Shown: positions 1 through 64,000 of the stretch, piece after piece | Numbering within the stretch: position 1 is the first letter of the stretch | Layout of the letters: every line of letters starts with the position of its first letter | Assembly (NCBI RefSeq): GCF_002846365.1 | Contig: NZ_PJMW01000001.1 | Coordinates: 434,001 to 498,000 of the forward strand | Length of the DNA: 64,000 nucleotides | From: Nocardia fluminea | Lineage (GTDB): Bacteria > Actinomycetota > Actinomycetes > Mycobacteriales > Mycobacteriaceae | Direction: 5' to 3' | Made by a program: the position numbers and the translations under genes | The notes under the pieces: model-generated | What the model was told of the DNA's origin: nothing | The model's input: the letters and a program-made list of their open reading frames with translations, nothing else | The model's database searches: none

Positions 1-92
1 AATCCCCGAACGGGCGATCAGGCGTCGAACATGAGATCGACGGGTTGCCCGGCGCCGTTCGCCAGGGCAACCGGCCTGGAAAGGCATTCAGA

Positions 93-1355
93 ATGGTCAA
101 TAAATCTCGCCGGATCGCCGCGGTCGCGGTAGCCGCGGCATGCGTGCTTTCCGTTGCTTCGTGCGGTGACAACAGCAGTTCCGACGCGAGCGGCAGCACG
201 ACCGCCATCGCGCCGGGAGTCAAGGCGACCGGCGCCCCGATCAAGATCGGGTTGTTCAATCCGTCGAAGGGCCCGGCCACCCAGGCGGGGGTGACCACCG
301 GCAAGAACGCGGCAATCGAGTACATCAACAACCAGATCGGCGGGATCGACGGCCGCCCGATCGAGGTCGTCGACTGCGGTATCGACAACACCTCCCCCGA
401 ATCCACGATCTCGTGCGCCAACCAGTTCGTGCAGGCCGGCGTGGTGGCGGCGGTCGACGGCTACAACGCCGAATCGGCCGCGGCGATGCCGATTCTGACC
501 TCCGCGGCGATTCCGCTGATCGGCCAGATCCCCTTCAATACCGCGACCGGTGCGGTGACCGAGAACCGCGTGTTCTTCGGCCCGCCCCCGGCGGCGTTCC
601 TGGTCGGCTTCCTGCAATCTTTGAAGCAGTCGGGGAAGAACTCGCTGACCTTGGTCAACTCCGATCTGCCCCAGGCGCACCAGGTGTTCGACAGTCTCCT
701 GACCCCGCTGGGCAAGCAGTTGGGAATCGAAGTCAAGAGCGCGTATTACCCGCCGGCGGGTCCGAACTTCACCGCGCTCGCGTCCACGATCGCGGACGGT
801 TCTCCGGCCGCGGGCGGTCTGATGACCGCGCCCAACGACAACACCTGCAACAAGCTGGCCCAGGCGCTGAAGTCCGTGAAGTACTCGGGCACAGTGTTTT
901 TGGCGGCGTGCACGGAATACGTCGACGTCATGGGCGCACAGGCCGTCGGCGCTCAGTCCTATTCGCCGGTGTGGCTGCCGCCTGCCATCGACGCCGCACC
1001 CGAACCCGCGAAATCGAATCTGAAGACAGCCGAGCAGTTCATCGACAATGCCGGTGGAACGGCCGGGTTCTACGCGTACGGCACCTTCGCCACGTTCGTC
1101 GATCTGGCGCGGGCACTCACCTCGGCTCCGCCGGCCGAATTCACCGGCCCGGCGATCCTCACCGCGCTCGAGGGACTGGTCGACTACCAGAGCTTCCTCG
1201 GCCCGAAGCTCAACTGCGGCAAGGCGACCTCGCCCAACTGCACCACCGACATGTTGTTGTTCGAGGTGACCGGAGACAAGAAGACAGCACCCGTCTCCGG
1301 CGGGTACATCACCCCGAGCCCTGAGGTCCTCGCACTGATCCCGGGTGCGGCGTAA
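93..1355 (+). CDS. ABC transporter substrate-binding lipoprotein (branched-chain amino acid type)
   Basis: A 420-residue periplasmic-binding-protein family I receptor that should capture a small ligand outside the membrane and deliver it to the permease encoded next. The N-terminus has two arginines, a hydrophobic stretch and a lipobox ending VASC, so Cys24 would be lipidated and the protein anchored. The binding domain runs from about residue 50 to 400. I chose the ATG at 93 because it places the signal peptide at the extreme N-terminus and has AAAGG about eight bases upstream; an in-frame start 16 codons earlier adds a non-signal extension. It is the first gene of an apparent liv-type operon. 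The ligand is unknown; genes of this type beside lipid catabolism often import acids or aromatics rather than leucine. Confidence 0.93.
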   Translation: MVNKSRRIAAVAVAAACVLSVASCGDNSSSDASGSTTAIAPGVKATGAPIKIGLFNPSKGPATQAGVTTGKNAAIEYINNQIGGIDGRPIEVVDCGIDNTSPESTISCANQFVQAGVVAAVDGYNAESAAAMPILTSAAIPLIGQIPFNTATGAVTENRVFFGPPPAAFLVGFLQSLKQSGKNSLTLVNSDLPQAHQVFDSLLTPLGKQLGIEVKSAYYPPAGPNFTALASTIADGSPAAGGLMTAPNDNTCNKLAQALKSVKYSGTVFLAACTEYVDVMGAQAVGAQSYSPVWLPPAIDAAPEPAKSNLKTAEQFIDNAGGTAGFYAYGTFATFVDLARALTSAPPAEFTGPAILTALEGLVDYQSFLGPKLNCGKATSPNCTTDMLLFEVTGDKKTAPVSGGYITPSPEVLALIPGAA

Positions 1356-1392
1356 CCCACCGGCCTGCGGCTACCGATAGAAAACAGGGCAC

Positions 1393-3405
1393 ATGGGCCA
1401 GTTCTTGCAGTTCGTCTTCCTAGGTCTGTCGACCGGCGCGGTGTACGCGGTCCTGGCCACGTCGCTCGTCGGCGTGCACGCCGCGACGGGAATCATCAAT
1501 TTCGCCCAGGGCGCGTTCGCCTTGTGGGCGGTCTATGTCGTGGCCGCGCTGCGGACCGACGGGACATTCGTCCTGCCGGTCGGCAGTATCGCGCTGGGCA
1601 GTGAGGATCACCCGACGCCCATGGCGGCGGCGATCGCGCTGGGAATCGCCTCCGCGACGGCATGGGCGTTGCTGGCACATCTGGTGGTGTTCCGGCCCCT
1701 GCGGCACGCGCCGGTGCTGGCGCAGGTGGTCGCCTCGGTCGGACTGATGTTGTTCATCCAGGCGCTGGTGGGACTACGGTTCGATACCGAAAACCTCTTC
1801 GCCACACCGATTCTGCCGGAGAGCACGGTGACGGTGGCCGGGGCGCTGGTCAACGTGTCCGACCTCGTTCTGGCGGCGATCGCGATCGCGATCGCCGTCG
1901 GGCTGCGGGCCTACTTCACGCTCACCACCGCCGGCATCGCGACTCGCGCGGGCTCGGAAGACGAGCTCGCCGCACGCCTTACCGGATATTCACCCGACCG
2001 GCTGGCCGCGATCGTCTGGGCGATCACCGGCGCCGCCTGCGGGCTGATCGGGGTGCTCGCCGCCTTCACCATCGGGTTGAACGAGACGAGCTACACCTTC
2101 TACGTGATCCCGGCACTGGCGGCGGCACTGGTCGGTCGGCTGTCGTCGTTCGGCGTGGCCTGTGCGGCCGGATTGACCTTGGGCTCGTTCCAGGCGGTCA
2201 TTCTCTGGGTCGATACCAAGGACTGGTGGCCGAATTGGGCACAGACCGGGCTCGGCGACGCGGTGCCGTTCGTCATCGTCATCGTCGCGTTGTTCCTGCT
2301 CGGCGGCCGGATACCGGCTCGTGGATCGCTCGGTGCAGTGAAGATGCCCTCCGTGCGTATCCCCCGGGTCACGATCACGCGGACCCTGGCGGTCCTGGCA
2401 GTCGCGGTCCTGGCCATAGTCCTGACCAGCGGGACGTGGCGCTACGGCGTCGTCACCTCGATCATTTTGTCGCTGATCGCACTGTCGCTGGTGTTGCTGA
2501 CCGGATACCTCGGGCAGATCTCGCTGGCGAGTATGGCTTTCGCCGGCACCGCGGGCTTCGCATTGTCGAAATTGTCCACCGAATGGCACGTTCCGTTTCC
2601 GCTGGGCATCATCGCGGCAGCCTTGACAGCCACCGCATTAGGGATTCTGGTCGCGGTACCAGCTTTGCGCATCCGCGGCGCCCAATTGGCGGTAGTGACT
2701 TTGGCCGCGGCACTGGCGATTCAGAGCTTCGTGTTCAACAACCCCTCGCTGACTCCCGCGCAGGGCAACATCATCACCGACCCGACTGTGTTCGGCCTCG
2801 ATCTGGGCGTGCGTGACGGCACAACCCTTGTCACACTGAATTTTTCGCTGATGGTCCTGGTGGTCGTCGCGATCTGCACCGTGGCGGTGATGCGGATCAT
2901 GGCGGGCGCGACCGGCCGGGCGATGTTGGCGGTGCGGTCCAACGAGCGCGCGGCGGCATCCGTCGGCATCGACGTCGCCGCGACAAAATTGCTCGGATTC
3001 GCGGTCTCGGCGTTCCTGGCCGGCATCGGCGGTTGCCTGATCGGCTACAGCAGAGGGCAGCTCTCGGCGGGATCGTTCACCGTGATGATCGGCCTGACAC
3101 TGCTGGCGATGACGTACGTCGGCGGCATCACCTCCGTGTCGGGCGCGTTCATCGCCGGCACCGTCGGCCCGCTGGGCGTCGTCTATGTGTTTCTCAACCA
3201 GACGCTCGAGCTCGGCGAATACTACGAGGTCATCGCGGCGAGTGCGTTGTTGGTGATGGCGGTGCTGAACCCGGTCGGCGTGGCGGGGGTGGTCACCTCG
3301 GCGATCGAGTGGCTCACCGCGGCGCTCGCACGCCGCAACGGACGTGCGATCACCGGCGATGAGGTCACCGACTCGGGAAGGAAGGCGACAGCCCATGTCC
3401 GATAG
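1393..3405 (+). CDS. Fused LivH-LivM branched-chain-type ABC permease
   Basis: A 670-residue membrane protein that carries both permease halves of a branched-chain-type importer in one chain. Residues 1 to about 305 are LivH-like, with the IINFAQG motif near residue 35, and residues about 330 to 645 are LivM-like, with the GYLGQISLA motif. The two are joined by a short positively charged linker around residues 310-330. The usual arrangement is two separate genes; fusions are known in actinobacteria. It starts 37 bp after the receptor gene and its end overlaps the ATPase gene by 11 bp, so it is probably co-transcribed with the whole importer. Confidence 0.93.
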   Translation: MGQFLQFVFLGLSTGAVYAVLATSLVGVHAATGIINFAQGAFALWAVYVVAALRTDGTFVLPVGSIALGSEDHPTPMAAAIALGIASATAWALLAHLVVFRPLRHAPVLAQVVASVGLMLFIQALVGLRFDTENLFATPILPESTVTVAGALVNVSDLVLAAIAIAIAVGLRAYFTLTTAGIATRAGSEDELAARLTGYSPDRLAAIVWAITGAACGLIGVLAAFTIGLNETSYTFYVIPALAAALVGRLSSFGVACAAGLTLGSFQAVILWVDTKDWWPNWAQTGLGDAVPFVIVIVALFLLGGRIPARGSLGAVKMPSVRIPRVTITRTLAVLAVAVLAIVLTSGTWRYGVVTSIILSLIALSLVLLTGYLGQISLASMAFAGTAGFALSKLSTEWHVPFPLGIIAAALTATALGILVAVPALRIRGAQLAVVTLAAALAIQSFVFNNPSLTPAQGNIITDPTVFGLDLGVRDGTTLVTLNFSLMVLVVVAICTVAVMRIMAGATGRAMLAVRSNERAAASVGIDVAATKLLGFAVSAFLAGIGGCLIGYSRGQLSAGSFTVMIGLTLLAMTYVGGITSVSGAFIAGTVGPLGVVYVFLNQTLELGEYYEVIAASALLVMAVLNPVGVAGVVTSAIEWLTAALARRNGRAITGDEVTDSGRKATAHVR

Positions 3406-4192
3406 CGTCCAATCTCTCTTGCGGACACACGGATTGTCGGTTCGCTACGGCGGCGTCGCGGCCAACACCGAGATCGATATCGCCGTCGACGCCGGGCAGA
3501 TCGTGGGTCTGATCGGACCCAACGGAGCGGGCAAGACGACATTCGTCGACGCGGTCACCGGCTTCACCCCGTACACCGGAAGCGTCACCCTCGCGGGCAC
3601 CTCGCTCGACCGCCTCGGCACGCATCGACGACGACGCGCCGGCTTGGCCCGAACCTGGCAGGCGGGAGAGCTTTTCGGTGACCTCACGGTGGCCCAGAAT
3701 CTCGCCGTCGCGATTCAGCCGACCGGTCTGCGCACACTGTTCGCCGATATCATCGGCGGTTCCGCGCCGCCGAACGAGATCATCCACGCGGCCCTGGATC
3801 TGGTGGGTGTGCCCGGCGTCGCGGCTCAGCGTCCCGGCGAATTGACCCTCGGGCAGCAGAAACTGGTCGGGGTGGCGCGCGCTCTGGTCGGCGGTTCGAC
3901 AGTGGTGCTGCTCGATGAACCCGCCGCGGGGCTCGACACGCACGAGAGCCAGGACTTCGGCCGGCATCTGCGGCGCATCGCGACCGCGGGTGTCGGTGTG
4001 TTGCTCATCGACCACGACATGTCACTGGTCCTCGACACCTGCGCACGGCTCTATGTTCTGGACTTCGGCGTCGTCATCGCCGTCGGCGAGCCCACGCGGA
4101 TCCGCGAAGACCCACGGGTGATCGCCGCCTATCTCGGCACCGCCGGCGCGGACGCCGCCGACGCGGCCCGACCTGCAGGAGACAGCGAATGA
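3395..4192 (+). CDS. livG: ABC transporter ATP-binding protein, LivG type
   Basis: A 265-residue ABC ATPase for the importer. Walker A GPNGAGKTT lies at residues 41-49, the signature is the LivG-like LTLGQQ, Walker B is LLDEPAAGLD, and the switch histidine sits in IDHDM. The ATG at 3395 has GGAAGGAAGG just upstream and overlaps the end of the permease gene; an in-frame start 17 codons earlier would lengthen the overlap without a better ribosome site. The stop overlaps the next start as ATGA. It should pair with LivF to power the fused permease. Confidence 0.93.
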   Translation: MSDSVQSLLRTHGLSVRYGGVAANTEIDIAVDAGQIVGLIGPNGAGKTTFVDAVTGFTPYTGSVTLAGTSLDRLGTHRRRRAGLARTWQAGELFGDLTVAQNLAVAIQPTGLRTLFADIIGGSAPPNEIIHAALDLVGVPGVAAQRPGELTLGQQKLVGVARALVGGSTVVLLDEPAAGLDTHESQDFGRHLRRIATAGVGVLLIDHDMSLVLDTCARLYVLDFGVVIAVGEPTRIREDPRVIAAYLGTAGADAADAARPAGDSE

Positions 4193-4974
4193 CCACATCG
4201 CCGACGCCGAACACATCGCTGACCGAGGCCGAACCCGCCCTGCACATCGACGGGCTCACGGTGGGATACGGCGGCGTGCCCGCAGTACGCGAACTGAACA
4301 CCCAGGTGCGCGCGGGCGAGATCCTCGCGCTCTTGGGCCCGAACGGTGCAGGGAAGACCACCACCCTGCTCGCGTCGGTCGGGGCATTGCCCGCGCTGTC
4401 CGGTTCGATCACCGCGCTCGGCGAACCACTGGACCGACGGGTGGAAGCCAACGCACGCCGCGGCATCGTCTTGGTCCCCGACAGCCGTGGCGTCTTCCAT
4501 CGCTTGTCGGTCGACGACAATCTGCGACTGGCCCGACGCAAGCACGGTCCCTCCCTCGACGATGTCTTCGACTACTTTCCCGCGCTCCGCTCGATGCGCT
4601 CGCGCCGCTGCGGGACACTGTCCGGCGGCGAACAACAGATGCTCGCGTTGGCGAAGGCACTGCTGTGCGCACCGAAGATCCTGCTCGTCGACGAACTCAG
4701 CCTCGGGCTGTCGCCGATCGCCGTGGAGGCGCTGCTGCCCCGGCTCCGTCAGATCGCCGACGACCAGCACATGGCCGTGGTATTGGTCGAACAACACATC
4801 GAACTCGCCTTGTCGATCGCCGACACGGCGCTCGTGCTCCATCACGGCAGGGCGGTGTTGTCCGGCTCCGCGACCGAGCTGCGTGGTCGCCGGGATATGG
4901 TCGAGGCGGCGTACTTCGGTAATGTCGAAGCGCCCTGCGGTGACCGGACGGGAACCGCACTGCCCGCCGGGTAG
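4189..4974 (+). CDS. livF: ABC transporter ATP-binding protein, LivF type
   Basis: The second ATPase of the importer, 261 residues. Walker A GPNGAGKTT is at residues 50-58, the signature is LSGGEQQ, and the switch histidine is in VEQHIEL. Walker B reads LLVDELSLGL, with leucine where proline is usual after the catalytic glutamate, a common LivF variant. The start overlaps livG by four bases (ATGA), which suggests translational coupling. A TetR gene follows after about 60 bp with no clear terminator between, so the regulator is probably part of the same transcript. Confidence 0.92.
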   Translation: MTTSPTPNTSLTEAEPALHIDGLTVGYGGVPAVRELNTQVRAGEILALLGPNGAGKTTTLLASVGALPALSGSITALGEPLDRRVEANARRGIVLVPDSRGVFHRLSVDDNLRLARRKHGPSLDDVFDYFPALRSMRSRRCGTLSGGEQQMLALAKALLCAPKILLVDELSLGLSPIAVEALLPRLRQIADDQHMAVVLVEQHIELALSIADTALVLHHGRAVLSGSATELRGRRDMVEAAYFGNVEAPCGDRTGTALPAG

Positions 4975-5035
4975 CTGGGTCCGAGGGCAGACGACACCGC
5001 CACGACGGTACGTGGGACAGCATCGAGGAGGAAGG

Positions 5036-5710
5036 TTGGCCGAGACGGGGCAGCCCGATCGCCGCGCGAAGGCGCCGGCACGCCGCAGCACCCGCAATCG
5101 CCCGACCGACGCCGGACTTCTCGATGCGGCGTGCGCGGTGATCGCCGAGGTCGGCGTCGATCGAGCCACGATGGACAGCATCGCCCAGCGCGCCGACACC
5201 TCCAGAGTGACCCTGTACGCCCACTTCGGCTCCCGCGACGCACTCATCGATGCGGTGATCGAACGAGAGCTCGCCGCGTTGACCGCCTGGATGTTCGAGA
5301 TCTACGACAACGGCGAAACCATGAGATATGGGCAGCGGGCCCGATACTCGATCGAGTCGCTTTTCGACTACGCACGCCGCCATCCCGAAGGATTTCGCGT
5401 CCTGCTCGACAACCGATACGACGACAGCCACCCCGGTCGCCGGTTGTCCGCCGCTCTCGAACCGCGGATCGCCGAACGGTTACGAGCCAACTACGCCGAA
5501 CGCGGAACTCCTCTCGACGCCGGCGCGGACACACTCGCCACGATGCTGCTGGGCATCAGCTTGGACATCGCCTATCGGGCCGTCATCCTCGCGGGCGCCG
5601 ATATCGGTGCGGCCTGCGATCTGGCTGTCACCGCCTCGCTCGCGGTTCTGCGGGCCGTCGACCCCGAGCAGCTGCGCGCCATCGACACCTGTCTCCCGAC
5701 AACGCCGTAA
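5036..5710 (+). CDS. TetR/AcrR family transcriptional regulator
   Basis: A 224-residue TetR-family protein with its helix-turn-helix at about residues 45-65 (SIAQRADTSRVTLYAHF) and a divergent ligand-binding domain after it. The reading frame is open far upstream, through livF on another frame, but homology begins only here. I chose the TTG at 5036 because an AGGAGG lies just upstream and no in-frame ATG occurs before the DNA-binding domain; the spacing of four bases is short, so the start is uncertain. Its place at the end of the liv-type operon suggests that it regulates this importer. The ligand is unknown. Confidence 0.85.
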   Translation: MAETGQPDRRAKAPARRSTRNRPTDAGLLDAACAVIAEVGVDRATMDSIAQRADTSRVTLYAHFGSRDALIDAVIERELAALTAWMFEIYDNGETMRYGQRARYSIESLFDYARRHPEGFRVLLDNRYDDSHPGRRLSAALEPRIAERLRANYAERGTPLDAGADTLATMLLGISLDIAYRAVILAGADIGAACDLAVTASLAVLRAVDPEQLRAIDTCLPTTP

Positions 5711-5748
5711 CGCGGCGAGGCGAACATCTCCCCCGCCGCGTCGCCGCG
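5711..5748. terminator. Possible weak terminator between convergent genes
   Basis: CGCGGCGA at 5711-5718 can pair with TCGCCGCG at 5741-5748, leaving a 22-base loop, in the gap between the converging TetR and DUF2236 genes. There is no T-tract, so this is only a candidate. Confidence 0.3.
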
Positions 5749-5766
5749 ACCATCGGTCCCCGTCGA

Positions 5767-6765
5767 TCAGATGAGGGCCCGCTGCTTCTTGATGCGGCCA
5801 CGTACATCGCGCATCATCGAATTGGTGCCCGAGAATCTGATGAATTTCGGGATGAAGCGGTTGACGAAGCCGACGAACAGGAACAGGTGCTCGAATCGGC
5901 GCTGATCCGTGGGGCTCCATTCGATCGCCATCTGCTCGCGGAAGTGCGGCGGCAGGAAACCCGCGGTGAGGAACCGCAGGAGGCTGCCGAACAGGAGCCG
6001 GATGGACCAGTGGACCATCCGCAGGTGCAGCAGATCGTCGATGTAGGCGCGGAATTCGTCGTCACAGACGACCTGCTTGCACGCGTCGAGCCAGTATTCG
6101 TCGAACTCGGCCCGCGTCTTGGGCCACATGTCGGGGTGTACCTGCAACGTCGTGCCGAAGGTATCCGAGCCCTGGTAGAACGCCTCGAGTTCGTCGGCGG
6201 TCATCTTGCCGCACAGCAGTTGGTGCGTGTCCTCGAACCCGATGTAGATCGCCGCGGCCACATACATCTGCAGGTTGCGGTCGAAGGCGTTGTATTTCAC
6301 CTTCGAATCCGGCCGCGATCGGACCTGGCGGTGCGCGCTGTTGACCGCTTCGCGCATCGCCAGCTTGTCCTCCTCGGTGCCGAGAACGGCCACCGCGAGG
6401 TAGGCGGAGGTGGTCCGCAGCCGCTTCCACGGATGCACCATGAGCGCACCGGATTCGACCGGACTCTCCATCACGCCCGCCGCGACGCCCTGGTGCGCGA
6501 ACTGCATCGCCACGTTCGCGGCCGCACCCGCGAACATCCAGAAGTCCAGGGCGTCGGCCAGCTGGGCGGGTCGTTTGCGCGGGGACCGGTGGGTGTCGGG
6601 AATATGGAGGCGAACCCGATCGAGTGTCAGCGCACGCTCGGTCGTCGCGAGTTCCACCGCTGGAGTGGCCGACCGGCGCCACGCCGGTCCGGCACCTTCG
6701 TCGACGTAGGAAGCGCTGTGTGGGTCGACGTAATTGGGTTCGCCAGGCGTGATTGCCGTGCTCAT
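5767..6765 (-). CDS. DUF2236 / MpaB-family oxygenase-like protein
   Basis: A 332-residue protein of the DUF2236 (MpaB) family, whose best-known members are haem-dependent dioxygenases such as Lcp. It has the conserved blocks NVAMQF, ESGALMVHPWKR, the histidine block NSAHRQVRS near residue 160, and YNAFDRNLQMYVAAA. There is no signal peptide, so it should act in the cytoplasm. The second ATG of MTMSTA (6765) is used because GGGAAAGG is then six bases away. It is paralogous to the gene at 30341. Two copies of the 18-bp motif lie upstream at 6872 and 6963. The reaction is unknown; a role in oxidising a lipid or isoprenoid intermediate is inferred from context. Confidence 0.85.
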   Translation of the reverse strand: MSTAITPGEPNYVDPHSASYVDEGAGPAWRRSATPAVELATTERALTLDRVRLHIPDTHRSPRKRPAQLADALDFWMFAGAAANVAMQFAHQGVAAGVMESPVESGALMVHPWKRLRTTSAYLAVAVLGTEEDKLAMREAVNSAHRQVRSRPDSKVKYNAFDRNLQMYVAAAIYIGFEDTHQLLCGKMTADELEAFYQGSDTFGTTLQVHPDMWPKTRAEFDEYWLDACKQVVCDDEFRAYIDDLLHLRMVHWSIRLLFGSLLRFLTAGFLPPHFREQMAIEWSPTDQRRFEHLFLFVGFVNRFIPKFIRFSGTNSMMRDVRGRIKKQRALI

Positions 6766-6871
6766 CGTCATCCTTTCCCAGAGATGTGCCGCGTGGCCGA
6801 GCAGCGATGCACAGCAGCCCGACGCACCTCGCGAACGCGGTTCGGCGCCAAGAGGACCTCGGCACACGCAA

Positions 6872-6889
6872 TATGTTACTGCCTATTCC
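6872..6889 (+). promoter_or_regulatory. 18-bp motif copy 1
   Basis: TATGTTACTGCCTATTCC. It lies 107 bp upstream of the DUF2236 start and points away from that gene, so it fits an operator better than a promoter for it. Confidence 0.6.
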
Positions 6890-6962
6890 ATCAAATGTAG
6901 AGAGATGCACAGGAACAAGAAGGTGGTATTCACAGGTGATTGACAGCTCGGACCACGGTTAC

Positions 6963-6980
6963 TAAGTTGATGATCATTCA
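6963..6980 (+). promoter_or_regulatory. 18-bp motif copy 2 (divergent)
   Basis: TAAGTTGATGATCATTCA. It carries G instead of the usual A after GTT and sits 91 bp from copy 1 in the same orientation. It is one of the weaker matches. Confidence 0.45.
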
Positions 6981-7034
6981 CCGGGTGTCACAGGCGGGCA
7001 TGCACTGCGGCGCCAGGTGGACACCTCCGCGACG

Positions 7035-7074
7035 ACCTCGCCCGCCGACCGCATACCGCGTCGACGGGCGAGGT
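7035..7074. terminator. Hairpin terminator after the thiolase
   Basis: ACCTCGCCCG at 7035-7044 pairs perfectly with CGGGCGAGGT at 7065-7074, flanked by a run of four T on the plus strand. It begins 17 bases beyond the thiolase stop and should end that minus-strand transcript. Confidence 0.65.
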
Positions 7075-7090
7075 TTTCCGTCAACAGCCT

Positions 7091-8254
7091 TCAGAGACGT
7101 TCGATGATCGTGGCGTTGGCCAATCCGCCCGCCTCGCACATGGTCTGGAGTCCGTAGCGACCGCCGGTCTGTTCGAGATGGTTGACCATCGTGGCGAGCA
7201 ACCGGGTCCCGGAAGCCCCGAGCGGATGCCCGAGAGCGATGGCGCCGCCACGCGGATTGACCTTGGCCGGGTCGGCGCCGAGCTCGTGCTGCCAGACGAG
7301 CGGGACCGGCGCGAACGCCTCGTTCACCTCGAAGGTGTCGATGTCGTCGACCGTGAGCGAGACTCGCTCGAGCGCCTTGCGGGTCGCGGGGACCACGGCG
7401 GTGAGCATGAGGGTCGGATCGTCGCCGACAACCGCGAAGGAGTGGAAGCGGGCGCGCGGGGTCAAGCCCAGCTTCGACGCCATCGCCTCGCTCATGATCA
7501 GCGCCGCCGACGCACCGTCGGTGAGCGGCGAGGAGTTGCCCGCGGTCACCGACCAGTCGATCTCCGGAAACCGGTCCAGGAGAGCGGGATCGGTGAAGGC
7601 AGGGCGCAGGCCGGCCAAACCTTCGACAGTCGTGCCGGTGCGTATCGTCTCGTCGGCTACGAGGTCACCCGCGGCGATCAGCTCGGCATCGAAGCCGCCG
7701 GAGGCCGCGGTGGCGGCGGCCAACCGATGCGAGCGGGCGGCGAACTCGTCGAGGGTCGCGCGGTCCAGTTTCCAGCGGGCGGCGATGACCTCGGCCGCGA
7801 TCCCCTGCCCGATCAGGCCGGCCGGATAGCGAGCGGCGAGCGGGCCACGCAGCGAGTCCTTGCCCTGGGTGTTGGAGAACATCGGCGCGCGGCTCATCGA
7901 CTCGACGCCGCAGGCGATCGCTACGTCGTACGCGCCGGCGAGCACACCCTGGGCGGCGAAGTGCACGGCTTGCTGGCTCGAACCGCACTGCCGGTCGACA
8001 GTGGTGGCAGGCACCGACTCCGGGAATCCCGCCGCGAGTACCGCGGTCCTGCTGATGTTGTTGGCCTGTTCACCACTCTGCGTGACACAGCCGCCGATCA
8101 CGTCGTCGACGAGGGCCGGGTCGATCCCGGTGCGCGCGACCAACTCCGCCAGCACACCGGCCAGCAGCGTGGCCGGATGCACGGACGACAATCCGCCGCC
8201 GGCCTTGCCTCGACCCGACGGTGTACGAACCACGTCGACGATGACAGCTGACAT
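7091..8254 (-). CDS. Thiolase (acetyl-CoA C-acyltransferase family)
   Basis: A 387-residue thiolase that should catalyse the CoA-dependent cleavage of a 3-ketoacyl-CoA in the last step of beta-oxidation. The nucleophile is Cys90 in VDRQCGSSQ, the base histidine is in GHPLGASG, and the second active cysteine is in MCEAGGLAN near the C-terminus. The second of two adjacent ATG codons (8254) is taken because AGGAGG is then six bases away. It is transcribed divergently from the mce operon, with four motif copies in the shared intergenic region. Its first codons are almost identical in DNA to the remnant leader in front of the SDR at 33 kb. It probably shortens whatever the mce system imports. Confidence 0.92.
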   Translation of the reverse strand: MSAVIVDVVRTPSGRGKAGGGLSSVHPATLLAGVLAELVARTGIDPALVDDVIGGCVTQSGEQANNISRTAVLAAGFPESVPATTVDRQCGSSQQAVHFAAQGVLAGAYDVAIACGVESMSRAPMFSNTQGKDSLRGPLAARYPAGLIGQGIAAEVIAARWKLDRATLDEFAARSHRLAAATAASGGFDAELIAAGDLVADETIRTGTTVEGLAGLRPAFTDPALLDRFPEIDWSVTAGNSSPLTDGASAALIMSEAMASKLGLTPRARFHSFAVVGDDPTLMLTAVVPATRKALERVSLTVDDIDTFEVNEAFAPVPLVWQHELGADPAKVNPRGGAIALGHPLGASGTRLLATMVNHLEQTGGRYGLQTMCEAGGLANATIIERL

Positions 8255-8301
8255 CATGAACCTCCTGCACGGTCGCCGTCCATGCGGCGACATCCCTCGG
8301 G

Positions 8302-8319
8302 TAAGTTAATAACCATTCT
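8302..8319 (+). promoter_or_regulatory. 18-bp motif copy 3
   Basis: TAAGTTAATAACCATTCT, 47 bp upstream of the thiolase start and pointing away from it. The interval between motif and start codon is nearly the same as at copy 13 in front of the thiolase-like leader. Confidence 0.65.
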
Positions 8320-8377
8320 TATCACTTGCCGCTAGATGGATGCCAGAAATCGTGGTTTAAGCGATATGATCGCGTCC

Positions 8378-8395
8378 CATGTTACTGTCTATTCC
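8378..8395 (+). promoter_or_regulatory. 18-bp motif copy 4
   Basis: CATGTTACTGTCTATTCC. It differs from the consensus only at the first base and lies 76 bp from copy 3. Confidence 0.6.
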
Positions 8396-8603
8396 GCAGC
8401 ATCACGAGTTGGGGGCATGATGCGCGGGCCGCATCGGCACCGGCACGCACCCCTCAGCAGCGTCCGGTGCCGATGCGATGGTCCCTCCACTCGTCCCGGT
8501 TCCCATCGACCCACGGATGGACGACCGGCGAGAAGGGCACCGCGGACGCGACCTGCGACCGCACGCGATCCGGCGCCCTATAGGCAATCCTGAATCTATG
8601 AGA

Positions 8604-8621
8604 TATGTTACCGGTAATTCT
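8604..8621 (+). promoter_or_regulatory. 18-bp motif copy 5, forward arm of an inverted pair
   Basis: TATGTTACCGGTAATTCT. With copy 6 it forms a head-to-head pair (3' ends facing) whose centres are 31 bp apart, upstream of the mce operon. Confidence 0.65.
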
Positions 8622-8634
8622 CGTCACAGAGGCG

Positions 8635-8652
8635 AGAATGGATAGTAACTTC
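8635..8652 (-). promoter_or_regulatory. 18-bp motif copy 6, reverse arm of an inverted pair
   Basis: Read on the minus strand this is GAAGTTACTATCCATTCT. It faces copy 5 and lies 183 bp before the first gene of the mce operon. Confidence 0.6.
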
Positions 8653-8834
8653 ATGTTCCATGGTCGCCACCCCGAGCGACAGAAGTCGCAAGGCTTCTCG
8701 CATGACTCAGGGGTAGACGATCCTCCTTCGGGTCCAACCCAGAAGAACGCTCGACAACAACAACGCACCGCCAACGACGGCGGTCGGCAGGCCCGACGTC
8801 GTCCAAGGTCCCGAGGAAGGACACCGGTACCACC

Positions 8835-9059
8835 ATGTTGCGACGGCTGGACAGGTTTCTCAGCTATGAGATGAAGGTGTCCGAATTTCTCGGCACCCTC
8901 ATCATCATCGGCATCCCCTACGGACTGGTGGGGGTCATCTGGACGTTCACCCACACCAGCCATCTGCGTGACCTCCACGGGGCGGACCTGATCATCTCGT
9001 TCCTCGGCTCCATCGCGTGCTGGCCCGTACTCATCTTCGCGAATGTGACGATGACCTGA
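8835..9059 (+). CDS. Small membrane protein at the head of the mce operon
   Basis: A 74-residue protein with two hydrophobic segments at about residues 18-37 and 48-70, separated by a polar loop containing THTSHLRDLHG. I do not recognise the family. It is the first gene of the unit that continues into YrbE and Mce genes, and its stop overlaps the next start (TGATG), so it is very likely translated as part of that operon. The AAGGA ribosome site is farther away than usual, about 14 bases. It might be an accessory subunit or assembly factor of the Mce transporter; this is inferred from position only. Confidence 0.6.
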   Translation: MLRRLDRFLSYEMKVSEFLGTLIIIGIPYGLVGVIWTFTHTSHLRDLHGADLIISFLGSIACWPVLIFANVTMT

Positions 9060-9244
9060 TGATGGCGCTGGTCTGGGTCATCGACATCGTCGTGATCATC
9101 GTCAAGATCCTGGGTGGGCGGGCACAGGTCAATCCTGTTCTCCGCGTAGGTATGTGGATCGCGCTGCTCTGCGTCATCGCGTTGTGTCTGGCGGTCGTCG
9201 GCGCACTCGTCGTCCTCCTCGAACACTGGCTGAGCTCGCTCTGA
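9059..9244 (+). CDS. Second small membrane protein upstream of YrbE
   Basis: A 61-residue, strongly hydrophobic protein with two likely membrane spans (about residues 3-18 and 32-56) joined by a short basic loop, GGRAQVNPVLR. The first ATG overlaps the previous stop by one base, and the YrbE A gene starts 46 bp after its end. I do not recognise the family. Its coupling to the preceding small gene and its place in front of a Mce import operon suggest a joint accessory role in the membrane. Confidence 0.6.
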   Translation: MMALVWVIDIVVIIVKILGGRAQVNPVLRVGMWIALLCVIALCLAVVGALVVLLEHWLSSL

Positions 9245-9290
9245 GCAGCCGGGAACACATTCCCCCGCAGCAAGAAAGGATCGGTGCAGC

Positions 9291-10142
9291 GTGACGCCGC
9301 AACCGGCCACCGAACCGTCCGAGGTCGGACGGCTCATCGACAGCGCCACCGGGCTCTGGCGACGGCATCCCCAGCAGTCGATCGAGACCCTCGGCAGGCA
9401 GGTCCTCCTCGGTAGGGCAACGATCGCGCAGTTGTTCCTGTCGCTCGTGCAACGGCGCTTTCCGTTCCAGGAGTTCATCAAACAGTGCGCGTTCATGGCC
9501 AACGTCTCGGCGTTGCCGACCGTGTTCGTCGCGATCCCGGTCGCGGTGGTGGTCTCGATCCAGGTCGGCGCGCTGGTCAACCAAGTCGGCGCCACCACCT
9601 TCATCGGCGCGGTCGCCGGGCTCGGCATCATCCGCCAGGGCGCACCACTGGTCACGTCGCTGATGATCGCGGGCGCGGTCGGCTCGGCCATCTGCGCCGA
9701 TCTGGGTTCGCGCACCATCAGGGAGGAGATCGACGCGATGAAGGTGATGGGCGTCGACCCGGTGCGCCGGCTGGTCGCCCCACGACTGGCCGCCGCGGTG
9801 CTGGTGAGCATGCTGCTGTGTGGGTTCATCGTGTTCGTCGGTTTCGCCACGGCTTACCTGTTCAACGTCTATGCCCAGCAGGGCACGCCGGGATCGTTCA
9901 TCAGCTCGTTCTCCTCGTTCGCGGTGGCCAACGACCTGATGGTCGCGCTGTTCAAGGCGGCGATCTTCGGTGCGCTCACCGCGATCATCGCGTGCGACAT
10001 CGGACTGCACACCAAGGGCGGGCCCGGCGGTGTCGCGAATTCGGTGAACTCGGCGGTGGTCACCTCGGCCCTGATGTTGTTCGCCACCAACATCATCGTC
10101 ACCCAGCTGTACAACAGCTTCTTCCCCGCGAAGGTGGTGTGA
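9291..10142 (+). CDS. yrbEA: YrbE A, MlaE-family permease of the Mce transporter
   Basis: A 283-residue integral membrane protein of the MlaE/YrbE family, one of two permease subunits of a Mce lipid importer. The family block appears as GSAICADLGSRTIREEIDAMKVMG near residues 126-150, and five or so membrane helices follow. The start is GTG at 9291, preceded by AAGGA. The YrbE B gene begins one base after the stop. The ATPase that energises Mce systems (MceG/Mkl type) is not in this window and is normally encoded elsewhere. Confidence 0.92.
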   Translation: MTPQPATEPSEVGRLIDSATGLWRRHPQQSIETLGRQVLLGRATIAQLFLSLVQRRFPFQEFIKQCAFMANVSALPTVFVAIPVAVVVSIQVGALVNQVGATTFIGAVAGLGIIRQGAPLVTSLMIAGAVGSAICADLGSRTIREEIDAMKVMGVDPVRRLVAPRLAAAVLVSMLLCGFIVFVGFATAYLFNVYAQQGTPGSFISSFSSFAVANDLMVALFKAAIFGALTAIIACDIGLHTKGGPGGVANSVNSAVVTSALMLFATNIIVTQLYNSFFPAKVV

Positions 10143-10143
10143 G

Positions 10144-11007
10144 ATGGCCGCCGAGTACATCCCGCCGGCACTGCGTCCGGTCCGCGCGATCAGCGCGACC
10201 GCCAAGATCCCCGTCCAGGCCAATCAGCGCCTCGGCCACCAGGCCATCGTGTTCTTCCAGGCCCTGATGGCCATCCCGTACACGCTGCGCCACTACCGCA
10301 AGGAAGTCGCCCGCCTGGTCGCCGATGTCGGCTGGGGCAACGGCTCGCTCATCGTCGGCGGCGGCACTGTCGGCGTGGTCATCGCGCTGTGCGCGTTCGG
10401 CGGGATCACCGTCGGGGTGGAGTCCTACACCGCGTTGAATCTGCTCACGATGGGTCCGCTGACCGGCGCCATCTCCGGCTTCGCCACCACCCGTGAGATC
10501 GCGCCGATCCTGGGCACTCTCGCCTTCGCCATCCAGTCCGGCTGCCGATTCACCGCACAGCTCGGCTCGATGCGGATCTCCGAGGAGATCGACGCGCTGG
10601 AGTCCATCGCGATCCGGCCCCTGCCCTATCTGGTGACGACCCGGATGATCGCGGCCACGATCACCATCATCCCGCTCTACACCCTCGGCCTCGCGGTGGC
10701 CTACGTGGCGACCAAGCTGTCGGTGCTGTTCCTCGGCGGTACCACCGCAGGCACCTACGACCACTACTTCTTCCAGTTCCTGCTGGGCGGGGACGTGTTC
10801 TACTCGATCTTCAAAGTGGTGGTGTTCGTTCTCATCGCGGCGTTCATCCAGTGCTACTACGGCTTCGTCGCCTCCGGCGGCCCCGAAGGCGTCGGCGTCG
10901 CGGCGGGCCGGGCCATCAAGATGGTCATCGTCGTCATGGTCTTCACCAATCTGTTTCTCACCCTTGCGATCTGGGGCATCGACCCCGGATTCCGGATCTC
11001 GGGATAG
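10144..11007 (+). CDS. yrbEB: YrbE B, MlaE-family permease of the Mce transporter
   Basis: A 287-residue partner of YrbE A with the same MlaE fold. It has the conserved glutamate block TAQLGSMRISEEIDALESIAI at about residues 138-158 and hydrophobic helices before and after. The ATG follows the YrbE A stop after one base, and mceA begins nine bases after its end. The two YrbE proteins are expected to form the heterodimeric membrane channel beneath the Mce protein tube. Confidence 0.92.
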   Translation: MAAEYIPPALRPVRAISATAKIPVQANQRLGHQAIVFFQALMAIPYTLRHYRKEVARLVADVGWGNGSLIVGGGTVGVVIALCAFGGITVGVESYTALNLLTMGPLTGAISGFATTREIAPILGTLAFAIQSGCRFTAQLGSMRISEEIDALESIAIRPLPYLVTTRMIAATITIIPLYTLGLAVAYVATKLSVLFLGGTTAGTYDHYFFQFLLGGDVFYSIFKVVVFVLIAAFIQCYYGFVASGGPEGVGVAAGRAIKMVIVVMVFTNLFLTLAIWGIDPGFRISG

Positions 11008-11016
11008 GTCGATCGA

Positions 11017-12459
11017 ATGATTCTCGATCTCAGCGGCCGCGGCCCCAAACCCCTGCAGCTCACGCTCGCGGGACTGGCGGTGATCACCGCGTTCGCGGTC
11101 GCTCTGTATCTGCTCGCACTGCGCTACAACGGCGAGTTCGAGGACACGGTGGTGGTCGGTGCCGACCTCACCAGTACCGGCGACGGGCTACCCCAGCGCG
11201 CCGACGTGAAGTATCGCGGCATGCTCGTCGGCTCGGTCGGCTCGGTGGAGATGGTCGCCAAGGGCGAACGCCAGCACGCCACCTTGGAACTGAAGCCGGG
11301 TCTGGCGCAGACGATTCCGAACACGGTCACCGTGCGCGTCATCCCCGACAACATCTTCGGCGTCTCCTCGCTCCAGCTCGTGGACAACGAGGGAACCGCC
11401 GAAGGACTGCGCGAGGGTGAGACTATTCGCGAGGACACCAGCGAGGCCACGATCCAGCTGCAGACCACGCTCAACACCCTGCGCGATGTGCTCGACACCA
11501 TCCAGCCCGAGAAGCTCGGGCGGGTGCTGGCCACCTTGTCCGCCGCGCTCGATCCGAGCAGCCGCGTCCCGGGTTCCACGGTGGAGCGCCTCGATACCTG
11601 GCTCACCACCATCCACAACATTCCCGAAATCGGCGATCTGCTCGGCAATTTCGGCCAGGCGGCGACAGCACTGAGCCAGTCGGCACCGGAACTGGTCGGA
11701 GTGCTGGCCGATTCGGTGACCACAGCGCGCACGCTCAACGAGCACCGCACCCAAATGGTGGAACTGCTCACCCAGGGCAACTCCACCATCGAATCGGTCA
11801 ACGCCCTGTTCGCCGCGAATCCCGATTCGGGCAAAGAACTGGTTTCCGGCCTGGACCAGTTGCTCGGTGGCATCGCCAAGGATCCCAGCGCGCTGCAGTC
11901 GACGGCGGCCAACCTCAACAACTCGTTGCGCAAGCTCCAGCAGACGTTCAACTTCGGTCCCAGCAAGCAGATGACCTGGCGGATGGATGTGACGTTCACA
12001 CCGTTCCAGCAGTACACCGCCAAGGACTGCCCGCACTACGGTGAGATGGCCGGACCTCGCTGTGGTGGGCCCACCGTGCCCGAAGTCGCACCGCCGCAGG
12101 AGTATCCGGCCCAGATGCTGCCGAAGCGACTCGAGTCCGCCGGACCGGCACCGGTAGCGCCGATTCCCGGGCTACCCGCACTGCCGAGCATCACCGTGCC
12201 GACTGTTCCCGGCTTGCCGACGTTCCCGGGTCTGCCCGCCATTCCGGGACTGCCCACCATTCCAGGCATCACGGCACCGGCCGCGTCCCTCGATCCCGCG
12301 CCCGCGGCCACCCCGGCGGCGCAGCCCCGGCTCGGCGGCATCGCCGCGATATCGCAACTGGTCGGCGGTAGACCGACGTTCAGTCAGCTGCTGCTGCTCG
12401 GGTCGATCCTGGGCAACATCGCCATCGTCCCCGACATCGAAGGTGGTGTCCAACAGTGA
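11017..12459 (+). CDS. mceA: Mce-family protein A
   Basis: A 480-residue Mce protein. One N-terminal membrane anchor (residues about 12-32) is followed by the MCE/MlaD domain (about 38-115), a long helical domain that in this family builds the lipid-conducting tube, and a proline-rich tail with repeated PGLP-type units between about residues 380 and 425. Mce A proteins are cell-envelope components that, with B-F, carry hydrophobic substrates from the mycomembrane to YrbE. The stop overlaps the GTG start of mceB. Confidence 0.93.
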   Translation: MILDLSGRGPKPLQLTLAGLAVITAFAVALYLLALRYNGEFEDTVVVGADLTSTGDGLPQRADVKYRGMLVGSVGSVEMVAKGERQHATLELKPGLAQTIPNTVTVRVIPDNIFGVSSLQLVDNEGTAEGLREGETIREDTSEATIQLQTTLNTLRDVLDTIQPEKLGRVLATLSAALDPSSRVPGSTVERLDTWLTTIHNIPEIGDLLGNFGQAATALSQSAPELVGVLADSVTTARTLNEHRTQMVELLTQGNSTIESVNALFAANPDSGKELVSGLDQLLGGIAKDPSALQSTAANLNNSLRKLQQTFNFGPSKQMTWRMDVTFTPFQQYTAKDCPHYGEMAGPRCGGPTVPEVAPPQEYPAQMLPKRLESAGPAPVAPIPGLPALPSITVPTVPGLPTFPGLPAIPGLPTIPGITAPAASLDPAPAATPAAQPRLGGIAAISQLVGGRPTFSQLLLLGSILGNIAIVPDIEGGVQQ

Positions 12460-13478
12460 AATCCACGAAAGCACTGCTCGGGTTCAGCTTCTTCGCCGTC
12501 TTGGCGACATTGCTCACCTACACGATCTGGTCGACGCTGCAACGCAGCGTCCCCGGCAACACCTCGAGCTATTCGGCGGTCTTCACCGATGTGCTCGGAT
12601 TGCGCATCGGCGACGACGTCCGGATGGCGGGTGTGCGGGTCGGGCGGATCGACAAGATCGACTTCACCGACAACTACATCGCCAAAGTCGACTTCCAGAT
12701 CGAGTCGCGCCAGCACCTGACCGACACCACCAAAGCCCTGGTGCGGTACCAGAACCTCATCGGTCAGCGGTACCTGGCACTGGCGCCGGGCACCGGCGAG
12801 GGCAGCGTGGTACCGCCCGGCTCACAGATTCCGCTCGAGCGGACCGAGCCGTCGTTCGATGTCTCGGCGCTGCTGTCCGGATTCGAGCCACTGTTCAGTG
12901 TGCTGCAACCCGATCAGATCAATTCGCTGTCGGAGACTCTCATCCAGGCGCTGCAAGGCAACGAGGTGTCGCTGGCGGCGCTGATCACCCAGGCCGCCCA
13001 GTTGGCCGGCACTTTCGGTGAACGCGATCAGATCATCGGCGATGTGCTGAGCAATCTCAGTTCGGTGATGGCCGGTCTGGCCAATCGCAGCGACGAGCTC
13101 GAGACCCTGATCACCCAGACGCGCAGTTTGATGGACGGGCTCTACGCCGAGGGCGAATCGTTGAAGAGTTCGGTCGAACGGGTAGCGGGGGCGACGAACG
13201 GGCTCGTCTCACTCATCGAGCAGGTCGCGCCCGGACTGGCCAACGCACAACGCAACGCCACGACAGGCGTGATGATGTTGCTCTACAACGGCGCCGCACT
13301 CGATCGCGCCGCGGTCGAATTCCCGGACTTCCTCAACGGTGTCGCCCGGTTCACCCAGTACGGCACCTACGGCAATGCCTACATCTGCCGCCTCGACGTC
13401 TCCCTGTGGGGCGTTCTCCTACCCGAGGGCTTGTTCTCGCAGGTCGGCGGCACCTCACAATCGGAAGTGTGCCGATGA
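12456..13478 (+). CDS. mceB: Mce-family protein B
   Basis: A 340-residue Mce protein with an N-terminal anchor (about residues 5-25), MCE domain (about 35-115) and helical domain. It starts at GTG, overlapping the mceA stop as GTGA, and ends overlapping mceC as ATGA. Cysteines near the C-terminus (CRLDVS and the final CR) may form a disulphide, as is common in Mce tails. It is a structural subunit of the transport tube. Confidence 0.93.
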   Translation: MKSTKALLGFSFFAVLATLLTYTIWSTLQRSVPGNTSSYSAVFTDVLGLRIGDDVRMAGVRVGRIDKIDFTDNYIAKVDFQIESRQHLTDTTKALVRYQNLIGQRYLALAPGTGEGSVVPPGSQIPLERTEPSFDVSALLSGFEPLFSVLQPDQINSLSETLIQALQGNEVSLAALITQAAQLAGTFGERDQIIGDVLSNLSSVMAGLANRSDELETLITQTRSLMDGLYAEGESLKSSVERVAGATNGLVSLIEQVAPGLANAQRNATTGVMMLLYNGAALDRAAVEFPDFLNGVARFTQYGTYGNAYICRLDVSLWGVLLPEGLFSQVGGTSQSEVCR

Positions 13479-14488
13479 TCAAACCACGCGTTCCCGCATT
13501 TCTGCGGCACAACCAGCACCTGCGGCTCGGCCTGATCGCCGCCCTGGCGGTACTGGTGTTGCTCGGCGGTTCGAATCTGCTCAATCAGGTCCAGCTCGGC
13601 GACAAGACCGTGCACGCCGAATTCGCTCAGGCCGCGGGCCTACGGCCGGGCGCGACAGTCGACGTCTCCGGCATCGAGGTCGGCGAGGTCCAAGCGGTGA
13701 AGCTCATCAACGACCGGGTGGAGGTGGCGCTGCGGATCCGCAAGGACATCCGTCTGGGCGCCGACGCCCACGCGGCGATCAAGATGTCGACCATCCTCGG
13801 CCGGCTGCACATCGTGCTGCGGCCCGGCAACGGAAAAGAGCTGCCCGGCAATCGGATCCAGCTCGACAACACCGAGGTCCCCTACAACCTGAGCAAGGTC
13901 ATCCAGGACCCGCAGTACACTTCCTCGTTCGAGCGGATCGAACGCATCGACCCGGAGAAACTGCGCACCGCGCTCGACGTGTTCAGTGCCCAGCTGGGCG
14001 ATTCACCCGCTATGGCGGTGCAGGCCCTCGACAGCATCGGCTCGCTCGCGCAGGTGATCAACAGCAGGCGCGACGAGGTCGACACGCTGCTGAAGAGCAT
14101 GGACCAGGTCTCCCAACTGGTCTCGGACAACCGCAACAGTGTGCTGGTGCTGCTCACCAGGGGGGAAGCGATCGGGGCGGCGGTGCAGAAGCGCCAAACC
14201 CTGCTCACCCAGCTGCTCGACAATGTCGCGGACATGTCGAGGTTGCTCCAGGAGATGGGCATCGAGAACAACGGTGAACTCGGACCGCTGATCGCGAACC
14301 TCAACACGATGGCCGACGGCCTGACCAAGAACAAGGAGAACCTGGACCGGATCTACGAGTTCGCCCCGGTCACGTTGCGCCAGTTCAACAATCTGCTCGG
14401 CAACGGTCCCTACGGCGAGATCTGGGCACCGTGGATTCTTCCGGACAACTGGCTGTGCTTCGCACAGGCCGTACAGGGGTGCAACTGA
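13475..14488 (+). CDS. mceC: Mce-family protein C
   Basis: A 337-residue Mce protein. The start at 13475 overlaps the mceB stop and puts a basic segment and one membrane anchor (about residues 15-33) first; an in-frame start 23 codons earlier lies inside mceB and is unlikely. The MCE domain spans about residues 43-120 and contains GLRPGATVDVSGIEVGEV. The tail ends WLCFAQAVQGCN. It is part of the six-subunit Mce assembly. Confidence 0.93.
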   Translation: MIKPRVPAFLRHNQHLRLGLIAALAVLVLLGGSNLLNQVQLGDKTVHAEFAQAAGLRPGATVDVSGIEVGEVQAVKLINDRVEVALRIRKDIRLGADAHAAIKMSTILGRLHIVLRPGNGKELPGNRIQLDNTEVPYNLSKVIQDPQYTSSFERIERIDPEKLRTALDVFSAQLGDSPAMAVQALDSIGSLAQVINSRRDEVDTLLKSMDQVSQLVSDNRNSVLVLLTRGEAIGAAVQKRQTLLTQLLDNVADMSRLLQEMGIENNGELGPLIANLNTMADGLTKNKENLDRIYEFAPVTLRQFNNLLGNGPYGEIWAPWILPDNWLCFAQAVQGCN

Positions 14489-15588
14489 TGAGGACCACAC
14501 GCACGAGCAAGCTCGTCGCGGTCTGCTTCGCCGCGACGCTCGCCGCGGGCTGCTCGCTGCTGCCCGACAGCCTGACCGGACTGGGTAACCAGGTGCTGGG
14601 TGAACAGAAGCGCATCAGCGCCGACTTCGAGAACGTGGCAGGGCTGTACGCGGGCAACGAGGTGTCGGTGCTCGGCGTGCCGGTCGGTGTCGTCGATTCG
14701 GTGACACCGCGCGGCAGTTACGTCGAGGTGGTGATGTCGGTCGACCGTGACGTCCGCATACCCGCCGAGGCGATGGCGGCGCTGGTGTCGCCGCAGCTGA
14801 TCACCAACCGCCATGTCGAACTCGCCCCGGCCTATACCGGCTCGGGGCCCGAGCTCGCCGACGGTGCGCATATTCCGTTGTCTCGCACCAGGACACCGGT
14901 CGAGCTGGACCGGATCCTGGCCAACTTCGATCAGCTGGGCGAGGCGCTCAAGGGCGACAGCCAGAGCGGGCCCATGGCGAGCCGGGTACTCTTCCCGCTG
15001 CTCGACGGCAACGGCGACCGGTTGCGCGAAACGCTCGACGAACTCTCGGCCGCCTTCGAGCTGACTCTCGCCAACAAGGACCAGATCGCCAACACCATCA
15101 TCGAACTCGGTGAGATCACCCAGATCATCGCCGACAACGATCAGACCGTCCGCGACTTCAGCGGTCGCATCACCGAGTTGGTCGCGCTGTTCGGGCAGCA
15201 GTCCCCCGGTCTGCAGGCGGTGCTGACTCAGCTCGACGACTTTATCACCAATACCTCCTCGGTGGTCGGCCAGAATCAGGATCAGCTCGCGGGCGCGCTC
15301 ACCAAGTTCGTCGCGATCGCCGCTCAGATGCGGGCCAATGCGCGCAATCTGACCGAAATCATCGACGTCGGTCCGCTGATGTTCCAGAACTTCGACAACG
15401 CGATCAGCCGCGAGCACCAGGCTCTGCGCCTGCACGGTCTGCTCGACAAGATCGTGCTCGACAGCGAGGTGGTCTCGCTGTTCTGCGAGCGCGTCCAGAT
15501 GCGTCTGGACGGCTGCCGCACCGGAAAGATCTCCGATATGGGCCCGGACTTCGGGCTGACCGCCGCGCTGTTGGGACTGACGAAATGA
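14488..15588 (+). CDS. mceD: Mce-family protein D, predicted lipoprotein
   Basis: A 366-residue Mce protein in the fourth position. Instead of a plain membrane anchor its N-terminus has a signal peptide with lipobox LAAGC, giving a lipidated cysteine at residue 22. The MCE domain follows at about residues 35-115 (GLYAGNEVSVLGVPVGVV). The ATG overlaps the mceC stop by one base, and in-frame upstream starts would destroy the signal peptide. In the mycobacterial operons usually described, the lipoprotein is the E subunit, so this operon seems to have two. Confidence 0.92.
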   Translation: MRTTRTSKLVAVCFAATLAAGCSLLPDSLTGLGNQVLGEQKRISADFENVAGLYAGNEVSVLGVPVGVVDSVTPRGSYVEVVMSVDRDVRIPAEAMAALVSPQLITNRHVELAPAYTGSGPELADGAHIPLSRTRTPVELDRILANFDQLGEALKGDSQSGPMASRVLFPLLDGNGDRLRETLDELSAAFELTLANKDQIANTIIELGEITQIIADNDQTVRDFSGRITELVALFGQQSPGLQAVLTQLDDFITNTSSVVGQNQDQLAGALTKFVAIAAQMRANARNLTEIIDVGPLMFQNFDNAISREHQALRLHGLLDKIVLDSEVVSLFCERVQMRLDGCRTGKISDMGPDFGLTAALLGLTK

Positions 15589-16697
15589 CTTTGCGCACCA
15601 CGTTGGCCGCGGCCTTCTGCGCCGCCGCCGTGGCCGCATCGAGCAGCGGCTGCTCGATGACCGTGGCCGAGTTGCCGATGCCCGAACCGGGCATCGGTGG
15701 GCCCGGCTACACCTTGCACGCCACTTTTCGCGACGCGCTCAATCTGCCCGATCGCGCCCACGTGAAGATCGGCGGCACCGACATCGGTGTCGTCACCGGA
15801 ATCTCGACGACGTCGTTTCTCGCCGATGTCGAGATGCTGATCCGTACCGACATCCAACTGCCGCAGGGCACCACCGTGGAGCTGCGCCAGGCGACCCCGC
15901 TCGGTGACATCTTCGTCGCCATGACCCTGCCCAGTGCCGAGAAAGCCGGGCCCCCGCTGCGTGAGGGCGCGACCATCGGCGCCGAGCACACCGCATCGGC
16001 CGCCTCGGTGGAGCAGTTGATGATGTCGGTGTCGATGTTGATCAACGGCGGCGGACTCAATCAGGCAGCGAAAGTCACCTCCGAGCTCAATTCCATCTTC
16101 GCGGGCAAGGCGCCACAATTGCAGCACCTGATCGGGGAGATGACCTCGGTGATCGCCGCGCTCAACGCCCGCACCGGCGACCTCGACGCGACGCTCACCG
16201 GGTTGTCGGTGCTGACCGGGGAATTGGCTCGGCGCAAAGCCGAACTCGGTGCCGCGGCCGACGACTTCCCGCAACTGATCGGGCTGTTCGCCGAGAACAA
16301 CCAGGCCATCGTCGACCTGATCAACAAGGTGGCGGTGACGATGGACGCGCTGGGCGACTTCAGCGCGACCAACGGGCCGCAGTTCGTCAGCCTGTTCCAG
16401 AGCATCCAGAATCTGATGTCCGGATTCGCGCAGATGGGCGATGACCTCACCGGCACGCTCGAGGGACTGCACCAGATCTACCCCTCGGTCATGAACAGTA
16501 TGCAAGGACCGACCCTGGCCGTCGGAGCGATCCTGTCCTACCTCGACATCGGTGCGATCACCGATCCGGCCGGCAGCCGCTGGCCCGACGGCACCGATGT
16601 ACCCGCGTTCATCGGCAGCATCACCGACGTGATCGCCAAGGTGACCGGCCGCCTCAACAGCACACCGCAGCAGCCGACCCAAGAGGGGCCCCGATGA
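15585..16697 (+). CDS. mceE: Mce-family protein E, predicted lipoprotein
   Basis: A 370-residue Mce protein with a signal peptide ending SSSGC, a somewhat degenerate lipobox that places a cysteine at residue 23. The MCE domain is at about residues 40-120 (DRAHVKIGGTDIGVV) and the rest is helical. It corresponds to the LprK-like E subunit of mycobacterial systems. Starts and stops overlap its neighbours as ATGA at both ends, so the six mce genes are tightly coupled. Confidence 0.92.
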   Translation: MTLRTTLAAAFCAAAVAASSSGCSMTVAELPMPEPGIGGPGYTLHATFRDALNLPDRAHVKIGGTDIGVVTGISTTSFLADVEMLIRTDIQLPQGTTVELRQATPLGDIFVAMTLPSAEKAGPPLREGATIGAEHTASAASVEQLMMSVSMLINGGGLNQAAKVTSELNSIFAGKAPQLQHLIGEMTSVIAALNARTGDLDATLTGLSVLTGELARRKAELGAAADDFPQLIGLFAENNQAIVDLINKVAVTMDALGDFSATNGPQFVSLFQSIQNLMSGFAQMGDDLTGTLEGLHQIYPSVMNSMQGPTLAVGAILSYLDIGAITDPAGSRWPDGTDVPAFIGSITDVIAKVTGRLNSTPQQPTQEGPR

Positions 16698-17878
16698 ATT
16701 CACCATTGTGGGAGTGGCTGGTTCGCCGTCGCATCGCGGTCGCCAATGCCGGACTGGTCGTTGTCCTGCTGCTGGGCAGCGGGTACCTGGGCGGTGCGGT
16801 CCTGCGTATCGACCCTACGAGCACGCGCTACGCCGTCACCGTCGAACTGGCCATCTCGGGCGGACTCACCAAGGGCAGCGACGTGACGTTCCGTGGCGTC
16901 CGGGTCGGCCGCGTCGGTGACGTGCGGATCGCCGGCGACGGGATCGCGGCCGTGGCCGAGATCGAGGAGGGCACCCGGATTCCGGTCGGCGGCACGGTCG
17001 CCGTCGCTCGCTTGTCGGCCGCGGGTGAGCAGTACCTGGATTTCCGCCCCGAGACCGACACCGGGCCGTATCTGCGCGACGGCTCCGTGATCGCCCGGGC
17101 GGACACCGGCGTGCCCGTACAGGTGCAGTCGGTGCTGGCGAACATGTCTGGACTGGTCAGCGGATTGAACCCCGAGCGCCTCAATGTCATCGTCAACGAA
17201 CTCGACAAGGCACTCGCGGGTGGACCCGACGGCTTGCGCAACATGATCTCCGGGATCAGCCGCGCGATGGCAGGGCTCAACGATCTGCTGCCGCAAACCG
17301 AGAGCCTGCTGCGCAATCTCGAGGTCATCGCCTCGACGACCGCGCACGCGCAACCCGACCTGGGAACTCTCACGAACGCGGGTAGTGCCCTCTTCCAGCA
17401 GTTCTCCGCCGCCGATGCCGAATTGCGGCACCTGCTCCAAGAGGGACCGGGGCAGCTGGCCACGCTCGGGGGCTTCATTTCCCGCACCAACAACCCGATC
17501 ACGGACCTGGTGACGAACTTCGTCGCGATCACCCGGGCCGCGAAATTGCGTCAGCCCGCGATCGAGCTGCTGTTTCCGACGTTGAGCCGCTTCGCCGAGG
17601 CGGTCGGCATCCCGGCTCACGACAATGCCTTCTTCACCCTCGTCGACCCGTGGCCGCGACCGACCTGCGACTACGACACTGTCCCGATAGTGCCCACCAA
17701 TGCCACCGCTGACACCAGGGTGCGGCTCTACAACTACTGCGTTACCGACAATCCCGCGCTGCAGATCCGTGGCTCGGCGAACGCACCACGACCCGCCGGC
17801 CCCGACAACGGCGCGGGACCGCCGCCCGGTGTGACCGGTGACGAACTGTCCCAGCCCTCGGTGCCCGCACCAAGATAA
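16694..17878 (+). CDS. mceF: Mce-family protein F
   Basis: A 394-residue Mce protein that completes the set of six. A basic segment and membrane anchor (about residues 15-35) precede the MCE domain (about 43-120, GSDVTFRGVRVGRVG). The C-terminal region has four cysteines spread over its last 75 residues before a proline/glycine-rich tail. The stop codon overlaps the ribosome site of the following Mce-associated gene. Confidence 0.93.
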   Translation: MNSPLWEWLVRRRIAVANAGLVVVLLLGSGYLGGAVLRIDPTSTRYAVTVELAISGGLTKGSDVTFRGVRVGRVGDVRIAGDGIAAVAEIEEGTRIPVGGTVAVARLSAAGEQYLDFRPETDTGPYLRDGSVIARADTGVPVQVQSVLANMSGLVSGLNPERLNVIVNELDKALAGGPDGLRNMISGISRAMAGLNDLLPQTESLLRNLEVIASTTAHAQPDLGTLTNAGSALFQQFSAADAELRHLLQEGPGQLATLGGFISRTNNPITDLVTNFVAITRAAKLRQPAIELLFPTLSRFAEAVGIPAHDNAFFTLVDPWPRPTCDYDTVPIVPTNATADTRVRLYNYCVTDNPALQIRGSANAPRPAGPDNGAGPPPGVTGDELSQPSVPAPR

Positions 17879-17892
17879 GGAGCACGAAAGCC

Positions 17893-18495
17893 ATGCCCAA
17901 CGACGAAACGCCCACCAGCACAACACCATCCGAAGCACCATCCGCTGCGGTCGATCCGGGAACCGCCACCAAGCCCAAGTGGTGGGCGATGGATCGCAAG
18001 ACACTCGGCCTGCGCGGGGCTGCCGCGATCGTCCTGGGTGCCTCCGTGGCGACCTCGGTGTTCCTCTTCGTGGAGAACAAGAACAGCACCGATCTCCTGG
18101 ATGCCCAGCAGCAGGCCCGCGAGGCCGCGTGCCGCTACGCGCCCGCACTGGCCGACTACGACAGCAAGAACCTCGACACCTACTTCAAGGCTGTCCTCGA
18201 CGGCGCGACGGGCGACTGGAAGAAGCAGTTCGAATCCACCAGCACCGAGTTGCGCGATGCCCTGACCCAGGGCGAGGTCGTCTCGAAGGTCACCGATGCC
18301 CAGTGCGCGCTGCGCTCCGGCGACGAGAACTCCGCCGAGGCGATCGTGGTGATCGGGACGACCATCGCCAGCCTCGGCACCGAACAAAAGCCCAAGCCGA
18401 GCCAGCTCTCGATGGTGTTCGACCTGCGCAATGACGACGGCCGCTGGCTCGTCGAGAAGGTGAACTCCCCGTTGACCTCGCCACCCGCCCCATGA
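17893..18495 (+). CDS. Mce-associated membrane protein (Mas type)
   Basis: A 200-residue protein with a Thr/Pro/Ala-rich cytoplasmic N-terminus (about residues 1-40), one membrane span (about 42-62) and an extracytoplasmic NTF2-like domain containing ADYDSKNLDTYFKAVLDGATGDWKKQF. This is the layout of the Mce-associated proteins found downstream of actinobacterial mce operons and thought to stabilise the complex. The AAGGAG ribosome site overlaps the mceF stop, so it belongs to the operon. Confidence 0.88.
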   Translation: MPNDETPTSTTPSEAPSAAVDPGTATKPKWWAMDRKTLGLRGAAAIVLGASVATSVFLFVENKNSTDLLDAQQQAREAACRYAPALADYDSKNLDTYFKAVLDGATGDWKKQFESTSTELRDALTQGEVVSKVTDAQCALRSGDENSAEAIVVIGTTIASLGTEQKPKPSQLSMVFDLRNDDGRWLVEKVNSPLTSPPAP

Positions 18496-18535
18496 CCCGG
18501 TCCGGCGGATCGACCTCGCGCCACCAGGCGATAGC

Positions 18536-19825
18536 ATGACAGGCAAGATCATCGGGAACTCACTGTCCCCGCGCGGAACAAAGGGTAAGACGACGAGCAG
18601 CCAGGCAGACGAATCCCCCGCGGATGCGCCGACTCGCCAAGTCAGGCGCAGGCCGAAGAATCGTCGTGCCCAGATCGCGGCGGAATCGGCCGCCGCTTTC
18701 GGCGCGCACGGATACCACGGTGTCAGCATGGACGACATCGCGCGGCGACTCGATATCAGTTCCACCGCGCTGTATCGGTATTTTCCCAGCAAGTACGCGC
18801 TGTTCCGGGAGGAACTTCTGCGGTTGTCCGGCATCGCGGTGGGCGCGGTCGAGCTTCCCGCCGAAGCCGTGGACTGGACGCCTCGCCGGCGCGTCGATCA
18901 TGTGCTCGACGCTGTCATCGGCTTGACCATCGCCAATCGGCCGACAGTGGCGCTGGCCCGCTGGGAGCGCCGCTACCTCGAGCCGTCGGATCTGCAGGAG
19001 TTCACCGATCAGTTCGCCGCGGCCATCGCCACGATGCGCAAGCTGATCGGCGAGGTACGACCCGAACTCGACGGCCGAGACCGTGCGGTCCGCGCGGTGT
19101 CGATCTTCGCCGTGGTCAGCAGCATCGGCGACCACCATGCCACCGTGCCGGCGAAAGCCCTCACCCGGCTGCTGCATACGACCAGCTGGGCGTTGATCGA
19201 CGCTGATCTGAGCGAGCTGGACAGCACGAAACCCGCCGATCGCACGCGCGAGCAACCGCAGCCGTTCAAGCATGACCTCCTGCTGAGCAAGGCCGTCGAG
19301 CTGTTCCACGAGCGCGGCTACCCGAATGTCAGTATGGAAGACATCGCCGCCGCCGCGGATCTGTCGGCCGCCTCGGCGGTGTACCGCTATTACCGCAGCA
19401 AGAGCGACCTACTGGTAGCCGCGTTCCGGCGCGCCGCCGACCGGGTATCGGGCGCGATCGCGCCCGCGGTGGCCGCCGCGAACACTCCTGCCGAGGCCTT
19501 GGGCACCCTGATCGAACTCTATGTCTCCGGTTCGTTCGCTGAGCGCGCGCTGACCTTCGTCTACTACGCCGAGTTCAGCCATGTGGACCAACCCGATCAG
19601 GTGACCCTGCGCCATCTCCAGCAGCTGATCATCACCGAATGGGCGAAGCTGGTGGTGGAGGCGAGACCGGACCTGACCATCGGCGAGGCCCGTATCCTGG
19701 TGCACGCGGCTTTCAGCCTCGTCGTCGACCTCGGTCGCACCTTCGGCGACCACGGAATCAGTCCGCAGGAGAAAGTGATCCGTTTGCTCGAGACGATTCT
19801 GCTCGGTCAGCCGTTGCCGCGGTGA
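18536..19825 (+). CDS. Tandem-TetR transcriptional regulator (Mce3R-like)
   Basis: A 429-residue regulator with two complete TetR units in one chain. The first helix-turn-helix lies at about residues 62-86 (SMDDIARRLDISSTALYRYF) and the second at about 262-288 (SMEDIAAAADLSAASAVYRY), each followed by a helical ligand domain. M. tuberculosis Mce3R, about 406 residues, has the same architecture, represses its mce operon and lipid genes, and is reported to bind a non-palindromic operator. This gene follows the mce operon by 40 bp in the same direction. I infer that it reads the asymmetric 18-bp motif repeated across 6.9-33.8 kb. The ligand is unknown. Confidence 0.88.
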   Translation: MTGKIIGNSLSPRGTKGKTTSSQADESPADAPTRQVRRRPKNRRAQIAAESAAAFGAHGYHGVSMDDIARRLDISSTALYRYFPSKYALFREELLRLSGIAVGAVELPAEAVDWTPRRRVDHVLDAVIGLTIANRPTVALARWERRYLEPSDLQEFTDQFAAAIATMRKLIGEVRPELDGRDRAVRAVSIFAVVSSIGDHHATVPAKALTRLLHTTSWALIDADLSELDSTKPADRTREQPQPFKHDLLLSKAVELFHERGYPNVSMEDIAAAADLSAASAVYRYYRSKSDLLVAAFRRAADRVSGAIAPAVAAANTPAEALGTLIELYVSGSFAERALTFVYYAEFSHVDQPDQVTLRHLQQLIITEWAKLVVEARPDLTIGEARILVHAAFSLVVDLGRTFGDHGISPQEKVIRLLETILLGQPLPR

Positions 19826-19855
19826 GCAGCCGGCGCTTCGATCGCCGATGGTGAA

Positions 19856-19888
19856 GGGGGCGTGCGACCGAACCGGTCGCACGCCCCC
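19856..19888. terminator. Strong bidirectional terminator
   Basis: A perfect 15-bp stem (GGGGGCGTGCGACCG with CGGTCGCACGCCCCC) closes a three-base loop and is followed by TTT. It sits between the converging tandem-TetR and acyl-CoA dehydrogenase genes and would end both transcripts. Confidence 0.88.
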
Positions 19889-19901
19889 TTTCCCCTCCGG
19901 A

Positions 19902-21047
19902 TCAGAGACCGAACGTCTTACCGATGATGTCGCGCTGGATCTCGCTCGTACCGCCGAAGATCGTGGAGACCAGGGCACCGCGGACATGCTTTTCCATGTC
20001 GAACTCGCGGGCGTAGCCGTAGCCGCCCATCATCTGCATCCCGGCCAGCGCGACCTGCTTGGACACCTCGGTGGCCTTGAGCTTGGCCATCGAAGCCTCG
20101 CGCGCGAAGGTCTTGGACGGGTTGGCGTCGACCGCGGCGGCCACGCTGTAGACCAGCAGTTTGGTGCACTCGATCTCGGTCGCGAGGTCGGCCACCCGGT
20201 GCCGTAGCGCCTGGAAGGAACCGATCGGCCTGCCGAACTGCTTGCGCTCACTGATGAACTGCAGGGTGTCCTCGAAGGCGCGCTCGGCAGCGCCGAGGCT
20301 CATCGCGGCCAGGATGAGCCGCTCGAAGTTCAACCCGGTCATCAGCTGACGCCAGCCGTTGCCCACCTCGCCGACCACCGCGTCCTCGGGGAGCAGACAG
20401 TCGGTGAAGTACAGGTCGTTGGTCTCCTTCTGGTTGCCCATCAGCTCGATCGGACTGATCTTGAGCCCCGGTGTATTGGCGGGCACGTGGAACATGGTGA
20501 GTCCCTCGTGCTTGCCGCCGCTGCGATCGGTGCGCACGACCAACAGGATGTTCTCCGAGATGTGCGCGTTGGAGCACCAGGTCTTCTGACCGTTGATCAG
20601 CCAGCCGTCGTTGGTCTTCTCCGCTTTGGCGGTGATGTTGCCGACGTCGGAGCCCGCCTCCGGTTCCGACATCGAAATCGACTGCGACGCACCACGAACG
20701 ATGCCGCGCAGGACCACGTCCTTCTGCGCCTCGGTGCCGAACTTGGCGTAGGCGCCGCCGGTGATGAGGGTCGGCCCGATCGCACCGATCGGCAGCATGC
20801 CGCGCAGGCTCTCCTCGAGCAGGATGCACATGTCGACCATGGTGGCGTCGGAGCCGCCGTACTCCTCCGGCACGGTCAGGCCGAGCCAGCCCAGCTCGGC
20901 CATCTTGCCGTAGACACCCGCGTTGTGCTGCTCGGCATCGTGGTCGGTGAGCGCGTCACGCTTCTCCCGGGTGCCCGCCTCACGCTTGGCGAACGCGGCG
21001 ACCGCCGCCGCGAAGTCCTGCTGTTCCGGGCTGAATTCGACGCCCAT
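19902..21047 (-). CDS. Acyl-CoA dehydrogenase
   Basis: A 381-residue FAD-dependent acyl-CoA dehydrogenase for the first oxidation of beta-oxidation. The chain has the standard three domains; family blocks include ITGGAYAKFGTEAQK, the flavin-binding MSEPEAGSDVG, NGQKTWCSNA, and the C-terminal GGTSEIQRDIIG. The length is normal. AAGGGAG lies nine bases before the ATG. Upstream on the same strand is an aldehyde-dehydrogenase-like stub and then two motif copies, so it probably belongs to the motif regulon. Branched or cyclic acyl substrates are plausible but not shown. Confidence 0.92.
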   Translation of the reverse strand: MGVEFSPEQQDFAAAVAAFAKREAGTREKRDALTDHDAEQHNAGVYGKMAELGWLGLTVPEEYGGSDATMVDMCILLEESLRGMLPIGAIGPTLITGGAYAKFGTEAQKDVVLRGIVRGASQSISMSEPEAGSDVGNITAKAEKTNDGWLINGQKTWCSNAHISENILLVVRTDRSGGKHEGLTMFHVPANTPGLKISPIELMGNQKETNDLYFTDCLLPEDAVVGEVGNGWRQLMTGLNFERLILAAMSLGAAERAFEDTLQFISERKQFGRPIGSFQALRHRVADLATEIECTKLLVYSVAAAVDANPSKTFAREASMAKLKATEVSKQVALAGMQMMGGYGYAREFDMEKHVRGALVSTIFGGTSEIQRDIIGKTFGL

Positions 21048-21086
21048 AGTGATGGTTCTCCCTTGCGTTGTGGTGTGGATTGAAGA

Positions 21087-21347
21087 TCAGCTGCCGGTAA
21101 CGCGTCGTGGTGACGCGACGGAGCCATGTTGACGATCAGATGTTTCGCCTATCGCCGCAGCGCGGCCTTGCCTGTCCTCGCCACCCGGTGCCGCCCAGCC
21201 GGGTGCGGCAGCACGAGCTCGTGCGACGGCCGCGGCCGCGGCGGCCTCGCCGCCGATCGGCCCGCGGCCGGGAACCGCACCGGCCACCAGAGTGCGGGTC
21301 TCGAGAAACTGCTTGTCAACAGCCCCTGCGACAAGGGATTCAGTCAT
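21087..21347 (-). pseudogene. Aldehyde-dehydrogenase-like N-terminal remnant
   Basis: An 86-codon frame whose middle part (GGEAAAAAAVARARAAAPGW) resembles the N-terminal helix of aldehyde dehydrogenases, where repeats of AVAAARAAFPGW type are followed by an ERA-type segment; here the match fades after AAPGGEDRQGRAAAIGE and the frame soon stops. The catalytic and cofactor domains are absent. GAAAG lies upstream of the ATG. It precedes the acyl-CoA dehydrogenase on the same strand by 39 bp. It could be a broken gene that leaves its promoter to the ACAD, or a chance Ala-rich frame. Confidence 0.35.
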
Positions 21348-21449
21348 CGACGACTTCTTTCGAAAGGAATCGGATCAACCCGTTCAGCGCGCCCGATCAT
21401 CGGATCGACCAGGGTGGGCCGAGCGGTTTTCGCGCTTGGCCCGATTTCG

Positions 21450-23369
<1,920 letters not shown>

Positions 23370-23397
23370 CCCTTTCCGCGCCTTCGAGGAGACGACG

Positions 23398-24975
23398 ATG
23401 TCCACAGAACCCCTGCGCTCGCGCCGCAATCACTGGATGAACCAGATCGCGATCCATGCCACGACCATCCCGGATGCTCCCGCCGTGCGGTACCTGGGCA
23501 AGACCACCAGCTGGGGTGAACTGCACTGGCGGGTGGGACGGCTGGCCGACGCACTCGATCGCCGCGGCGTCGAGCCCGGCGACCGCGTGATGATCCTGAT
23601 GCTCAACAACACCGAGTACCTCGAATCGGTGTTCGCGATCAACACCCTGGGTGCTATCGCGGTGCCGGTGAACTTCCGGCTCACCCCGCCCGAGATCGCC
23701 TACCTCGTGGCCGACAGCGGCGCCGCCGTGATCATCACCGACACGGTGCTCGCCCCGCTCGCCGCAGCGGTAGCGGGCCAGTCCCCCGAACTGCGTACCC
23801 GGATCGTGGTCGGCGCACCGACCGACGACGATGCGCTCGGCTACGAGGACCTCATCGCCGAGAACGGCGAACCGCACGAGCCACGCGATGTCACCGAGGA
23901 CACCGCCGCCCTGATCATGTACACCTCCGGCACCACCGGAAACCCCAAGGGCGCGGTCCTGACCCACCTGAACATGAACTCGCAGGCGCTCACCTGCATC
24001 CGCGCCATGCGCTACAGCGCCGACGACATCGCCTTCTGCGCGTCGCCGCTGTTCCACATCGCCGGATTGGGCAGCGTCGCATCGTGTTTCGTCCTCGGCG
24101 CGTTGACGGTGATCCATCCGCTCAAGGCCTTCGACGCGGGCGAAGTGCTCGACGCCTGGGAGCGCGAGCGTGCGACCTCGGTGTTCCTCGTGCCCGCTCA
24201 GTGGCAGGTGGTCTGCGCTGATCCGACTGTCGCACAGCGTGATCTGCGGCTGCGGGTGATCAGCTGGGGCGCGGCCCCCGCCTCCGACACCGTGCTGCGA
24301 GCCATGGCGGAGACTTTCCCGAACGCGCTCAACGTGGCAGTCTTCGGGCAGACCGAGATGTCGCCGATCACCTGCGTTCTCGACGGTGAGGACGCGATCC
24401 GCAAGCTCGGCTCGGTCGGCAAGCCGATCCCCACCATCGCCACCCGCGTCGTCGACGACGAGATGAACGACGTCCCGCAGGGCGAGATCGGCGAAATCGT
24501 CTATCGCGGACCGACTTTGATGCGCGAGTACTGGAACAACCCGCGCGCGACCGCCGATGCGTTCGCGGGCGGCTGGTTCCACTCCGGCGATCTCGTCCGC
24601 CTCGACGAGGAGGGTTTCGTCTACGTCGTGGACCGCAAGAAGGACATGATCATCTCCGGCGGCGAGAACATCTACTGCGCCGAGGTGGAGAACGTGCTGT
24701 TCGCGCACCCGCGGATCAGAGAGGCGGCGGTGATCGGCCGCGTCGACGACAAGTGGGGAGAGGTCCCGGTCGCGATCGTGGCCGTCGAGGACGCCGAAGA
24801 CATCAGTCTCGCCGACCTCGAAGCGCACCTGAACACCCACCTCGCGCGCTACAAGCACCCGAAGGACCTCGTGGTGGTCGATGCCCTGCCGCGCAATGCG
24901 GGCGGCAAGGTCGTCAAGCACGAATTGCGCAAACTGCACGGCTCGACGGGCTTGACGCCCGCGGTCACCGGCTGA
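23398..24975 (+). CDS. Acyl-CoA synthetase (FadD type)
   Basis: A 525-residue AMP-forming acyl-CoA ligase that activates a carboxylic acid with ATP and CoA. The P-loop is YTSGTTGNPKG (about residues 178-188), followed by the FGQTEMSP block, the hinge VDRKKDMIISGGENIY and the catalytic lysine region NAGGKVVKHELRK near the C-terminus. GAGGAGA precedes the ATG. It is last in the NMO-ECH-FadD operon, which ends at a strong hairpin. It is similar in size and layout to mycobacterial FadD13; substrate identity is not determined. Confidence 0.92.
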   Translation: MSTEPLRSRRNHWMNQIAIHATTIPDAPAVRYLGKTTSWGELHWRVGRLADALDRRGVEPGDRVMILMLNNTEYLESVFAINTLGAIAVPVNFRLTPPEIAYLVADSGAAVIITDTVLAPLAAAVAGQSPELRTRIVVGAPTDDDALGYEDLIAENGEPHEPRDVTEDTAALIMYTSGTTGNPKGAVLTHLNMNSQALTCIRAMRYSADDIAFCASPLFHIAGLGSVASCFVLGALTVIHPLKAFDAGEVLDAWERERATSVFLVPAQWQVVCADPTVAQRDLRLRVISWGAAPASDTVLRAMAETFPNALNVAVFGQTEMSPITCVLDGEDAIRKLGSVGKPIPTIATRVVDDEMNDVPQGEIGEIVYRGPTLMREYWNNPRATADAFAGGWFHSGDLVRLDEEGFVYVVDRKKDMIISGGENIYCAEVENVLFAHPRIREAAVIGRVDDKWGEVPVAIVAVEDAEDISLADLEAHLNTHLARYKHPKDLVVVDALPRNAGGKVVKHELRKLHGSTGLTPAVTG

Positions 24976-24991
24976 GAACCCGATTTTCGTC

Positions 24992-25033
24992 GGCGGTGGT
25001 TTCTTCGGCAATCCAGCCGAAGAAACCACCGCC
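24992..25033. terminator. Strong hairpin terminator after FadD
   Basis: A perfect 18-bp inverted repeat (arms 24992-25009 and 25016-25033) closes a six-base loop, 16 bp after the FadD stop. There is no T-run, as is common for high-GC actinobacterial terminators. Confidence 0.8.
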
Positions 25034-25069
25034 TCGTCGTCTCGGTCGACGTGGAAAGGGATACCAACG

Positions 25070-26242
25070 ATGACAGTCCCACCCGGCAACGCTGAATGGC
25101 GGCCGTCGCCGCACGATGTGGCGTCGTTGACCGATCGGCTCGTCGCTCATGTCATCGGCGAGGTGGCGCAGTGCGATATTCCGTCCGGCACACCGATGGT
25201 GTCGAGAATCGTAGCGATCACCCGGGTCTCCCTCGAGATCGCACAGGGAATGTCGCAGGGACGCGACGTCGCACACGAACTCGGAGAACTCGCGATGATC
25301 GCCGCGGAGCTGGCGTGCGACAGCGTACCCATCGACCTCGTCCTGCGCGGTTTCCACGACGGCGTACAGATCGTTGTCGGTCACTTGTTCGACCAGCACC
25401 AGGATTGCCCCCGCGATGCGGTGATCGAAGGATTCCGGATCGCCATGGCGGTCAACGATCAACTCTGCACGACAGTCGCGCACGCGTACATCGGCGAGCA
25501 CAGCGCAGCGACACACGGACAGGACGCCGAGCGGACTCTCACCTCCGCTCTGCTGGCCGGACAGTGGACACCCGCCCTGTCCCGCAAACGCGGCGTACGG
25601 GTCGCTGACACGTACTCGGTGCTCGCCGTCGCGTGGCGAGCGAGCCCCGACGTGGGGATTGCACTGAATTGCCTCCTCGACTTGCGAAAAGCACTGACGC
25701 GACACACCGAGGGGCAGGGATCGGCACGGCTGTCGCTCGAGGGCGGGACCGTTCTCATCCCGACCGAGGCGGTAGCCGAAAGCGAACTCGACTCGCTTCT
25801 CGAGGCGCTGGCCGGAGCTGCGGAGGTCGAACTCGTCGCAGTAGTGGTGGCCGCGTCCGCCGCCGATGTCGCGTCAGCGGCGAAAACCGCGCACGAGATG
25901 CTCGATGTCGTCGATCGCCTCGAATGCGCACCGGGGCTCTATCGATTCGGTCAATTCGCCTTGGAGTACCAGCTTTCGCGGCCGGGCCTCGGACTTTCCC
26001 AGCTCGGTGAATTGCTGGCGCCGCTGGACCGGTATCCGGAATTGCGCAAGACATTGCGGGTCCACATCGCCAACAACCTGAGTCGCGCGCAGACCGCCCG
26101 GATCATGAATATCCACACCAATACCGTCGACTACCGAATTCGCCGCATTGCCCGGCTCACCGGGCTCAACCCGGCGCGGGCATCGGATCTGTGGCAGTTG
26201 CGGTCGGCGATGGTCGCCCGAGACTGCCGCGAGGGCAACTGA
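25070..26242 (+). CDS. PucR-type transcriptional regulator (first of two)
   Basis: A 390-residue regulator with the C-terminal PucR/CdaR-type helix-turn-helix. The DNA-binding part, about residues 325-380, contains LRVHIANNLSRAQTARIMNIHTNTVDYRIRRIARLTGL. The N-terminal 300 residues form an all-helical sensor-like region plus a GGDEF-like middle domain and have no recognisable ligand motif. It lies just past the FadD terminator and converges on a paralogue of the same length and layout. It probably controls neighbouring lipid genes; the effector is unknown. Confidence 0.85.
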   Translation: MTVPPGNAEWRPSPHDVASLTDRLVAHVIGEVAQCDIPSGTPMVSRIVAITRVSLEIAQGMSQGRDVAHELGELAMIAAELACDSVPIDLVLRGFHDGVQIVVGHLFDQHQDCPRDAVIEGFRIAMAVNDQLCTTVAHAYIGEHSAATHGQDAERTLTSALLAGQWTPALSRKRGVRVADTYSVLAVAWRASPDVGIALNCLLDLRKALTRHTEGQGSARLSLEGGTVLIPTEAVAESELDSLLEALAGAAEVELVAVVVAASAADVASAAKTAHEMLDVVDRLECAPGLYRFGQFALEYQLSRPGLGLSQLGELLAPLDRYPELRKTLRVHIANNLSRAQTARIMNIHTNTVDYRIRRIARLTGLNPARASDLWQLRSAMVARDCREGN

Positions 26243-26308
26243 AAGAACTTCCGGCACGATCCCCGCTACGGCATCGACACCACGCTCAGAGCGTCTTCGC
26301 CGGGTGAG

Positions 26309-26326
26309 CCGCCGGGTCGACGGCGG
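26309..26326. terminator. Possible terminator between the convergent PucR genes
   Basis: CCGCCG pairs with CGGCGG around a six-base loop in the 127-bp gap between the two regulators. It is short and has no T-tract. Confidence 0.35.
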
Positions 26327-26369
26327 TCGTCGCCGCGGGCTGCTCTACGGTGTCTCGGGCCGATCGCTG

Positions 26370-27560
26370 CTATATCGACAGGGTGGACTCGGTGTCTCGA
26401 TAGTTCGCTTTACGCACGACCAGCGCGGACTGCAGATACCAGAGCCCATCGGCCGACGAGGGATCGAAGCCCGTCAGTTTGCGAATACTCTTCAGCCGGT
26501 AGTCGATGGTGTTCATATGAACACTCAGCTGTCGCGCGGTTCGCCGGCGGTTCAGATTGTTGGCGAGGTGCGTGCACAAGGTTTCCATCAGAATCGGATG
26601 ATCGTCGAGTGGGTTCAGTATCGCGTCGAGATGCCGGCGCACGGCAGATGGCCTCGTCAGCTGATATTCGACTGCCAGGTCGGCGAAACGGAACAGACCC
26701 GGTGGGCGCTGGATTCGCTGCACGAGATCCAAGAGTTCGCACAGTTGGTCAACGGTTTCCGGAATTCTCGCCGGCGGCGCTTCCGCGCACGTCGCGGTCA
26801 TGTCGACGCCCGCCGCCCCCGACAGCACAGCCAGCAACGCGTCGAGGTCCCTCGTTTCGTCCGACGGAATGAGGATGACACCACCGCGCACATCGAGTCG
26901 CGACAACGCACGCACCGACCCATGGCGATCCAGCGCCGCGCGGATATTTCGAATCATCCGCCGGACATCCATCTGGGTGAGAAGCGTTTCCGACCCGCCG
27001 TCGCCGCGGGACGGAAAATGTAGCGCCAGCACGGAATAGCTCTCGGCGACCTCGAAACCGCTACAGCGTGTCACCGTCGATGTATCCTGCCCCGCGAGCA
27101 ACGCGACCATCACAGCGCTTTTGGTCCGTTGATCCTCGATGACCTCGGCTTCGAGATGGTCGCTGTAGGCAAGGGATATCGCCGCCGTCACGCTGTCCAG
27201 CATTTCGGTCGCCAGCTGGCGCACGACCGTGAGCTTCTGTTCGTCGGTGCCCACCACGTTCGAGGCGAACAGCTCCAAACTCGTTGCGAAACCCCGATCG
27301 ATCGCCCTGTCGATCACCTCGCCGGGCACCTCGGTGCGAGCCCGCGTCGGCCCCGCGACGCGATGTCGAACGGTGTCGCCGCGTCCACGAACCGGAAGTG
27401 TGGTCAGGGCACCACCGTTGTCGCCACCGGGGCGCGTAGCCATGCTCTCGAGCATCCGGGAGACCAACTCGTCGGCGAGTGCCCGGACTCTGATGGAGGA
27501 CTCCCCCGTGGCCACACGGGGCCGCGAAGAATCGATGCTGGGTGAATAGTCGGTAGTCAT
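26370..27560 (-). CDS. PucR-type transcriptional regulator (second of two)
   Basis: A 396-residue paralogue of the preceding regulator. The C-terminal DNA-binding block contains LCTHLANNLNRRRTARQLSVHMNTIDYRLKSIRKLTGF, and the segment before it (FRFADLAVEYQLTRP) matches the other protein's FRFGQFALEYQLSRP almost position for position. The ATG at 27560 has GAGGAAG seven to eight bases upstream; the longer in-frame start has no ribosome site. A motif copy lies 88 bp upstream, so this one is probably itself a member of the motif regulon. Confidence 0.85.
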   Translation of the reverse strand: MTTDYSPSIDSSRPRVATGESSIRVRALADELVSRMLESMATRPGGDNGGALTTLPVRGRGDTVRHRVAGPTRARTEVPGEVIDRAIDRGFATSLELFASNVVGTDEQKLTVVRQLATEMLDSVTAAISLAYSDHLEAEVIEDQRTKSAVMVALLAGQDTSTVTRCSGFEVAESYSVLALHFPSRGDGGSETLLTQMDVRRMIRNIRAALDRHGSVRALSRLDVRGGVILIPSDETRDLDALLAVLSGAAGVDMTATCAEAPPARIPETVDQLCELLDLVQRIQRPPGLFRFADLAVEYQLTRPSAVRRHLDAILNPLDDHPILMETLCTHLANNLNRRRTARQLSVHMNTIDYRLKSIRKLTGFDPSSADGLWYLQSALVVRKANYRDTESTLSI

Positions 27561-27647
27561 CTTTGACTTCCTCACTGCGTTCAACGTCGCCTCACGGCAG
27601 CGATGGCTGGCAAGTAGTCTCCCATGTCGCGGACGCCAGCACAAGGT

Positions 27648-27665
27648 TATGTTAATGACTATTCC
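27648..27665 (+). promoter_or_regulatory. 18-bp motif copy 9
   Basis: TATGTTAATGACTATTCC, 88 bp upstream of the second PucR gene and pointing away from it. Confidence 0.62.
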
Positions 27666-27854
27666 GAGCTATGAGGACTGTTTTTCGTGGCGCGGCAGCC
27701 CCCTGCTCGATTCCGCCAGCACGCCCCCGCGCTGGTAGTGCCACCGATCGGGCCATCTGAAGTGCAGCAAGACAGAACGATGCCATGCCATCCGTTGCGT
27801 GAGATGCCCCGGGCAGACTCCGTCGAATCCGAGACGGACCGACTTAAAAAGCGT

Positions 27855-27872
27855 TAAGTTACTGTCAATTCA
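27855..27872 (+). promoter_or_regulatory. 18-bp motif copy 10
   Basis: TAAGTTACTGTCAATTCA, 73 bp upstream of the globin start and in the same orientation as that gene. Confidence 0.62.
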
Positions 27873-27945
27873 TCGCTTCCGGTTACCGCCGGTCACTGTC
27901 ACCGACTACACCGTCGGTGACGTTCGCGAAACGAGGACTCCCACC

Positions 27946-28386
27946 ATGGACGAACCGGATCGACGCAGCACGACCGCGTCCGACAACGATTCCGACGCAT
28001 CGCCGGACGGCCGCCCGCTCTACGAGCGGATCGGCGGTCACGGCGCCCTGGAGACGGTCGTCGAAGACCTCTACCGACGCGTCCTCGCCGATGAGCGGTT
28101 GTCGCCGTTCTTCGCCGGGAGCAACCTCACCCGCATGAAGGGTCGACAGGTCGAATTCTTCGCAGCGCTACTCGGCGGGCCGGTGCCCTACGCCGGCGCG
28201 TCCATGCGAACCGTCCATCGAGGTCGCGGCATCACCGTGAACCATTTCAACTCGGTCGCAGGCCATCTCGTCGACGCGCTCATCGCAGCGGGGCTGGATC
28301 GAGAACTGACCGACGAGGTGATCGGTGCGGTCGCACTACTGGCGGGCGACATCGCCACGCCCCGGGAGTCACCCACCCCGCCGTGA
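27946..28386 (+). CDS. glbN: Group I truncated haemoglobin
   Basis: A 146-residue globin of the truncated group I type. It has [20 protein letters not shown] in helices A-B, the glycine-rich [18 protein letters not shown] segment, and the proximal haem histidine in [21 protein letters not shown] polar, disordered N-terminal tail of about 28 residues precedes the fold. GAGGA lies before the ATG at 27946; longer in-frame starts cover motif copy 10 and are unlikely. Such globins bind oxygen or nitric oxide. In this context it might supply oxygen to, or protect, haem oxygenases of the regulon; that is inference. Confidence 0.9.
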
Positions 28387-28403
28387 CACGGCCGGGCGCA
28401 CGT

Positions 28404-28474
28404 CGCGCTACGCCATGGGTTGGCGGAACCGGCCGGACGCGCACCGCACTACGCCATGAGCCGGCGGAACCGGC
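28404..28474. repeat. Imperfect 30-bp direct repeat
   Basis: Two 30-base units at 28404-28433 and 28445-28474 match at 26 of 30 positions with a 41-bp period. They share the core CTACGCCATG and the end GGCGGAACCGGC. They lie between the globin and FadD stop codons. Function unknown. Confidence 0.6.
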
Positions 28475-28495
28475 GCCACATCCGCGGCGCGGATC

Positions 28496-30142
28496 TCACT
28501 GCGGCTCGGCGCTCTCGAGCTTGCGACGCAGCAGCTTACCGGTGGCGTTGCGCGGCAATTCGTCTACGAAGACCACATCCCGCGGGACTTTGTGTCGCGC
28601 CAAAGTCGCTTTGACGTAGTCCTTTATCTGCTGCGCGTCGCACGGCGCACCGGGCGCGGGCACGACGAACGCGCGCAGGCGTTTTCCGAAGTCACGATCC
28701 TCGACCCCCACCACCGCGGCCTCGAGGATGTCCGGCCGTTCCACGAGCAGATTCTCGACTTCGAGCGGGAAGACGTTCTCCCCGCCTGAGACGATCATGT
28801 CGTCGTCTCGGCCGTCGATGAACAGTCTTCCCGCCGCGTCGAAATGGCCGACATCGCCGCTGGATTGCATTCCGTCGACAGTCTCCTTGCCGGTGCCGTC
28901 GGTGTAACCGCCGAAACTCAGCGCGCTGGCGACGAAGATGGTGCCGACCACGCCCGGTTCGGTGATCCGGCGGCGGTCTTCGTCGTAGATCGCGACCCGG
29001 CAGCCCACGGGTGGCCGGCCGACGGTGCCCGGCGCCGCACGCATATCGGCGGGCGTGGCGACCGCTGCCACCGCGACTTCTGTCGAGGCATACAGGTTGT
29101 AGAGCACCTCACCGAACGCCAGCGCGGTACGCCTGCTCAAGTCGGGTGAAATCGCGGATCCGGCCGCGAAGATGACCTTCAGCGAGGAGGTGTCGTATTC
29201 GGCGAGCACGGACTCGCCCAGATCGACGATGCGCTGCAACATCGTCGGCACCAGCACCAGCGTGCCCGCGCGATGGTGTTCGACATCGGCCAGCGTGCGG
29301 CGCGGGTCGAATTTGCGCTGCTGCAGGATGATCGTGCTGCCCAGCGCCCAGCCGAGAATCAACTGGGACAGACCGGTGCCGTGGAACGCCGGCGCCGCGA
29401 GCACAGTCGCGCTCGCCTTCGGCAAGGGGATCCGGTCGAGGAACTGCGCCGACTGCAAGGGCGACACTTTGCCTCGCGGTGCACCTTTCGGCGTTCCGGT
29501 CGTGCCGCTGGTGAGTACCACGATCCCGCCGGGCTGTTCGGGGCTCGCCGGCGGCCGCGTGGATCGGCCCGCTCGGACATCGTCCAGCGTGGGCTGCCCG
29601 TGGTTCGCCCAGCCATCGTCAGCGGTCAGAATGAAAGGTAACTTATTGGGCAGATCGCCGAACCGGTGGAGAAACTCGGCGTCGAGGAGGATCGCACCCA
29701 CGTTCTCCCGTTCGGCCACCGAGACCAACTGCGGGCCTGCCATCCCGGTATTGAGCAACACGATTCGCGCGCCCAGCTTGCCCGCGGCGAGCAGCGACAA
29801 CACCATCCCCCGGTGGTCCCGGCACAGCGTGGCCAGCACAGTGCCGCTCGTGATCCCCCGCGCGGCAAGGCCGTTGGCCACCGCGTTCGACCTGCGATCG
29901 AGCTCGGCGAAGGTCAGCGGCCCTTGCTCGTCGACAATGGCCGTGGCAGCGCCGTTGTGACGAGCGGCGTGCGCGAACGCGGTGGCGACGGGACCGAGCA
30001 CTGTCGCATCCCTGGCGGTACGCAGCAGCTCCACCGGGTCTCGAAGGTCGATCGCGCCGCTTCTGCGCAGAACCCCGACGGCGGACAAGCCGTCGGCCAT
30101 CGTTCTGAACAGGGCCGCGGGCGTGCTCGGGATCACCGGCAT
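28496..30142 (-). CDS. Acyl-CoA synthetase (FadD type)
   Basis: A 548-residue AMP-forming acyl-CoA ligase. The P-loop is LTSGTTGTPKG, followed by NLYASTEV, the hinge IDGRDDDMIVSGGENVF, and the catalytic lysine block NATGKLLRRKLES at the C-terminus. GGAGG lies four to five bases before the ATG at 30142; the upstream in-frame start has no such site. It is divergent from the DUF2236 gene at 30341, with a motif copy in between, and carries another motif copy inside its coding region. It should activate fatty or isoprenoid acids for beta-oxidation. Confidence 0.92.
   Translation of the reverse strand: MPVIPSTPAALFRTMADGLSAVGVLRRSGAIDLRDPVELLRTARDATVLGPVATAFAHAARHNGAATAIVDEQGPLTFAELDRRSNAVANGLAARGITSGTVLATLCRDHRGMVLSLLAAGKLGARIVLLNTGMAGPQLVSVAERENVGAILLDAEFLHRFGDLPNKLPFILTADDGWANHGQPTLDDVRAGRSTRPPASPEQPGGIVVLTSGTTGTPKGAPRGKVSPLQSAQFLDRIPLPKASATVLAAPAFHGTGLSQLILGWALGSTIILQQRKFDPRRTLADVEHHRAGTLVLVPTMLQRIVDLGESVLAEYDTSSLKVIFAAGSAISPDLSRRTALAFGEVLYNLYASTEVAVAAVATPADMRAAPGTVGRPPVGCRVAIYDEDRRRITEPGVVGTIFVASALSFGGYTDGTGKETVDGMQSSGDVGHFDAAGRLFIDGRDDDMIVSGGENVFPLEVENLLVERPDILEAAVVGVEDRDFGKRLRAFVVPAPGAPCDAQQIKDYVKATLARHKVPRDVVFVDELPRNATGKLLRRKLESAEPQ
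29628..29645 (-). promoter_or_regulatory. 18-bp motif copy 11, inside the FadD gene
   Basis: Read on the coding strand this is TAAGTTACCTTTCATTCT, about 500 bases into the gene. It forces a rare TTA leucine codon in the reading frame, which argues that it may be maintained for DNA binding. Confidence 0.5.
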
Positions 30143-30226
30143 GGATACCTCCGAAGGGGTTGGAGTACTCGGGACAAGCGATCGGAATCCAGGCACCGAC
30201 GGCCGATGGCGATCGTAGCCCGATGA

Positions 30227-30244
30227 GGAACCATTAGTAACTTA
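30227..30244 (-). promoter_or_regulatory. 18-bp motif copy 12
   Basis: Minus strand TAAGTTACTAATGGTTCC, with one mismatch in ATTC. It lies 84 bp before the FadD start and 96 bp before the divergent DUF2236 start, so one site could serve both. Confidence 0.6.
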
Positions 30245-30340
30245 TTGCGACGGAAAAGTGCCCGAAAGCATTGTGGAAGCCCCGCCCTAGTGAGAGCATG
30301 AGCGCGTGAATCTCTCATCCATTCGAACCGGAGGTCAGCC

Positions 30341-31198
30341 ATGACCCGTTCAGCGAGGGCTGGTCGGCCGCAGGATGTCTCGGACGACACAGCACGCCGG
30401 CACCGCTACCTCAACGGCGTCGGCGCGTTGCTGGGCGGCCCGGCGAACGTGATCATGCAGCTGAGCCTGCCGCCGGTGGGGCGCGGAGTGGTGGAGAGCG
30501 TCGTCGCGTCGGGCAGCTACGCCACGCGGCCGGCCAAGCGCGGTCGAACCACGCTCACCTACCTCGCCGTGGCGATGATCGGCACCGACGAAGATCAGGC
30601 GGCCTACCGTGCCGCGGTCGGCACCGCGCACCGGCAGGTGCGCTCGGGACCGCACAGCCCGGTTCGCTACAACGCTTTCGACCCTCAGCTGCAACTGTGG
30701 GTCGCCGCCTGCCTGTACCGAGGCGTCCTGGATACGGTGAACCTGCTCTTCGGCGGGATGAACGAGCAGGATGCCGACGACATGTATCGCGATGCCGCCA
30801 GATTCGGGACAACCCTGCAGATGCCGGCCGAACTGTGGCCGGCCGATCGCGCGGCCTTCGATCAATACTGGGACTCGATGCTCGGCAAGCTGTCCTTCGA
30901 CGACGAAGTCCGCACCTATCTGCTCAACTACGTTGTCGAGTTGGCGGCCTGGCGTCGAGGCGTCCAGGTGGCATTCGGGCGGGCGAATCGCTTCTTCACC
31001 ACCGGGTTTCTGCCACAGCAGTTCCGCGACGAGTTGGGTCTGCCGTGGAGCCCGCGCAGGCAGCGAGTGTTCGAAATCGTGATGCGCACGCTCGGCCGGG
31101 TGCTCGAAGTGCTGCCGGACGCTTGGCGCGCCCAGCCTTTCGAGCGCTACCTCGACGACATGCGTGAACGGCGAGCTCAGGGCAAGAATCTCATCTGA
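30341..31198 (+). CDS. DUF2236 / MpaB-family oxygenase-like protein
   Basis: A 285-residue paralogue of the DUF2236 gene at 5.8 kb, lacking that protein's N-terminal 45 or so residues. Shared blocks are ANVIMQL, TYLAVAMIGT, the histidine block GTAHRQVRS, YNAFDPQLQLWVAA, and FFTTGFLPQQFRDE. There is no signal peptide. GGAGG is nine bases before the ATG. It is divergent from FadD across motif copy 12. It is cytoplasmic and likely haem-binding by family; the substrate is unknown. Confidence 0.86.
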   Translation: MTRSARAGRPQDVSDDTARRHRYLNGVGALLGGPANVIMQLSLPPVGRGVVESVVASGSYATRPAKRGRTTLTYLAVAMIGTDEDQAAYRAAVGTAHRQVRSGPHSPVRYNAFDPQLQLWVAACLYRGVLDTVNLLFGGMNEQDADDMYRDAARFGTTLQMPAELWPADRAAFDQYWDSMLGKLSFDDEVRTYLLNYVVELAAWRRGVQVAFGRANRFFTTGFLPQQFRDELGLPWSPRRQRVFEIVMRTLGRVLEVLPDAWRAQPFERYLDDMRERRAQGKNLI

Positions 31199-31403
31199 GC
31201 ACGGCGACGAACAGCAAGGGTCGACGATGCCCCGTACACGAACAATTCGAATTTCGACACGCTCCAACCCTCACTGGGGCCTCGAGGATGATCCGGGGCC
31301 CCGGGGTTCTTCATCGGGTCGGGCCTGTCGCGTCAGGGCGCACGTCGATTGATCGACGACATTCCGCACAACGACGCCCCGACCTACGATCAGGAGAACG
31401 CCG

Positions 31404-31727
31404 ATGCCTACTGATACTCGACGGCCTGATCGCAGCGCGCGTGTCGTTCTCCCTGAACCAACAGCCGCGGCATGGGACTGGCAGTCGACTGCACGGTGTC
31501 GACAGATGGAGCAGGAGCTGTTCTTTCCGATCTCCGGGAAACACTCCGGATCGGTCCGCACCCAGGTTCTGCACGCCAAGAGGATCTGCAGTGCGTGTCC
31601 GGTGCTCGCTCCTTGCCGCTCCTACGCGATCGAAGCCGGTGAGGCACATGGAATCTGGGGCGGAATGACAGCACTGGAACGCGCCAGGCACCGGCGTAGA
31701 TCCTCGTTGCGGCCCGCAGACACCTAG
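31404..31727 (+). CDS. WhiB-family iron-sulfur regulator
   Basis: A 107-residue WhiB-like protein. The four cluster-binding cysteines are Cys32, Cys62, Cys65 and Cys71 in the usual C-Xn-CXXC-X5-C pattern, followed by the G[IV]WGG turn at residues 83-87 and a basic C-terminal tail (RARHRRR) for DNA contact. The length is typical. AGGAGA precedes the ATG. Family members bind a 4Fe-4S cluster and usually work with the principal sigma factor. Whether it controls this lipid region is not evident from sequence. Confidence 0.93.
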   Translation: MPTDTRRPDRSARVVLPEPTAAAWDWQSTARCRQMEQELFFPISGKHSGSVRTQVLHAKRICSACPVLAPCRSYAIEAGEAHGIWGGMTALERARHRRRSSLRPADT

Positions 31728-31750
31728 TAGATCCGCCACTGGTCTTCGCA

Positions 31751-32383
31751 CTAGCCGATGCCGGACAGTCCTGTCCAGAACAAGGCGACGGTGGTGTCGA
31801 CCGCGTCGATCTTGGGAATCGGGCGACCCGCATCGAACCAGTAGCGGGCCGCCAGATGACTGGCACCGACGAGACCGAACGCACACGCCCGGGCGCGGTA
31901 GGGATCCATCCCCACCGCGTCGAGTTCGGCGGCGACCAGTGCCGCGCATTCGGCCATCGCGATACGTACCCGGCCCTCGACGCTCGGTTCACTCGGCACC
32001 GGGGTGTCGAAGACGAGCGTGTATCCCGCGCCGTCGTCTTCGTCGACGAAGTCGAAATAGGCCGACACCATGCGCCGCGCCTTGTTCTCGTACCCGGTGG
32101 TGGTTCGCAGTGCGTCACCGATCCGGCCGACCATGTGGTCCAGATAGCGTTGCAGCACCGTGGAATACAGGTCCACCTTGCCCGTGAAGTGGTTGTAGAG
32201 CACCGGTTTGCTCACCTGGGCCCTGACGCTGATCTCCTCCATGCTGGCGCCATGGAAACCGTGATCGACGAAGGCGTCGCGCGCGGCGCGGATGACGACC
32301 TCCCGGCGACGGGCACGGTCTGTGCCGCGATCCGCGCGGGTGAAGATGTGCGCGTTGCCCACTCCGCCGCGCATCGCGGTCAT
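31751..32383 (-). CDS. TetR/AcrR family transcriptional regulator
   Basis: A 210-residue TetR regulator. The helix-turn-helix spans about residues 48-72 (SMEEISVRAQVSKPVLYNHF) and the C-terminal domain is divergent. The start at 32383 lacks a clear ribosome site; a second ATG nine bases downstream is an alternative. It follows the SDR gene by 46 bp on the same strand, so the two may be one transcript. Its target is unknown. Confidence 0.87.
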   Translation of the reverse strand: MTAMRGGVGNAHIFTRADRGTDRARRREVVIRAARDAFVDHGFHGASMEEISVRAQVSKPVLYNHFTGKVDLYSTVLQRYLDHMVGRIGDALRTTTGYENKARRMVSAYFDFVDEDDGAGYTLVFDTPVPSEPSVEGRVRIAMAECAALVAAELDAVGMDPYRARACAFGLVGASHLAARYWFDAGRPIPKIDAVDTTVALFWTGLSGIG

Positions 32384-32429
32384 CGAGCCGTGCCCGTTCC
32401 GTCGGGCCCAGCGGGCGATGAGCGATCGA

Positions 32430-33173
32430 TCATGCCCGCCACAGCTGGCTTCCCGACCGCGAGACGACGATATTGGGGACGACGGCGTTCGCGGAGAGGC
32501 GGGTGATGGCCAACACCAGCTCGGCGATGTCGCCGGTGGTGAGCATCGCCGCGCGGTCGAGTTCCTCGCGCTTCCACGCCGTCATATCGGTATCGACATA
32601 GCCGGGCGAGATGGCGGTCGCACTGACACCGTTCGCGGACTCCTCCAGCGAAATGGTTTCACAGAGCGACACCAAAGCGGCCTTCGACGCCCCATAAGCG
32701 GCCAGCCCCGGCTCGCCCGCCACACCCGTGATCGATGCCAGCGCAATGATTTTCGCGCCTGCTCCCGGATTGTCCTTCGCGGTCTCGCGGAGCAACGGCA
32801 GACAGTGCTGTACCAGGGTCAGGGGGCCGCGGACATTGATGTCGAACATCCGGTGATAGCTGGAGGTGCTCATCGTCGCTACGGGACCGGCGGTGCCGGT
32901 GCCGGCGCAGTGCACCAGTACGTCGAGGCGACCGAAGCGTTCGGCGTGGGTGTCGGCGAGCTGCCGCAATTGGTCCGGTTCGTTCATGTTGGCGATCACT
33001 GTCACCACGTCGGCGCCGTAGTCCTCGCGCAGCTCCGCGGCAGCGCTGTCCAGGACGGCCTTGTCGCGGGCAGCGAGAGTGAGGCCGTAGCCGAGTTCGG
33101 CCAGGCGCCGGGCGACCTCCGCCCCGATCCCTCGCGAACCGCCGGTGATCAGGGCACAACGCCGATATGTCAT
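32430..33173 (-). CDS. Short-chain dehydrogenase/reductase
   Basis: A 247-residue SDR with the nucleotide-binding TGGSRGIG at residues 10-17, the NAG-equivalent block VLVHCAGTG, and catalytic YGASK near residue 155 preceded by an ASITG serine segment. It should oxidise or reduce a hydroxy/keto group with NAD(P). The start at 33173 overlaps the stop of a 25-codon leader (ATGA), so translation is probably coupled to it. The longer in-frame start at 33263 has no ribosome site. A motif copy upstream places it in the putative regulon. Confidence 0.88.
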   Translation of the reverse strand: MTYRRCALITGGSRGIGAEVARRLAELGYGLTLAARDKAVLDSAAAELREDYGADVVTVIANMNEPDQLRQLADTHAERFGRLDVLVHCAGTGTAGPVATMSTSSYHRMFDINVRGPLTLVQHCLPLLRETAKDNPGAGAKIIALASITGVAGEPGLAAYGASKAALVSLCETISLEESANGVSATAISPGYVDTDMTAWKREELDRAAMLTTGDIAELVLAITRLSANAVVPNIVVSRSGSQLWRA

Positions 33174-33247
33174 CGCTGCTCCGATCCCGCACCGCAGGCT
33201 CTGCGGCCGGACGGTGGTCGAAGCACGTCGACGATGACAGCGAACAT
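33170..33247 (-). pseudogene. Thiolase 5' remnant acting as a coupled leader ORF
   Basis: A 25-codon frame whose start, MFAVIVDVLRPPSGR, mirrors MSAVIVDVVRTPSGR of the thiolase at 8254. The DNA just inside the two genes agrees at 22 of 23 positions (8230-8252 against the plus-strand stretch ending at 33244). GGAGAG precedes the ATG. Both frames also lie 48-49 bp from a motif copy in the same orientation. Thiolase similarity ends after about 15 codons and the frame stops at TGA overlapping the SDR ATG. It looks like a promoter and 5' end left after duplication and deletion, now feeding the SDR. Confidence 0.7.
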
Positions 33248-33295
33248 CTTCAGCTCTCCTCACGCGCTGTCACCGGCGGTCGGCGACAGTACCCA

Positions 33296-33313
33296 TAAGT
33301 TAATCATGATTCC
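33296..33313 (+). promoter_or_regulatory. 18-bp motif copy 13
   Basis: TAAGTTAATCATGATTCC, 49 bp upstream of the thiolase-like leader and pointing away from it, as copy 3 does at the real thiolase. Confidence 0.65.
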
Positions 33314-33376
33314 CGACCGCGAGGGAGCGGCGCCCGAGATCCGGGAGAGTGCGTCGCATCGCCGAAGTTTCACCGG

Positions 33377-33394
33377 TATGTTACGGGCAATTCC
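33377..33394 (+). promoter_or_regulatory. 18-bp motif copy 14
   Basis: TATGTTACGGGCAATTCC, 81 bp from copy 13, with no gene assigned to it. Confidence 0.58.
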
Positions 33395-33594
33395 GTAGCC
33401 CTTCGCATCGATACGCCGCGAATACGATCGCAACCTCCGACAGATCGGCCCGGACAGTGAAACGCCCCGGCCTCGAGGCCCCACGAAGCGCTGCCCTTAC
33501 CGCACTACACCGTTGCGGACGGGCCGTGGGCGATGCGGGTCATGCCTCCCACCGCCAGGCGTCGGCGAATCGGCTCGGTTGCGCAGCGTCCAGT

Positions 33595-33612
33595 TATGTT
33601 ACCCACTATCCC
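33595..33612 (+). promoter_or_regulatory. 18-bp motif copy 15
   Basis: TATGTTACCCACTATCCC, with C instead of the second T in ATTC. It is an orphan copy between the SDR and lcp genes. Confidence 0.52.
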
Positions 33613-33777
33613 GAGCATGCTTACAGAGGCTGCTGTTCACCCGGCTCGACCGCGCACCAGCCTCGACGCGACCGGCCGATTGCGGTGATACCGCAGGCCA
33701 GAAGCCCAGTTCACGCGAGCCGAACTACCCCTTCGCTCTCGGACTCGAACTACTGCAGAGCGTCGATCCCCATAACG

Positions 33778-33806
33778 TGGACATCAGACCAATCCCCTGT
33801 TAAGTT
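33778..33806 (+). promoter_or_regulatory. Promoter-like element of lcp
   Basis: TGGACA at 33778-33783 and TAAGTT at 33801-33806 are separated by 17 bases and lie about 90 bp before the lcp start. The -10 is the 5' end of motif copy 16, so occupation of the motif should repress lcp. Confidence 0.5.
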
Positions 33807-33818
33807 ACTCACTATTCT
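33801..33818 (+). promoter_or_regulatory. 18-bp motif copy 16, lcp operator
   Basis: TAAGTTACTCACTATTCT, a full consensus match 77 bp upstream of lcp in the same orientation. Confidence 0.65.
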
Positions 33819-33895
33819 AGGCCGCTACGGCATGACGTATCGGGTGCCCTCCCTGCGGCCTGGGAGTCTGATCGTGCTCAATGAGGAGTAGTGTC

Positions 33896-35137
33896 ATGGA
33901 TAGGCTCAATAGGCGTAATGCGCTGAAGGCCGGCGGAATGCTCGGCGTTGTCGGCACCATCGGATTGGGGACCACCGCACGGGCAGATCCGTGGACGTGG
34001 TCGCCGGAAGGATCGGTAGCCGGATCCGGCTCCGGTGTCGACCCGATGACGGTATGGGATCCCGAAGCCGACGAACTCGTCGCCGGACTCATCGATCGCG
34101 GCGAGGTCCCCAAAGTCAACGAGTTGCTGCGGACGTGGACCCGGAACGGTGAGGCACTGCCCGCCGGTTTGCCCCCGGAATTGCGCGACTTCATGGAGTA
34201 CGCCCGTCGGCTGCCGCAGTGGACCGACCTGGGCAAGCTGGACACCGCGATCGCGTTCAACAAGAAGCGCGGTCTGTATCTCGGTGTCCTCTACGGGTTC
34301 GCCAGCGGGATGATGAGCACCGTCATTCCGAAAGAGGCGCGGTCGGTCTATTACTCCAAGGGCGGCCACGATCTCAAGGACCGCATTACCAAGACCGCGA
34401 AACTCGGCTATGACATCGGTAGCTCGAACGCCTATGCCGCCGACGGGGAAATGATCGTCACCTGCGTCAAGACCCGGCTGGTACACGCGGCGGTGCGCCA
34501 CCTGCTGCCACAGTCCCCGCACTGGGTGCACTCCGCGGAGGAGGACATCCCGATCAGCCAGAACGACATCATGGTCACCTGGCACAGCCTGCCCACGACC
34601 GTGATGAAGCACCTCAACTCCTGGAGAGTGCCGATACCGGCCCACGAATCGGAGGCCTTCCTGCACTCGTGGCAGGTCGCCGGGCACCTGCTGGGCGTTC
34701 GCGACGAATACATCCCCAAGTCATGGCCCGACGCCAACGCCCAAGCGGCGCAGATTCTCGATCCCATCATCGCGCCCACGCCGGAGGGCACCAAGCTGGC
34801 CGATCGGCTCCTCAGCCTGGGCGCCAACATCGACCTGTCGATTCTGAGCAAGCCGATACTCGGGGCGTTCACTCGTTTCCTGCTCGGCGACAAGATCGCC
34901 GACGGGCTCTCGATTCCGCGCGAGCCGGTCTGGGATCCGCTGCTCCAGGTCGCCTGGGGTCCGTTCATCGCCGTGCGCGAGGGCCTGCTCGGTGCGGTCC
35001 CGCCGCTCGAGGATCCCTACTGGCTCCTCGACGAATTCCTGCGCAAGGCCGCCCTGATCTACCTGGCCGAACTGCGCCTGCCGATCAGCATCGAACTCCC
35101 GACCATGAACCGCGACATGAGCCAGCCACCGCGCTGA
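33896..35137 (+). CDS. lcp: Latex clearing protein (rubber oxygenase), Tat-exported
   Basis: A 413-residue DUF2236 protein with a twin-arginine signal (NRRNALK at residues 5-11; ARA before residue 31), so it is exported folded. Characterised Lcp from Streptomyces sp. K30 uses Arg164, Lys167, Thr168 and His198 at its haem b site; here Arg163, Lys166, Thr167 (RITKT) and His197 (RLVHAAVRH) keep the same spacing. Lcp cleaves cis-1,4-polyisoprene with oxygen to oligo-isoprenoid aldehydes and ketones outside the cell. GAGGAG precedes the ATG at 33896. Motif copy 16 overlaps the predicted promoter. Family assignment is strong; activity on rubber is inferred. Confidence 0.88.
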   Translation: MDRLNRRNALKAGGMLGVVGTIGLGTTARADPWTWSPEGSVAGSGSGVDPMTVWDPEADELVAGLIDRGEVPKVNELLRTWTRNGEALPAGLPPELRDFMEYARRLPQWTDLGKLDTAIAFNKKRGLYLGVLYGFASGMMSTVIPKEARSVYYSKGGHDLKDRITKTAKLGYDIGSSNAYAADGEMIVTCVKTRLVHAAVRHLLPQSPHWVHSAEEDIPISQNDIMVTWHSLPTTVMKHLNSWRVPIPAHESEAFLHSWQVAGHLLGVRDEYIPKSWPDANAQAAQILDPIIAPTPEGTKLADRLLSLGANIDLSILSKPILGAFTRFLLGDKIADGLSIPREPVWDPLLQVAWGPFIAVREGLLGAVPPLEDPYWLLDEFLRKAALIYLAELRLPISIELPTMNRDMSQPPR

Positions 35138-35170
35138 CACGTCCGCGAAGTTCCGCACGAACCCATTTCC

Positions 35171-35188
35171 GGGGAGTTCCGGCTCCCC
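35171..35188. terminator. Small hairpin after lcp
   Basis: GGGGAG pairs with CTCCCC around TTCCGG, between lcp and the next ribosome site. It may be a weak terminator or a 5' UTR structure of the secreted protein gene. Confidence 0.35.
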
Positions 35189-35203
35189 AGCAAGGAGCAT
35201 CAC

Positions 35204-35482
35204 ATGCGTAACACCCTTCGTATCGCCGCCGCCTCGGTCGCGGTAGCCGGCCTCGTCGGAGCCTCAGCGGGTACGGCCGCGGCCGAAACCGGCTCGTCGG
35301 CAGTGGATGCCGGCTCGGCCGCGGCGAGTTCGGTCGGGGAACTGGCCGGGCGCGGTGACATCATCGGATTGATCGTCCTGCTCGGTATCACCCCGCTGCA
35401 AATGCTGACCGGTGGTATCTGCGATGTGGCCACCTTCGCCGGCTCGGCGAGCCCGTGCACGCCGGGACCCCGCCACTACTGA
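35204..35482 (+). CDS. Small secreted protein
   Basis: A 92-residue protein with a clear signal peptide (residues 1-27, ending TAAAE) and a mature part containing one hydrophobic segment (IIGLIVLLGITPLQML) and two cysteines. AAGGAG precedes the ATG. I do not recognise the family; small proteins of this kind are frequent in mycolate-bearing actinobacteria. It begins 66 bp after lcp on the same strand, so read-through from lcp is possible, but a small hairpin lies between. Confidence 0.7.
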   Translation: MRNTLRIAAASVAVAGLVGASAGTAAAETGSSAVDAGSAAASSVGELAGRGDIIGLIVLLGITPLQMLTGGICDVATFAGSASPCTPGPRHY

Positions 35483-35489
35483 AAGGCTC

Positions 35490-35816
35490 ATGTCCCGAAT
35501 CGACGCGGCGGCGACCTGTCGTCGTCGCGACGATCGGGGTGAACGAAAAATGCGCGACAGTGCAGTCACAGACACGGACTCGTTCCCGTGGACGCCGCAA
35601 CCGGTTTCGGCGTCCGGAGTTCGTGAGGTTCTCAATTACTTCGGGAAATGCCCGACGTGCGGTTATCCATCGCGGGCCAGCACCTACACCGTCTATTACA
35701 GCGACGGATCGACCACCGCGATGGTGACGGGCGTGTGTGAATCACCCTGCGGTTGGTCGGGACCGGTGAAACTCACCACGATGACGGCCCGCCGGCCGAT
35801 CGATCAGCGGGATTGA
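35490..35816 (+). CDS. Small zinc-ribbon-like protein
   Basis: A 108-residue protein with a CPTCG pair near residue 60 and a second CESPCGW pair about 30 residues later, which together could bind one zinc. Between them is a short beta-rich stretch (STYTVYYSDGST). I chose the ATG at 35490, with GAAAGG upstream, but another in-frame ATG at 35550 is equally possible and would give 88 residues. The family is not recognised. No signal peptide is seen, so it is probably cytoplasmic. Confidence 0.6.
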   Translation: MSRIDAAATCRRRDDRGERKMRDSAVTDTDSFPWTPQPVSASGVREVLNYFGKCPTCGYPSRASTYTVYYSDGSTTAMVTGVCESPCGWSGPVKLTTMTARRPIDQRD

Positions 35817-36036
35817 CAGACCACCTACTGCCATGATCACAGTGGTCGGCGCGCCGGACGCGAGCCCGGTGCGCCGAACCCCGTTCTCCCCCAATCGATC
35901 ACCGATCGTCGCCCGCGTCTCGGTCGGCCACCGATCGGCCGCGTCGCGACGCGATTTCGCCGATGTCGTAGCACCGCAATGTAGCCGGACTACGCTGGCC
36001 GCGATGCCGTCCATCGAGGAATTGAGGGGACCCCGC

Positions 36037-36738
36037 GTGACCAGCAGCGAATTCGCGTATACCGGGTGTGACAACCTGGAGGCGATGACCGAAGCGGTCA
36101 ACTACAACAGATTCTTGATCGACTGCGTAGAAAAACACGTCACGTCACCGGAACTTCGCATATTGGACTTCGGCGCAGGCCGGGGCACCTACGCCGATAT
36201 GCTCGCCGAGCGCAACATAATCCCGGATTGCCTCGAACCCGACGCCGAGTTGCAGAAATTGCTGCTGTCGAAAGGCTATAAGGTCGTCGATTGCGAGGCC
36301 GAGCCGTCCGAATCCGAAATGTACAGTCTCATCTACTCTTTCAACGTTTTCGAGCACATCAAGAACGACCAGGAAGCGTCCGAACATCTGACCTCGCTGT
36401 TGCGGCCCGGCGGGACGATGGTGATCTACGTGCCCGCCCTCGAGATGCTGTTCACCTCGATGGACACCAAAGTCGGGCACTACCGGCGGTATCGCCGAAC
36501 TCAACTCAACCGCATCCTCCGTAACGCGGGTCTCGAGATCGTGGAGTCACGCTACTGCGACCCGATCGGCTTCTTCGCCACCTTGGCCTACAAGTACGCC
36601 GGTAGCGACGACGGCACGATCAACACCCGAGCGCTGAAGCTCTACGACCGCGTGGTGTTTCCGCTCAGCAAGCTCCTGCAGTCCGTGACCGGCAAGCTGT
36701 TCGGCAAGAACGTGCTGGTCGTCGCCACGAAGCCCTGA
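36037..36738 (+). CDS. Class I SAM-dependent methyltransferase
   Basis: A 233-residue methyltransferase with motif I LDFGAGRGTYADML near residues 45-58, an acidic end of strand 2 (CLEPD), the SFNVFEHI block typical of the type 11/23 fold, and LRPGGTMVIYVP. It should transfer a methyl group from SAM to an unknown acceptor. The frame is open back to 35833, but a -10-like TACGCT at 35991 and GAGGGGA before the GTG at 36037 suggest the short form; an ATG at 36004 has no ribosome site. It converges with the mycolyltransferase gene. Confidence 0.82.
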   Translation: MTSSEFAYTGCDNLEAMTEAVNYNRFLIDCVEKHVTSPELRILDFGAGRGTYADMLAERNIIPDCLEPDAELQKLLLSKGYKVVDCEAEPSESEMYSLIYSFNVFEHIKNDQEASEHLTSLLRPGGTMVIYVPALEMLFTSMDTKVGHYRRYRRTQLNRILRNAGLEIVESRYCDPIGFFATLAYKYAGSDDGTINTRALKLYDRVVFPLSKLLQSVTGKLFGKNVLVVATKP

Positions 36739-36749
36739 GACCTGGTGAC

Positions 36750-36775
36750 GCAGCCGGCTCAGTTCGTCCGGCTGC
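36750..36775. terminator. Bidirectional hairpin between convergent genes
   Basis: GCAGCCGG and CCGGCTGC form an eight-base stem with a ten-base loop spanning the gap between the methyltransferase and the end of the mycolyltransferase gene. Confidence 0.5.
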
Positions 36776-37793
36776 CCACCGATCGCGCCAGGAAAGGCCA
36801 CGACGAACGCAGGTCGTCCTCCCAGTATCCCCAGGAGTGTGTGCCCACCGGGCGTTCGTCCAGCGTGACCGGAATGTTCAACTCGCGCAGCCGGTTCGCG
36901 AGGTTGATGGTGCAGAAGTGCACGGCCGCTTCGATGGGGCCGCCGAAGGCGATCTGAATCGGGAGCGGGATCCTGCCGTCCTGGACACGCGCGTCAGCCG
37001 GGGTGTCGTGGGGTGCGCCGGGGATTCCGGTACCGGTGCTCAGATAGACCTCGGTGCCGCGCAGCCCTTCCGCGTTGACGAGCGGATCGTTGGCTCGCCA
37101 CAGGGGGCCGTTACGGGGGCCCCACATGTTCTCGATGCTCTGGCCGCCACCCCAGTTCTCGACCGTGATCCGGACGAATTCCTGGCCGATGGGGTCCGAG
37201 GTCTGCGCGCAACCGCTGTAGGAGGCCACGCTGTTCCAGAAGCCGGGCTTGGCGATCGCCAGGTTCAGCACCGAGGTGCCGCTCATCGACACACCGACCA
37301 TGGTGCGGTTGCCGTCGGCCCGCAGGAATTCCTCGATCACCGAGGGCAATTCGTCGTTGAGGAAGGTCTGCCATTTGTTGCGGCCGAGCACCGCGTCGTC
37401 GCGCACCCAGTCGGTGTAGTAGGAGCTGGCGCCGCCGATCGGGGTCACGACATTGACGTCCTTGTCGCGCAGGAAACTCACCGCGTCGGTCTGCGCGTCC
37501 CAGCCGCTCTGATTGGGGCCGCCCTGGGAACCGTTGAGCAGATACATCGTCGGTCGCGGGTTTCCGGTATCCGCCGCCCGGATCACCTGCACCGGGATCG
37601 GCTTGTCCATCGCGGGCGAGAAGACGGTCACCAGTTGGCGTCTGTCGTCGATATCGACGGACGAGACCACCCCCGCCGTCGCGGGCTGGGCGACAGCGAC
37701 ACTCGCGGGCAGCGCCAGCCCGGCCGAGGCCAGCGCGCTCACCAGTGCAGCGCGAACCGCTGCCGTACCGATCGATCGACGTGTTCTTCTCAC
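36759..37793 (-). CDS. Antigen 85-like mycolyltransferase / esterase, secreted
   Basis: A 344-residue exported alpha/beta hydrolase of the antigen 85 family, whose members move mycolic acids onto trehalose and arabinogalactan. After a signal peptide (MRRTRRSIGT... ending VAVAQ) come YLLNGSQGG, VVTPIGGASSYYTDW, the nucleophile serine in GVSMSGTS and the histidine in THSWGYWEDDL. I chose GTG at 37793, which has GAGAGG upstream and starts right at the signal peptide; a GTG ten codons earlier has no ribosome site. This gene is a strong sign of a mycolic-acid-bearing host. Confidence 0.9.
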   Translation of the reverse strand: MRRTRRSIGTAAVRAALVSALASAGLALPASVAVAQPATAGVVSSVDIDDRRQLVTVFSPAMDKPIPVQVIRAADTGNPRPTMYLLNGSQGGPNQSGWDAQTDAVSFLRDKDVNVVTPIGGASSYYTDWVRDDAVLGRNKWQTFLNDELPSVIEEFLRADGNRTMVGVSMSGTSVLNLAIAKPGFWNSVASYSGCAQTSDPIGQEFVRITVENWGGGQSIENMWGPRNGPLWRANDPLVNAEGLRGTEVYLSTGTGIPGAPHDTPADARVQDGRIPLPIQIAFGGPIEAAVHFCTINLANRLRELNIPVTLDERPVGTHSWGYWEDDLRSSWPFLARSVGSRTN

Positions 37794-37936
37794 TCGCGGG
37801 AACCTCTCGTCTACCGGATGCACTGATCGAGGCAGTGCGGGTCACCCCACGGCGAACGTGAGGCATGAAGAGAGGTTCGGCGTGCACCTGCCCGCGGTTT
37901 GGTGCAACGCCCGAAATTTCGACGATGCCGCCGTGG

Positions 37937-38971
37937 TCAGCGGCTGAGGAACTCCTCGATCGCGGGCCAGGTGGTGTCGGCGGCGGAAACCAGGCCGAGG
38001 TGTCCGCCGCTCACCTGCACGAACTCCACCTCGGCGGCATTCGGCAGGACATCGAGGCCGCGGCGCACCGAGGCGGCGGGCACCACCACATCGCTGGGGC
38101 TGCCTGCCAGCAAGACCCGGCAGGTGACCTTCGACAATTCGATCACCAGGTCCGACCGCAATCGGATCGACCCGCCGGCGAGCTCGTTGCGCAGCACCAG
38201 GCTGCGGTAGATCTGCCAGTACGAGCGGCCCGGGTAACCGGGCATGGTGGCCATGAATCGATCGGTGGCCTCCATCCGCGCCAGCGCTTCGGTGTCGAAG
38301 GCGTTGCGGGCCAGGAACATCGGCTTGGCCAGCTCGCGATCGAAGGCCTGGATCCGGAAACCCAACCGCACGAATTCCTGTGGAATGCCGCCCATCACCT
38401 TGGTGGCCATTGCCATCTCGCGGCCACCGGTGACCTTGGCGACCAGGCGTAGCGGGATCAGGAACGCGGTGCGGGCCTGGTCGATCGGTGCGGCCAGGCA
38501 GGTGATGGAGGCGATCGGCAGGTCGGCGTGCGACGCCGCCGTGAGCAGCGCGAGCACACCGCCCAGCGACCAGCCGATGATGTCGACGCCACGGCCGTCG
38601 TGTTCCTCGCTGACCCGCGCGATCGCCTCGGGCAGGATGTCGTCGGTCCAGTCCTCGAGGCCGAGATCACGGTCGGCGTAACCGAATTCGCCGTAGTCGA
38701 TGACGTAGGGCTGCCTGCCCTGGTCCAGCAGGTAGCGCACCAGGCTCTGCCCGGGCCGCAGGTCGAAGCAGGCGGTGGTCACCGCGAGCGGCGGCACCAG
38801 CAGCACCGGATTGCCCTTAGCCGCCGTGGTGCGGTCGTAGCGCTTCAGGTGCCGGTGCGCGCCGTCGTACACCGTCGTCGACGGTGCGGGGCGGTAGGAC
38901 TCGAGTCCGCCGCCGAACGACACCGACCACACATTGCGCACCGCGCGCGGCAGATCGGCAACGATCCCCAT
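37937..38971 (-). CDS. PhaC-like alpha/beta hydrolase
   Basis: A 344-residue alpha/beta hydrolase. The N-terminal half has NPVLLVPPLAVTTACFDLRPGQSLVRYL, which resembles the PHA-synthase family, but the nucleophile is a serine in IGWSLGG rather than the synthase cysteine, so it is more likely an esterase or depolymerase. The ATG at 38971 has AAGGGG seven bases upstream and matches the start of its paralogue at 54496. A 5-bp inverted repeat lies just upstream. Substrate unknown. Confidence 0.85.
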   Translation of the reverse strand: MGIVADLPRAVRNVWSVSFGGGLESYRPAPSTTVYDGAHRHLKRYDRTTAAKGNPVLLVPPLAVTTACFDLRPGQSLVRYLLDQGRQPYVIDYGEFGYADRDLGLEDWTDDILPEAIARVSEEHDGRGVDIIGWSLGGVLALLTAASHADLPIASITCLAAPIDQARTAFLIPLRLVAKVTGGREMAMATKVMGGIPQEFVRLGFRIQAFDRELAKPMFLARNAFDTEALARMEATDRFMATMPGYPGRSYWQIYRSLVLRNELAGGSIRLRSDLVIELSKVTCRVLLAGSPSDVVVPAASVRRGLDVLPNAAEVEFVQVSGGHLGLVSAADTTWPAIEEFLSR

Positions 38972-39029
38972 CGAAAAACCCCTTACCTCACCAGTCATTG
39001 CCTACCGGCAGACCCACTGTTTTCCATAT

Positions 39030-39045
39030 CTTACCAGTGAGTAAG
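39030..39045. promoter_or_regulatory. Inverted repeat upstream of the PhaC-like hydrolase
   Basis: CTTAC-CAGTGA-GTAAG is a perfect 5-bp inverted repeat in the 81-bp gap before the hydrolase gene and looks like a TetR-type operator. Confidence 0.45.
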
Positions 39046-39052
39046 TTGTGCC

Positions 39053-40381
39053 TCAGGCCGCGTGACGAGCCTTGTTCGCCGTACGTTTCCTGCCGTGACC
39101 GGCCGTCGAGGCCGTGATGGGTCGCCCGAAGAGGACCCGGAGCACGACCCGCGCGAAAGCGCCGAACCCGCGACGACCCGCGGGCAGCGCGAGCACGCTG
39201 CGCACCGTCCGCGTGCGCGACGGCGTCACCGCCACACCCGCGAATCGGTCGTCGAGCCAGTTCAGGCTCAGCGGCGTCGACAGCGGCAGCAGCGAGAGGT
39301 GCTCGCTCCTGCGGTCGCGCAGATAGGTCACGTGCGCGCCCTGCTCGCGGTAGCGCTGCACGAGCGCGTCGATATCGGCCACGGCGATGATCTGGTCGCG
39401 TACGGCTTGCACCACCAGCAGCGGCACCTGCGGCGCCCGGTCCCCCAGCGTGAGATCGGCGAAGAGAGCCAGCATCGCCTCCATGGCGAGCAGCTCGGCG
39501 ATCGGGGTGCCGCTGTGCATGTCGACGTTGTAGCGGGCCAGCCGCAGGACCGCGGCGGCGGTCGTGGACTGGGCAGCCTTGTCGAGCACCGCGCGACCCT
39601 CGTCGCTGAAATGGGTGACGACGAGTTCTTCGAACGCCGGATACACCCGGCGCAGCGCGGCGACCACGAGCGTCGGCAAACCCGCGTGCAGGCCGCCGTT
39701 GAGTCGATGGAAGGTCGACACCAGATCACCCACCGGGGAGCCGAGCACGGCACCGGCGATGTCGAGCTCCGGCGCGTAGGTCGGCGCCATCTCCGCTGCC
39801 CATGCCGTGGCCAGCCCGCCGCCCGAGTACCCCCACAGCCCGACCTGCGCCGACGGGTCGAGCCCGCCGGGCGCGAACGCCAGTGCGGCGCGGATGCCGT
39901 CGAGTGCGCGGTAACCCGGTTCCCGGGGTGCGCCCCACGCGCCGAGCATGCCTTCGTGATCCGGGATCGAGATCGCCCATCCCCTGGCCAGCGCGTCGGC
40001 GAAGCACAGCAGTTCGACGTGCACGAAGGTGCCGAGGGCGCGCGAGCCACGCCGCAAGGCATAGGACGGGAACGCCCGCGGCGCGATGGCGTCGATCGCA
40101 CACTGGAACGACAGCAGCGGGGCGCCGGGCGCGACGCCGCCGATCGGCGTCACCACCGTGGTCACCGACGCCTCGGGCACGCCATTGAGATCGGTGGTGC
40201 GATACAGCAGCTGCCAGGCCCGCACCTGCATGCCGATCACACCGAACGCGGCCAGTTCGACCGGCCGCGAACGCAGGATCGTGCCCTCGGCGAGGCTCTC
40301 GAACCCGGGCCGTGGCACGAAGAACGGGTCCTCGTCGGGGAGCACTACTCGCGTGGGCGCGGGCCAGCTTTCGGGCCTCAT
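39053..40381 (-). CDS. Secretory-lipase-family (LIP) alpha/beta hydrolase
   Basis: A 442-residue protein of the LIP lipase family. The nucleophile is the serine in GLWGYSGGGLATAW, the acid is likely the aspartate in AVRDQII and the base the histidine in RRSEHLSLL. It is similar in size and layout to mycobacterial Rv1592c-type lipases. There is no signal peptide with the ATG at 40381, which overlaps the upstream gene as ATGA; the longer frame start is inside that gene. The final 50 residues are basic. It probably hydrolyses lipid esters, working together with the AurF-like protein. Confidence 0.87.
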   Translation of the reverse strand: MRPESWPAPTRVVLPDEDPFFVPRPGFESLAEGTILRSRPVELAAFGVIGMQVRAWQLLYRTTDLNGVPEASVTTVVTPIGGVAPGAPLLSFQCAIDAIAPRAFPSYALRRGSRALGTFVHVELLCFADALARGWAISIPDHEGMLGAWGAPREPGYRALDGIRAALAFAPGGLDPSAQVGLWGYSGGGLATAWAAEMAPTYAPELDIAGAVLGSPVGDLVSTFHRLNGGLHAGLPTLVVAALRRVYPAFEELVVTHFSDEGRAVLDKAAQSTTAAAVLRLARYNVDMHSGTPIAELLAMEAMLALFADLTLGDRAPQVPLLVVQAVRDQIIAVADIDALVQRYREQGAHVTYLRDRRSEHLSLLPLSTPLSLNWLDDRFAGVAVTPSRTRTVRSVLALPAGRRGFGAFARVVLRVLFGRPITASTAGHGRKRTANKARHAA

Positions 40382-41337
40382 GCGGTCCTGCGCGCGGGCT
40401 CGCTGCGGTAGCGCGAAACCGGTCCGTCGATGCCGAGCAACTGCCAAACGCGTGCGGCGACGGGATTCATCAGGCCGATGTCGGTCACCAGCGCGCGGAC
40501 ATCGGTGAACACGTCACGCTTGACGACCTGCGATTCCGGACTCGCCCAGTACGCCTCCCGCATCACGTCGGCCGGGATGGCGAACTTGTCGACGAACTGC
40601 TTGGGCGGTGTCGCGATCATCGACAGCATCACGCGCATCGCGATCGGGAACACGACCGACAGCACCGACTTCGAGATCGGGTTCATCGACGGCACATTGC
40701 GGTGCAGGTATTCGTGAGCGAAGGAGATGTGGCGGGCTTCCTCGGCGACATGGATCTGCATCACCCGATTCACCATCGGGTGCAGATCGACCCCGCCGCG
40801 CAGCAGCGACTTCTGCAGGTGATCGATCGGCTCCTCGCCACCGAGAATCAGCGTGAAGAACAGTTCGGGGAAGTACTTCACCGCGGGCCAGATGATCAAC
40901 GTCAGCTTGCGATCGATGCTGCCCATGCCGATCACATCGCGATAGCCGATGCGGTTGATCATCTCCTGGAACATCATCGTGTGGTTGCACTCTTCGGCAG
41001 CCTCGTGCGTGACGTAGCGGAACTCGGGATCACCGTTGGGCACCGCGATCAGGTACTGCATCAGGCCGCGGATCAGCAGTTGCTCGAAGTCGATGCCGAC
41101 CTTCGCGATGCCGGCCTGGCGCCACATCCCCATCGCGATCTGCCGTTCGACCGGCTGCGCTTTGTACCAGGGATGGCGGCCCAGCGGGTCCTCGTCGGGC
41201 ATGATCCAGCGCGGGTCGTCGGAGTGCACGGCGAACTCGGGCGAGTCCCAGTCGATGTCGACATAGGGATCGAAGTGTTTGGTCACCGAGCCTTCGGACA
41301 GGCTCTGCAGGACCTCGTGGTAGCTGGACAGCGTCAT
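40378..41337 (-). CDS. AurF-like diiron oxygenase
   Basis: A 319-residue protein of the AurF (p-aminobenzoate N-oxygenase) diiron family. Two carboxylate/histidine blocks expected to hold the di-iron centre are visible: EAAEECNH (about residues 112-119) and HVAEEARHISFAHEY (about 215-230), with FEQLL and GEEPIDH contributing further ligands. It should activate oxygen to hydroxylate or N-oxidise a substrate. Its stop overlaps the lipase start, indicating a two-gene operon. A perfect 8-bp inverted repeat lies 37 bp upstream. Substrate unknown. Confidence 0.85.
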   Translation of the reverse strand: MTLSSYHEVLQSLSEGSVTKHFDPYVDIDWDSPEFAVHSDDPRWIMPDEDPLGRHPWYKAQPVERQIAMGMWRQAGIAKVGIDFEQLLIRGLMQYLIAVPNGDPEFRYVTHEAAEECNHTMMFQEMINRIGYRDVIGMGSIDRKLTLIIWPAVKYFPELFFTLILGGEEPIDHLQKSLLRGGVDLHPMVNRVMQIHVAEEARHISFAHEYLHRNVPSMNPISKSVLSVVFPIAMRVMLSMIATPPKQFVDKFAIPADVMREAYWASPESQVVKRDVFTDVRALVTDIGLMNPVAARVWQLLGIDGPVSRYRSEPARRTA

Positions 41338-41373
41338 CGGTGTCTCCTCGGTGCGGTTCCACTACCCAGTTTA

Positions 41374-41392
41374 GTGGTACCACCGGTACCAC
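41374..41392. promoter_or_regulatory. Perfect palindromic operator
   Basis: GTGGTACC-ACC-GGTACCAC has 8-bp arms and a 3-bp spacer. It lies upstream of the AurF-like gene and just past the end of a TetR gene (stop at 41422), and resembles the sites at 59.14-59.17 kb. Confidence 0.7.
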
Positions 41393-41421
41393 ACAAGGGT
41401 TGACGCTACTTCGCGTTACAT

Positions 41422-42105
41422 CTAATTTTGCGCCGTCAGTTCGGCGATCGGCGTGCGCGGATCGAGCGTGACGCCGACCTCACGCAGACTCGCGTCGATG
41501 ATCGCCCAGATGGCGATCTGCAGGTAGGACGACAGTTCCGCCGCGTCCATCGGCTGCATCGACCGGCTCAGCCACCGGTTCACACTGCCGTCGACGAAGC
41601 TCACCAGGCCGAAGGACATCGGTTCGGCCACGGCCACCGGCGCGGACTGGGCCCGCAGGGCGCTCTCGAACACCTCTCGCACGGTACCGGCGATAGCGAT
41701 CTTGGTCCCGGACACGATCGGCGAGTTGCGATCCTTGCCTGCCCCGGAGCCGGCACCGAGAAAGTAGTGCAGGCGCGGGTTGGTGGCGATCCAGCCCACG
41801 TAGGCATCGACGGAGCGTGCGATCGCCTCGGTGACGGTCCCCTCGGGATTCAGGGTGGGAGCGAGGACCGCCATCAGATCGTCGATGATGCGGGTGCGCA
41901 GCTGTTCGTCGAGGTCCTGGCGGTCTTTGAACAGGCGGTACAGGACCGAGCGTGGCACGCCGGCGAGATCAGCGATCTCCTGGACGCCCACCGAGGCGCC
42001 TTGGGACTGCACGGCCTCCAGGGCAGCGGCGAGGATGAGTTCGCGACGGTCGGCACGGTGACGGTCCCAGCGGCTGGCTCTGCCGTCGGTGCGTTGTGCG
42101 GTCAC
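41422..42105 (-). CDS. TetR/AcrR family transcriptional regulator
   Basis: A 227-residue TetR regulator with helix-turn-helix at about residues 38-62 (GVQEIADLAGVPRSVLYRLF). The start is GTG at 42105, with GAAGGAGATGAT directly before it; the much longer open frame upstream has no family resemblance. It lies between the beta-oxidation operon and the AurF/lipase operon on the same strand. The nearest palindrome, at 41374, is the likely operator for the AurF/lipase pair, but an effect on the upstream operon is also possible. Confidence 0.88.
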   Translation of the reverse strand: MTAQRTDGRASRWDRHRADRRELILAAALEAVQSQGASVGVQEIADLAGVPRSVLYRLFKDRQDLDEQLRTRIIDDLMAVLAPTLNPEGTVTEAIARSVDAYVGWIATNPRLHYFLGAGSGAGKDRNSPIVSGTKIAIAGTVREVFESALRAQSAPVAVAEPMSFGLVSFVDGSVNRWLSRSMQPMDAAELSSYLQIAIWAIIDASLREVGVTLDPRTPIAELTAQN

Positions 42106-42232
42106 ATCATCTCCTTCACCGACGCTGCGCTGGATACAACGACGAACTGTAGTCCAGCGATTCCATCGCTCCGGCCACGCACGGGCACCGGTGACCGGCC
42201 GGGCGCCGGGCGGTGGCCCGGCGCCCGGGTAC

Positions 42233-44461
42233 TCACCCGTGTGCCGCGGCGTCGCGTGGCAGGCCGAGCATCCGTTCACCGATGACATTGAGCTGAACCT
42301 CGGTGGTGCCGCCGTAGATGGTGGTGGCACGGCCCGCGATCAGCTGTTCCATCGCGTGGTCGCTGCGCTCACCGGGCACCGACACCACACCGGCGACGCC
42401 CAGCTCGGCGACGACGTACTCCGAAATCGCCTGCCCCAGCGCCATGCCCAGCAGCTTCCCGACACTGGACGTGGTGGACACGTCGATGCCGGACAGCTGC
42501 TTGAGCACCACCCGCGAACTGATCACGTCCACCGCTCGGCTCTCGGCCATGAGTTCGCCGAGACGGTAGCGCGCCACCGGCGACAGCTCCCGGCCGATCG
42601 CGAAGCGCAGCAGGTCGGTGTCGGTGGCGTAGGCCTCCATCTTCTGACTCAAGGCCACCCGCTCACCGGCGAGCGTGGTACGGGCCACGTGCCAGCCGTC
42701 GTCGACCGCACCGACCACGTTCTCGTCCGGGATGAACACCTCGTCGAGGAACACCTCGTTGAACAGCGCCGATCCGGTCATCTCCCGCAGCGGGCGCACC
42801 GTGATCCCGGGGCTGGACATGTCGAGCACGAAGTAGGTGATGCCCTCGTGCTTGGGCTTGTCGGGGCTGGTCCGCGCGATCAGCATCGCCCAGTCCGAGA
42901 ACTGCGCGACTGTGGTCCAGATCTTCTGTCCGCTCACCCGCCAGCCACCGTCGACCTTGGTGGCCTTGGTGGTCAGGCTCGCCAGATCCGAACCCGCGCC
43001 CGGCTCGCTGAACAGCTGACACCACACCAGTTCACCGCGCAGTGTCGGCACGACCAGTTCCTGCTTCTGCCGTTCGTCACCGTGCGGAACGAGCGCGCCG
43101 ACCGCCCAGGTGCCCATCAGCAGCTGCGGCATCTGGATACCGGAGGCCTTGATCTCCTGTGCGATCACCACTTGCTCGAGCGGCGAGGCCGAGCGGCCGT
43201 AAGGGCGCGGCAGGTGCGGCAGATTCCAGCCACCGTCGCCGAGCGCGACGAGCTGGTCGTCCTCGTCGTCGATCGCCGCGATCTCGGCCAGCTCGGCCCG
43301 GACCGCCGCCCGGATCCGCTCGGCCTCGGCGGGTAGTTCCAGCTCGCTGGACAGGGTCAGCCCCGCCAGCGCGTACCCGGCCACCGCCTCGGCCCGGTCG
43401 TCCCGCGCGCCGAGCTGCCCGCGCAGCGCGAGCGCACGCCGGTAGTACAGATGCGCGTCGTGCTCCCAGGTGAAGCCGATACCGCCGTGCACCTGGATGC
43501 ACTCCTGGGCGACCTGCACGGCGGCGTCCGGGATGATCAGCGCCGCGACGGCCGCCGCGTACTCGGCGGTGTCGTCGTCACGATCGAGGGCGTAGGCGGC
43601 ATCCCACAGCACCGCGCGCGCCTTCTCGAGCGCGATGCCCATCTGGGCGCACTTGTGTTTGACGCCCTGGAACTGCCCAATCGGCCGGCCGAACTGCACC
43701 CGGGTCTTGGCGTATTCCGACGCGGTCGACACACACCACGACATCACCCCGACCGCTTCGGCGCCGAGGACCACCGCGGCCACCGAACGCACGCGTGCCG
43801 CGCTCACGTCGAGTACCCGCTCGAAGGAGACCTCGACCGAATCCGCTCGCAGCCGGGCCACGCCGCGCAGCACGTCGATGCCGTCCTGCGCGCTGATCGC
43901 CAGTTCGATGCTCTCGAACACGACCCACCGTTGTTCGCCCGCCACCGCGACGGGCGCGATGACGACATCGGCCGACGCCGCCCCCACCACTCCGTCGGCC
44001 GTTCCGCTGACGGTCAGGGTGCCGTCGGTGAGTGTGCCGGTCAGGTTCGAGGTCAGTGCCACCGCACCGGTGCGCGACCCGTCCGCCAGCCCGGCGAGCC
44101 GTGCCAGGGCCGCTTCGTCCTCGGCGCGAGTGCCGTACGCGGCGGCCAGCACCGCACCGGCGAGCACGGTCGGCACGAACGGGCCGGTGTGCAGGCCACG
44201 CCCGAGCGGCTCCAGTGCCACGGCCAGCGTCAACAGACCGGCGCCCTGACCGCCCAATTCCTCGGCGATGTGCAGGCTCAGCAGATCCTGGGCGACGAGG
44301 GCATCCCAGAACGGCAGGACTTTGCCCGCGTCGGTGGACTCGACCGCGGACCGGACGACCTCGGCGGTGATGGTCCGCTCGACGAAACCGGCGACCGCGT
44401 CGGCGAGGGCCAGGTGGTCCTCACTGACGCCGACCCCGAGCTCATAATTGTTGCGCGCCAT
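42233..44461 (-). CDS. Two-domain acyl-CoA dehydrogenase (FadE34-like)
   Basis: A 742-residue protein made of two acyl-CoA dehydrogenase units in one chain. The first spans about residues 1-345, ending with HGGIGFTWEHDAHLYYRR, and the second about 365-735, with SEPGAGSDLASL, SGQKIWTTVAQF and IYGGTTEVQLNVIGER. Mycobacterial FadE34 and related steroid-side-chain dehydrogenases have this fused layout, often with one degenerate half. The ATG at 44461 lies two bases past the SDR stop; the open frame upstream to 44998 runs through the SDR gene and is not coding. It is the last enzyme gene of the operon. Confidence 0.9.
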   Translation of the reverse strand: MARNNYELGVGVSEDHLALADAVAGFVERTITAEVVRSAVESTDAGKVLPFWDALVAQDLLSLHIAEELGGQGAGLLTLAVALEPLGRGLHTGPFVPTVLAGAVLAAAYGTRAEDEAALARLAGLADGSRTGAVALTSNLTGTLTDGTLTVSGTADGVVGAASADVVIAPVAVAGEQRWVVFESIELAISAQDGIDVLRGVARLRADSVEVSFERVLDVSAARVRSVAAVVLGAEAVGVMSWCVSTASEYAKTRVQFGRPIGQFQGVKHKCAQMGIALEKARAVLWDAAYALDRDDDTAEYAAAVAALIIPDAAVQVAQECIQVHGGIGFTWEHDAHLYYRRALALRGQLGARDDRAEAVAGYALAGLTLSSELELPAEAERIRAAVRAELAEIAAIDDEDDQLVALGDGGWNLPHLPRPYGRSASPLEQVVIAQEIKASGIQMPQLLMGTWAVGALVPHGDERQKQELVVPTLRGELVWCQLFSEPGAGSDLASLTTKATKVDGGWRVSGQKIWTTVAQFSDWAMLIARTSPDKPKHEGITYFVLDMSSPGITVRPLREMTGSALFNEVFLDEVFIPDENVVGAVDDGWHVARTTLAGERVALSQKMEAYATDTDLLRFAIGRELSPVARYRLGELMAESRAVDVISSRVVLKQLSGIDVSTTSSVGKLLGMALGQAISEYVVAELGVAGVVSVPGERSDHAMEQLIAGRATTIYGGTTEVQLNVIGERMLGLPRDAAAHG

Positions 44462-44463
44462 GG

Positions 44464-45342
44464 CTAGTTGGTCTCTTTCAGCTGGGCGGCCACCTCGTCG
44501 ATGGTCCACGGTCCGTCGGTCTCGACGGTGCGCACGTCGTGCCAGCCGGCCAGTTCGACGATCGCGCCGCCCTGCACAGCGAACACCTTGCCGGTGATCG
44601 CGCAGCCGGCTTCGGCGAGGTGGGCCACCAGCGGGGAGATGTTGGCCGGGGAGAACGCGTCGAACTCGCCCTCCGGCACTTCGGCCGCGAACAGCGCGCC
44701 CATGCCGGGAGTGGCCAGGGTCAGCCGGGTGCGAGCGATCGGGGCGATCGCGTTGACCCGCACGCCGTAGCGTTCGAGTTCGTCGGCCGCGACCAGGGTG
44801 AGTGCGGCGATGCCCGCCTTGGCCGCGCCGTAGTTGGCCTGACCGGCGTTGGGCATGAACGTGCCCGAGGCCGAGGCGGTGTTGATCACCGAGGCCGACA
44901 CCGGGGTCCCCGCCTTGGACTGGGCCTTCCAGTAGGCGGCGGCGTGGTGCAGCGTGGCGGCGTGGCCCTTGAGGTGCACCGCGATGACCGAATCCCACTG
45001 CGACTCGTCCATGCCCGCGATGAACGCGTCGCGCAGGATGCCCGCGTTGTTCACCACGATGTCGAGCGTGCCGTATTCGCTGACCGCCTGGTCGACCAGC
45101 GCTTTCGCGCCGTCCCAGGTGGCGATGTTGTCTGTGTTGGCGACCGCGGCACCACCGGCGGCGACGATCTCGTCGACCACCTGCTGGGCCGGGCCCGCAT
45201 CGGTGCCGGTGCCGTCGTTGGCGCCGCCGAGGTCATTGACCACGACCTTGGCGCCTTCGCGGGCGAACAGCAGCGCGTGTTCGCGGCCGATGCCACGACC
45301 GGCGCCGGTGATGACCGCGACACGACCGTCGAGTTTTCCCAT
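44464..45342 (-). CDS. SDR family hydroxyacyl-CoA dehydrogenase-like protein
   Basis: A 292-residue short-chain dehydrogenase resembling the dehydrogenase unit of type 2 multifunctional enzymes. The cofactor motif is ITGAGRGIG at about residues 10-18, followed by VNNAGI, a serine segment TASASGT and catalytic NYGAAK. It probably oxidises a 3-hydroxyacyl-CoA to the 3-keto form, between the MaoC-like hydratase and the thiolase of the same operon. GGAGACAAG precedes the ATG. Confidence 0.9.
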   Translation of the reverse strand: MGKLDGRVAVITGAGRGIGREHALLFAREGAKVVVNDLGGANDGTGTDAGPAQQVVDEIVAAGGAAVANTDNIATWDGAKALVDQAVSEYGTLDIVVNNAGILRDAFIAGMDESQWDSVIAVHLKGHAATLHHAAAYWKAQSKAGTPVSASVINTASASGTFMPNAGQANYGAAKAGIAALTLVAADELERYGVRVNAIAPIARTRLTLATPGMGALFAAEVPEGEFDAFSPANISPLVAHLAEAGCAITGKVFAVQGGAIVELAGWHDVRTVETDGPWTIDEVAAQLKETN

Positions 45343-45354
45343 GAGTCTTGTCTC

Positions 45355-46227
45355 CTAGTTGATTTCGACGCGACCGTCGGTGATCGCGATCTGGCCCGCG
45401 GCTTCGGTTTCGAAGGCGTAGGCCCGCACGCCGGGATCAGCGGATTCGGTGGGCCAGAAGGTGGTGGTGATGTCCTGGCCGGGCAGCACCGGCTTGGCGA
45501 ATCGCACAGCCAGCCTGCGCAGGCGCGCGGTGTCGCCGCCGGCGAGTTCGGTCAGCGCGGCCCACGAGGTGAACGCCATGGTGCACAGACCGTGGTTGAT
45601 GATGCCGGGAAGCCCTGCCATGCGGGCGATCTCGTCGTCGAGGTGGATCGGCATCGGGTCACCCGAGGCCGGTGAGTACCGGAAGGTCTGGTCGTCGTCG
45701 ATGTGGGCGGTGACCGACGCGGCCGGATCGCCCGCCCGGTCCTCGTCGGTGATCCGGTGGGTGGGCGCGAGCTCCCCTTCACCGGGGCCTGCGTCGACCT
45801 TGCGGAAGAACGCGGTCATCCACTGCTCGTTGACGAGTTCGCCCGCCGCGTCCCGGGTTTCGGCGTAGATGACGACGGTGGAACCGTTCGGGCGGCCCAC
45901 GTAGCCGATCGGCTTGGCCCGCACCACCAGTTCGTCACCGGCCCGGATCGGGCGGTGGAACAGGAAGTCCTGCTCACCGTGGACCAGCTTCATCAGCAGT
46001 TCCACCGGGGCGACCGACAACGCGGCGGGCGCCATCGAGGTGAACACCGGCACTACCGCGAACACCGGCGGCGCGATCTCACCCGACAGGTGGGCGGGGA
46101 CCGGATCATTGGTCGCCGCGGCGTATTGCGCGATCCGCTCGGCGGTGACCGAGAACCGCTCTTCGTCGGTCCACTCCCCCAGGGCGGAGCCGTCGAAGAC
46201 GACTCCGGCCGATTCCGAGGTGGTCAT
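45355..46227 (-). CDS. MaoC-like double hot-dog enoyl-CoA hydratase
   Basis: A 290-residue protein with two hot-dog units: an N-terminal dehydratase-like half (about 1-150, FLFHRPIRAGDELVVRAK) and a C-terminal MaoC half (about 170-290). The catalytic pair is in YSPASGDPMPIHLDDEIA (Asp and His), with the GLCTMAF segment after it. It hydrates trans-2-enoyl-CoA. The ATG at 46227 overlaps the SRPBCC stop; the longer frame lies within that gene. It sits between SRPBCC and SDR genes in a complete beta-oxidation operon. Confidence 0.9.
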   Translation of the reverse strand: MTTSESAGVVFDGSALGEWTDEERFSVTAERIAQYAAATNDPVPAHLSGEIAPPVFAVVPVFTSMAPAALSVAPVELLMKLVHGEQDFLFHRPIRAGDELVVRAKPIGYVGRPNGSTVVIYAETRDAAGELVNEQWMTAFFRKVDAGPGEGELAPTHRITDEDRAGDPAASVTAHIDDDQTFRYSPASGDPMPIHLDDEIARMAGLPGIINHGLCTMAFTSWAALTELAGGDTARLRRLAVRFAKPVLPGQDITTTFWPTESADPGVRAYAFETEAAGQIAITDGRVEIN

Positions 46228-46664
46228 GCGGCCGAACCGACGAGTTCGGTGAACTTGGCCATCGACTCCTTCAGGTCGGCTTCGGCGTGCTTGGCCACGG
46301 CCTTGCCGATCGGGCCGACGATCATCGCGCCCTTGAAGCTCGCGTCGAACGCGGCCGAGGAACCGGTGTCGGTGGCGTCCACCTTCAGCGCGAATTCGAT
46401 GGTGACACCGGCCATGCCGGCGCCGGTGATGCGCAGGAACGAGTTGGGCACGACCTCGGCGACGGTCCACTCGATCTTGTTGGCCATGTTCATCACCGAC
46501 ACGACCTCGGTGAAGCGCGCGCCCGCGGCGAGCTCGGCGGGCAGATCACCGCGCCAGCCCTGGTGGATGGTCAGCCATTCCTCCCAGTTGGCGAGATCGC
46601 TGAGCCGGGCCCAGGCCAGCTCGGGCGCGACGGGCAGTGCGGTGGAGACGGATACGGAAGCCAT
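46224..46664 (-). CDS. SRPBCC (START/polyketide cyclase-like) lipid-binding protein
   Basis: A 146-residue protein of the SRPBCC superfamily: ASVSVSTALPVAPELAWARLSDLANWEEW at the N-terminus and the C-terminal helix region GPIGKAVAKHAEADLKESMAKFTELVG are characteristic. These proteins enclose hydrophobic ligands. GGAG lies before the ATG. It is co-transcribed between the thiolase-like and MaoC genes, so it may carry or present a bulky acyl substrate; no enzymatic residues can be assigned. Confidence 0.87.
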   Translation of the reverse strand: MASVSVSTALPVAPELAWARLSDLANWEEWLTIHQGWRGDLPAELAAGARFTEVVSVMNMANKIEWTVAEVVPNSFLRITGAGMAGVTIEFALKVDATDTGSSAAFDASFKGAMIVGPIGKAVAKHAEADLKESMAKFTELVGSAA

Positions 46665-46698
46665 GGGGTTACTCCTGGTGTGATTCGGAAGGGAAAAG

Positions 46699-47889
46699 TC
46701 AGCGGTTGGCCGGGCGATAGGCGGTCACCACGACCGCGCCACCGAGACCGATGTTGTGCTGCAGGGCGATGCGCGCGCCGGCGACCTGGCGGGCGTCGGC
46801 GGTGCCGCGCAGCTGCCAGGTGAGTTCGCTGCACTGGGCCAGACCGGTCGCGCCGAGGGGGTGACCCTTGGAGATCAGACCGCCCGAGGGGTTGACGACC
46901 CACTGGCCGCCGTAGGTGGTGGCGTTGTCGTCGACGAGTCGACCGCCCTCCCCCGGCGCGCACAGGCCGAGCGCCTCATAGGTCAGCAGTTCGTTGGTGG
47001 AGAAACAGTCGTGCAGCTCGATGACGTCGACGTCCTCCGGCCCGAAACCGGCCTCGGCGTAGACCGCTTCGGCGGCGGTGCGCGACATCGAGGAGCCGAC
47101 CAGGTTGATCGCGGTCGGGTCGGTGAACGTCGAGGCGAGGTCGGTGACCATCGACTGCCCGACGATCTCGACCGCGCGGTCGGCCAGGTCGTGCCGGTCG
47201 ACGAAGTCCTCGCTCGCCAGGATCACCGCGCCGGAACCGTCCGAGGTCGGCGAGCACTGCAGCTTGGTGAGCGGGCCGTAGATCTGCTTGGCCGCGAGGA
47301 CTTCCTCGAGGCTGTATTCCTTCTGGAACTGTGCGTACGGGTTGTTCACCGAGTGCTTGTGGTTCTTGACGCCGATCTTGGCGAACTGCTCGGCGGTGGT
47401 GCCGTAGAGCGCCATGTGCTCCTTGCCCGCGGCGCCGAACATGTAGGGCGCGGGCGGCATCGCGAACTCCTGCAGCTCGGCCAGCGCCAGCAGGTGCTTC
47501 ATCATCGGCTGCTCGCGGTCGTCATAGGTCGAACCGAGCGAACCGGGCTGCATCTTCTCGAAGCCGAGGGCGAGAGTGCACTCGGCGAGCCCACCGCGCA
47601 CCGCCTGCGCCGCCAGGTAGAGCGCGGTCGAACCGGTCGAACAGTTGTTGTTCACGTTGACCACCGGAATACCGGTCAGGCCCAGCTCGTAGACCGCGCG
47701 CTGCCCCGAGGTGGACTCGCCGTACACGTAGCCGACGTAGGCCTGCTGGACCTGGTCGTAGTCGATTCCGGCATCGGCGAGCGCCTTGGTCCCCGCCTCA
47801 CGGGCCATGTCCGGATAGTCCCATTCCCGCGAACCGGGCTTCTCGAACTTCGTCATGCCGACGCCGACGACGAACACCTTCTGTGTCAT
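46699..47889 (-). CDS. Thiolase-fold lipid-transfer protein (Ltp1-like)
   Basis: A 396-residue SCP-x-type thiolase similar to mycobacterial Ltp1. The cysteine is in [10 protein letters not shown] (near residue 85), the histidines are in [10 protein letters not shown] and GHPLGATG, and the C-terminal [13 protein letters not shown] replaces the second cysteine block of classical thiolases, as is usual for this group. Family members act as thiolases or, with a DUF35 partner, as aldolases on branched or steroid side chains. GGAGTG precedes the ATG. It is first in the operon and is preceded by nested palindromes. Confidence 0.9.
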
Positions 47890-47927
47890 GAACGCACTCC
47901 CGTGTGCCGTGTGTCCCGAATACCTGA

Positions 47928-47967
47928 GACACGGTGTCCATGTAATTTAGGTTGGACACAGCGTCCA
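47928..47967. promoter_or_regulatory. Nested inverted repeats upstream of the Ltp1-like operon
   Basis: GACAC-G-GTGTC (47928-47938) and TGGAC-ACAGC-GTCCA (47953-47967) flank one another, and GTGTCCA and TGGACAC form a further 7-bp inverted repeat over both (47934-47959). The arrangement looks like two operators for a TetR-type repressor controlling the beta-oxidation operon. Confidence 0.6.
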
Positions 47968-48006
47968 GGTCAATACCCCGGCGAATACGGCCGCCGAATA
48001 CGACAA

Positions 48007-48032
48007 GGGCCGCACCGAGAACGGTGCGGCCC
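48007..48032. terminator. Hairpin terminator
   Basis: GGGCCGCACCG and CGGTGCGGCCC form an 11-bp stem with an AGAA tetraloop, 21 bp beyond the stop of the small minus-strand gene. Confidence 0.75.
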
Positions 48033-48053
48033 TGGCGGGTCGTGCTGCCGGGA

Positions 48054-48212
48054 TCAGCTCTGCTGACCGAACCGGCGTGGCTTCTTGGCGCCCATGATGT
48101 CGGTCCACCACGAATGCAGCGGGCTCGGCTCGGGCCAATGAACGGTCGGGTCCTCTTCCTCAGGGTCGGCGGGTGGCACGTCGGACGGGTCGTCGTCGAG
48201 ATCGCTGGTCAT
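48054..48212 (-). CDS. Small acidic protein
   Basis: A 52-residue protein with an acidic, proline-rich N-terminus (MTSDLDDDPSDVPPADPEEEDP) and a tryptophan-rich middle (SPLHSWWTDIMG) ending in a basic tail. GAGGAAGAA precedes the ATG and a strong hairpin follows the stop, so it is probably a real gene. I do not recognise the family. It is shorter than most annotated genes and could be missed. Confidence 0.55.
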   Translation of the reverse strand: MTSDLDDDPSDVPPADPEEEDPTVHWPEPSPLHSWWTDIMGAKKPRRFGQQS

Positions 48213-48642
48213 GCAGGTTCTTCCTCGAATCGATCGACGGCGCCGCAGCGGGGAGACGAGAGAAGGAACGAGAGCCGGGACTCGAGGCCGAATGCGGCGA
48301 CGACGCGTTGGTCGCCGCTGGTCCACGGCTGACCTCTATGTGTTCAACCGTACACGGCGCGGGTGAACCGCCGGTATCGAATCGCCCGGTCTCCGCTACA
48401 ATGCGAGTCACGTTCTGCAGCAACCCGTTTCGTGCACTCACCGATTCGCACTGCTAACGTGTCCCGCATCGCCGAAACGCCGGGCAGCGAGTCCGGTTTC
48501 GACCGAACTCACGTGCGCGGTGCCCAATTGTGGTGCGGCGCACACGGTGTGGGGGCAGGTCGCGGCGAGAAGTCTCGTCGGAGAGACCGGCGAGGACCCG
48601 GCCACCACGGCTCTTCGGTCGGGACAGACGACAAAGGAACCG
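48213..48642. other. Gene-free interval upstream of the partial conservon
   Basis: A 430-bp stretch between divergent genes. A -10-like TACAAT lies at 48397-48402 on the plus strand with no clear -35. I see no supported gene; the open frame extending the CvnA gene upstream has no ribosome site. Confidence 0.55.
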
Positions 48643-49890
48643 ATGACTCCGACGCTCGCGGTCTTCTTGTTCTCCATCGCCACACTGGTCCTGCTCGGCG
48701 CGGTCGCTGTCGCGCTGCAGGCCCTGCGCAACGAACGCCAGATCCGCGGCCGCCTGGCGGTGGCCGAGCGCGACCTACACACCAAGAACACAGCCATCGA
48801 ACAGATGGCGCTCGCCCACGCCGAAGAGCTGCGGGCACGAGACCACGAGGCGGCACGCGCCGAGAGGGCCGCCGAAGAGCACACCGAGGCACAGGTCGCG
48901 GCGGCACAGGAGGCCACCCGCGCCCAGGTCTCCGCCGACGCCCGCGCCGCCACCAGCAACGCCGTGCGCGCCTTCGGCACCACGGTGGTCAGCCTCGGCG
49001 CCGACGTGGGCCAGGTGGTGAGCAACGCGCTGCGGGAGAACCGCAGCGACGAGGTCTACGCGACCCTCACCCGGATCGACCACACGGTCCAGCAGATGAT
49101 CCGCCAGGCCCAGGCCTACGTGATCGTCTCGGGCGGGCTGCCGGGCAGGCGCTGGCCGCAGCAGACCGTGGGCGACGTCGTGGGCGGCGCCACCGGCCGG
49201 GTGCGCGACTATCTGCGCGTGCGCGCGGGCCACTGCGACCTGGTGGTCATGAGCCGGGCGGTCGAGCCGCTCGTGCACACGGTCGCGACCCTGCTCGACA
49301 ACGCGCTGCGCTATTCGCCGCCGTCGTCGTTCGTCGATATCTCCTACCAGCAGGGCCATCACGGCGTCACCGTGATCATCGACGACGCAGGCGTGCGGAT
49401 GAGCCACGAGCAGATGGAGGAGGCGCGCCAGGTGCTCTCGGGTGAGCGCGTCGTCGACATCAACGCCCTCGGGCCGTCGCCACGGGTCGGGTTCCCCGGT
49501 GTCGCCGCGCTCGCGCGCCGCTACGGCTTCGCCGCCTATGTCGACGGACCCAACATCTACGGCGGCACCAGGGCGATGGTGTTCGTTCCCTCGGCCCTGC
49601 TCGTCACGGCCACCGAGCCGCCCCGGCCCAAGCACGCCGAGGCGCCGGAACCGGCGGCGCCACCCCCGGTCACCGAGATCTCCCCGCCGGCGCCCGAGCC
49701 GGAAATGGTCGAGCACGACCGGACCACCGGCGGGCTGCCCAAGCGCACCCGCCGCGCCGTCGCCCCGGCCGACGTGCGCGCCGACACCGCCGAGGGTCTC
49801 GCCCGTCCCGAGCTCGCCGCGGCCTGGCACACCGGCTCCCGACACGGTCGCGCCGCGGCCGCGCGTTCCACGAAAGGGCACGACAGCTGA
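48643..49890 (+). CDS. Conservon CvnA-like sensor histidine-kinase homologue
   Basis: A 415-residue membrane protein. One N-terminal span (about residues 3-25) is followed by a coiled-coil-like, Ala/Glu-rich region (about 35-110) and a GHKL-type ATPase region (about 190-320) with LLDNALRYSPPSSF (N-box) and a later glycine segment. A typical phosphoacceptor histidine box is not evident, as in other CvnA proteins. The C-terminal 90 residues are proline-rich. ATG at 48643 is preceded by AAAGGA. It pairs with CvnB and a P450 but not with CvnC or CvnD. Confidence 0.85.
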   Translation: MTPTLAVFLFSIATLVLLGAVAVALQALRNERQIRGRLAVAERDLHTKNTAIEQMALAHAEELRARDHEAARAERAAEEHTEAQVAAAQEATRAQVSADARAATSNAVRAFGTTVVSLGADVGQVVSNALRENRSDEVYATLTRIDHTVQQMIRQAQAYVIVSGGLPGRRWPQQTVGDVVGGATGRVRDYLRVRAGHCDLVVMSRAVEPLVHTVATLLDNALRYSPPSSFVDISYQQGHHGVTVIIDDAGVRMSHEQMEEARQVLSGERVVDINALGPSPRVGFPGVAALARRYGFAAYVDGPNIYGGTRAMVFVPSALLVTATEPPRPKHAEAPEPAAPPPVTEISPPAPEPEMVEHDRTTGGLPKRTRRAVAPADVRADTAEGLARPELAAAWHTGSRHGRAAAARSTKGHDS

Positions 49891-50318
49891 TGAGCACTCC
49901 GATCGCGACCAACACCAACCGCCTCGCGTGGCTGCTCGACGACCTGGCGCTCGACGGCGTCCGCTTCGCGGTGTTGTTATCCGAGGACGGCCTACGCGTG
50001 GCGCATTCCGGCGCCATCAGTACCGACGACGCGGAGCGATTCGCGGCCGCCGCGTGCGGGCTGCGCTCGCTGGGCAAGGTGCTCGGCGAGTTCTGCGGCG
50101 GACTCGCCAACACCGTGCGCCAGAACATGACCGAATACGAGGAGGGCATGGTCCTGATCACCGCCGCGGGCGCGGGCACCCTGCTCGGCGTCGCCACCAC
50201 CGGCGACGTGGACCTCGCGCTCGTCGCCCATCGCATGAACGAGCTGGCCGCCAGGGTCGGCCACGAACTCGGCGCGTCGCCGAGGCACCGTTCCTCGACT
50301 CAGGAGTACTCGCTGTGA
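49890..50318 (+). CDS. Roadblock/LC7-domain protein (CvnB-like)
   Basis: A 142-residue roadblock/LC7 protein: LAWLLDDLALDGVRFAVLLSEDGLRVAHSG opens the domain, and EGMVLITAAGAGTLLGVATTG and DLALVAHRMNELAARVG complete it. Such proteins bind small GTPases in conservon systems. It begins one base inside the CvnA stop and overlaps the following P450 as GTGA. The expected CvnC (DUF742) and CvnD (GTPase) genes do not follow, so any partner GTPase must be encoded elsewhere. Confidence 0.88.
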   Translation: MSTPIATNTNRLAWLLDDLALDGVRFAVLLSEDGLRVAHSGAISTDDAERFAAAACGLRSLGKVLGEFCGGLANTVRQNMTEYEEGMVLITAAGAGTLLGVATTGDVDLALVAHRMNELAARVGHELGASPRHRSSTQEYSL

Positions 50319-51544
50319 CACTGGATGTTTCGCCGGACTCGCGCAGCGGCCAGGACCGGGTACCGCTGTACTCGCCGGAGTTCGCCGCCGACCCGCAGAG
50401 CACCTACCGCGAGATGCGTCACCGCTTCGGGTCGCTGGTGCCGGTCGATCTGGTGCCCGGGGTCCCCGCGACCCTCGTGATCGGCTATCGCACCGCGGTG
50501 CAGATTCTCAACGATCCCGACCATTTTCCCGCCGACCCGAAGATGTGGCAGCGCGACATCCCCGCGGACTGCCCGGTGCTTCCGATGATGCGCTACCGCC
50601 CCAATGCCATTCGTACCGCCGGGGCCGAGCACACGCGCCACCGGCAGGTCACCGTGGCGGGGCTGGCCGGTGTCGACCTGTACCAGCTGCATCGCACCGT
50701 CGAGCAGATCGCGATGCCGGTGATCAACTCCTTCTGCGCCGACGGCAGCGCGGATCTGCTGAGCCAGTACGCCTTTCCCGTCATCTTCGCCACCATCAAC
50801 GCGATGCTCGGTGTCCCCGCCGATATCGGCGGGCGGGTCGCGACCGGGATGGCGCAGATGTTCGAGGGCGGCGACACCGCGGCCAGCGGCACCCAGATGA
50901 TGGAGGACGCGCTCTACGACCTGGTGCGGCTCAAGCAGAGCGAACCCGGCGACGACGTGACGACCCGGTTGGTGCAGCATCCGCAGCGGCTCACCGACGA
51001 GGAGCTGATGAACCAGGTACTCACGATGTACGGCGCGGGGATCGAGCCGATGCTCAATCTGATTCTCAATACGGTGCGGCTGATGCTCACCGATCAGCGC
51101 TTCGCGGGCAGCTTGCTCGGCGGCAGCCTGTCCACCCGCGACGCGCTCGACGAGGTGCTCTACACCGACCCGCCGATGGCCAACTTCTGCACCACGTATC
51201 CGCGGCAGCCGATCCTGGTCGACGATGTGTGGTTGCCCGCGCACCAGCCGGTCGTCATCAGCATGGCCGCGTGCAACAACGATCCCGCGATCGGGACCGG
51301 CGACTTCCTCGACAACCGCGCGCATCTGGCGTGGAGCACCGGCCCGCACGGCTGCCCGGCGAAGTCCCCCGCGTATCTGATCGCCCAGGAGGCCATCGAC
51401 CAACTGCTCGACGCGCTGCCCGAGCTAGAGCTCGCGGTGCCGCCGGAGGAATTGGTCTGGCGGCCCGGGCCTTTCCACCGGGCGCTGGCGGGCCTGCCGG
51501 TGGTGTTCCCCAGCACCGCCCCACTGGTGGTGCCCGGCAACTGA
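50315..51544 (+). CDS. CYP157-like cytochrome P450 with altered K-helix
   Basis: A 409-residue P450. The haem-ligand cysteine is present in STGPHGCPAK, but the K-helix motif normally written EXXR reads EVLY and the I-helix segment AGIEPMLN lacks the usual threonine. Streptomyces CYP157 proteins, encoded in conservons, are known for lacking EXXR and for being paired with a CYP154. The GTG start overlaps CvnB and has AGGAG upstream. Whether it is a catalyst or a regulatory haem protein is not clear. Confidence 0.87.
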   Translation: MTLDVSPDSRSGQDRVPLYSPEFAADPQSTYREMRHRFGSLVPVDLVPGVPATLVIGYRTAVQILNDPDHFPADPKMWQRDIPADCPVLPMMRYRPNAIRTAGAEHTRHRQVTVAGLAGVDLYQLHRTVEQIAMPVINSFCADGSADLLSQYAFPVIFATINAMLGVPADIGGRVATGMAQMFEGGDTAASGTQMMEDALYDLVRLKQSEPGDDVTTRLVQHPQRLTDEELMNQVLTMYGAGIEPMLNLILNTVRLMLTDQRFAGSLLGGSLSTRDALDEVLYTDPPMANFCTTYPRQPILVDDVWLPAHQPVVISMAACNNDPAIGTGDFLDNRAHLAWSTGPHGCPAKSPAYLIAQEAIDQLLDALPELELAVPPEELVWRPGPFHRALAGLPVVFPSTAPLVVPGN

Positions 51545-51551
51545 ACACCCT

Positions 51552-51584
51552 CGCTCGGCCGGCCCCGCGTGGGCCGGCCGAGCG
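51552..51584. terminator. Strong bidirectional hairpin between the P450 genes
   Basis: A perfect 14-bp stem (arms 51552-51565 and 51571-51584) with a five-base loop lies between the converging P450 genes. Confidence 0.82.
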
Positions 51585-51592
51585 GGTGCGCG

Positions 51593-52822
51593 CTACGCGC
51601 CGTGGATGTAGGCCGGCAGGTGGCGGTGACCGTTGGAGATGAAGCTGGGCACGGTGCCGAGTTCGGTGACGGGAGCGGCCAGCTTCAGGTCGGTGAACCG
51701 CTCGAACAGCGCGGGCAGCGACACCAGCGCCTCCAGCCGGGCCAGCGGCGCACCGAGGCAGTGGTGCGCACCGTAGCCGAAGGCCATGTGCGACTGCTTC
51801 TCTCGCGTGGGATCGAACTCGCTCGCGGTGTCGCCGTGCAGCTTCGGATCGCGCGCGGCGGCGGCGTAACTGGCCAGAATCGGGTCGCCCTTGGCGATCT
51901 GGACGCCGTCGATGTCGAGGTCCTCCACCGCGAAACGCAACGGCAGGTGCGCGACCGGCGACTCGTACCGCAGCGTCTCCTCGACCAGATCGGGCCAGGT
52001 GATCGTGCCTTCGCGCAGGCTCGCGAGCACGTCGGGCCGGGTGAGCAGCGCGGTGATGGCCTGGTCGAGCAGATTCACCGTGGTCTCGTGACCCGCCGAG
52101 ATCACCAGCAGCAGGGTGCCGACGAGCTCTTCCTCGGTGAGCTGGCCCTCGTCCTCGTCGCGCTGGACGATCAGCAGGCTGGTGATGTCGTCACCGGGCT
52201 GTTCGCGCCGCAAGGCCACCAGCTCGCCGAGGATCCGGTACATCTCCATGTAGTTGGCCTGCGACTGCTCCGGGGTGAGCGTGGTGTCGAAGATGCCGTC
52301 GACGCAGGTGCGCAGGCCGGGATTCAGCGATTCCGGCACGCCCATCAGCTCCGAGATCACCTGGATCGGCAGCGGGTAGGCGAACTGCTCGCGCAGATCC
52401 ACGGTCTGACCGGCCGGGGTGCGGGCCAGATCGTCGAGCAGTTCGGTGGTGATGCGCTCGACCTGTGCGCGCATGGCTTCCGTGCGTCGCGCGGTGAAGG
52501 CAGGCGCCACCAGCTTGCGCAGTCTGCGGTGATCGGTGCCGTAGGCGGTGAACATGTTCGGCGCCGCGACCCACAGGTACAGCGGCCAGTCCGGGGGGAT
52601 CTCGCCGGCGACGAAGGCGGGCCAGTGCTGGCTCGCGTCCTTGGAGACCCGGGGGTCGACGAGCAGCTTCTCCAGCAGTGCGGCATCGGTGATCGACCAT
52701 GCCTGCACCCCGCCCGGCAACTCGACCCTGGTGGCGGGACCGTGCGCCCTGATCTCGAGGATCTCACCCTGAATATCTTGCCCAGTCGGGTCCATTACGA
52801 CCCGATTCGTCACCGTTTCCAT
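51593..52822 (-). CDS. CYP154-like cytochrome P450
   Basis: A 409-residue P450 with all canonical features: I-helix SAGHETT, K-helix EETLRYESP, and the haem-binding [17 protein letters not shown]. The N-terminus is soluble, as in bacterial class I P450s that take electrons from ferredoxin. It resembles the CYP154 group, members of which hydroxylate steroids or macrolides. Here it converges on the CYP157-like gene rather than following it. No ferredoxin gene is adjacent. Confidence 0.92.
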
Positions 52823-53028
52823 TGTGAAACCTCTCGATCACCCGGCGCCCCGCGGACCCCGGTCGTCCGAGGTCGTAGCGAAACATCTTGCTGGACTGGC
52901 CCTTACGGGCCCTTAGCGATGCTACCGGCCGAACGACTCTGTCGCAGTGAACACTTGGAATGGGGATCACACAGTGAGATCGAACTATCGAGGCCGCCGG
53001 ACGGGGTATCCAGGGGCAGGTCGTGGTG

Positions 53029-53352
53029 TCACTTGGGCACGAACACACCCGTCAGATCGGCCTCGCGGATAGGCGTGTCCGGATTGGCCTGCGCGCCGCA
53101 CATGAGGTCGATGGCGGCGACGGAGAGGTCGACGGTGTTCGGGTCGGAGGTCGCGTTGTCACCGCGCTCCTGCTCGAGGAACTTGACCACCGTCGTCCGC
53201 CGGTCATCCGGGCTCTGGGCGGTGTATTCGCTGCACGGGGTGTCGCCGCCCTTGTTGACCGCCTTCTCCACCTGGTCACAGCCCGTTCCGAGCAGCGCGA
53301 GCGCGCCCGCGGCGAGCACGGCGACTACAGCATTCCTGCGCATTGTCATCAT
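53029..53352 (-). CDS. Small lipoprotein
   Basis: A 107-residue protein with a lipoprotein signal (lipobox LGTGC, cysteine at about residue 25). The mature part contains two further cysteines (PCSEY and LMCGA), which could form a disulphide, and a polar, helix-rich body. I do not recognise a functional family; this resembles small actinobacterial lipoproteins of unknown role. Three nearby ATG codons (53352, 53349, 53343) are possible starts and none has a good ribosome site. Confidence 0.7.
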   Translation of the reverse strand: MMTMRRNAVVAVLAAGALALLGTGCDQVEKAVNKGGDTPCSEYTAQSPDDRRTTVVKFLEQERGDNATSDPNTVDLSVAAIDLMCGAQANPDTPIREADLTGVFVPK

Positions 53353-53523
53353 GTGACGGCTTTACCCGATTTCCGCCGTTGCACGCAGCGGTGAACGTTC
53401 ACGGATTGACCTGACCGTTTCAGTGTGAATCTTGTACTGTCGCAGCCAGATCAGATGCTGTGTCGCTGGTGGTTCTCCCCTCGGTGGGCGCGCCACTGTC
53501 AAAGTTGCAGAGGAGCAAGGCTC

Positions 53524-54321
53524 ATGGCCGACGTGCAGACCCCGATGATCAGGACCGATATCCCCCATTCGGCCCGGATCTGGAACTACTGGATGGGCGG
53601 CAAGGACCACTACGAGATCGACAAGATCGCCGGCGACGCCGGGCTGGCGGTGGACCCCGATATCTCGACGATGGCCGTACAGTCGCGCCAGTTCCTGATC
53701 CGGGCCGTCCGCTTCCTGGCGAAGGAGCGGGGCATCAAGCAGTTCCTCGATATCGGAACCGGCCTGCCCACGATGCAGAACACCCACGAGGTCGCCCAGG
53801 GCGTCTCCCCGGAGGCCAAGGTGGTCTACGTGGACAACGACCCGCTGGTGCTGACCCACGCGCGGGCCCTGCTGACCAGCACCACCGACGAAGGCGTCAC
53901 CACCTACATCGACGCCGACTTCCACGATCCCGAACAGATCGTCGCCGACGCGCGCAACGTCCTGAACTTCAACGAGCCGATCGCGGTGATGTTCATGGGT
54001 GTTCTCGGACACGCCAAAACCTACGACGACCTGCTGCGCATCGTGCGCACCGTGGTCGGGGCGGTGCCCTCGGGCAGCCACCTGATCTACTGGGACGGCA
54101 CCGACGACAGCCAGGCCTACGTCACCCTGTGCGAGAACTACACCGGCACCGGCGGCACACCGTACGTCCCGCGTCCGCAGGCCCAGATCCGTGGCGTCTT
54201 CGATGGGCTGGAACTCGCCGAACCCGGCGTCGTCTCGATCACCCAGTGGCGTCCGGAGACCACCGAGGTGGGCCAGGTCCTGCCGATCTCGGCCTACGGC
54301 GGGGTCGCCCGTAAACCCTGA
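53524..54321 (+). CDS. SAM-dependent methyltransferase, DUF574 family
   Basis: A 265-residue protein of the DUF574/Methyltransf_19 family, abundant in Streptomyces and Nocardia. Family blocks: HSARIWNYWMGGKDHYEID at the N-terminus, the SAM loop LDIGTGLPTMQNTHEVAQ, VYVDNDPLVLTHARALL, and VMFMGVLGH. ATG at 53524 is preceded by AGAGGAG and AAGG. It probably methylates an unknown small molecule or protein. A strong terminator follows. Confidence 0.9.
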   Translation: MADVQTPMIRTDIPHSARIWNYWMGGKDHYEIDKIAGDAGLAVDPDISTMAVQSRQFLIRAVRFLAKERGIKQFLDIGTGLPTMQNTHEVAQGVSPEAKVVYVDNDPLVLTHARALLTSTTDEGVTTYIDADFHDPEQIVADARNVLNFNEPIAVMFMGVLGHAKTYDDLLRIVRTVVGAVPSGSHLIYWDGTDDSQAYVTLCENYTGTGGTPYVPRPQAQIRGVFDGLELAEPGVVSITQWRPETTEVGQVLPISAYGGVARKP

Positions 54322-54347
54322 CGGCGACACCGACGACCATCGCGACA

Positions 54348-54377
54348 CGCCCCATTCGACTGCGCTCGAATGGGGCG
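54348..54377. terminator. Strong hairpin terminator after the methyltransferase
   Basis: CGCCCCATTCGA and TCGAATGGGGCG form a perfect 12-bp stem with a six-base loop, 26 bp after the stop codon. Confidence 0.8.
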
Positions 54378-54495
54378 CGGCCGTGCCCGGCCGTGGAGTC
54401 ACCTGCGGATTCGGCGGAAACTCCGCGACGAGATAAGGTGATACGGGGAGTTACAGTTAGATTTCTCCCGCCGTCTCGATGTTCCGGAGAATCAC

Positions 54496-55563
54496 ATGGG
54501 TCCCCTGTCGGTCGCACTGCGCAACGCGGTCGCGCTCTTCGGTGACGGCGTCGAGCCGTACGCGCCGACGCCGTCGGACATCGTCTATGACGAACCGCAC
54601 CGCAGGCTGCGGCGCTACCGGCGCGCCACCCCCGCCACCGGCGATCCCGTGCTGCTCGTGCCGCCGCTGGCGGTGACGATCTCCTGCTACGACATGCGGC
54701 CCAGCCAGAGCCTGGTGCGATTCCTGCTCGAACTGGGGCGCGAGGTCTATGTGCTCGACTACGGCGAGATCACCTACGCGGACCGCGATCTCGGCTTCGA
54801 GGAATGGGTCGACGACATCGTGCCCACCGCCATCGCGGCGATCAGCGCGGACAACGGGCACTGCCCCGTCGACCTGATCGGCTGGTCCTTCGGTGGCACC
54901 ATCAGCGTGCTCACCGCGGCCGGGCACGCCGACCTGCCGATCGGGTCGGTCACCGCGGTGGGAACCCCGTTCGATCAGCGCCGCAACGGTCAGATCTCGT
55001 TGGCCCGCCGGTTCGGGCAGCTCACCGGCGGCCGCGAGGTGACCATGCCGGTGCGCGTCGCCGGTGGCGTGCCGAAGTACGGAGTGCGGGCCGGTTTCCG
55101 CATCCAGTCGATCGACCGGGAACTCACCAAGCCCTGGTACATCGCCCGCAATATCGCCGATACCGAAGCGCTGGCCCGCATGCAATCGGTGGACCGGTTC
55201 ATGGACACCATGCCGGGCTACCCGGGCCGGTTCTACCGCCAGGCCTACCGCCAACTGATCATCCGCAACGAAATGTTCAAGGGCACAGTGCATCTGAGCC
55301 CGAGTCGCGCGATCGATCTGTCCGCGCTCACCGCGCCGACGCAGCTGATCGGCGGCACCAAGGACGCGCTCGCTTCCTCGGCGTCGGTCGCGGCGGGCAT
55401 CGGGGTCCTCAGCGGGGCGGCGCGGGTCCACTTCACCGAGGTCCCGGGCAGCCATCTCGGCATCATCGCGGGGCCGGCTGCCCGCGACACGACCTGGGCG
55501 ACGATCGCGGACTTCCTCGACAGCGCGCGGGTACCCACCCGGACACCCTCACCGACACACTGA
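54496..55563 (+). CDS. PhaC-like alpha/beta hydrolase (paralogue)
   Basis: A 355-residue paralogue of the hydrolase at 38 kb. Shared features are DPVLLVPPLAVTISCYDMRPSQSLVRFLL, the nucleophile serine in IGWSFGG and the histidine near the C-terminus in PGSHLGII. Like the other copy it has serine, not the PHA-synthase cysteine. No palindrome matching the other gene's operator is seen upstream. It is probably a cytoplasmic esterase; the substrate is unknown. Confidence 0.86.
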   Translation: MGPLSVALRNAVALFGDGVEPYAPTPSDIVYDEPHRRLRRYRRATPATGDPVLLVPPLAVTISCYDMRPSQSLVRFLLELGREVYVLDYGEITYADRDLGFEEWVDDIVPTAIAAISADNGHCPVDLIGWSFGGTISVLTAAGHADLPIGSVTAVGTPFDQRRNGQISLARRFGQLTGGREVTMPVRVAGGVPKYGVRAGFRIQSIDRELTKPWYIARNIADTEALARMQSVDRFMDTMPGYPGRFYRQAYRQLIIRNEMFKGTVHLSPSRAIDLSALTAPTQLIGGTKDALASSASVAAGIGVLSGAARVHFTEVPGSHLGIIAGPAARDTTWATIADFLDSARVPTRTPSPTH

Positions 55564-55630
55564 TCCGACCGGCGGACCGGGGTCGAACACCAGCAGCCCT
55601 CGCCGGAACGCGCCTGCTATCGAGCGGGCA

Positions 55631-56257
55631 TCACGCGCTGCGCATGGCGCGGTAGACCGCCGATCCGACGAAGGCGCCGAGGTCCTCGGGATTCCACTCG
55701 TCCCGGTGGGCGAACAGAGTGCGGACCGCGCTTTCCGCGGCCGAGACCCATAACTCCACCAGCGCGGGCAATTTGCGTTCGGCGTCGTCGATTCCCCAGG
55801 CCAGCAAGGTGGGACGGAGCAGCGCGGTGCAGCGCTCGACGGCCAGCTGCCGGCCACGTCCGAAGGAACCCGCGACCGCGGGGTCGGGGTTGCCGTAGAT
55901 CAGCCGCCAGGCATCGGGACGCTCGGCCGCCTTGTTCAGCAGGGTACGGAAACCCTCGACGAACACCGTCTCGTCGGCGTTGGTCGCGCGCGGTGGCAGC
56001 ACGTCGAGCACCCCGGAGATCAGAAAGCTCTCCTCGCGCTGGATCAGCGCGTCGATCAGCTCGACCCGGTCGGGAAAGCAGGCGTAGATCACCGGGCGGG
56101 TGACCTTCATGTAGTCGGCGACCGCGCCCATCGTGACCGCGGCGATGCCGTCGTCGGCGGCGATGGCGAGAGCCGCGTCGAGCACCTGCGGCCTGCGCCG
56201 CTCGGGGCCGAGGTGCGCGGCCCGCCCTCGCCGCTGCACTGCCGTCTCGCTACCCAT
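55631..56257 (-). CDS. TetR/AcrR family transcriptional regulator
   Basis: A 208-residue TetR regulator: helix-turn-helix at about residues 40-62 (TMGAVADYMKVTRPVIYACF), with a divergent ligand domain. It is divergent from the acyl-CoA oxidase-like gene, with a dyad between them, so it most likely represses that gene and itself. The ATG at 56257 fits the family length. Confidence 0.9.
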   Translation of the reverse strand: MGSETAVQRRGRAAHLGPERRRPQVLDAALAIAADDGIAAVTMGAVADYMKVTRPVIYACFPDRVELIDALIQREESFLISGVLDVLPPRATNADETVFVEGFRTLLNKAAERPDAWRLIYGNPDPAVAGSFGRGRQLAVERCTALLRPTLLAWGIDDAERKLPALVELWVSAAESAVRTLFAHRDEWNPEDLGAFVGSAVYRAMRSA

Positions 56258-56292
56258 GAGCCCACCATAGCAACCACCCCGGCATTCCTACA

Positions 56293-56317
56293 CCGCTGTA
56301 CGAAAATGCTACAGTGG
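56293..56317. promoter_or_regulatory. Dyad operator between TetR and acyl-CoA oxidase-like gene
   Basis: CCGCTGTA and TACAGTGG form an 8-bp inverted repeat with one mismatch and a nine-base spacer in the 106-bp divergent region. Confidence 0.5.
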
Positions 56318-56363
56318 CGAATGAACCGTCCGACCCTGCTGGACGCCCGCACGAGGAGCGACG

Positions 56364-58286
56364 ATGCCCCAGGATTTCTTCAACCCGAACACCGCCGACT
56401 TCGCGCAGTTCGATCCGCAGACGCGCCGACTGTTGCGCGCGACGGTGGATTGGTTCGAGACCCGCGGCAAAACCCAGCTGCTCGACGACGACCGGTCTCG
56501 TGTCTGGCCGTCGGACTTCCTCGACTTCGCCAAGAAGGAACGGCTTTTCGCCACCTTCCTCACCCCGGCGGCCGAGGCGGGCGGTGACCCCGACAAGCGC
56601 TGGGACACCGCACGCAACGCCATGCTGAGTCAGATCTTCGGCTTCTACGGCATGACCTACTGGTACGTCTGGCAGGTCACCATCCTCGGCCTCGGACCGA
56701 TCTGGCAGAGCGACAACGCCGTGGCCAAGAAGAAGGCCGCTGCCCAGCTCGAGGCCGGGGAGATCTTCGCATTCGGCCTGTCGGAGAAGGAACACGGCGC
56801 CGACGTGTACTCCACCGACATGATCGTCGACCCGCAGCCCGACGGCGGATACACCGCGACCGGCGGCAAGCACTACATCGGCAACGGCAACCTGGCCTCG
56901 ATGGTCTCGGTGTTCGGGCGGCGCTCGGACAAGCCGATCATCGACAGCGCCGCGGCACTGCGGGGCAAGCCGACGCAGGAGGATTACGAGGGGTATCTCT
57001 TCTTCGTCGCCGACTCCCAGCACGACGCGTACAAGCTGAAGAAGAATGTCGTCAACAGCCAGATCTATGTCGCGGCTTTCGATCTGGAGAACTACCCGGT
57101 CGCCGAGGAGGACATCCTCCATCGCGGCGAGGACGCGTTCCACGCGGCGATGAACACCGTCAACGTGGGCAAGTTCAACCTCGGCTTCGGTGCGGTCGGC
57201 GCCTGTGAGCACTCCTTCTACGAGGCGATCGACCATGCTGAGAACCGGATTCTGTTCGGGCACAGGGTCACCGAGTTCCCCCAGGTACGGGCGCTGATCA
57301 CCGACTCCTACGCGCGGATCGCCGCGATGAAGCTCTACAGCGCACGCGCGGTGGACTACATGCGCTCGGCGTCGCCCGACGACCGTCGCTACCTGTTGTT
57401 CAACGCCATCGAGAAGATGTCGGTGACCCGGCAGGGCCAGCGCGTGATCGAGGACCTCGCCGACGTGATCGCCGCGCGCGGCTTCGAGAACGACATGTAC
57501 TTCCCGGTCGCGATGACGGCCATGTTCGGCCTGCCGCGACTGGAGGGCACGGTCCACGTGAACATGGCGTTGTCGCTGAAGTTCATGGCCAACTACATGT
57601 TCCACCCCGCCGACGCCGGCCTGGCCGCGATGCAATCACTACCGGGCGCCTCGGTGGCACCCAAGGGCGCCACTCGCGCGGTCGCCGGCGCCCTGACGTG
57701 GTCGAGTCGCAAGATCACCCCGCGTCTCGGCTCGGTCGTCAAGCCGCTGCGTGCCGAATTCGCCAGCGCCGCTTACGCTCCGGTGCCCTCACGCCACGAC
57801 AGCGCCGACGACGAGTTCCTGTTCCGGCAGGGCCCGAGCAGTGGCTTGGGCCGCATTCGCTTCGCGGACTGGCGCCCGGTGTTCGAGAGCTTCCGCGAGG
57901 TGCCGAATGTGGCGGTGTTCCTCGAGCAGGTACTGGCACTCCAGGCCCTGCTCGCGGTCGCCGCACCGACCTCGTCGCAGCAGCAGGACGTGGACTTCCT
58001 GTTCGCGTTCGGTGAGCTGTTCACCGCGGTGCCCTACGCGCAGCTGGTGCTGGAGCAGGCGCGCATCGACGGCACCGACCCGGCGGTGCTCGACCAGATC
58101 TTCGACGGTTTCGTGCGCACCTTCTCCGCGAACGCGCTCACCCTGCACAACAAGCCGACCGCCACCGCCACCCAGCAGCGCCGCGCCCTCGACCTGGTTC
58201 GCCGGCCCGCCTTCGACGCCGCTCGTTTCGAGCGGGTCCTCGGTAAGGCGCGCGCGCTGGCCGGGACCTACGAGATGAAGGCCTGA
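56364..58286 (+). CDS. Acyl-CoA dehydrogenase/oxidase-like protein
   Basis: A 640-residue protein with an acyl-CoA dehydrogenase core plus a long C-terminal extension, nearer in size to acyl-CoA oxidases than to ordinary FadE proteins. The flavin-binding block is FGLSEKEHGADVYSTD (about residues 138-153), followed by GGKHYIGNGNLA and a C-terminal helical domain in which ARGFENDMYFP marks the end of the core. CoA-thioester desaturation is the expected reaction. It is probably controlled by the divergent TetR protein. Confidence 0.85.
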   Translation: MPQDFFNPNTADFAQFDPQTRRLLRATVDWFETRGKTQLLDDDRSRVWPSDFLDFAKKERLFATFLTPAAEAGGDPDKRWDTARNAMLSQIFGFYGMTYWYVWQVTILGLGPIWQSDNAVAKKKAAAQLEAGEIFAFGLSEKEHGADVYSTDMIVDPQPDGGYTATGGKHYIGNGNLASMVSVFGRRSDKPIIDSAAALRGKPTQEDYEGYLFFVADSQHDAYKLKKNVVNSQIYVAAFDLENYPVAEEDILHRGEDAFHAAMNTVNVGKFNLGFGAVGACEHSFYEAIDHAENRILFGHRVTEFPQVRALITDSYARIAAMKLYSARAVDYMRSASPDDRRYLLFNAIEKMSVTRQGQRVIEDLADVIAARGFENDMYFPVAMTAMFGLPRLEGTVHVNMALSLKFMANYMFHPADAGLAAMQSLPGASVAPKGATRAVAGALTWSSRKITPRLGSVVKPLRAEFASAAYAPVPSRHDSADDEFLFRQGPSSGLGRIRFADWRPVFESFREVPNVAVFLEQVLALQALLAVAAPTSSQQQDVDFLFAFGELFTAVPYAQLVLEQARIDGTDPAVLDQIFDGFVRTFSANALTLHNKPTATATQQRRALDLVRRPAFDAARFERVLGKARALAGTYEMKA

Positions 58287-58301
58287 CCCGGAAACCCGGG
58301 C

Positions 58302-59009
58302 TCAGTCGAGTGGCGGCGCGTTCTCGGTGATGGTGGCCAGGGTCGCCGCCACCGACATGTCGGGCTTGATGACGACGCCCTTCTCCCGGAGGAAGCCGTC
58401 GAACAACTGCACGACGGCATTGGTCGTCCGATCGACGAACAGTGCCGTCGGTTCCGGCAGCGGGACGGGATCGGTGTCGAGCCACAGGTCGGTGACGGCC
58501 ATGACGAAACCGACGATGCCGCGCAGCAGATGGTCGATACCGTCGGTATCGAGCGCGACCGAGGACAGCACGCTGCGGCTGCGCTCGGCCAGATCGTGCG
58601 AGAGGCGGCGACCGATGTCCAGCGGCCGAGCCGACGGGTCGGAGCCCGAGACGCTCTGGGTGAGCACGAGGAACCGGAACACGTCGGGATGTTCGGCGAT
58701 CACCCCGGCGTAGGCGGTGAGGAACCGATGGATCGTGACCCTGGGCGGCTGCATGATGAGCGAGAGATCCGGCGCGACCGCCGCGTAGATCTGCGTGACG
58801 AGCCAGTCCGAGACCGCGCCGTCGAGCTCGGATTTGTCGGCGAACATGCGGTACAGACGCGGTTTGGCGACGCCCATCTCGCGCGCGAGCGCCTCCATGC
58901 TCAGCTGGGGTCCGTCGCGATCGATGCACCGCACCGCGCCCGCGATGACCTGTTCGCGGGTGAGCAACCGTACGGGCGACCGGCGAGCCGGTCTAGACGA
59001 TGTAGTCAC
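58302..59009 (-). CDS. TetR/AcrR family transcriptional regulator
   Basis: A 235-residue TetR regulator with helix-turn-helix at about residues 38-62 (SMEALAREMGVAKPRLYRMF). The start is GTG at 59009 with GGGAG just upstream; an open frame continues further but does not resemble the family. It is divergent from the five-gene-region beginning with an epoxide-hydrolase-like gene, and two GGTAC-type inverted repeats lie in between. Confidence 0.87.
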   Translation of the reverse strand: MTTSSRPARRSPVRLLTREQVIAGAVRCIDRDGPQLSMEALAREMGVAKPRLYRMFADKSELDGAVSDWLVTQIYAAVAPDLSLIMQPPRVTIHRFLTAYAGVIAEHPDVFRFLVLTQSVSGSDPSARPLDIGRRLSHDLAERSRSVLSSVALDTDGIDHLLRGIVGFVMAVTDLWLDTDPVPLPEPTALFVDRTTNAVVQLFDGFLREKGVVIKPDMSVAATLATITENAPPLD

Positions 59010-59135
59010 TGTTCTCCCTGATCCGCCCTTCGCGTACGGCCAGGATAGCGGCGCCCGGCCGAGGATTGGGCGCCGTATCACGGGCCGAGCCGGAGCGGGT
59101 GTTGACAGCGGCCGCGCAGATCCTCAAGATATTCC

Positions 59136-59152
59136 CGGTACTACGCGTACCG
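59136..59152. promoter_or_regulatory. Inverted repeat operator, first of two
   Basis: CGGTAC-TACGC-GTACCG is a perfect 6-bp inverted repeat in the divergent region. Confidence 0.6.
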
Positions 59153-59158
59153 AATAAT

Positions 59159-59173
59159 GGTACCGGCGGTACT
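59159..59173. promoter_or_regulatory. Inverted repeat operator, second of two
   Basis: GGTACC-GGC-GGTACT has near-perfect arms with a 3-bp spacer. It resembles the centre of the palindrome at 41374 (GGTACC-ACC-GGTACC), suggesting related repressors. Confidence 0.6.
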
Positions 59174-59220
59174 ATTGATTGAGCACGGAGCAACGACGCC
59201 CCGTGCGGAAGGAGTCTCGT

Positions 59221-60147
59221 ATGACGCGCGTAACCGGCAACCACCCTTCCGGGGCAGCGTCATCCAGAACGCATCTGGTGCGCAACGGCGACATCTCGCT
59301 CGCTGTCTACGAATTCGGCCCGCAAGACGGCATTCCGGTGGTTCTCGTCCACGGCTGGCCCGATACCCACCATCTGTGGGACGGCGTCGTTCCGCTGCTG
59401 GCGGACACATATCGCGTGATCTCCTACGACACTCGCGGCTACGGGCAGTCCAGCGCACCGACCCAGGTATCGGCCTACGAGCTGAACCGGCTCGCGACCG
59501 ACTTCTTCGCCGTGGTGGAGGCCGTGAGCCCCACCGAACCCGTGCACGTCGTGGCCCACGACTGGGGCTCGGTCCAGATCTGGGAAGCGGTGTGCGAGCC
59601 GGGTGCGGACCAGTACGTCGCGTCGTTCACCTCGATCTCGGGCCCCAACCTCGACCACCTGGCCACCTGGATGCGTCGTGGCGTGCGGTCGGGCACCGTA
59701 CGTGGCATCGGGGGCACGCTCAGCCAGTGCCTGTCCTCGGCCTACACCACCTTCTTCATGCTCCCGGTGCTGCCGTACCTGTTCTTCCGGCTCGTGGGCA
59801 CCGAGAAGATCTGGAAGCTGTTCCTTCGCCTCGTCGAGGGCACCTCCGCCGAGCAGATCTCGCTGGCACCGACCCTGAAACAGGACATGATCTCGGGGCT
59901 GCGCTTCTACCGAGCCAACATCATCGCCCGCATGTTCGGGCCACGGGAACGACGCACCACCGTGCCGGTGCAATTGCTGGTCAACACCCGTGACATCGCC
60001 GTGCGTCCCGCGGGCTACGACGACACCGCGAAGTGGGTCGATCAGCTCGTCCGCCACGACCTCTCGCGCGGGCACTGGCTGCCCTATTCCGACCCCGCCG
60101 CGATCGCCGGATACGCCGACGCGTTCATCCAGGCCCAGCCGAAATAA
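59221..60147 (+). CDS. Epoxide-hydrolase-like alpha/beta hydrolase
   Basis: A 308-residue alpha/beta hydrolase. VLVHGWPDTHHLWD gives the oxyanion-hole HGWP, the nucleophile is the aspartate in VAHDWGSVQ as in epoxide hydrolases and haloalkane dehalogenases, the acid is in NTRDIAV and the histidine in RGHWLPY. ATG at 59221 has GGAAGGAG seven bases upstream. It leads an operon with an amidohydrolase, a diiron protein and a reductase. Similar domains occur in mycobacterial EphD, but without that protein's SDR half. Confidence 0.88.
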   Translation: MTRVTGNHPSGAASSRTHLVRNGDISLAVYEFGPQDGIPVVLVHGWPDTHHLWDGVVPLLADTYRVISYDTRGYGQSSAPTQVSAYELNRLATDFFAVVEAVSPTEPVHVVAHDWGSVQIWEAVCEPGADQYVASFTSISGPNLDHLATWMRRGVRSGTVRGIGGTLSQCLSSAYTTFFMLPVLPYLFFRLVGTEKIWKLFLRLVEGTSAEQISLAPTLKQDMISGLRFYRANIIARMFGPRERRTTVPVQLLVNTRDIAVRPAGYDDTAKWVDQLVRHDLSRGHWLPYSDPAAIAGYADAFIQAQPK

Positions 60148-60168
60148 CGACGAATGAGGAAAAAGCAC

Positions 60169-61947
60169 ATGCTCGACTTCGACATCGTCATCACCGACGG
60201 CACCTGGTTCGACGGCACCGGAGCCCCGTCCGCGCAGCGCACGATCGGCATCCGCGACGGCATCGTCGAGGCCGTCTCCGCGGACCCGCTCCCGATCGGC
60301 CCCGGCACCGAGGTGATCGACGCCGCGGGCAAGTGGGTGCTGCCCGGCTTCGTCGACGTGCACACGCACTACGACGCGGAGATGCTCGTCAAACCCGAAC
60401 TGTCGGAATCGCTGCGCCACGGCGTCACCACGGTCGTGGTCGGCAACTGCTCACTGTCGACGGTGCTGGCGTCCAATGCCGACTGCGCCGATCTGTTCAG
60501 CCGGGTCGAAGCCGTGCCACGCGAAGCGGTGCACGACGCCCTCGACGAGCACCGCACCTGGTCGGACCCGGCCGAGTACGCCAAGGCGCTCGACGAACTC
60601 CCGTTGGGCCCCAATGTCGCCGCGTTCCTCGGCCACTCCGACCTGCGCACCCACGTACTCGGCCTCGGCCGCGCCGTCACCCGCGACACCAAGCCCACCG
60701 CCGCCGAAATCGAGCAGATGACCACCCTGCTCGAGGCGGCGGTCGACGCCGGCTTCCTCGGCTTGTCGTCGATGACGAACAAGCTCGACAAGATCGACGG
60801 CGAGCAGTACCGGTCGCGGTCGTTGCCGTCGACCTATACCCGCGGCGCAGAGGTGCGGGCGCTCAACAAGATGCTGCGCAGGCGCGGCCGTGTGCTGCAG
60901 AGTGCCCCGACGGTCGGCCTGAACCCGAATATCGCCAAGTTCTTTCTCGCCAGCGCCGGCATCGGCCGCGCCAAGCTGCGCACCTCGCTGCTGTCAGCCG
61001 CCGATTCCAAGGCCTACCCGCCGCTGGTGTGGTTCATGCTCTACGCCGCGCCGCTGCTGAATCGCTTCGCGCGCACCGACTTCCGCTGGCAGCACCTGCC
61101 CGTGCCGTTCACCGTCTACGCCGACGGCATCGACCTGGTGGTCTTCGAGGAGTTCGGCGCCGGTGCCGCGGCCCTGCATCTGAAGGATCAGGTCGAACGC
61201 AACGAGCTGCTCCAGAGCGAGCCGTACCGCCGCTGGTTCCGCAAGCAGTACGACAACAAGTTCACCCCGCGCATCTGGCACCGCGACTTCTTCGATGCCG
61301 AGATCATCGCCTGCCCCGACGAATCCGTGGTCGGCAAGTCGATCGGGCAGGTCGGCAAGGACCGCGGCCTGCACCCTGTCGACGCCTACCTCGACATGGT
61401 CGTGCAGTACGGTCCCGCGCTGCGGTGGCGCACCACGATCGCCAACGATCGCCCGGAATACCTGAACAAGCTCGCCGCCAGCCCCGGCGTGCAGATGGGC
61501 TTCGGCGACGCGGGCGCGCACCTGCGCAACATGTCGTTCTACAACTTCGGGCTGCGGTTGCTCGAAAGGGTGCTGCGGGCACAGGAATCCGGTAAGCCGT
61601 TCCTGAGCGTGGAACGTGCGGTGCACCGTCTCACCGGCGAGCTCGCCGACTGGTATCGGATCGACGCCGGTCACCTGCGCGAAGGCGGGCGAGCCGACCT
61701 GGTCGTCATCGACCCGGCCGGACTCGACGAGCAGGTGCATCAGCTCCACGAAGCTCCACTGCCCGAATTCGGCCTCGACCGCATGGTCAACCGCAACGAC
61801 CGCGCCGTCGTGGCCACCCTCGTCAACGGCCGCCGCGTTTTCGGTGCGGGCGAAGTGGCGCCCGGCATCGGCACGGACTGGGGCACCGGGCGGTTCCTGC
61901 GCGCGGGCCATGACAACTCCGCTCCCCTCGCACAGGAGGCCCGATGA
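60169..61947 (+). CDS. N-acyl-D-amino-acid deacylase-like amidohydrolase
   Basis: A 592-residue metal-dependent amidohydrolase of the D-aminoacylase group. The metal-binding HTHYDAEM lies near residue 67, VVGNCSLS follows, and FGDAGAHLRNM near residue 445 holds the catalytic aspartate; the C-terminal beta-sandwich includes GRADLVVIDPAG. GAGG lies nine bases before the ATG at 60169; another ATG five codons upstream is possible. The stop overlaps the next gene as ATGA. The natural substrate in this operon is unknown and may not be an amino acid. Confidence 0.87.
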   Translation: MLDFDIVITDGTWFDGTGAPSAQRTIGIRDGIVEAVSADPLPIGPGTEVIDAAGKWVLPGFVDVHTHYDAEMLVKPELSESLRHGVTTVVVGNCSLSTVLASNADCADLFSRVEAVPREAVHDALDEHRTWSDPAEYAKALDELPLGPNVAAFLGHSDLRTHVLGLGRAVTRDTKPTAAEIEQMTTLLEAAVDAGFLGLSSMTNKLDKIDGEQYRSRSLPSTYTRGAEVRALNKMLRRRGRVLQSAPTVGLNPNIAKFFLASAGIGRAKLRTSLLSAADSKAYPPLVWFMLYAAPLLNRFARTDFRWQHLPVPFTVYADGIDLVVFEEFGAGAAALHLKDQVERNELLQSEPYRRWFRKQYDNKFTPRIWHRDFFDAEIIACPDESVVGKSIGQVGKDRGLHPVDAYLDMVVQYGPALRWRTTIANDRPEYLNKLAASPGVQMGFGDAGAHLRNMSFYNFGLRLLERVLRAQESGKPFLSVERAVHRLTGELADWYRIDAGHLREGGRADLVVIDPAGLDEQVHQLHEAPLPEFGLDRMVNRNDRAVVATLVNGRRVFGAGEVAPGIGTDWGTGRFLRAGHDNSAPLAQEAR

Positions 61948-62843
61948 AACTCCCGTTCCGTCGCGCGGCCAGGACCGTGCGCGCACCCGATGTGGCGCTA
62001 CAGGCACGCAATGTGAAGTTCGACTGGACCTCGGCGCCGCTGCACTGGATGCCGTCCGAGCCGATCGCCTCGCACGTGGTGAACTCGCTGAACCTGCTGC
62101 TGCCCGAGGGCGAGCGGATGTTTTGCGCCACCTACCGCGACGCGCTGCCCTACGTGCGCGACGCCAAGGTGCGCGAGGCCATGCTCGGATTCATCGGGCA
62201 GGAGTCGATGCACGCCGAGACCCATGCCAAGGTCCTCGACCAGGTCTTCGCCGCCCACCACATCGACACCGCGCCCTACACCCGGCAGATGGAGTACGTC
62301 TTCCGCAACTCTCTCGGCGCACGCGAGGGCAGCCCGCAACAGACGCAGACCCGTCTGGTCGAGCGGTTGGCGTTCATCGCCAGTCTCGAGCACTTCTTCG
62401 CCTGGCTCGGCGACTGGATTCTCAACGCCGACCTGGAAAAGCACGGTGCCGAGCCACGCGTGCTCGATCTGTTCCGCTGGCACGGTGCCGAAGAGGTCGA
62501 GCATCGCAGTGTCGCCCATGATGTCGCGATCTACTTCGGGGCCGGGTATCTGCGCCGTGCGGCGATGATGCTGATCGTCATCCCGATCCTGCTCAGCTTG
62601 CTCGTGCGGGGCACCAAGTTCTTGGTCAATCAGGATCCCGAACTGCCGAACATGGGCTATCCCACGCTGATCGGGAAGATCCTCGCGTCGATGTGGCGTG
62701 GTGCGCTGCCGGGCATTCCGGCGCTGCTGATCAGCGCCGGGTCCACATTCGATCCGCGCTACGACCCGGCGAATGTCGGCTCCACCGAACAGGCGATCGC
62801 CTACCTCGCCAAATCCCCCGCAGCCAGGGCGGCGGCTCAGTGA
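61944..62843 (+). CDS. PF10118-type metal-dependent hydrolase / diiron protein
   Basis: A 299-residue protein of the family usually annotated as predicted metal-dependent hydrolase. It has ferritin-like carboxylate/histidine blocks GQESMHAETH (about residues 78-87) and HGAEEVEHRSVAHD (about 180-193), with SLEHFFAW between, which suggest a di-metal centre, followed by a hydrophobic helix (about 207-225) likely to touch the membrane. It is coupled by GTGA overlap to a ferredoxin-type reductase, which makes an oxygenase role plausible. Confidence 0.82.
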   Translation: MKLPFRRAARTVRAPDVALQARNVKFDWTSAPLHWMPSEPIASHVVNSLNLLLPEGERMFCATYRDALPYVRDAKVREAMLGFIGQESMHAETHAKVLDQVFAAHHIDTAPYTRQMEYVFRNSLGAREGSPQQTQTRLVERLAFIASLEHFFAWLGDWILNADLEKHGAEPRVLDLFRWHGAEEVEHRSVAHDVAIYFGAGYLRRAAMMLIVIPILLSLLVRGTKFLVNQDPELPNMGYPTLIGKILASMWRGALPGIPALLISAGSTFDPRYDPANVGSTEQAIAYLAKSPAARAAAQ

Positions 62844-63946
62844 CCGTCTATCCCGCGCCCGAGGTGATCCCGCCGGACCTGTACGGCAAGCACGATCACG
62901 ATCCGACCACCAAGGTGATCGACACCGTGGCCAACCTGCGGGTCCGCTGGTCCACGTTGATCAATCGCCGCCCGATCCTCACCAAGGCCGACGACGCGCG
63001 CTTCCCGGTGGTCGTCTCCGACCGGGTGCTGGTGGCGCAGGACCAAGCCGTCGTCGCCGTGGGTCTGCGCGCGCCCGACGGCGCTCAGCTGCCGCGCTGG
63101 GCGCCGGGCGCGCACATCGACATCGAGCTCCCGTCCGGGCGCCTGCGGCAGTACTCGCTGTGCGGCGACCCGGCCGAGACCGGCGAGTACCGCATCGCGG
63201 TGCGCCGCATTCCGCAGGGCGGCGGCGGGTCGATCGAGGTCCACGACGCACTGCCGGTCGGCACCGCGGTCATGATCCGTGGACCGCGCAACGCGTTCCC
63301 GTTCGCACCGCCGGGGCGCGGTTCGACGGCGAAACGCCTGCATTTCGTCGCGGGCGGCATCGGCATCACCCCGATTCTGGCGATGGCGCGCGCCGCGGAC
63401 CGGCTCGGTATCGACTGGACACTGGTCTATTGCGGGCGAAGCCGCGACACGCTGCCGTTCCTCGACCAGCTCGCGGCGCTGCGTGGACACGTCCTGGTAC
63501 GCACCGATGACGAGCACGGAACACCCGGTGCCACAGATCTTCTCGACGGTGTCGACCACGACACGTCGATCTACTGCTGTGGACCCACCCCGATGACGGC
63601 GGCCCTCGTCGCCGCGGTGCGCACGATGCCGGGTATCGAGTTCCACTCCGAAAGGTTCTCTCCCGCACCGGTTGTCGACGGCACCGCCTTCGAGGTGGAG
63701 TTGGCAGGCACCGGCGAGGTCATCACTGTCGGCGCCGATCAAACCATGCTCGACGCCCTGCTGAAGGTGCGTCCCGACCAGCCGTACTCGTGTCGCCAGG
63801 GCTTCTGCCGCACCTGCGTCGTGCGCGTCACCGACGGCATCCCCGACCATCGCGACGGCGCGTTGACCCCCGAGGAACACTCCGCCGGAGTGACGCTGGC
63901 ATGCGTGTCCCGCTGCGCGGGACAGCGTTTGGTTCTCGATCTCTGA
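62840..63946 (+). CDS. Phthalate-dioxygenase-reductase-type flavin/2Fe-2S oxidoreductase
   Basis: A 368-residue electron-transfer protein with three domains: a flavin domain (RQYSLCG at about residue 106), an NAD domain (AGGIGITPILAMA and YCCGPTPM) and a C-terminal plant-type 2Fe-2S domain with CRQGFCRTC and a later ACVS cysteine. It should move electrons from NAD(P)H to a partner oxygenase, most likely the diiron protein encoded just before it. The GTG start at 62840 overlaps that gene's stop. An N-terminal extension of about 45 residues precedes the flavin domain. Confidence 0.9.
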   Translation: MTVYPAPEVIPPDLYGKHDHDPTTKVIDTVANLRVRWSTLINRRPILTKADDARFPVVVSDRVLVAQDQAVVAVGLRAPDGAQLPRWAPGAHIDIELPSGRLRQYSLCGDPAETGEYRIAVRRIPQGGGGSIEVHDALPVGTAVMIRGPRNAFPFAPPGRGSTAKRLHFVAGGIGITPILAMARAADRLGIDWTLVYCGRSRDTLPFLDQLAALRGHVLVRTDDEHGTPGATDLLDGVDHDTSIYCCGPTPMTAALVAAVRTMPGIEFHSERFSPAPVVDGTAFEVELAGTGEVITVGADQTMLDALLKVRPDQPYSCRQGFCRTCVVRVTDGIPDHRDGALTPEEHSAGVTLACVSRCAGQRLVLDL

Positions 63947-64000
63947 GCCCGAGCGCGGGTTTTCCCGCCGCACCCCACGATCAATCGACATCGAAGAACA

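Follow-up and report, generated by a model that had tools for sequence, protein, structure and literature searches.

A candidate asymmetric operator shared by lcp, mce and MPAB oxygenase genes of Nocardia, and its putative double-TetR repressor

An asymmetric DNA motif repeated through a lipid gene cluster of Nocardia fluminea is, on our best explanation, very probably the operator of a double-TetR regulator (429 aa; 18536–19825, + strand) encoded among its sites, or of that protein together with close paralogues. We base this on the distribution of the sites and on the predicted fold of the protein. One operator would thereby be common to the latex clearing protein (rubber oxygenase) gene lcp, an mce operon, MPAB oxygenases and beta-oxidation genes. 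As judged from its gene content, the regulon probably serves rubber and isoprenoid catabolism, the cutting, importing and burning of rubber-like lipids being switched by one repressor.

A clustered, non-palindromic motif

A pattern scan recovered 16 copies of the motif in the 64-kb stretch analysed (the window), taking as a match any site within two mismatches of TAWGTTAMTNNYNATTCY. These are exactly the sites and strands listed by a first-pass annotation, which had also claimed, rightly, that none lies between 33818 and the window end. One hundred dinucleotide shuffles gave a mean of 0.05 matches and a maximum of 1. The 8.06-Mb genome holds 25 matches, against 7 for a reversed-pattern control, and 16 of the 25, including all six perfect ones, fall within 6872–33818. 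The sites are AT-rich, as had been noted (32% G+C in a window of 67% G+C). Aligned, they show sharp conservation in two blocks, positions 1–8 and 14–17, with a weaker middle and flanks of little signal, and the motif is asymmetric, forming no palindrome. A simple codon-based gene caller, which misplaces some starts and so makes any "inside gene" label rough, placed 14 of the 16 outside predicted genes. Because the site at 27855 precedes an in-frame ATG at 27946, the likelier globin start, the intergenic count rises to the fifteen originally claimed, with the site at 29628, inside fadD, as the exception. Fifteen of the 16 are well conserved in Nocardia alba and one (33595) weakly.

The first sites (+ strand here and below unless marked) flank oxygenase and import genes. 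TATGTTACTGCCTATTCC (6872–6889), conserved in N. alba, lies 5 bp outside the start of an MPAB_Lcp oxygenase gene (5767–6867, − strand), and TAAGTTGATGATCATTCA (6963–6980) follows a TTGACA at 6940–6945; the MPAB gene belonging to the latter is missing at this place and present in N. alba. A site before the thiolase gene (7091–8293, −), at 8302–8319, is separated by 76 bp from another in the thiolase/mce intergenic region (8378–8395), both conserved in N. alba. Two more precede the mce operon (9291–18495, +), which encodes yrbE/MlaE permeases, Mce proteins and an associated gene: one at 8604–8621, unchanged in N. alba, and 31 bp from it an inverted one at 8635–8652 (−), conserved there. The double-TetR regulator is the last gene after this operon.

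Farther along, the operon for NMO, enoyl-CoA hydratase and FadD (21532–24975, +; its FadD scores above the cut-off of the FadD5 model), divergent from an acyl-CoA dehydrogenase gene (19902–21047, −), has tandem sites at 21474–21491 and, 21 bp on, 21495–21512, both conserved in N. alba. A TTGACA at 21450–21455 (+), 18 bp before the first, is the likely −35 box, with TAAGTT of that site in the −10 place. Two sites conserved in N. alba lie between a PucR-type regulator gene (26370–27644, −), a possible target, and the bacterial globin gene (27946–28386, +, in an ORF opening at 27799): 27648–27665, and 27855–27872 before the globin. The operator-like site inside the acyl-CoA ligase gene fadD (28496–30196, −), at 29628–29645 (−), is kept in N. 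alba, and the one between this gene and a divergent MPAB_Lcp oxygenase gene (30341–31198, +), at 30227–30244 (−), is unchanged. A short-chain dehydrogenase (SDR) gene (32430–33263, −) is preceded by a site at 33296–33313, 81 bp from a second at 33377–33394 in the SDR/lcp intergenic region (both conserved in N. alba); a weaker site at 33595–33612 is weakly kept. The site of lcp (33881–35137, +), at 33801–33818, is unchanged in N. alba and has a TGGACA at 33778–33783. Several sites are directed away from the nearest gene, which, like the site inside fadD, counts against the operator reading.

Spread through Nocardia and mycobacteria

The motif recurs before related genes in other genomes. All 30 Nocardia lcp genes examined have a site about 66–92 bp upstream. 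In both genera perfect sites stand in front of genes for MPAB/Lcp oxygenases, Mce proteins, thiolase, FadD, NMO and the regulator itself, target families whose sole comparison is the 16 PF09995 matches in the source genome. Of 30 perfect sites in each genus, 25 in Nocardia and 22 in mycobacteria were called intergenic (rough labels from the same simple caller). Such targets, with the lcp-upstream sites, point to a regulon probably devoted to rubber and isoprenoid catabolism; lcp and the MPAB oxygenases thus narrow the "lipid regulon" proposed earlier to isoprenoid or rubber-type lipids. Ten of 30 matches in the mycobacterial genus precede a double-TetR gene, and in 10 mycobacterial genomes the motif lies 41–177 bp upstream of the gene for the regulator. 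Outside Nocardia, genera of the same family have the motif in excess of a mirror control only in genomes with this regulator. Conservation in N. alba, co-occurrence with the double TetR and coherent targets in two genera together favour the earlier reading of one operator and one lipid regulon, with variable site orientation.

Counting against the double TetR as binder, regulator and motif do not always coincide. In five of the 98 Nocardia genomes a member of the regulator family is present and no motif occurs within one mismatch. The apparent lack of the motif in one Nocardia clade (L123–L145) was in part spurious, since the 10-kb flanks ended near the mce promoter; among longer stretches, 8 of 20 loci have a site scoring at least 18 and 12 have none. 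At the same threshold no site was found in six of nine loci from other genera chosen only for their regulator, nor in 12 more distant loci (L177–L188), where one site scored 15.5 and no lcp was found. The top de novo dyads of 11 mycobacterial loci were sequences other than the motif. Loci L189–L199 are no test of site presence because they were chosen for a nearby match, and every locus in the neighbour table contains a double TetR by construction, having been fetched by it. A further conserved element, of 55 bp, is a sequence distinct from the motif.

The double-TetR regulator and competing explanations

The 18536–19825 protein lies within the span of the motif and was overlooked by the first-pass annotation, which left the regulator unnamed. 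It carries two TetR_N stretches and a TetR_C_24, the layout expected of a double TetR, with two TetR DNA-binding domains in a single chain of about 400–430 aa. Both helix-turn-helix (HTH) regions have invariant columns across 34 aligned proteins, and the predicted structure is the single-chain pseudo-dimer fold of Mce3R.

It is conceivable, if doubtful, that we are looking at the LcpRB regulon known from reports on Streptomyces and Actinoplanes, its operator having drifted. In the published passages available, LcpRB (Streptomyces coelicolor A3(2)) and ACTI_69510 (Actinoplanes sp. OR16) are reported as double-TetR proteins, described with two HTH or two TetR regions, that act on lcp through TATGTTAATG.AAAATCACA sites upstream of it. 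The left half-site given there, TATGTTAAT, is identical to that of the Nocardia motif, so the label "previously unnamed" is only partly right. When 394 genomes were scanned for the reported site, three matched; in every one of them a double TetR and lcp lie close by, with the TATGTTAAT half-site. At sequence level the trait is present in Nocardia too: lcp-upstream sites occur throughout the loci examined (30/30), and the window cluster contains both lcp and the regulator. The right half, however, is AATCACA in the reported sites and ATTCY in Nocardia, and the LcpRB operator TATGTTAATGNAAAATCACA has no match within one mismatch in the N. fluminea genome, its left half being identical and its right half different. 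The three LcpRB-like proteins, assigned as such by operator and lcp neighbour, are about 31% identical to the Nocardia regulator and form a separate branch beside the Mycobacteriaceae clade (unrooted tree, with a long-branch warning). Targets here also extend beyond lcp, whereas those passages describe an lcp regulator with a site called palindromic and name no mce, MPAB or beta-oxidation set.

The main binder could instead be one of the paralogues of this double TetR in the N. fluminea genome (L209, L212 or a fourth match), which we think unlikely. Four double-TetR matches in the genome leave the acting paralogue unfixed, their first recognition helices are alike, and Nocardia lcp sites are often distant from any listed double-TetR gene. 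But 18536–19825 sits inside the cluster and stays beside sites in close relatives, while L212 has no site in 20 kb and L209 has one, 9.5 kb from its regulator; the L209 and L212 proteins are 51% and 43% identical to the 18536–19825 protein.

Other regulators encoded in or beside the span, a single TetR (31751–32383), a TetR near 5075–5710 and two PucR-type proteins, are very improbable binders. A single TetR usually binds as a dimer to a palindrome, which the motif lacks; in the mycobacterial genus the motif precedes double-TetR genes (10/30), and homologues of these other regulators were not found in 11 mycobacterial loci, all of which contain the double TetR by construction. There is similarly little to commend a promoter class, in which TAWGTT would be just the −10 box of a sigma-factor recognition sequence and no operator: a TTGACA-like hexamer stands 17–18 bp upstream of 18 of 130 sites, but 112 have none, the downstream ATTCY block is conserved as much as the left block, some sites stand in tandem at a distance of 21 bp and others form inverted pairs, and motif presence tracks the TetR-type gene. 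A dispersed repeat or chance cluster with no regulatory role is refuted, as far as sequence can, by the shuffle statistics, conservation in N. alba, co-occurrence with the regulator and the lcp-upstream sites.

Proposed mechanism and known systems

As the preferred binder, the double TetR would act as one chain with two different TetR halves, folded like Mce3R. Its two helix-turn-helices differ, and each would read its own half-site, TAWGTTAM or ATTCY; these are spaced by about one helical turn, and their difference would explain why the site is no palindrome. We infer that the bound protein is a repressor: at some of the promoters TAWGTT occupies the −10 place, where a bound protein would keep RNA polymerase out. 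Binding may be cooperative at paired sites, whose spacing is 75–81 bp or 21 bp. The repressor is probably released by a ligand that arises as isoprenoid lipids are broken down, inducing lcp and MPAB oxygenases for C=C cleavage, Mce import, and acyl-CoA ligases, dehydrogenase, hydratase and thiolase; the regulator, behind the mce operon, would itself be among the induced genes.

Mce uptake of rubber-cleavage products stands in the relevant section of the literature as a proposal only (PMC8235351, section 4.2), and the shared operator, with an lcp site recurring across the Nocardia loci examined, makes it directly testable by deletion. The chances are evenly balanced for a wider scheme, in which one isoprenoid-catabolism regulon would extend across the family, in Nocardia and mycobacteria alike. 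Its single-chain repressor would read TAWGTTAAT with a more conserved first HTH and a right half that varies by branch (ATTCY, AATCA, GATAC) with a faster-changing second, and the co-regulated Mce system would import the oligo-isoprenoids that Lcp and the MPAB oxygenases set free. In mycobacteria the same operator stands before mce and MPAB genes, suggesting a role for the MPAB (DUF2236) family with isoprenoid-type lipids in these bacteria as well. The operators also provide a natural series from which to learn how one double-TetR chain recognises two dissimilar half-sites.

The open-licence literature searched yielded no description of this regulon. The operator variant, regulon breadth, mycobacterial spread and lcp–mce co-regulation appear to be new, and the repressor's relatives (LcpRB, ACTI_69510 and Mce3R) were already known. 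KstR and KstR2 are likewise TetR repressors of mce-linked lipid catabolism, but they control cholesterol regulons as homodimers on short palindromes. LcpR of Gordonia polyisoprenivorans VH2 is, like the Nocardia regulator, of the TetR family and acts before lcp, but the extracts available give it long palindromic sites (PMC7413915) and call it a dimer (PMC8235351).

Mce3R of Mycobacterium tuberculosis (PDB 9b7y) differs from the Nocardia group in its recognition helices (52% identical for the first, 26% for the second), in a GATAC-like right half of the operator and in its own long branch. We rejected the regulator as an Mce3R orthologue, given that none of 30 Mce3R orthologue loci has the Nocardia motif within two mismatches, the different right half-site and the separate branch (100/100). 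An operator search that aligned the DNA immediately preceding mce3R in the 30 orthologue loci was uninformative, as this DNA is mostly coding. Sites in these loci pair at 76–78 bp, close to the arrangement of two 25-bp sites 53 bp apart in the published portion consulted (PMC11667970). Both proteins are double-TetR repressors, by prediction in the Nocardia case, with a single chain of the same modelled fold, an asymmetric operator and a tie to an mce operon and lipid genes.

The motif in the window and across the genome

The window is rich in one asymmetric motif. Scanning its 64 kb for TAWGTTAMTNNYNATTCY with up to 2 mismatches returned 16 matches against 0.05 expected from shuffles, at positions and strands identical to those in the first-pass annotation. 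That annotation's claim of fifteen intergenic sites was borne out when the globin start is taken as the in-frame ATG at 27946; the exception, site 29628, lies within fadD. The aligned sites show two sharp conserved blocks, TAWGTTA(A/C) and ATTCY, with a weaker middle, flanks of little signal and no palindrome. Across the whole genome (8.06 Mb, four contigs) the same search gave 25 matches and its reversed-pattern control 7, and all six perfect matches fall inside the window's site-bearing stretch. Three one-mismatch sites elsewhere in the genome stand beside an aldehyde dehydrogenase gene (an MPAB gene beyond it), a pair of acyl-CoA dehydrogenase genes and a gene for a secreted protein without known family. 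Weak resemblances to the motif at C1:429241 (score 16.5) and 433914 (score 17.6) suggest a leftward extension of the cluster. Two further MPAB_Lcp genes lie just left of the window (G000:C1:431131-431844 and 432972-433685).

Conservation and co-occurrence with a double-TetR regulator

The sites are conserved in close relatives. The proposed binder of the motif is P0001, a double-TetR protein encoded at 18536-19825 and one of four double-TetR matches in this genome; its nearest proteins and loci are from Nocardia (N. salmonicida, 95%). N. alba, whose regulator is 90% identical, has a clear counterpart in the aligned place for 15 of 16 sites; for 33595 there is only a weak one, which keeps the left half (score 17.0). 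With N. alba insertions ignored in the alignment, identity is 263/288 at the sites versus 1658/2284 in the remaining compared stretches, and the loose positions 9-13 take 18 of the 25 site changes. At site 6963 an exact TTGACA lies 17 bp upstream, forming a candidate promoter plus operator (TTGACA-17-TAAGTT, 6940-7090) that faces the 3' end of the thiolase gene. Because N. alba carries extra DNA there with a correctly directed MPAB_Lcp gene, absent from the window, this operator appears to have outlasted its own gene here. Across 1.31 Mb from 66 named Nocardia loci, a matrix built from the 16 sites gave 100 matches at scores of at least 18, and its mirror none.

Motif and regulator also occur together more widely. 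All 98 Nocardia genomes have a regulator match, and at up to 1 mismatch they hold 447 motifs versus 46 mirror matches; 93 have at least one motif, and five have the regulator family and no motif at that threshold. The comparison also covered 272 genomes from other genera of the family, of which 177 match the regulator at E 1e-30 or better, a threshold that may also admit other double TetRs. These 177 contain 84 motif versus 15 mirror matches, and the 95 lacking a regulator match contain 16 versus 22 (Fisher p 2e-6, an indication only, as the genomes are related). Perfect motifs occur in 69 of 96 genomes of Nocardia, with no mirror match, and in 39 of 148 from genus g29, with one mirror match; g29 is Mycobacterium/Mycolicibacterium, to judge by the names of its regulator's homologues. 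Ten of 30 g29 matches, collected independently of the regulator, lie 41-177 bp upstream of a double-TetR gene, measured to its matched start, where a rough estimate expects about 0.002. No site was found in 12 of 20 extended loci of one Nocardia clade, nor at scores of at least 18 in 6 of 9 loci from other genera. Site presence at mycobacterial loci L189-L199 is no test, as these were chosen for a nearby match.

Counting dyads in intergenic DNA around double-TetR genes recovered the motif without its being supplied. Class A loci, which are close Nocardia orthologues and so partly alike through shared descent, gave AGTTA-N6-ATTCT in 11 of 12 cases; other-genera loci chosen solely by regulator gave TGTTA-N6-ATTCT in 4 of 9, and the N. 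abscessus group a variant, TGTGA-N6-ATTCA, in 9 of 12. The 11 mycobacterial loci had different sequences as their leading dyads. Several Nocardia species carry tandem double-TetR genes (L114, L115, L159-L173), and many N. abscessus group copies are preceded by sites. A conserved intergenic element of ~55 bp beginning CGGTTA occurs in 13 of 20 further Nocardia loci (L229-L248; for example L229 near 10192, minus strand) and may be a further operator.

Proposed target genes

We infer that the motif-linked genes form an isoprenoid-catabolism regulon. Putative targets in the window are genes for MPAB, thiolase, mce (9291..18495), ACAD, NMO-ECH-FadD (21532..24975, its FadD matching a FadD5 model), PucR, globin, FadD, a second MPAB, SDR and lcp, whose product is a rubber oxygenase by its match to 5o1l (E 3.8e-145). 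PF09995 (MPAB/Lcp), with only 16 matches in the whole genome, supplies 18 of 35 genes adjacent to 30 perfect sites in Nocardia, each from a different genome (10 of the 18 being Lcp; then thiolase 3, NMO 2, FadD 2, MlaE 1, the rest single), and 12 of 36 adjacent to 30 perfect mycobacterial sites (7 others being the double TetR itself), although the species are related and the sites not independent. Seven site-bearing mycobacterial loci contain, near their sites, genes for mce-type MlaE permeases (2), MPAB (2, one of them weak), enoyl-CoA hydratase, aldehyde dehydrogenase and FAD amine oxidases. In the reverse test, lcp was detected in 82 of 96 genomes, and all of the best-scoring 30 lcp loci had a site 66-92 bp upstream of lcp, none a mirror site. 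Lcp is reported to cut polyisoprene into products with aldehyde and keto ends, for which Mce uptake and beta-oxidation have been proposed (PMC8235351), and N. farcinica lcp reportedly rises 21-fold on polyisoprene (PMC9782182).

A second Lcp-like gene (G000:C1:189266-190501) is 53% identical to the window's lcp. Upstream of the mce operon, a 74-aa ORF (8835-9059) without a Pfam match has homologues of 46-57% identity beside mycobacterial sites, several divergent from the double TetR.

Proposed repression mechanism and known double-TetR systems

Some sites overlap a possible promoter. A TTGACA-like hexamer (at least 5 of 6 letters) stands 17-18 bp upstream of TAWGTT at 18 of 130 nonredundant sites (shuffle mean 0.7, maximum 4 in 500), including 21474 (NMO operon), 33801 (lcp) and 6963; the remaining 112 have none. 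At hexamer-bearing sites TAWGTT would occupy the place of the -10 element, and because it stands there a bound repressor would shut out RNA polymerase. Repeated spacings (75-81 bp, 21 bp, inverted 31 bp), many from related loci, suggest cooperative binding. Autoregulation of the regulator gene would run via the mce promoter here and via its own promoter in mycobacteria. When the Nocardia, mycobacterial and LcpRB-like groups are compared, their first recognition helices are 69-73% alike and their second 42-50%, with near-equal values in two other group pairs (62/60 and 52/50); in parallel with the first helix, the left half-site is shared more closely between groups than the right. Judging from these likenesses, the first HTH may perhaps read TAWGTTA, leaving the right half to the second. 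The second recognition helix (P0001 residues 275-289) is one residue longer in Nocardia proteins than in the other groups.

Two known systems bear comparison. At 30 Mce3R orthologue loci the dyad count gave ATGTC-N6-CGATA in 13, and the refined sites form pairs mostly 76-78 bp apart; this matches the reported layout, in which 53 bp separate two 25-bp sites (PMC11667970), and serves as a positive control for the dyad count. The sites of Mce3R resemble the motif in their ATGT..AT left part and spacing but differ in the right half, and the motif at up to 2 mismatches occurs at 0 of the 30 loci. In the open-licence literature searched we found no account of this right half-site, of so broad a regulon, of a mycobacterial branch or of a link between lcp and mce. 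LcpRB of Streptomyces coelicolor is reported to bind a stretch upstream of lcp containing TATGTTAATGAAAAATCACA (PMC7413915, PMC8235351), and ACTI_69510 of Actinoplanes, 72% identical to LcpRB and with two TetR regions, to bind upstream of lcp3 at the location of TATGTTAATGGAAAATCACA (PMC7413915); both papers describe the site as palindromic. Searching 394 genomes of the class for the reported LcpRB-type site (1 mismatch) picked out three, and in all of them a double-TetR gene and lcp lie nearby. In a midpoint-rooted tree, which carries a long-branch warning, their double-TetR proteins form their own branch adjoining the Mycobacteriaceae proteins, with Mce3R more distant. Given the LcpRB and ACTI_69510 reports, the scan and the tree, the proposed mechanism is of an already known kind.
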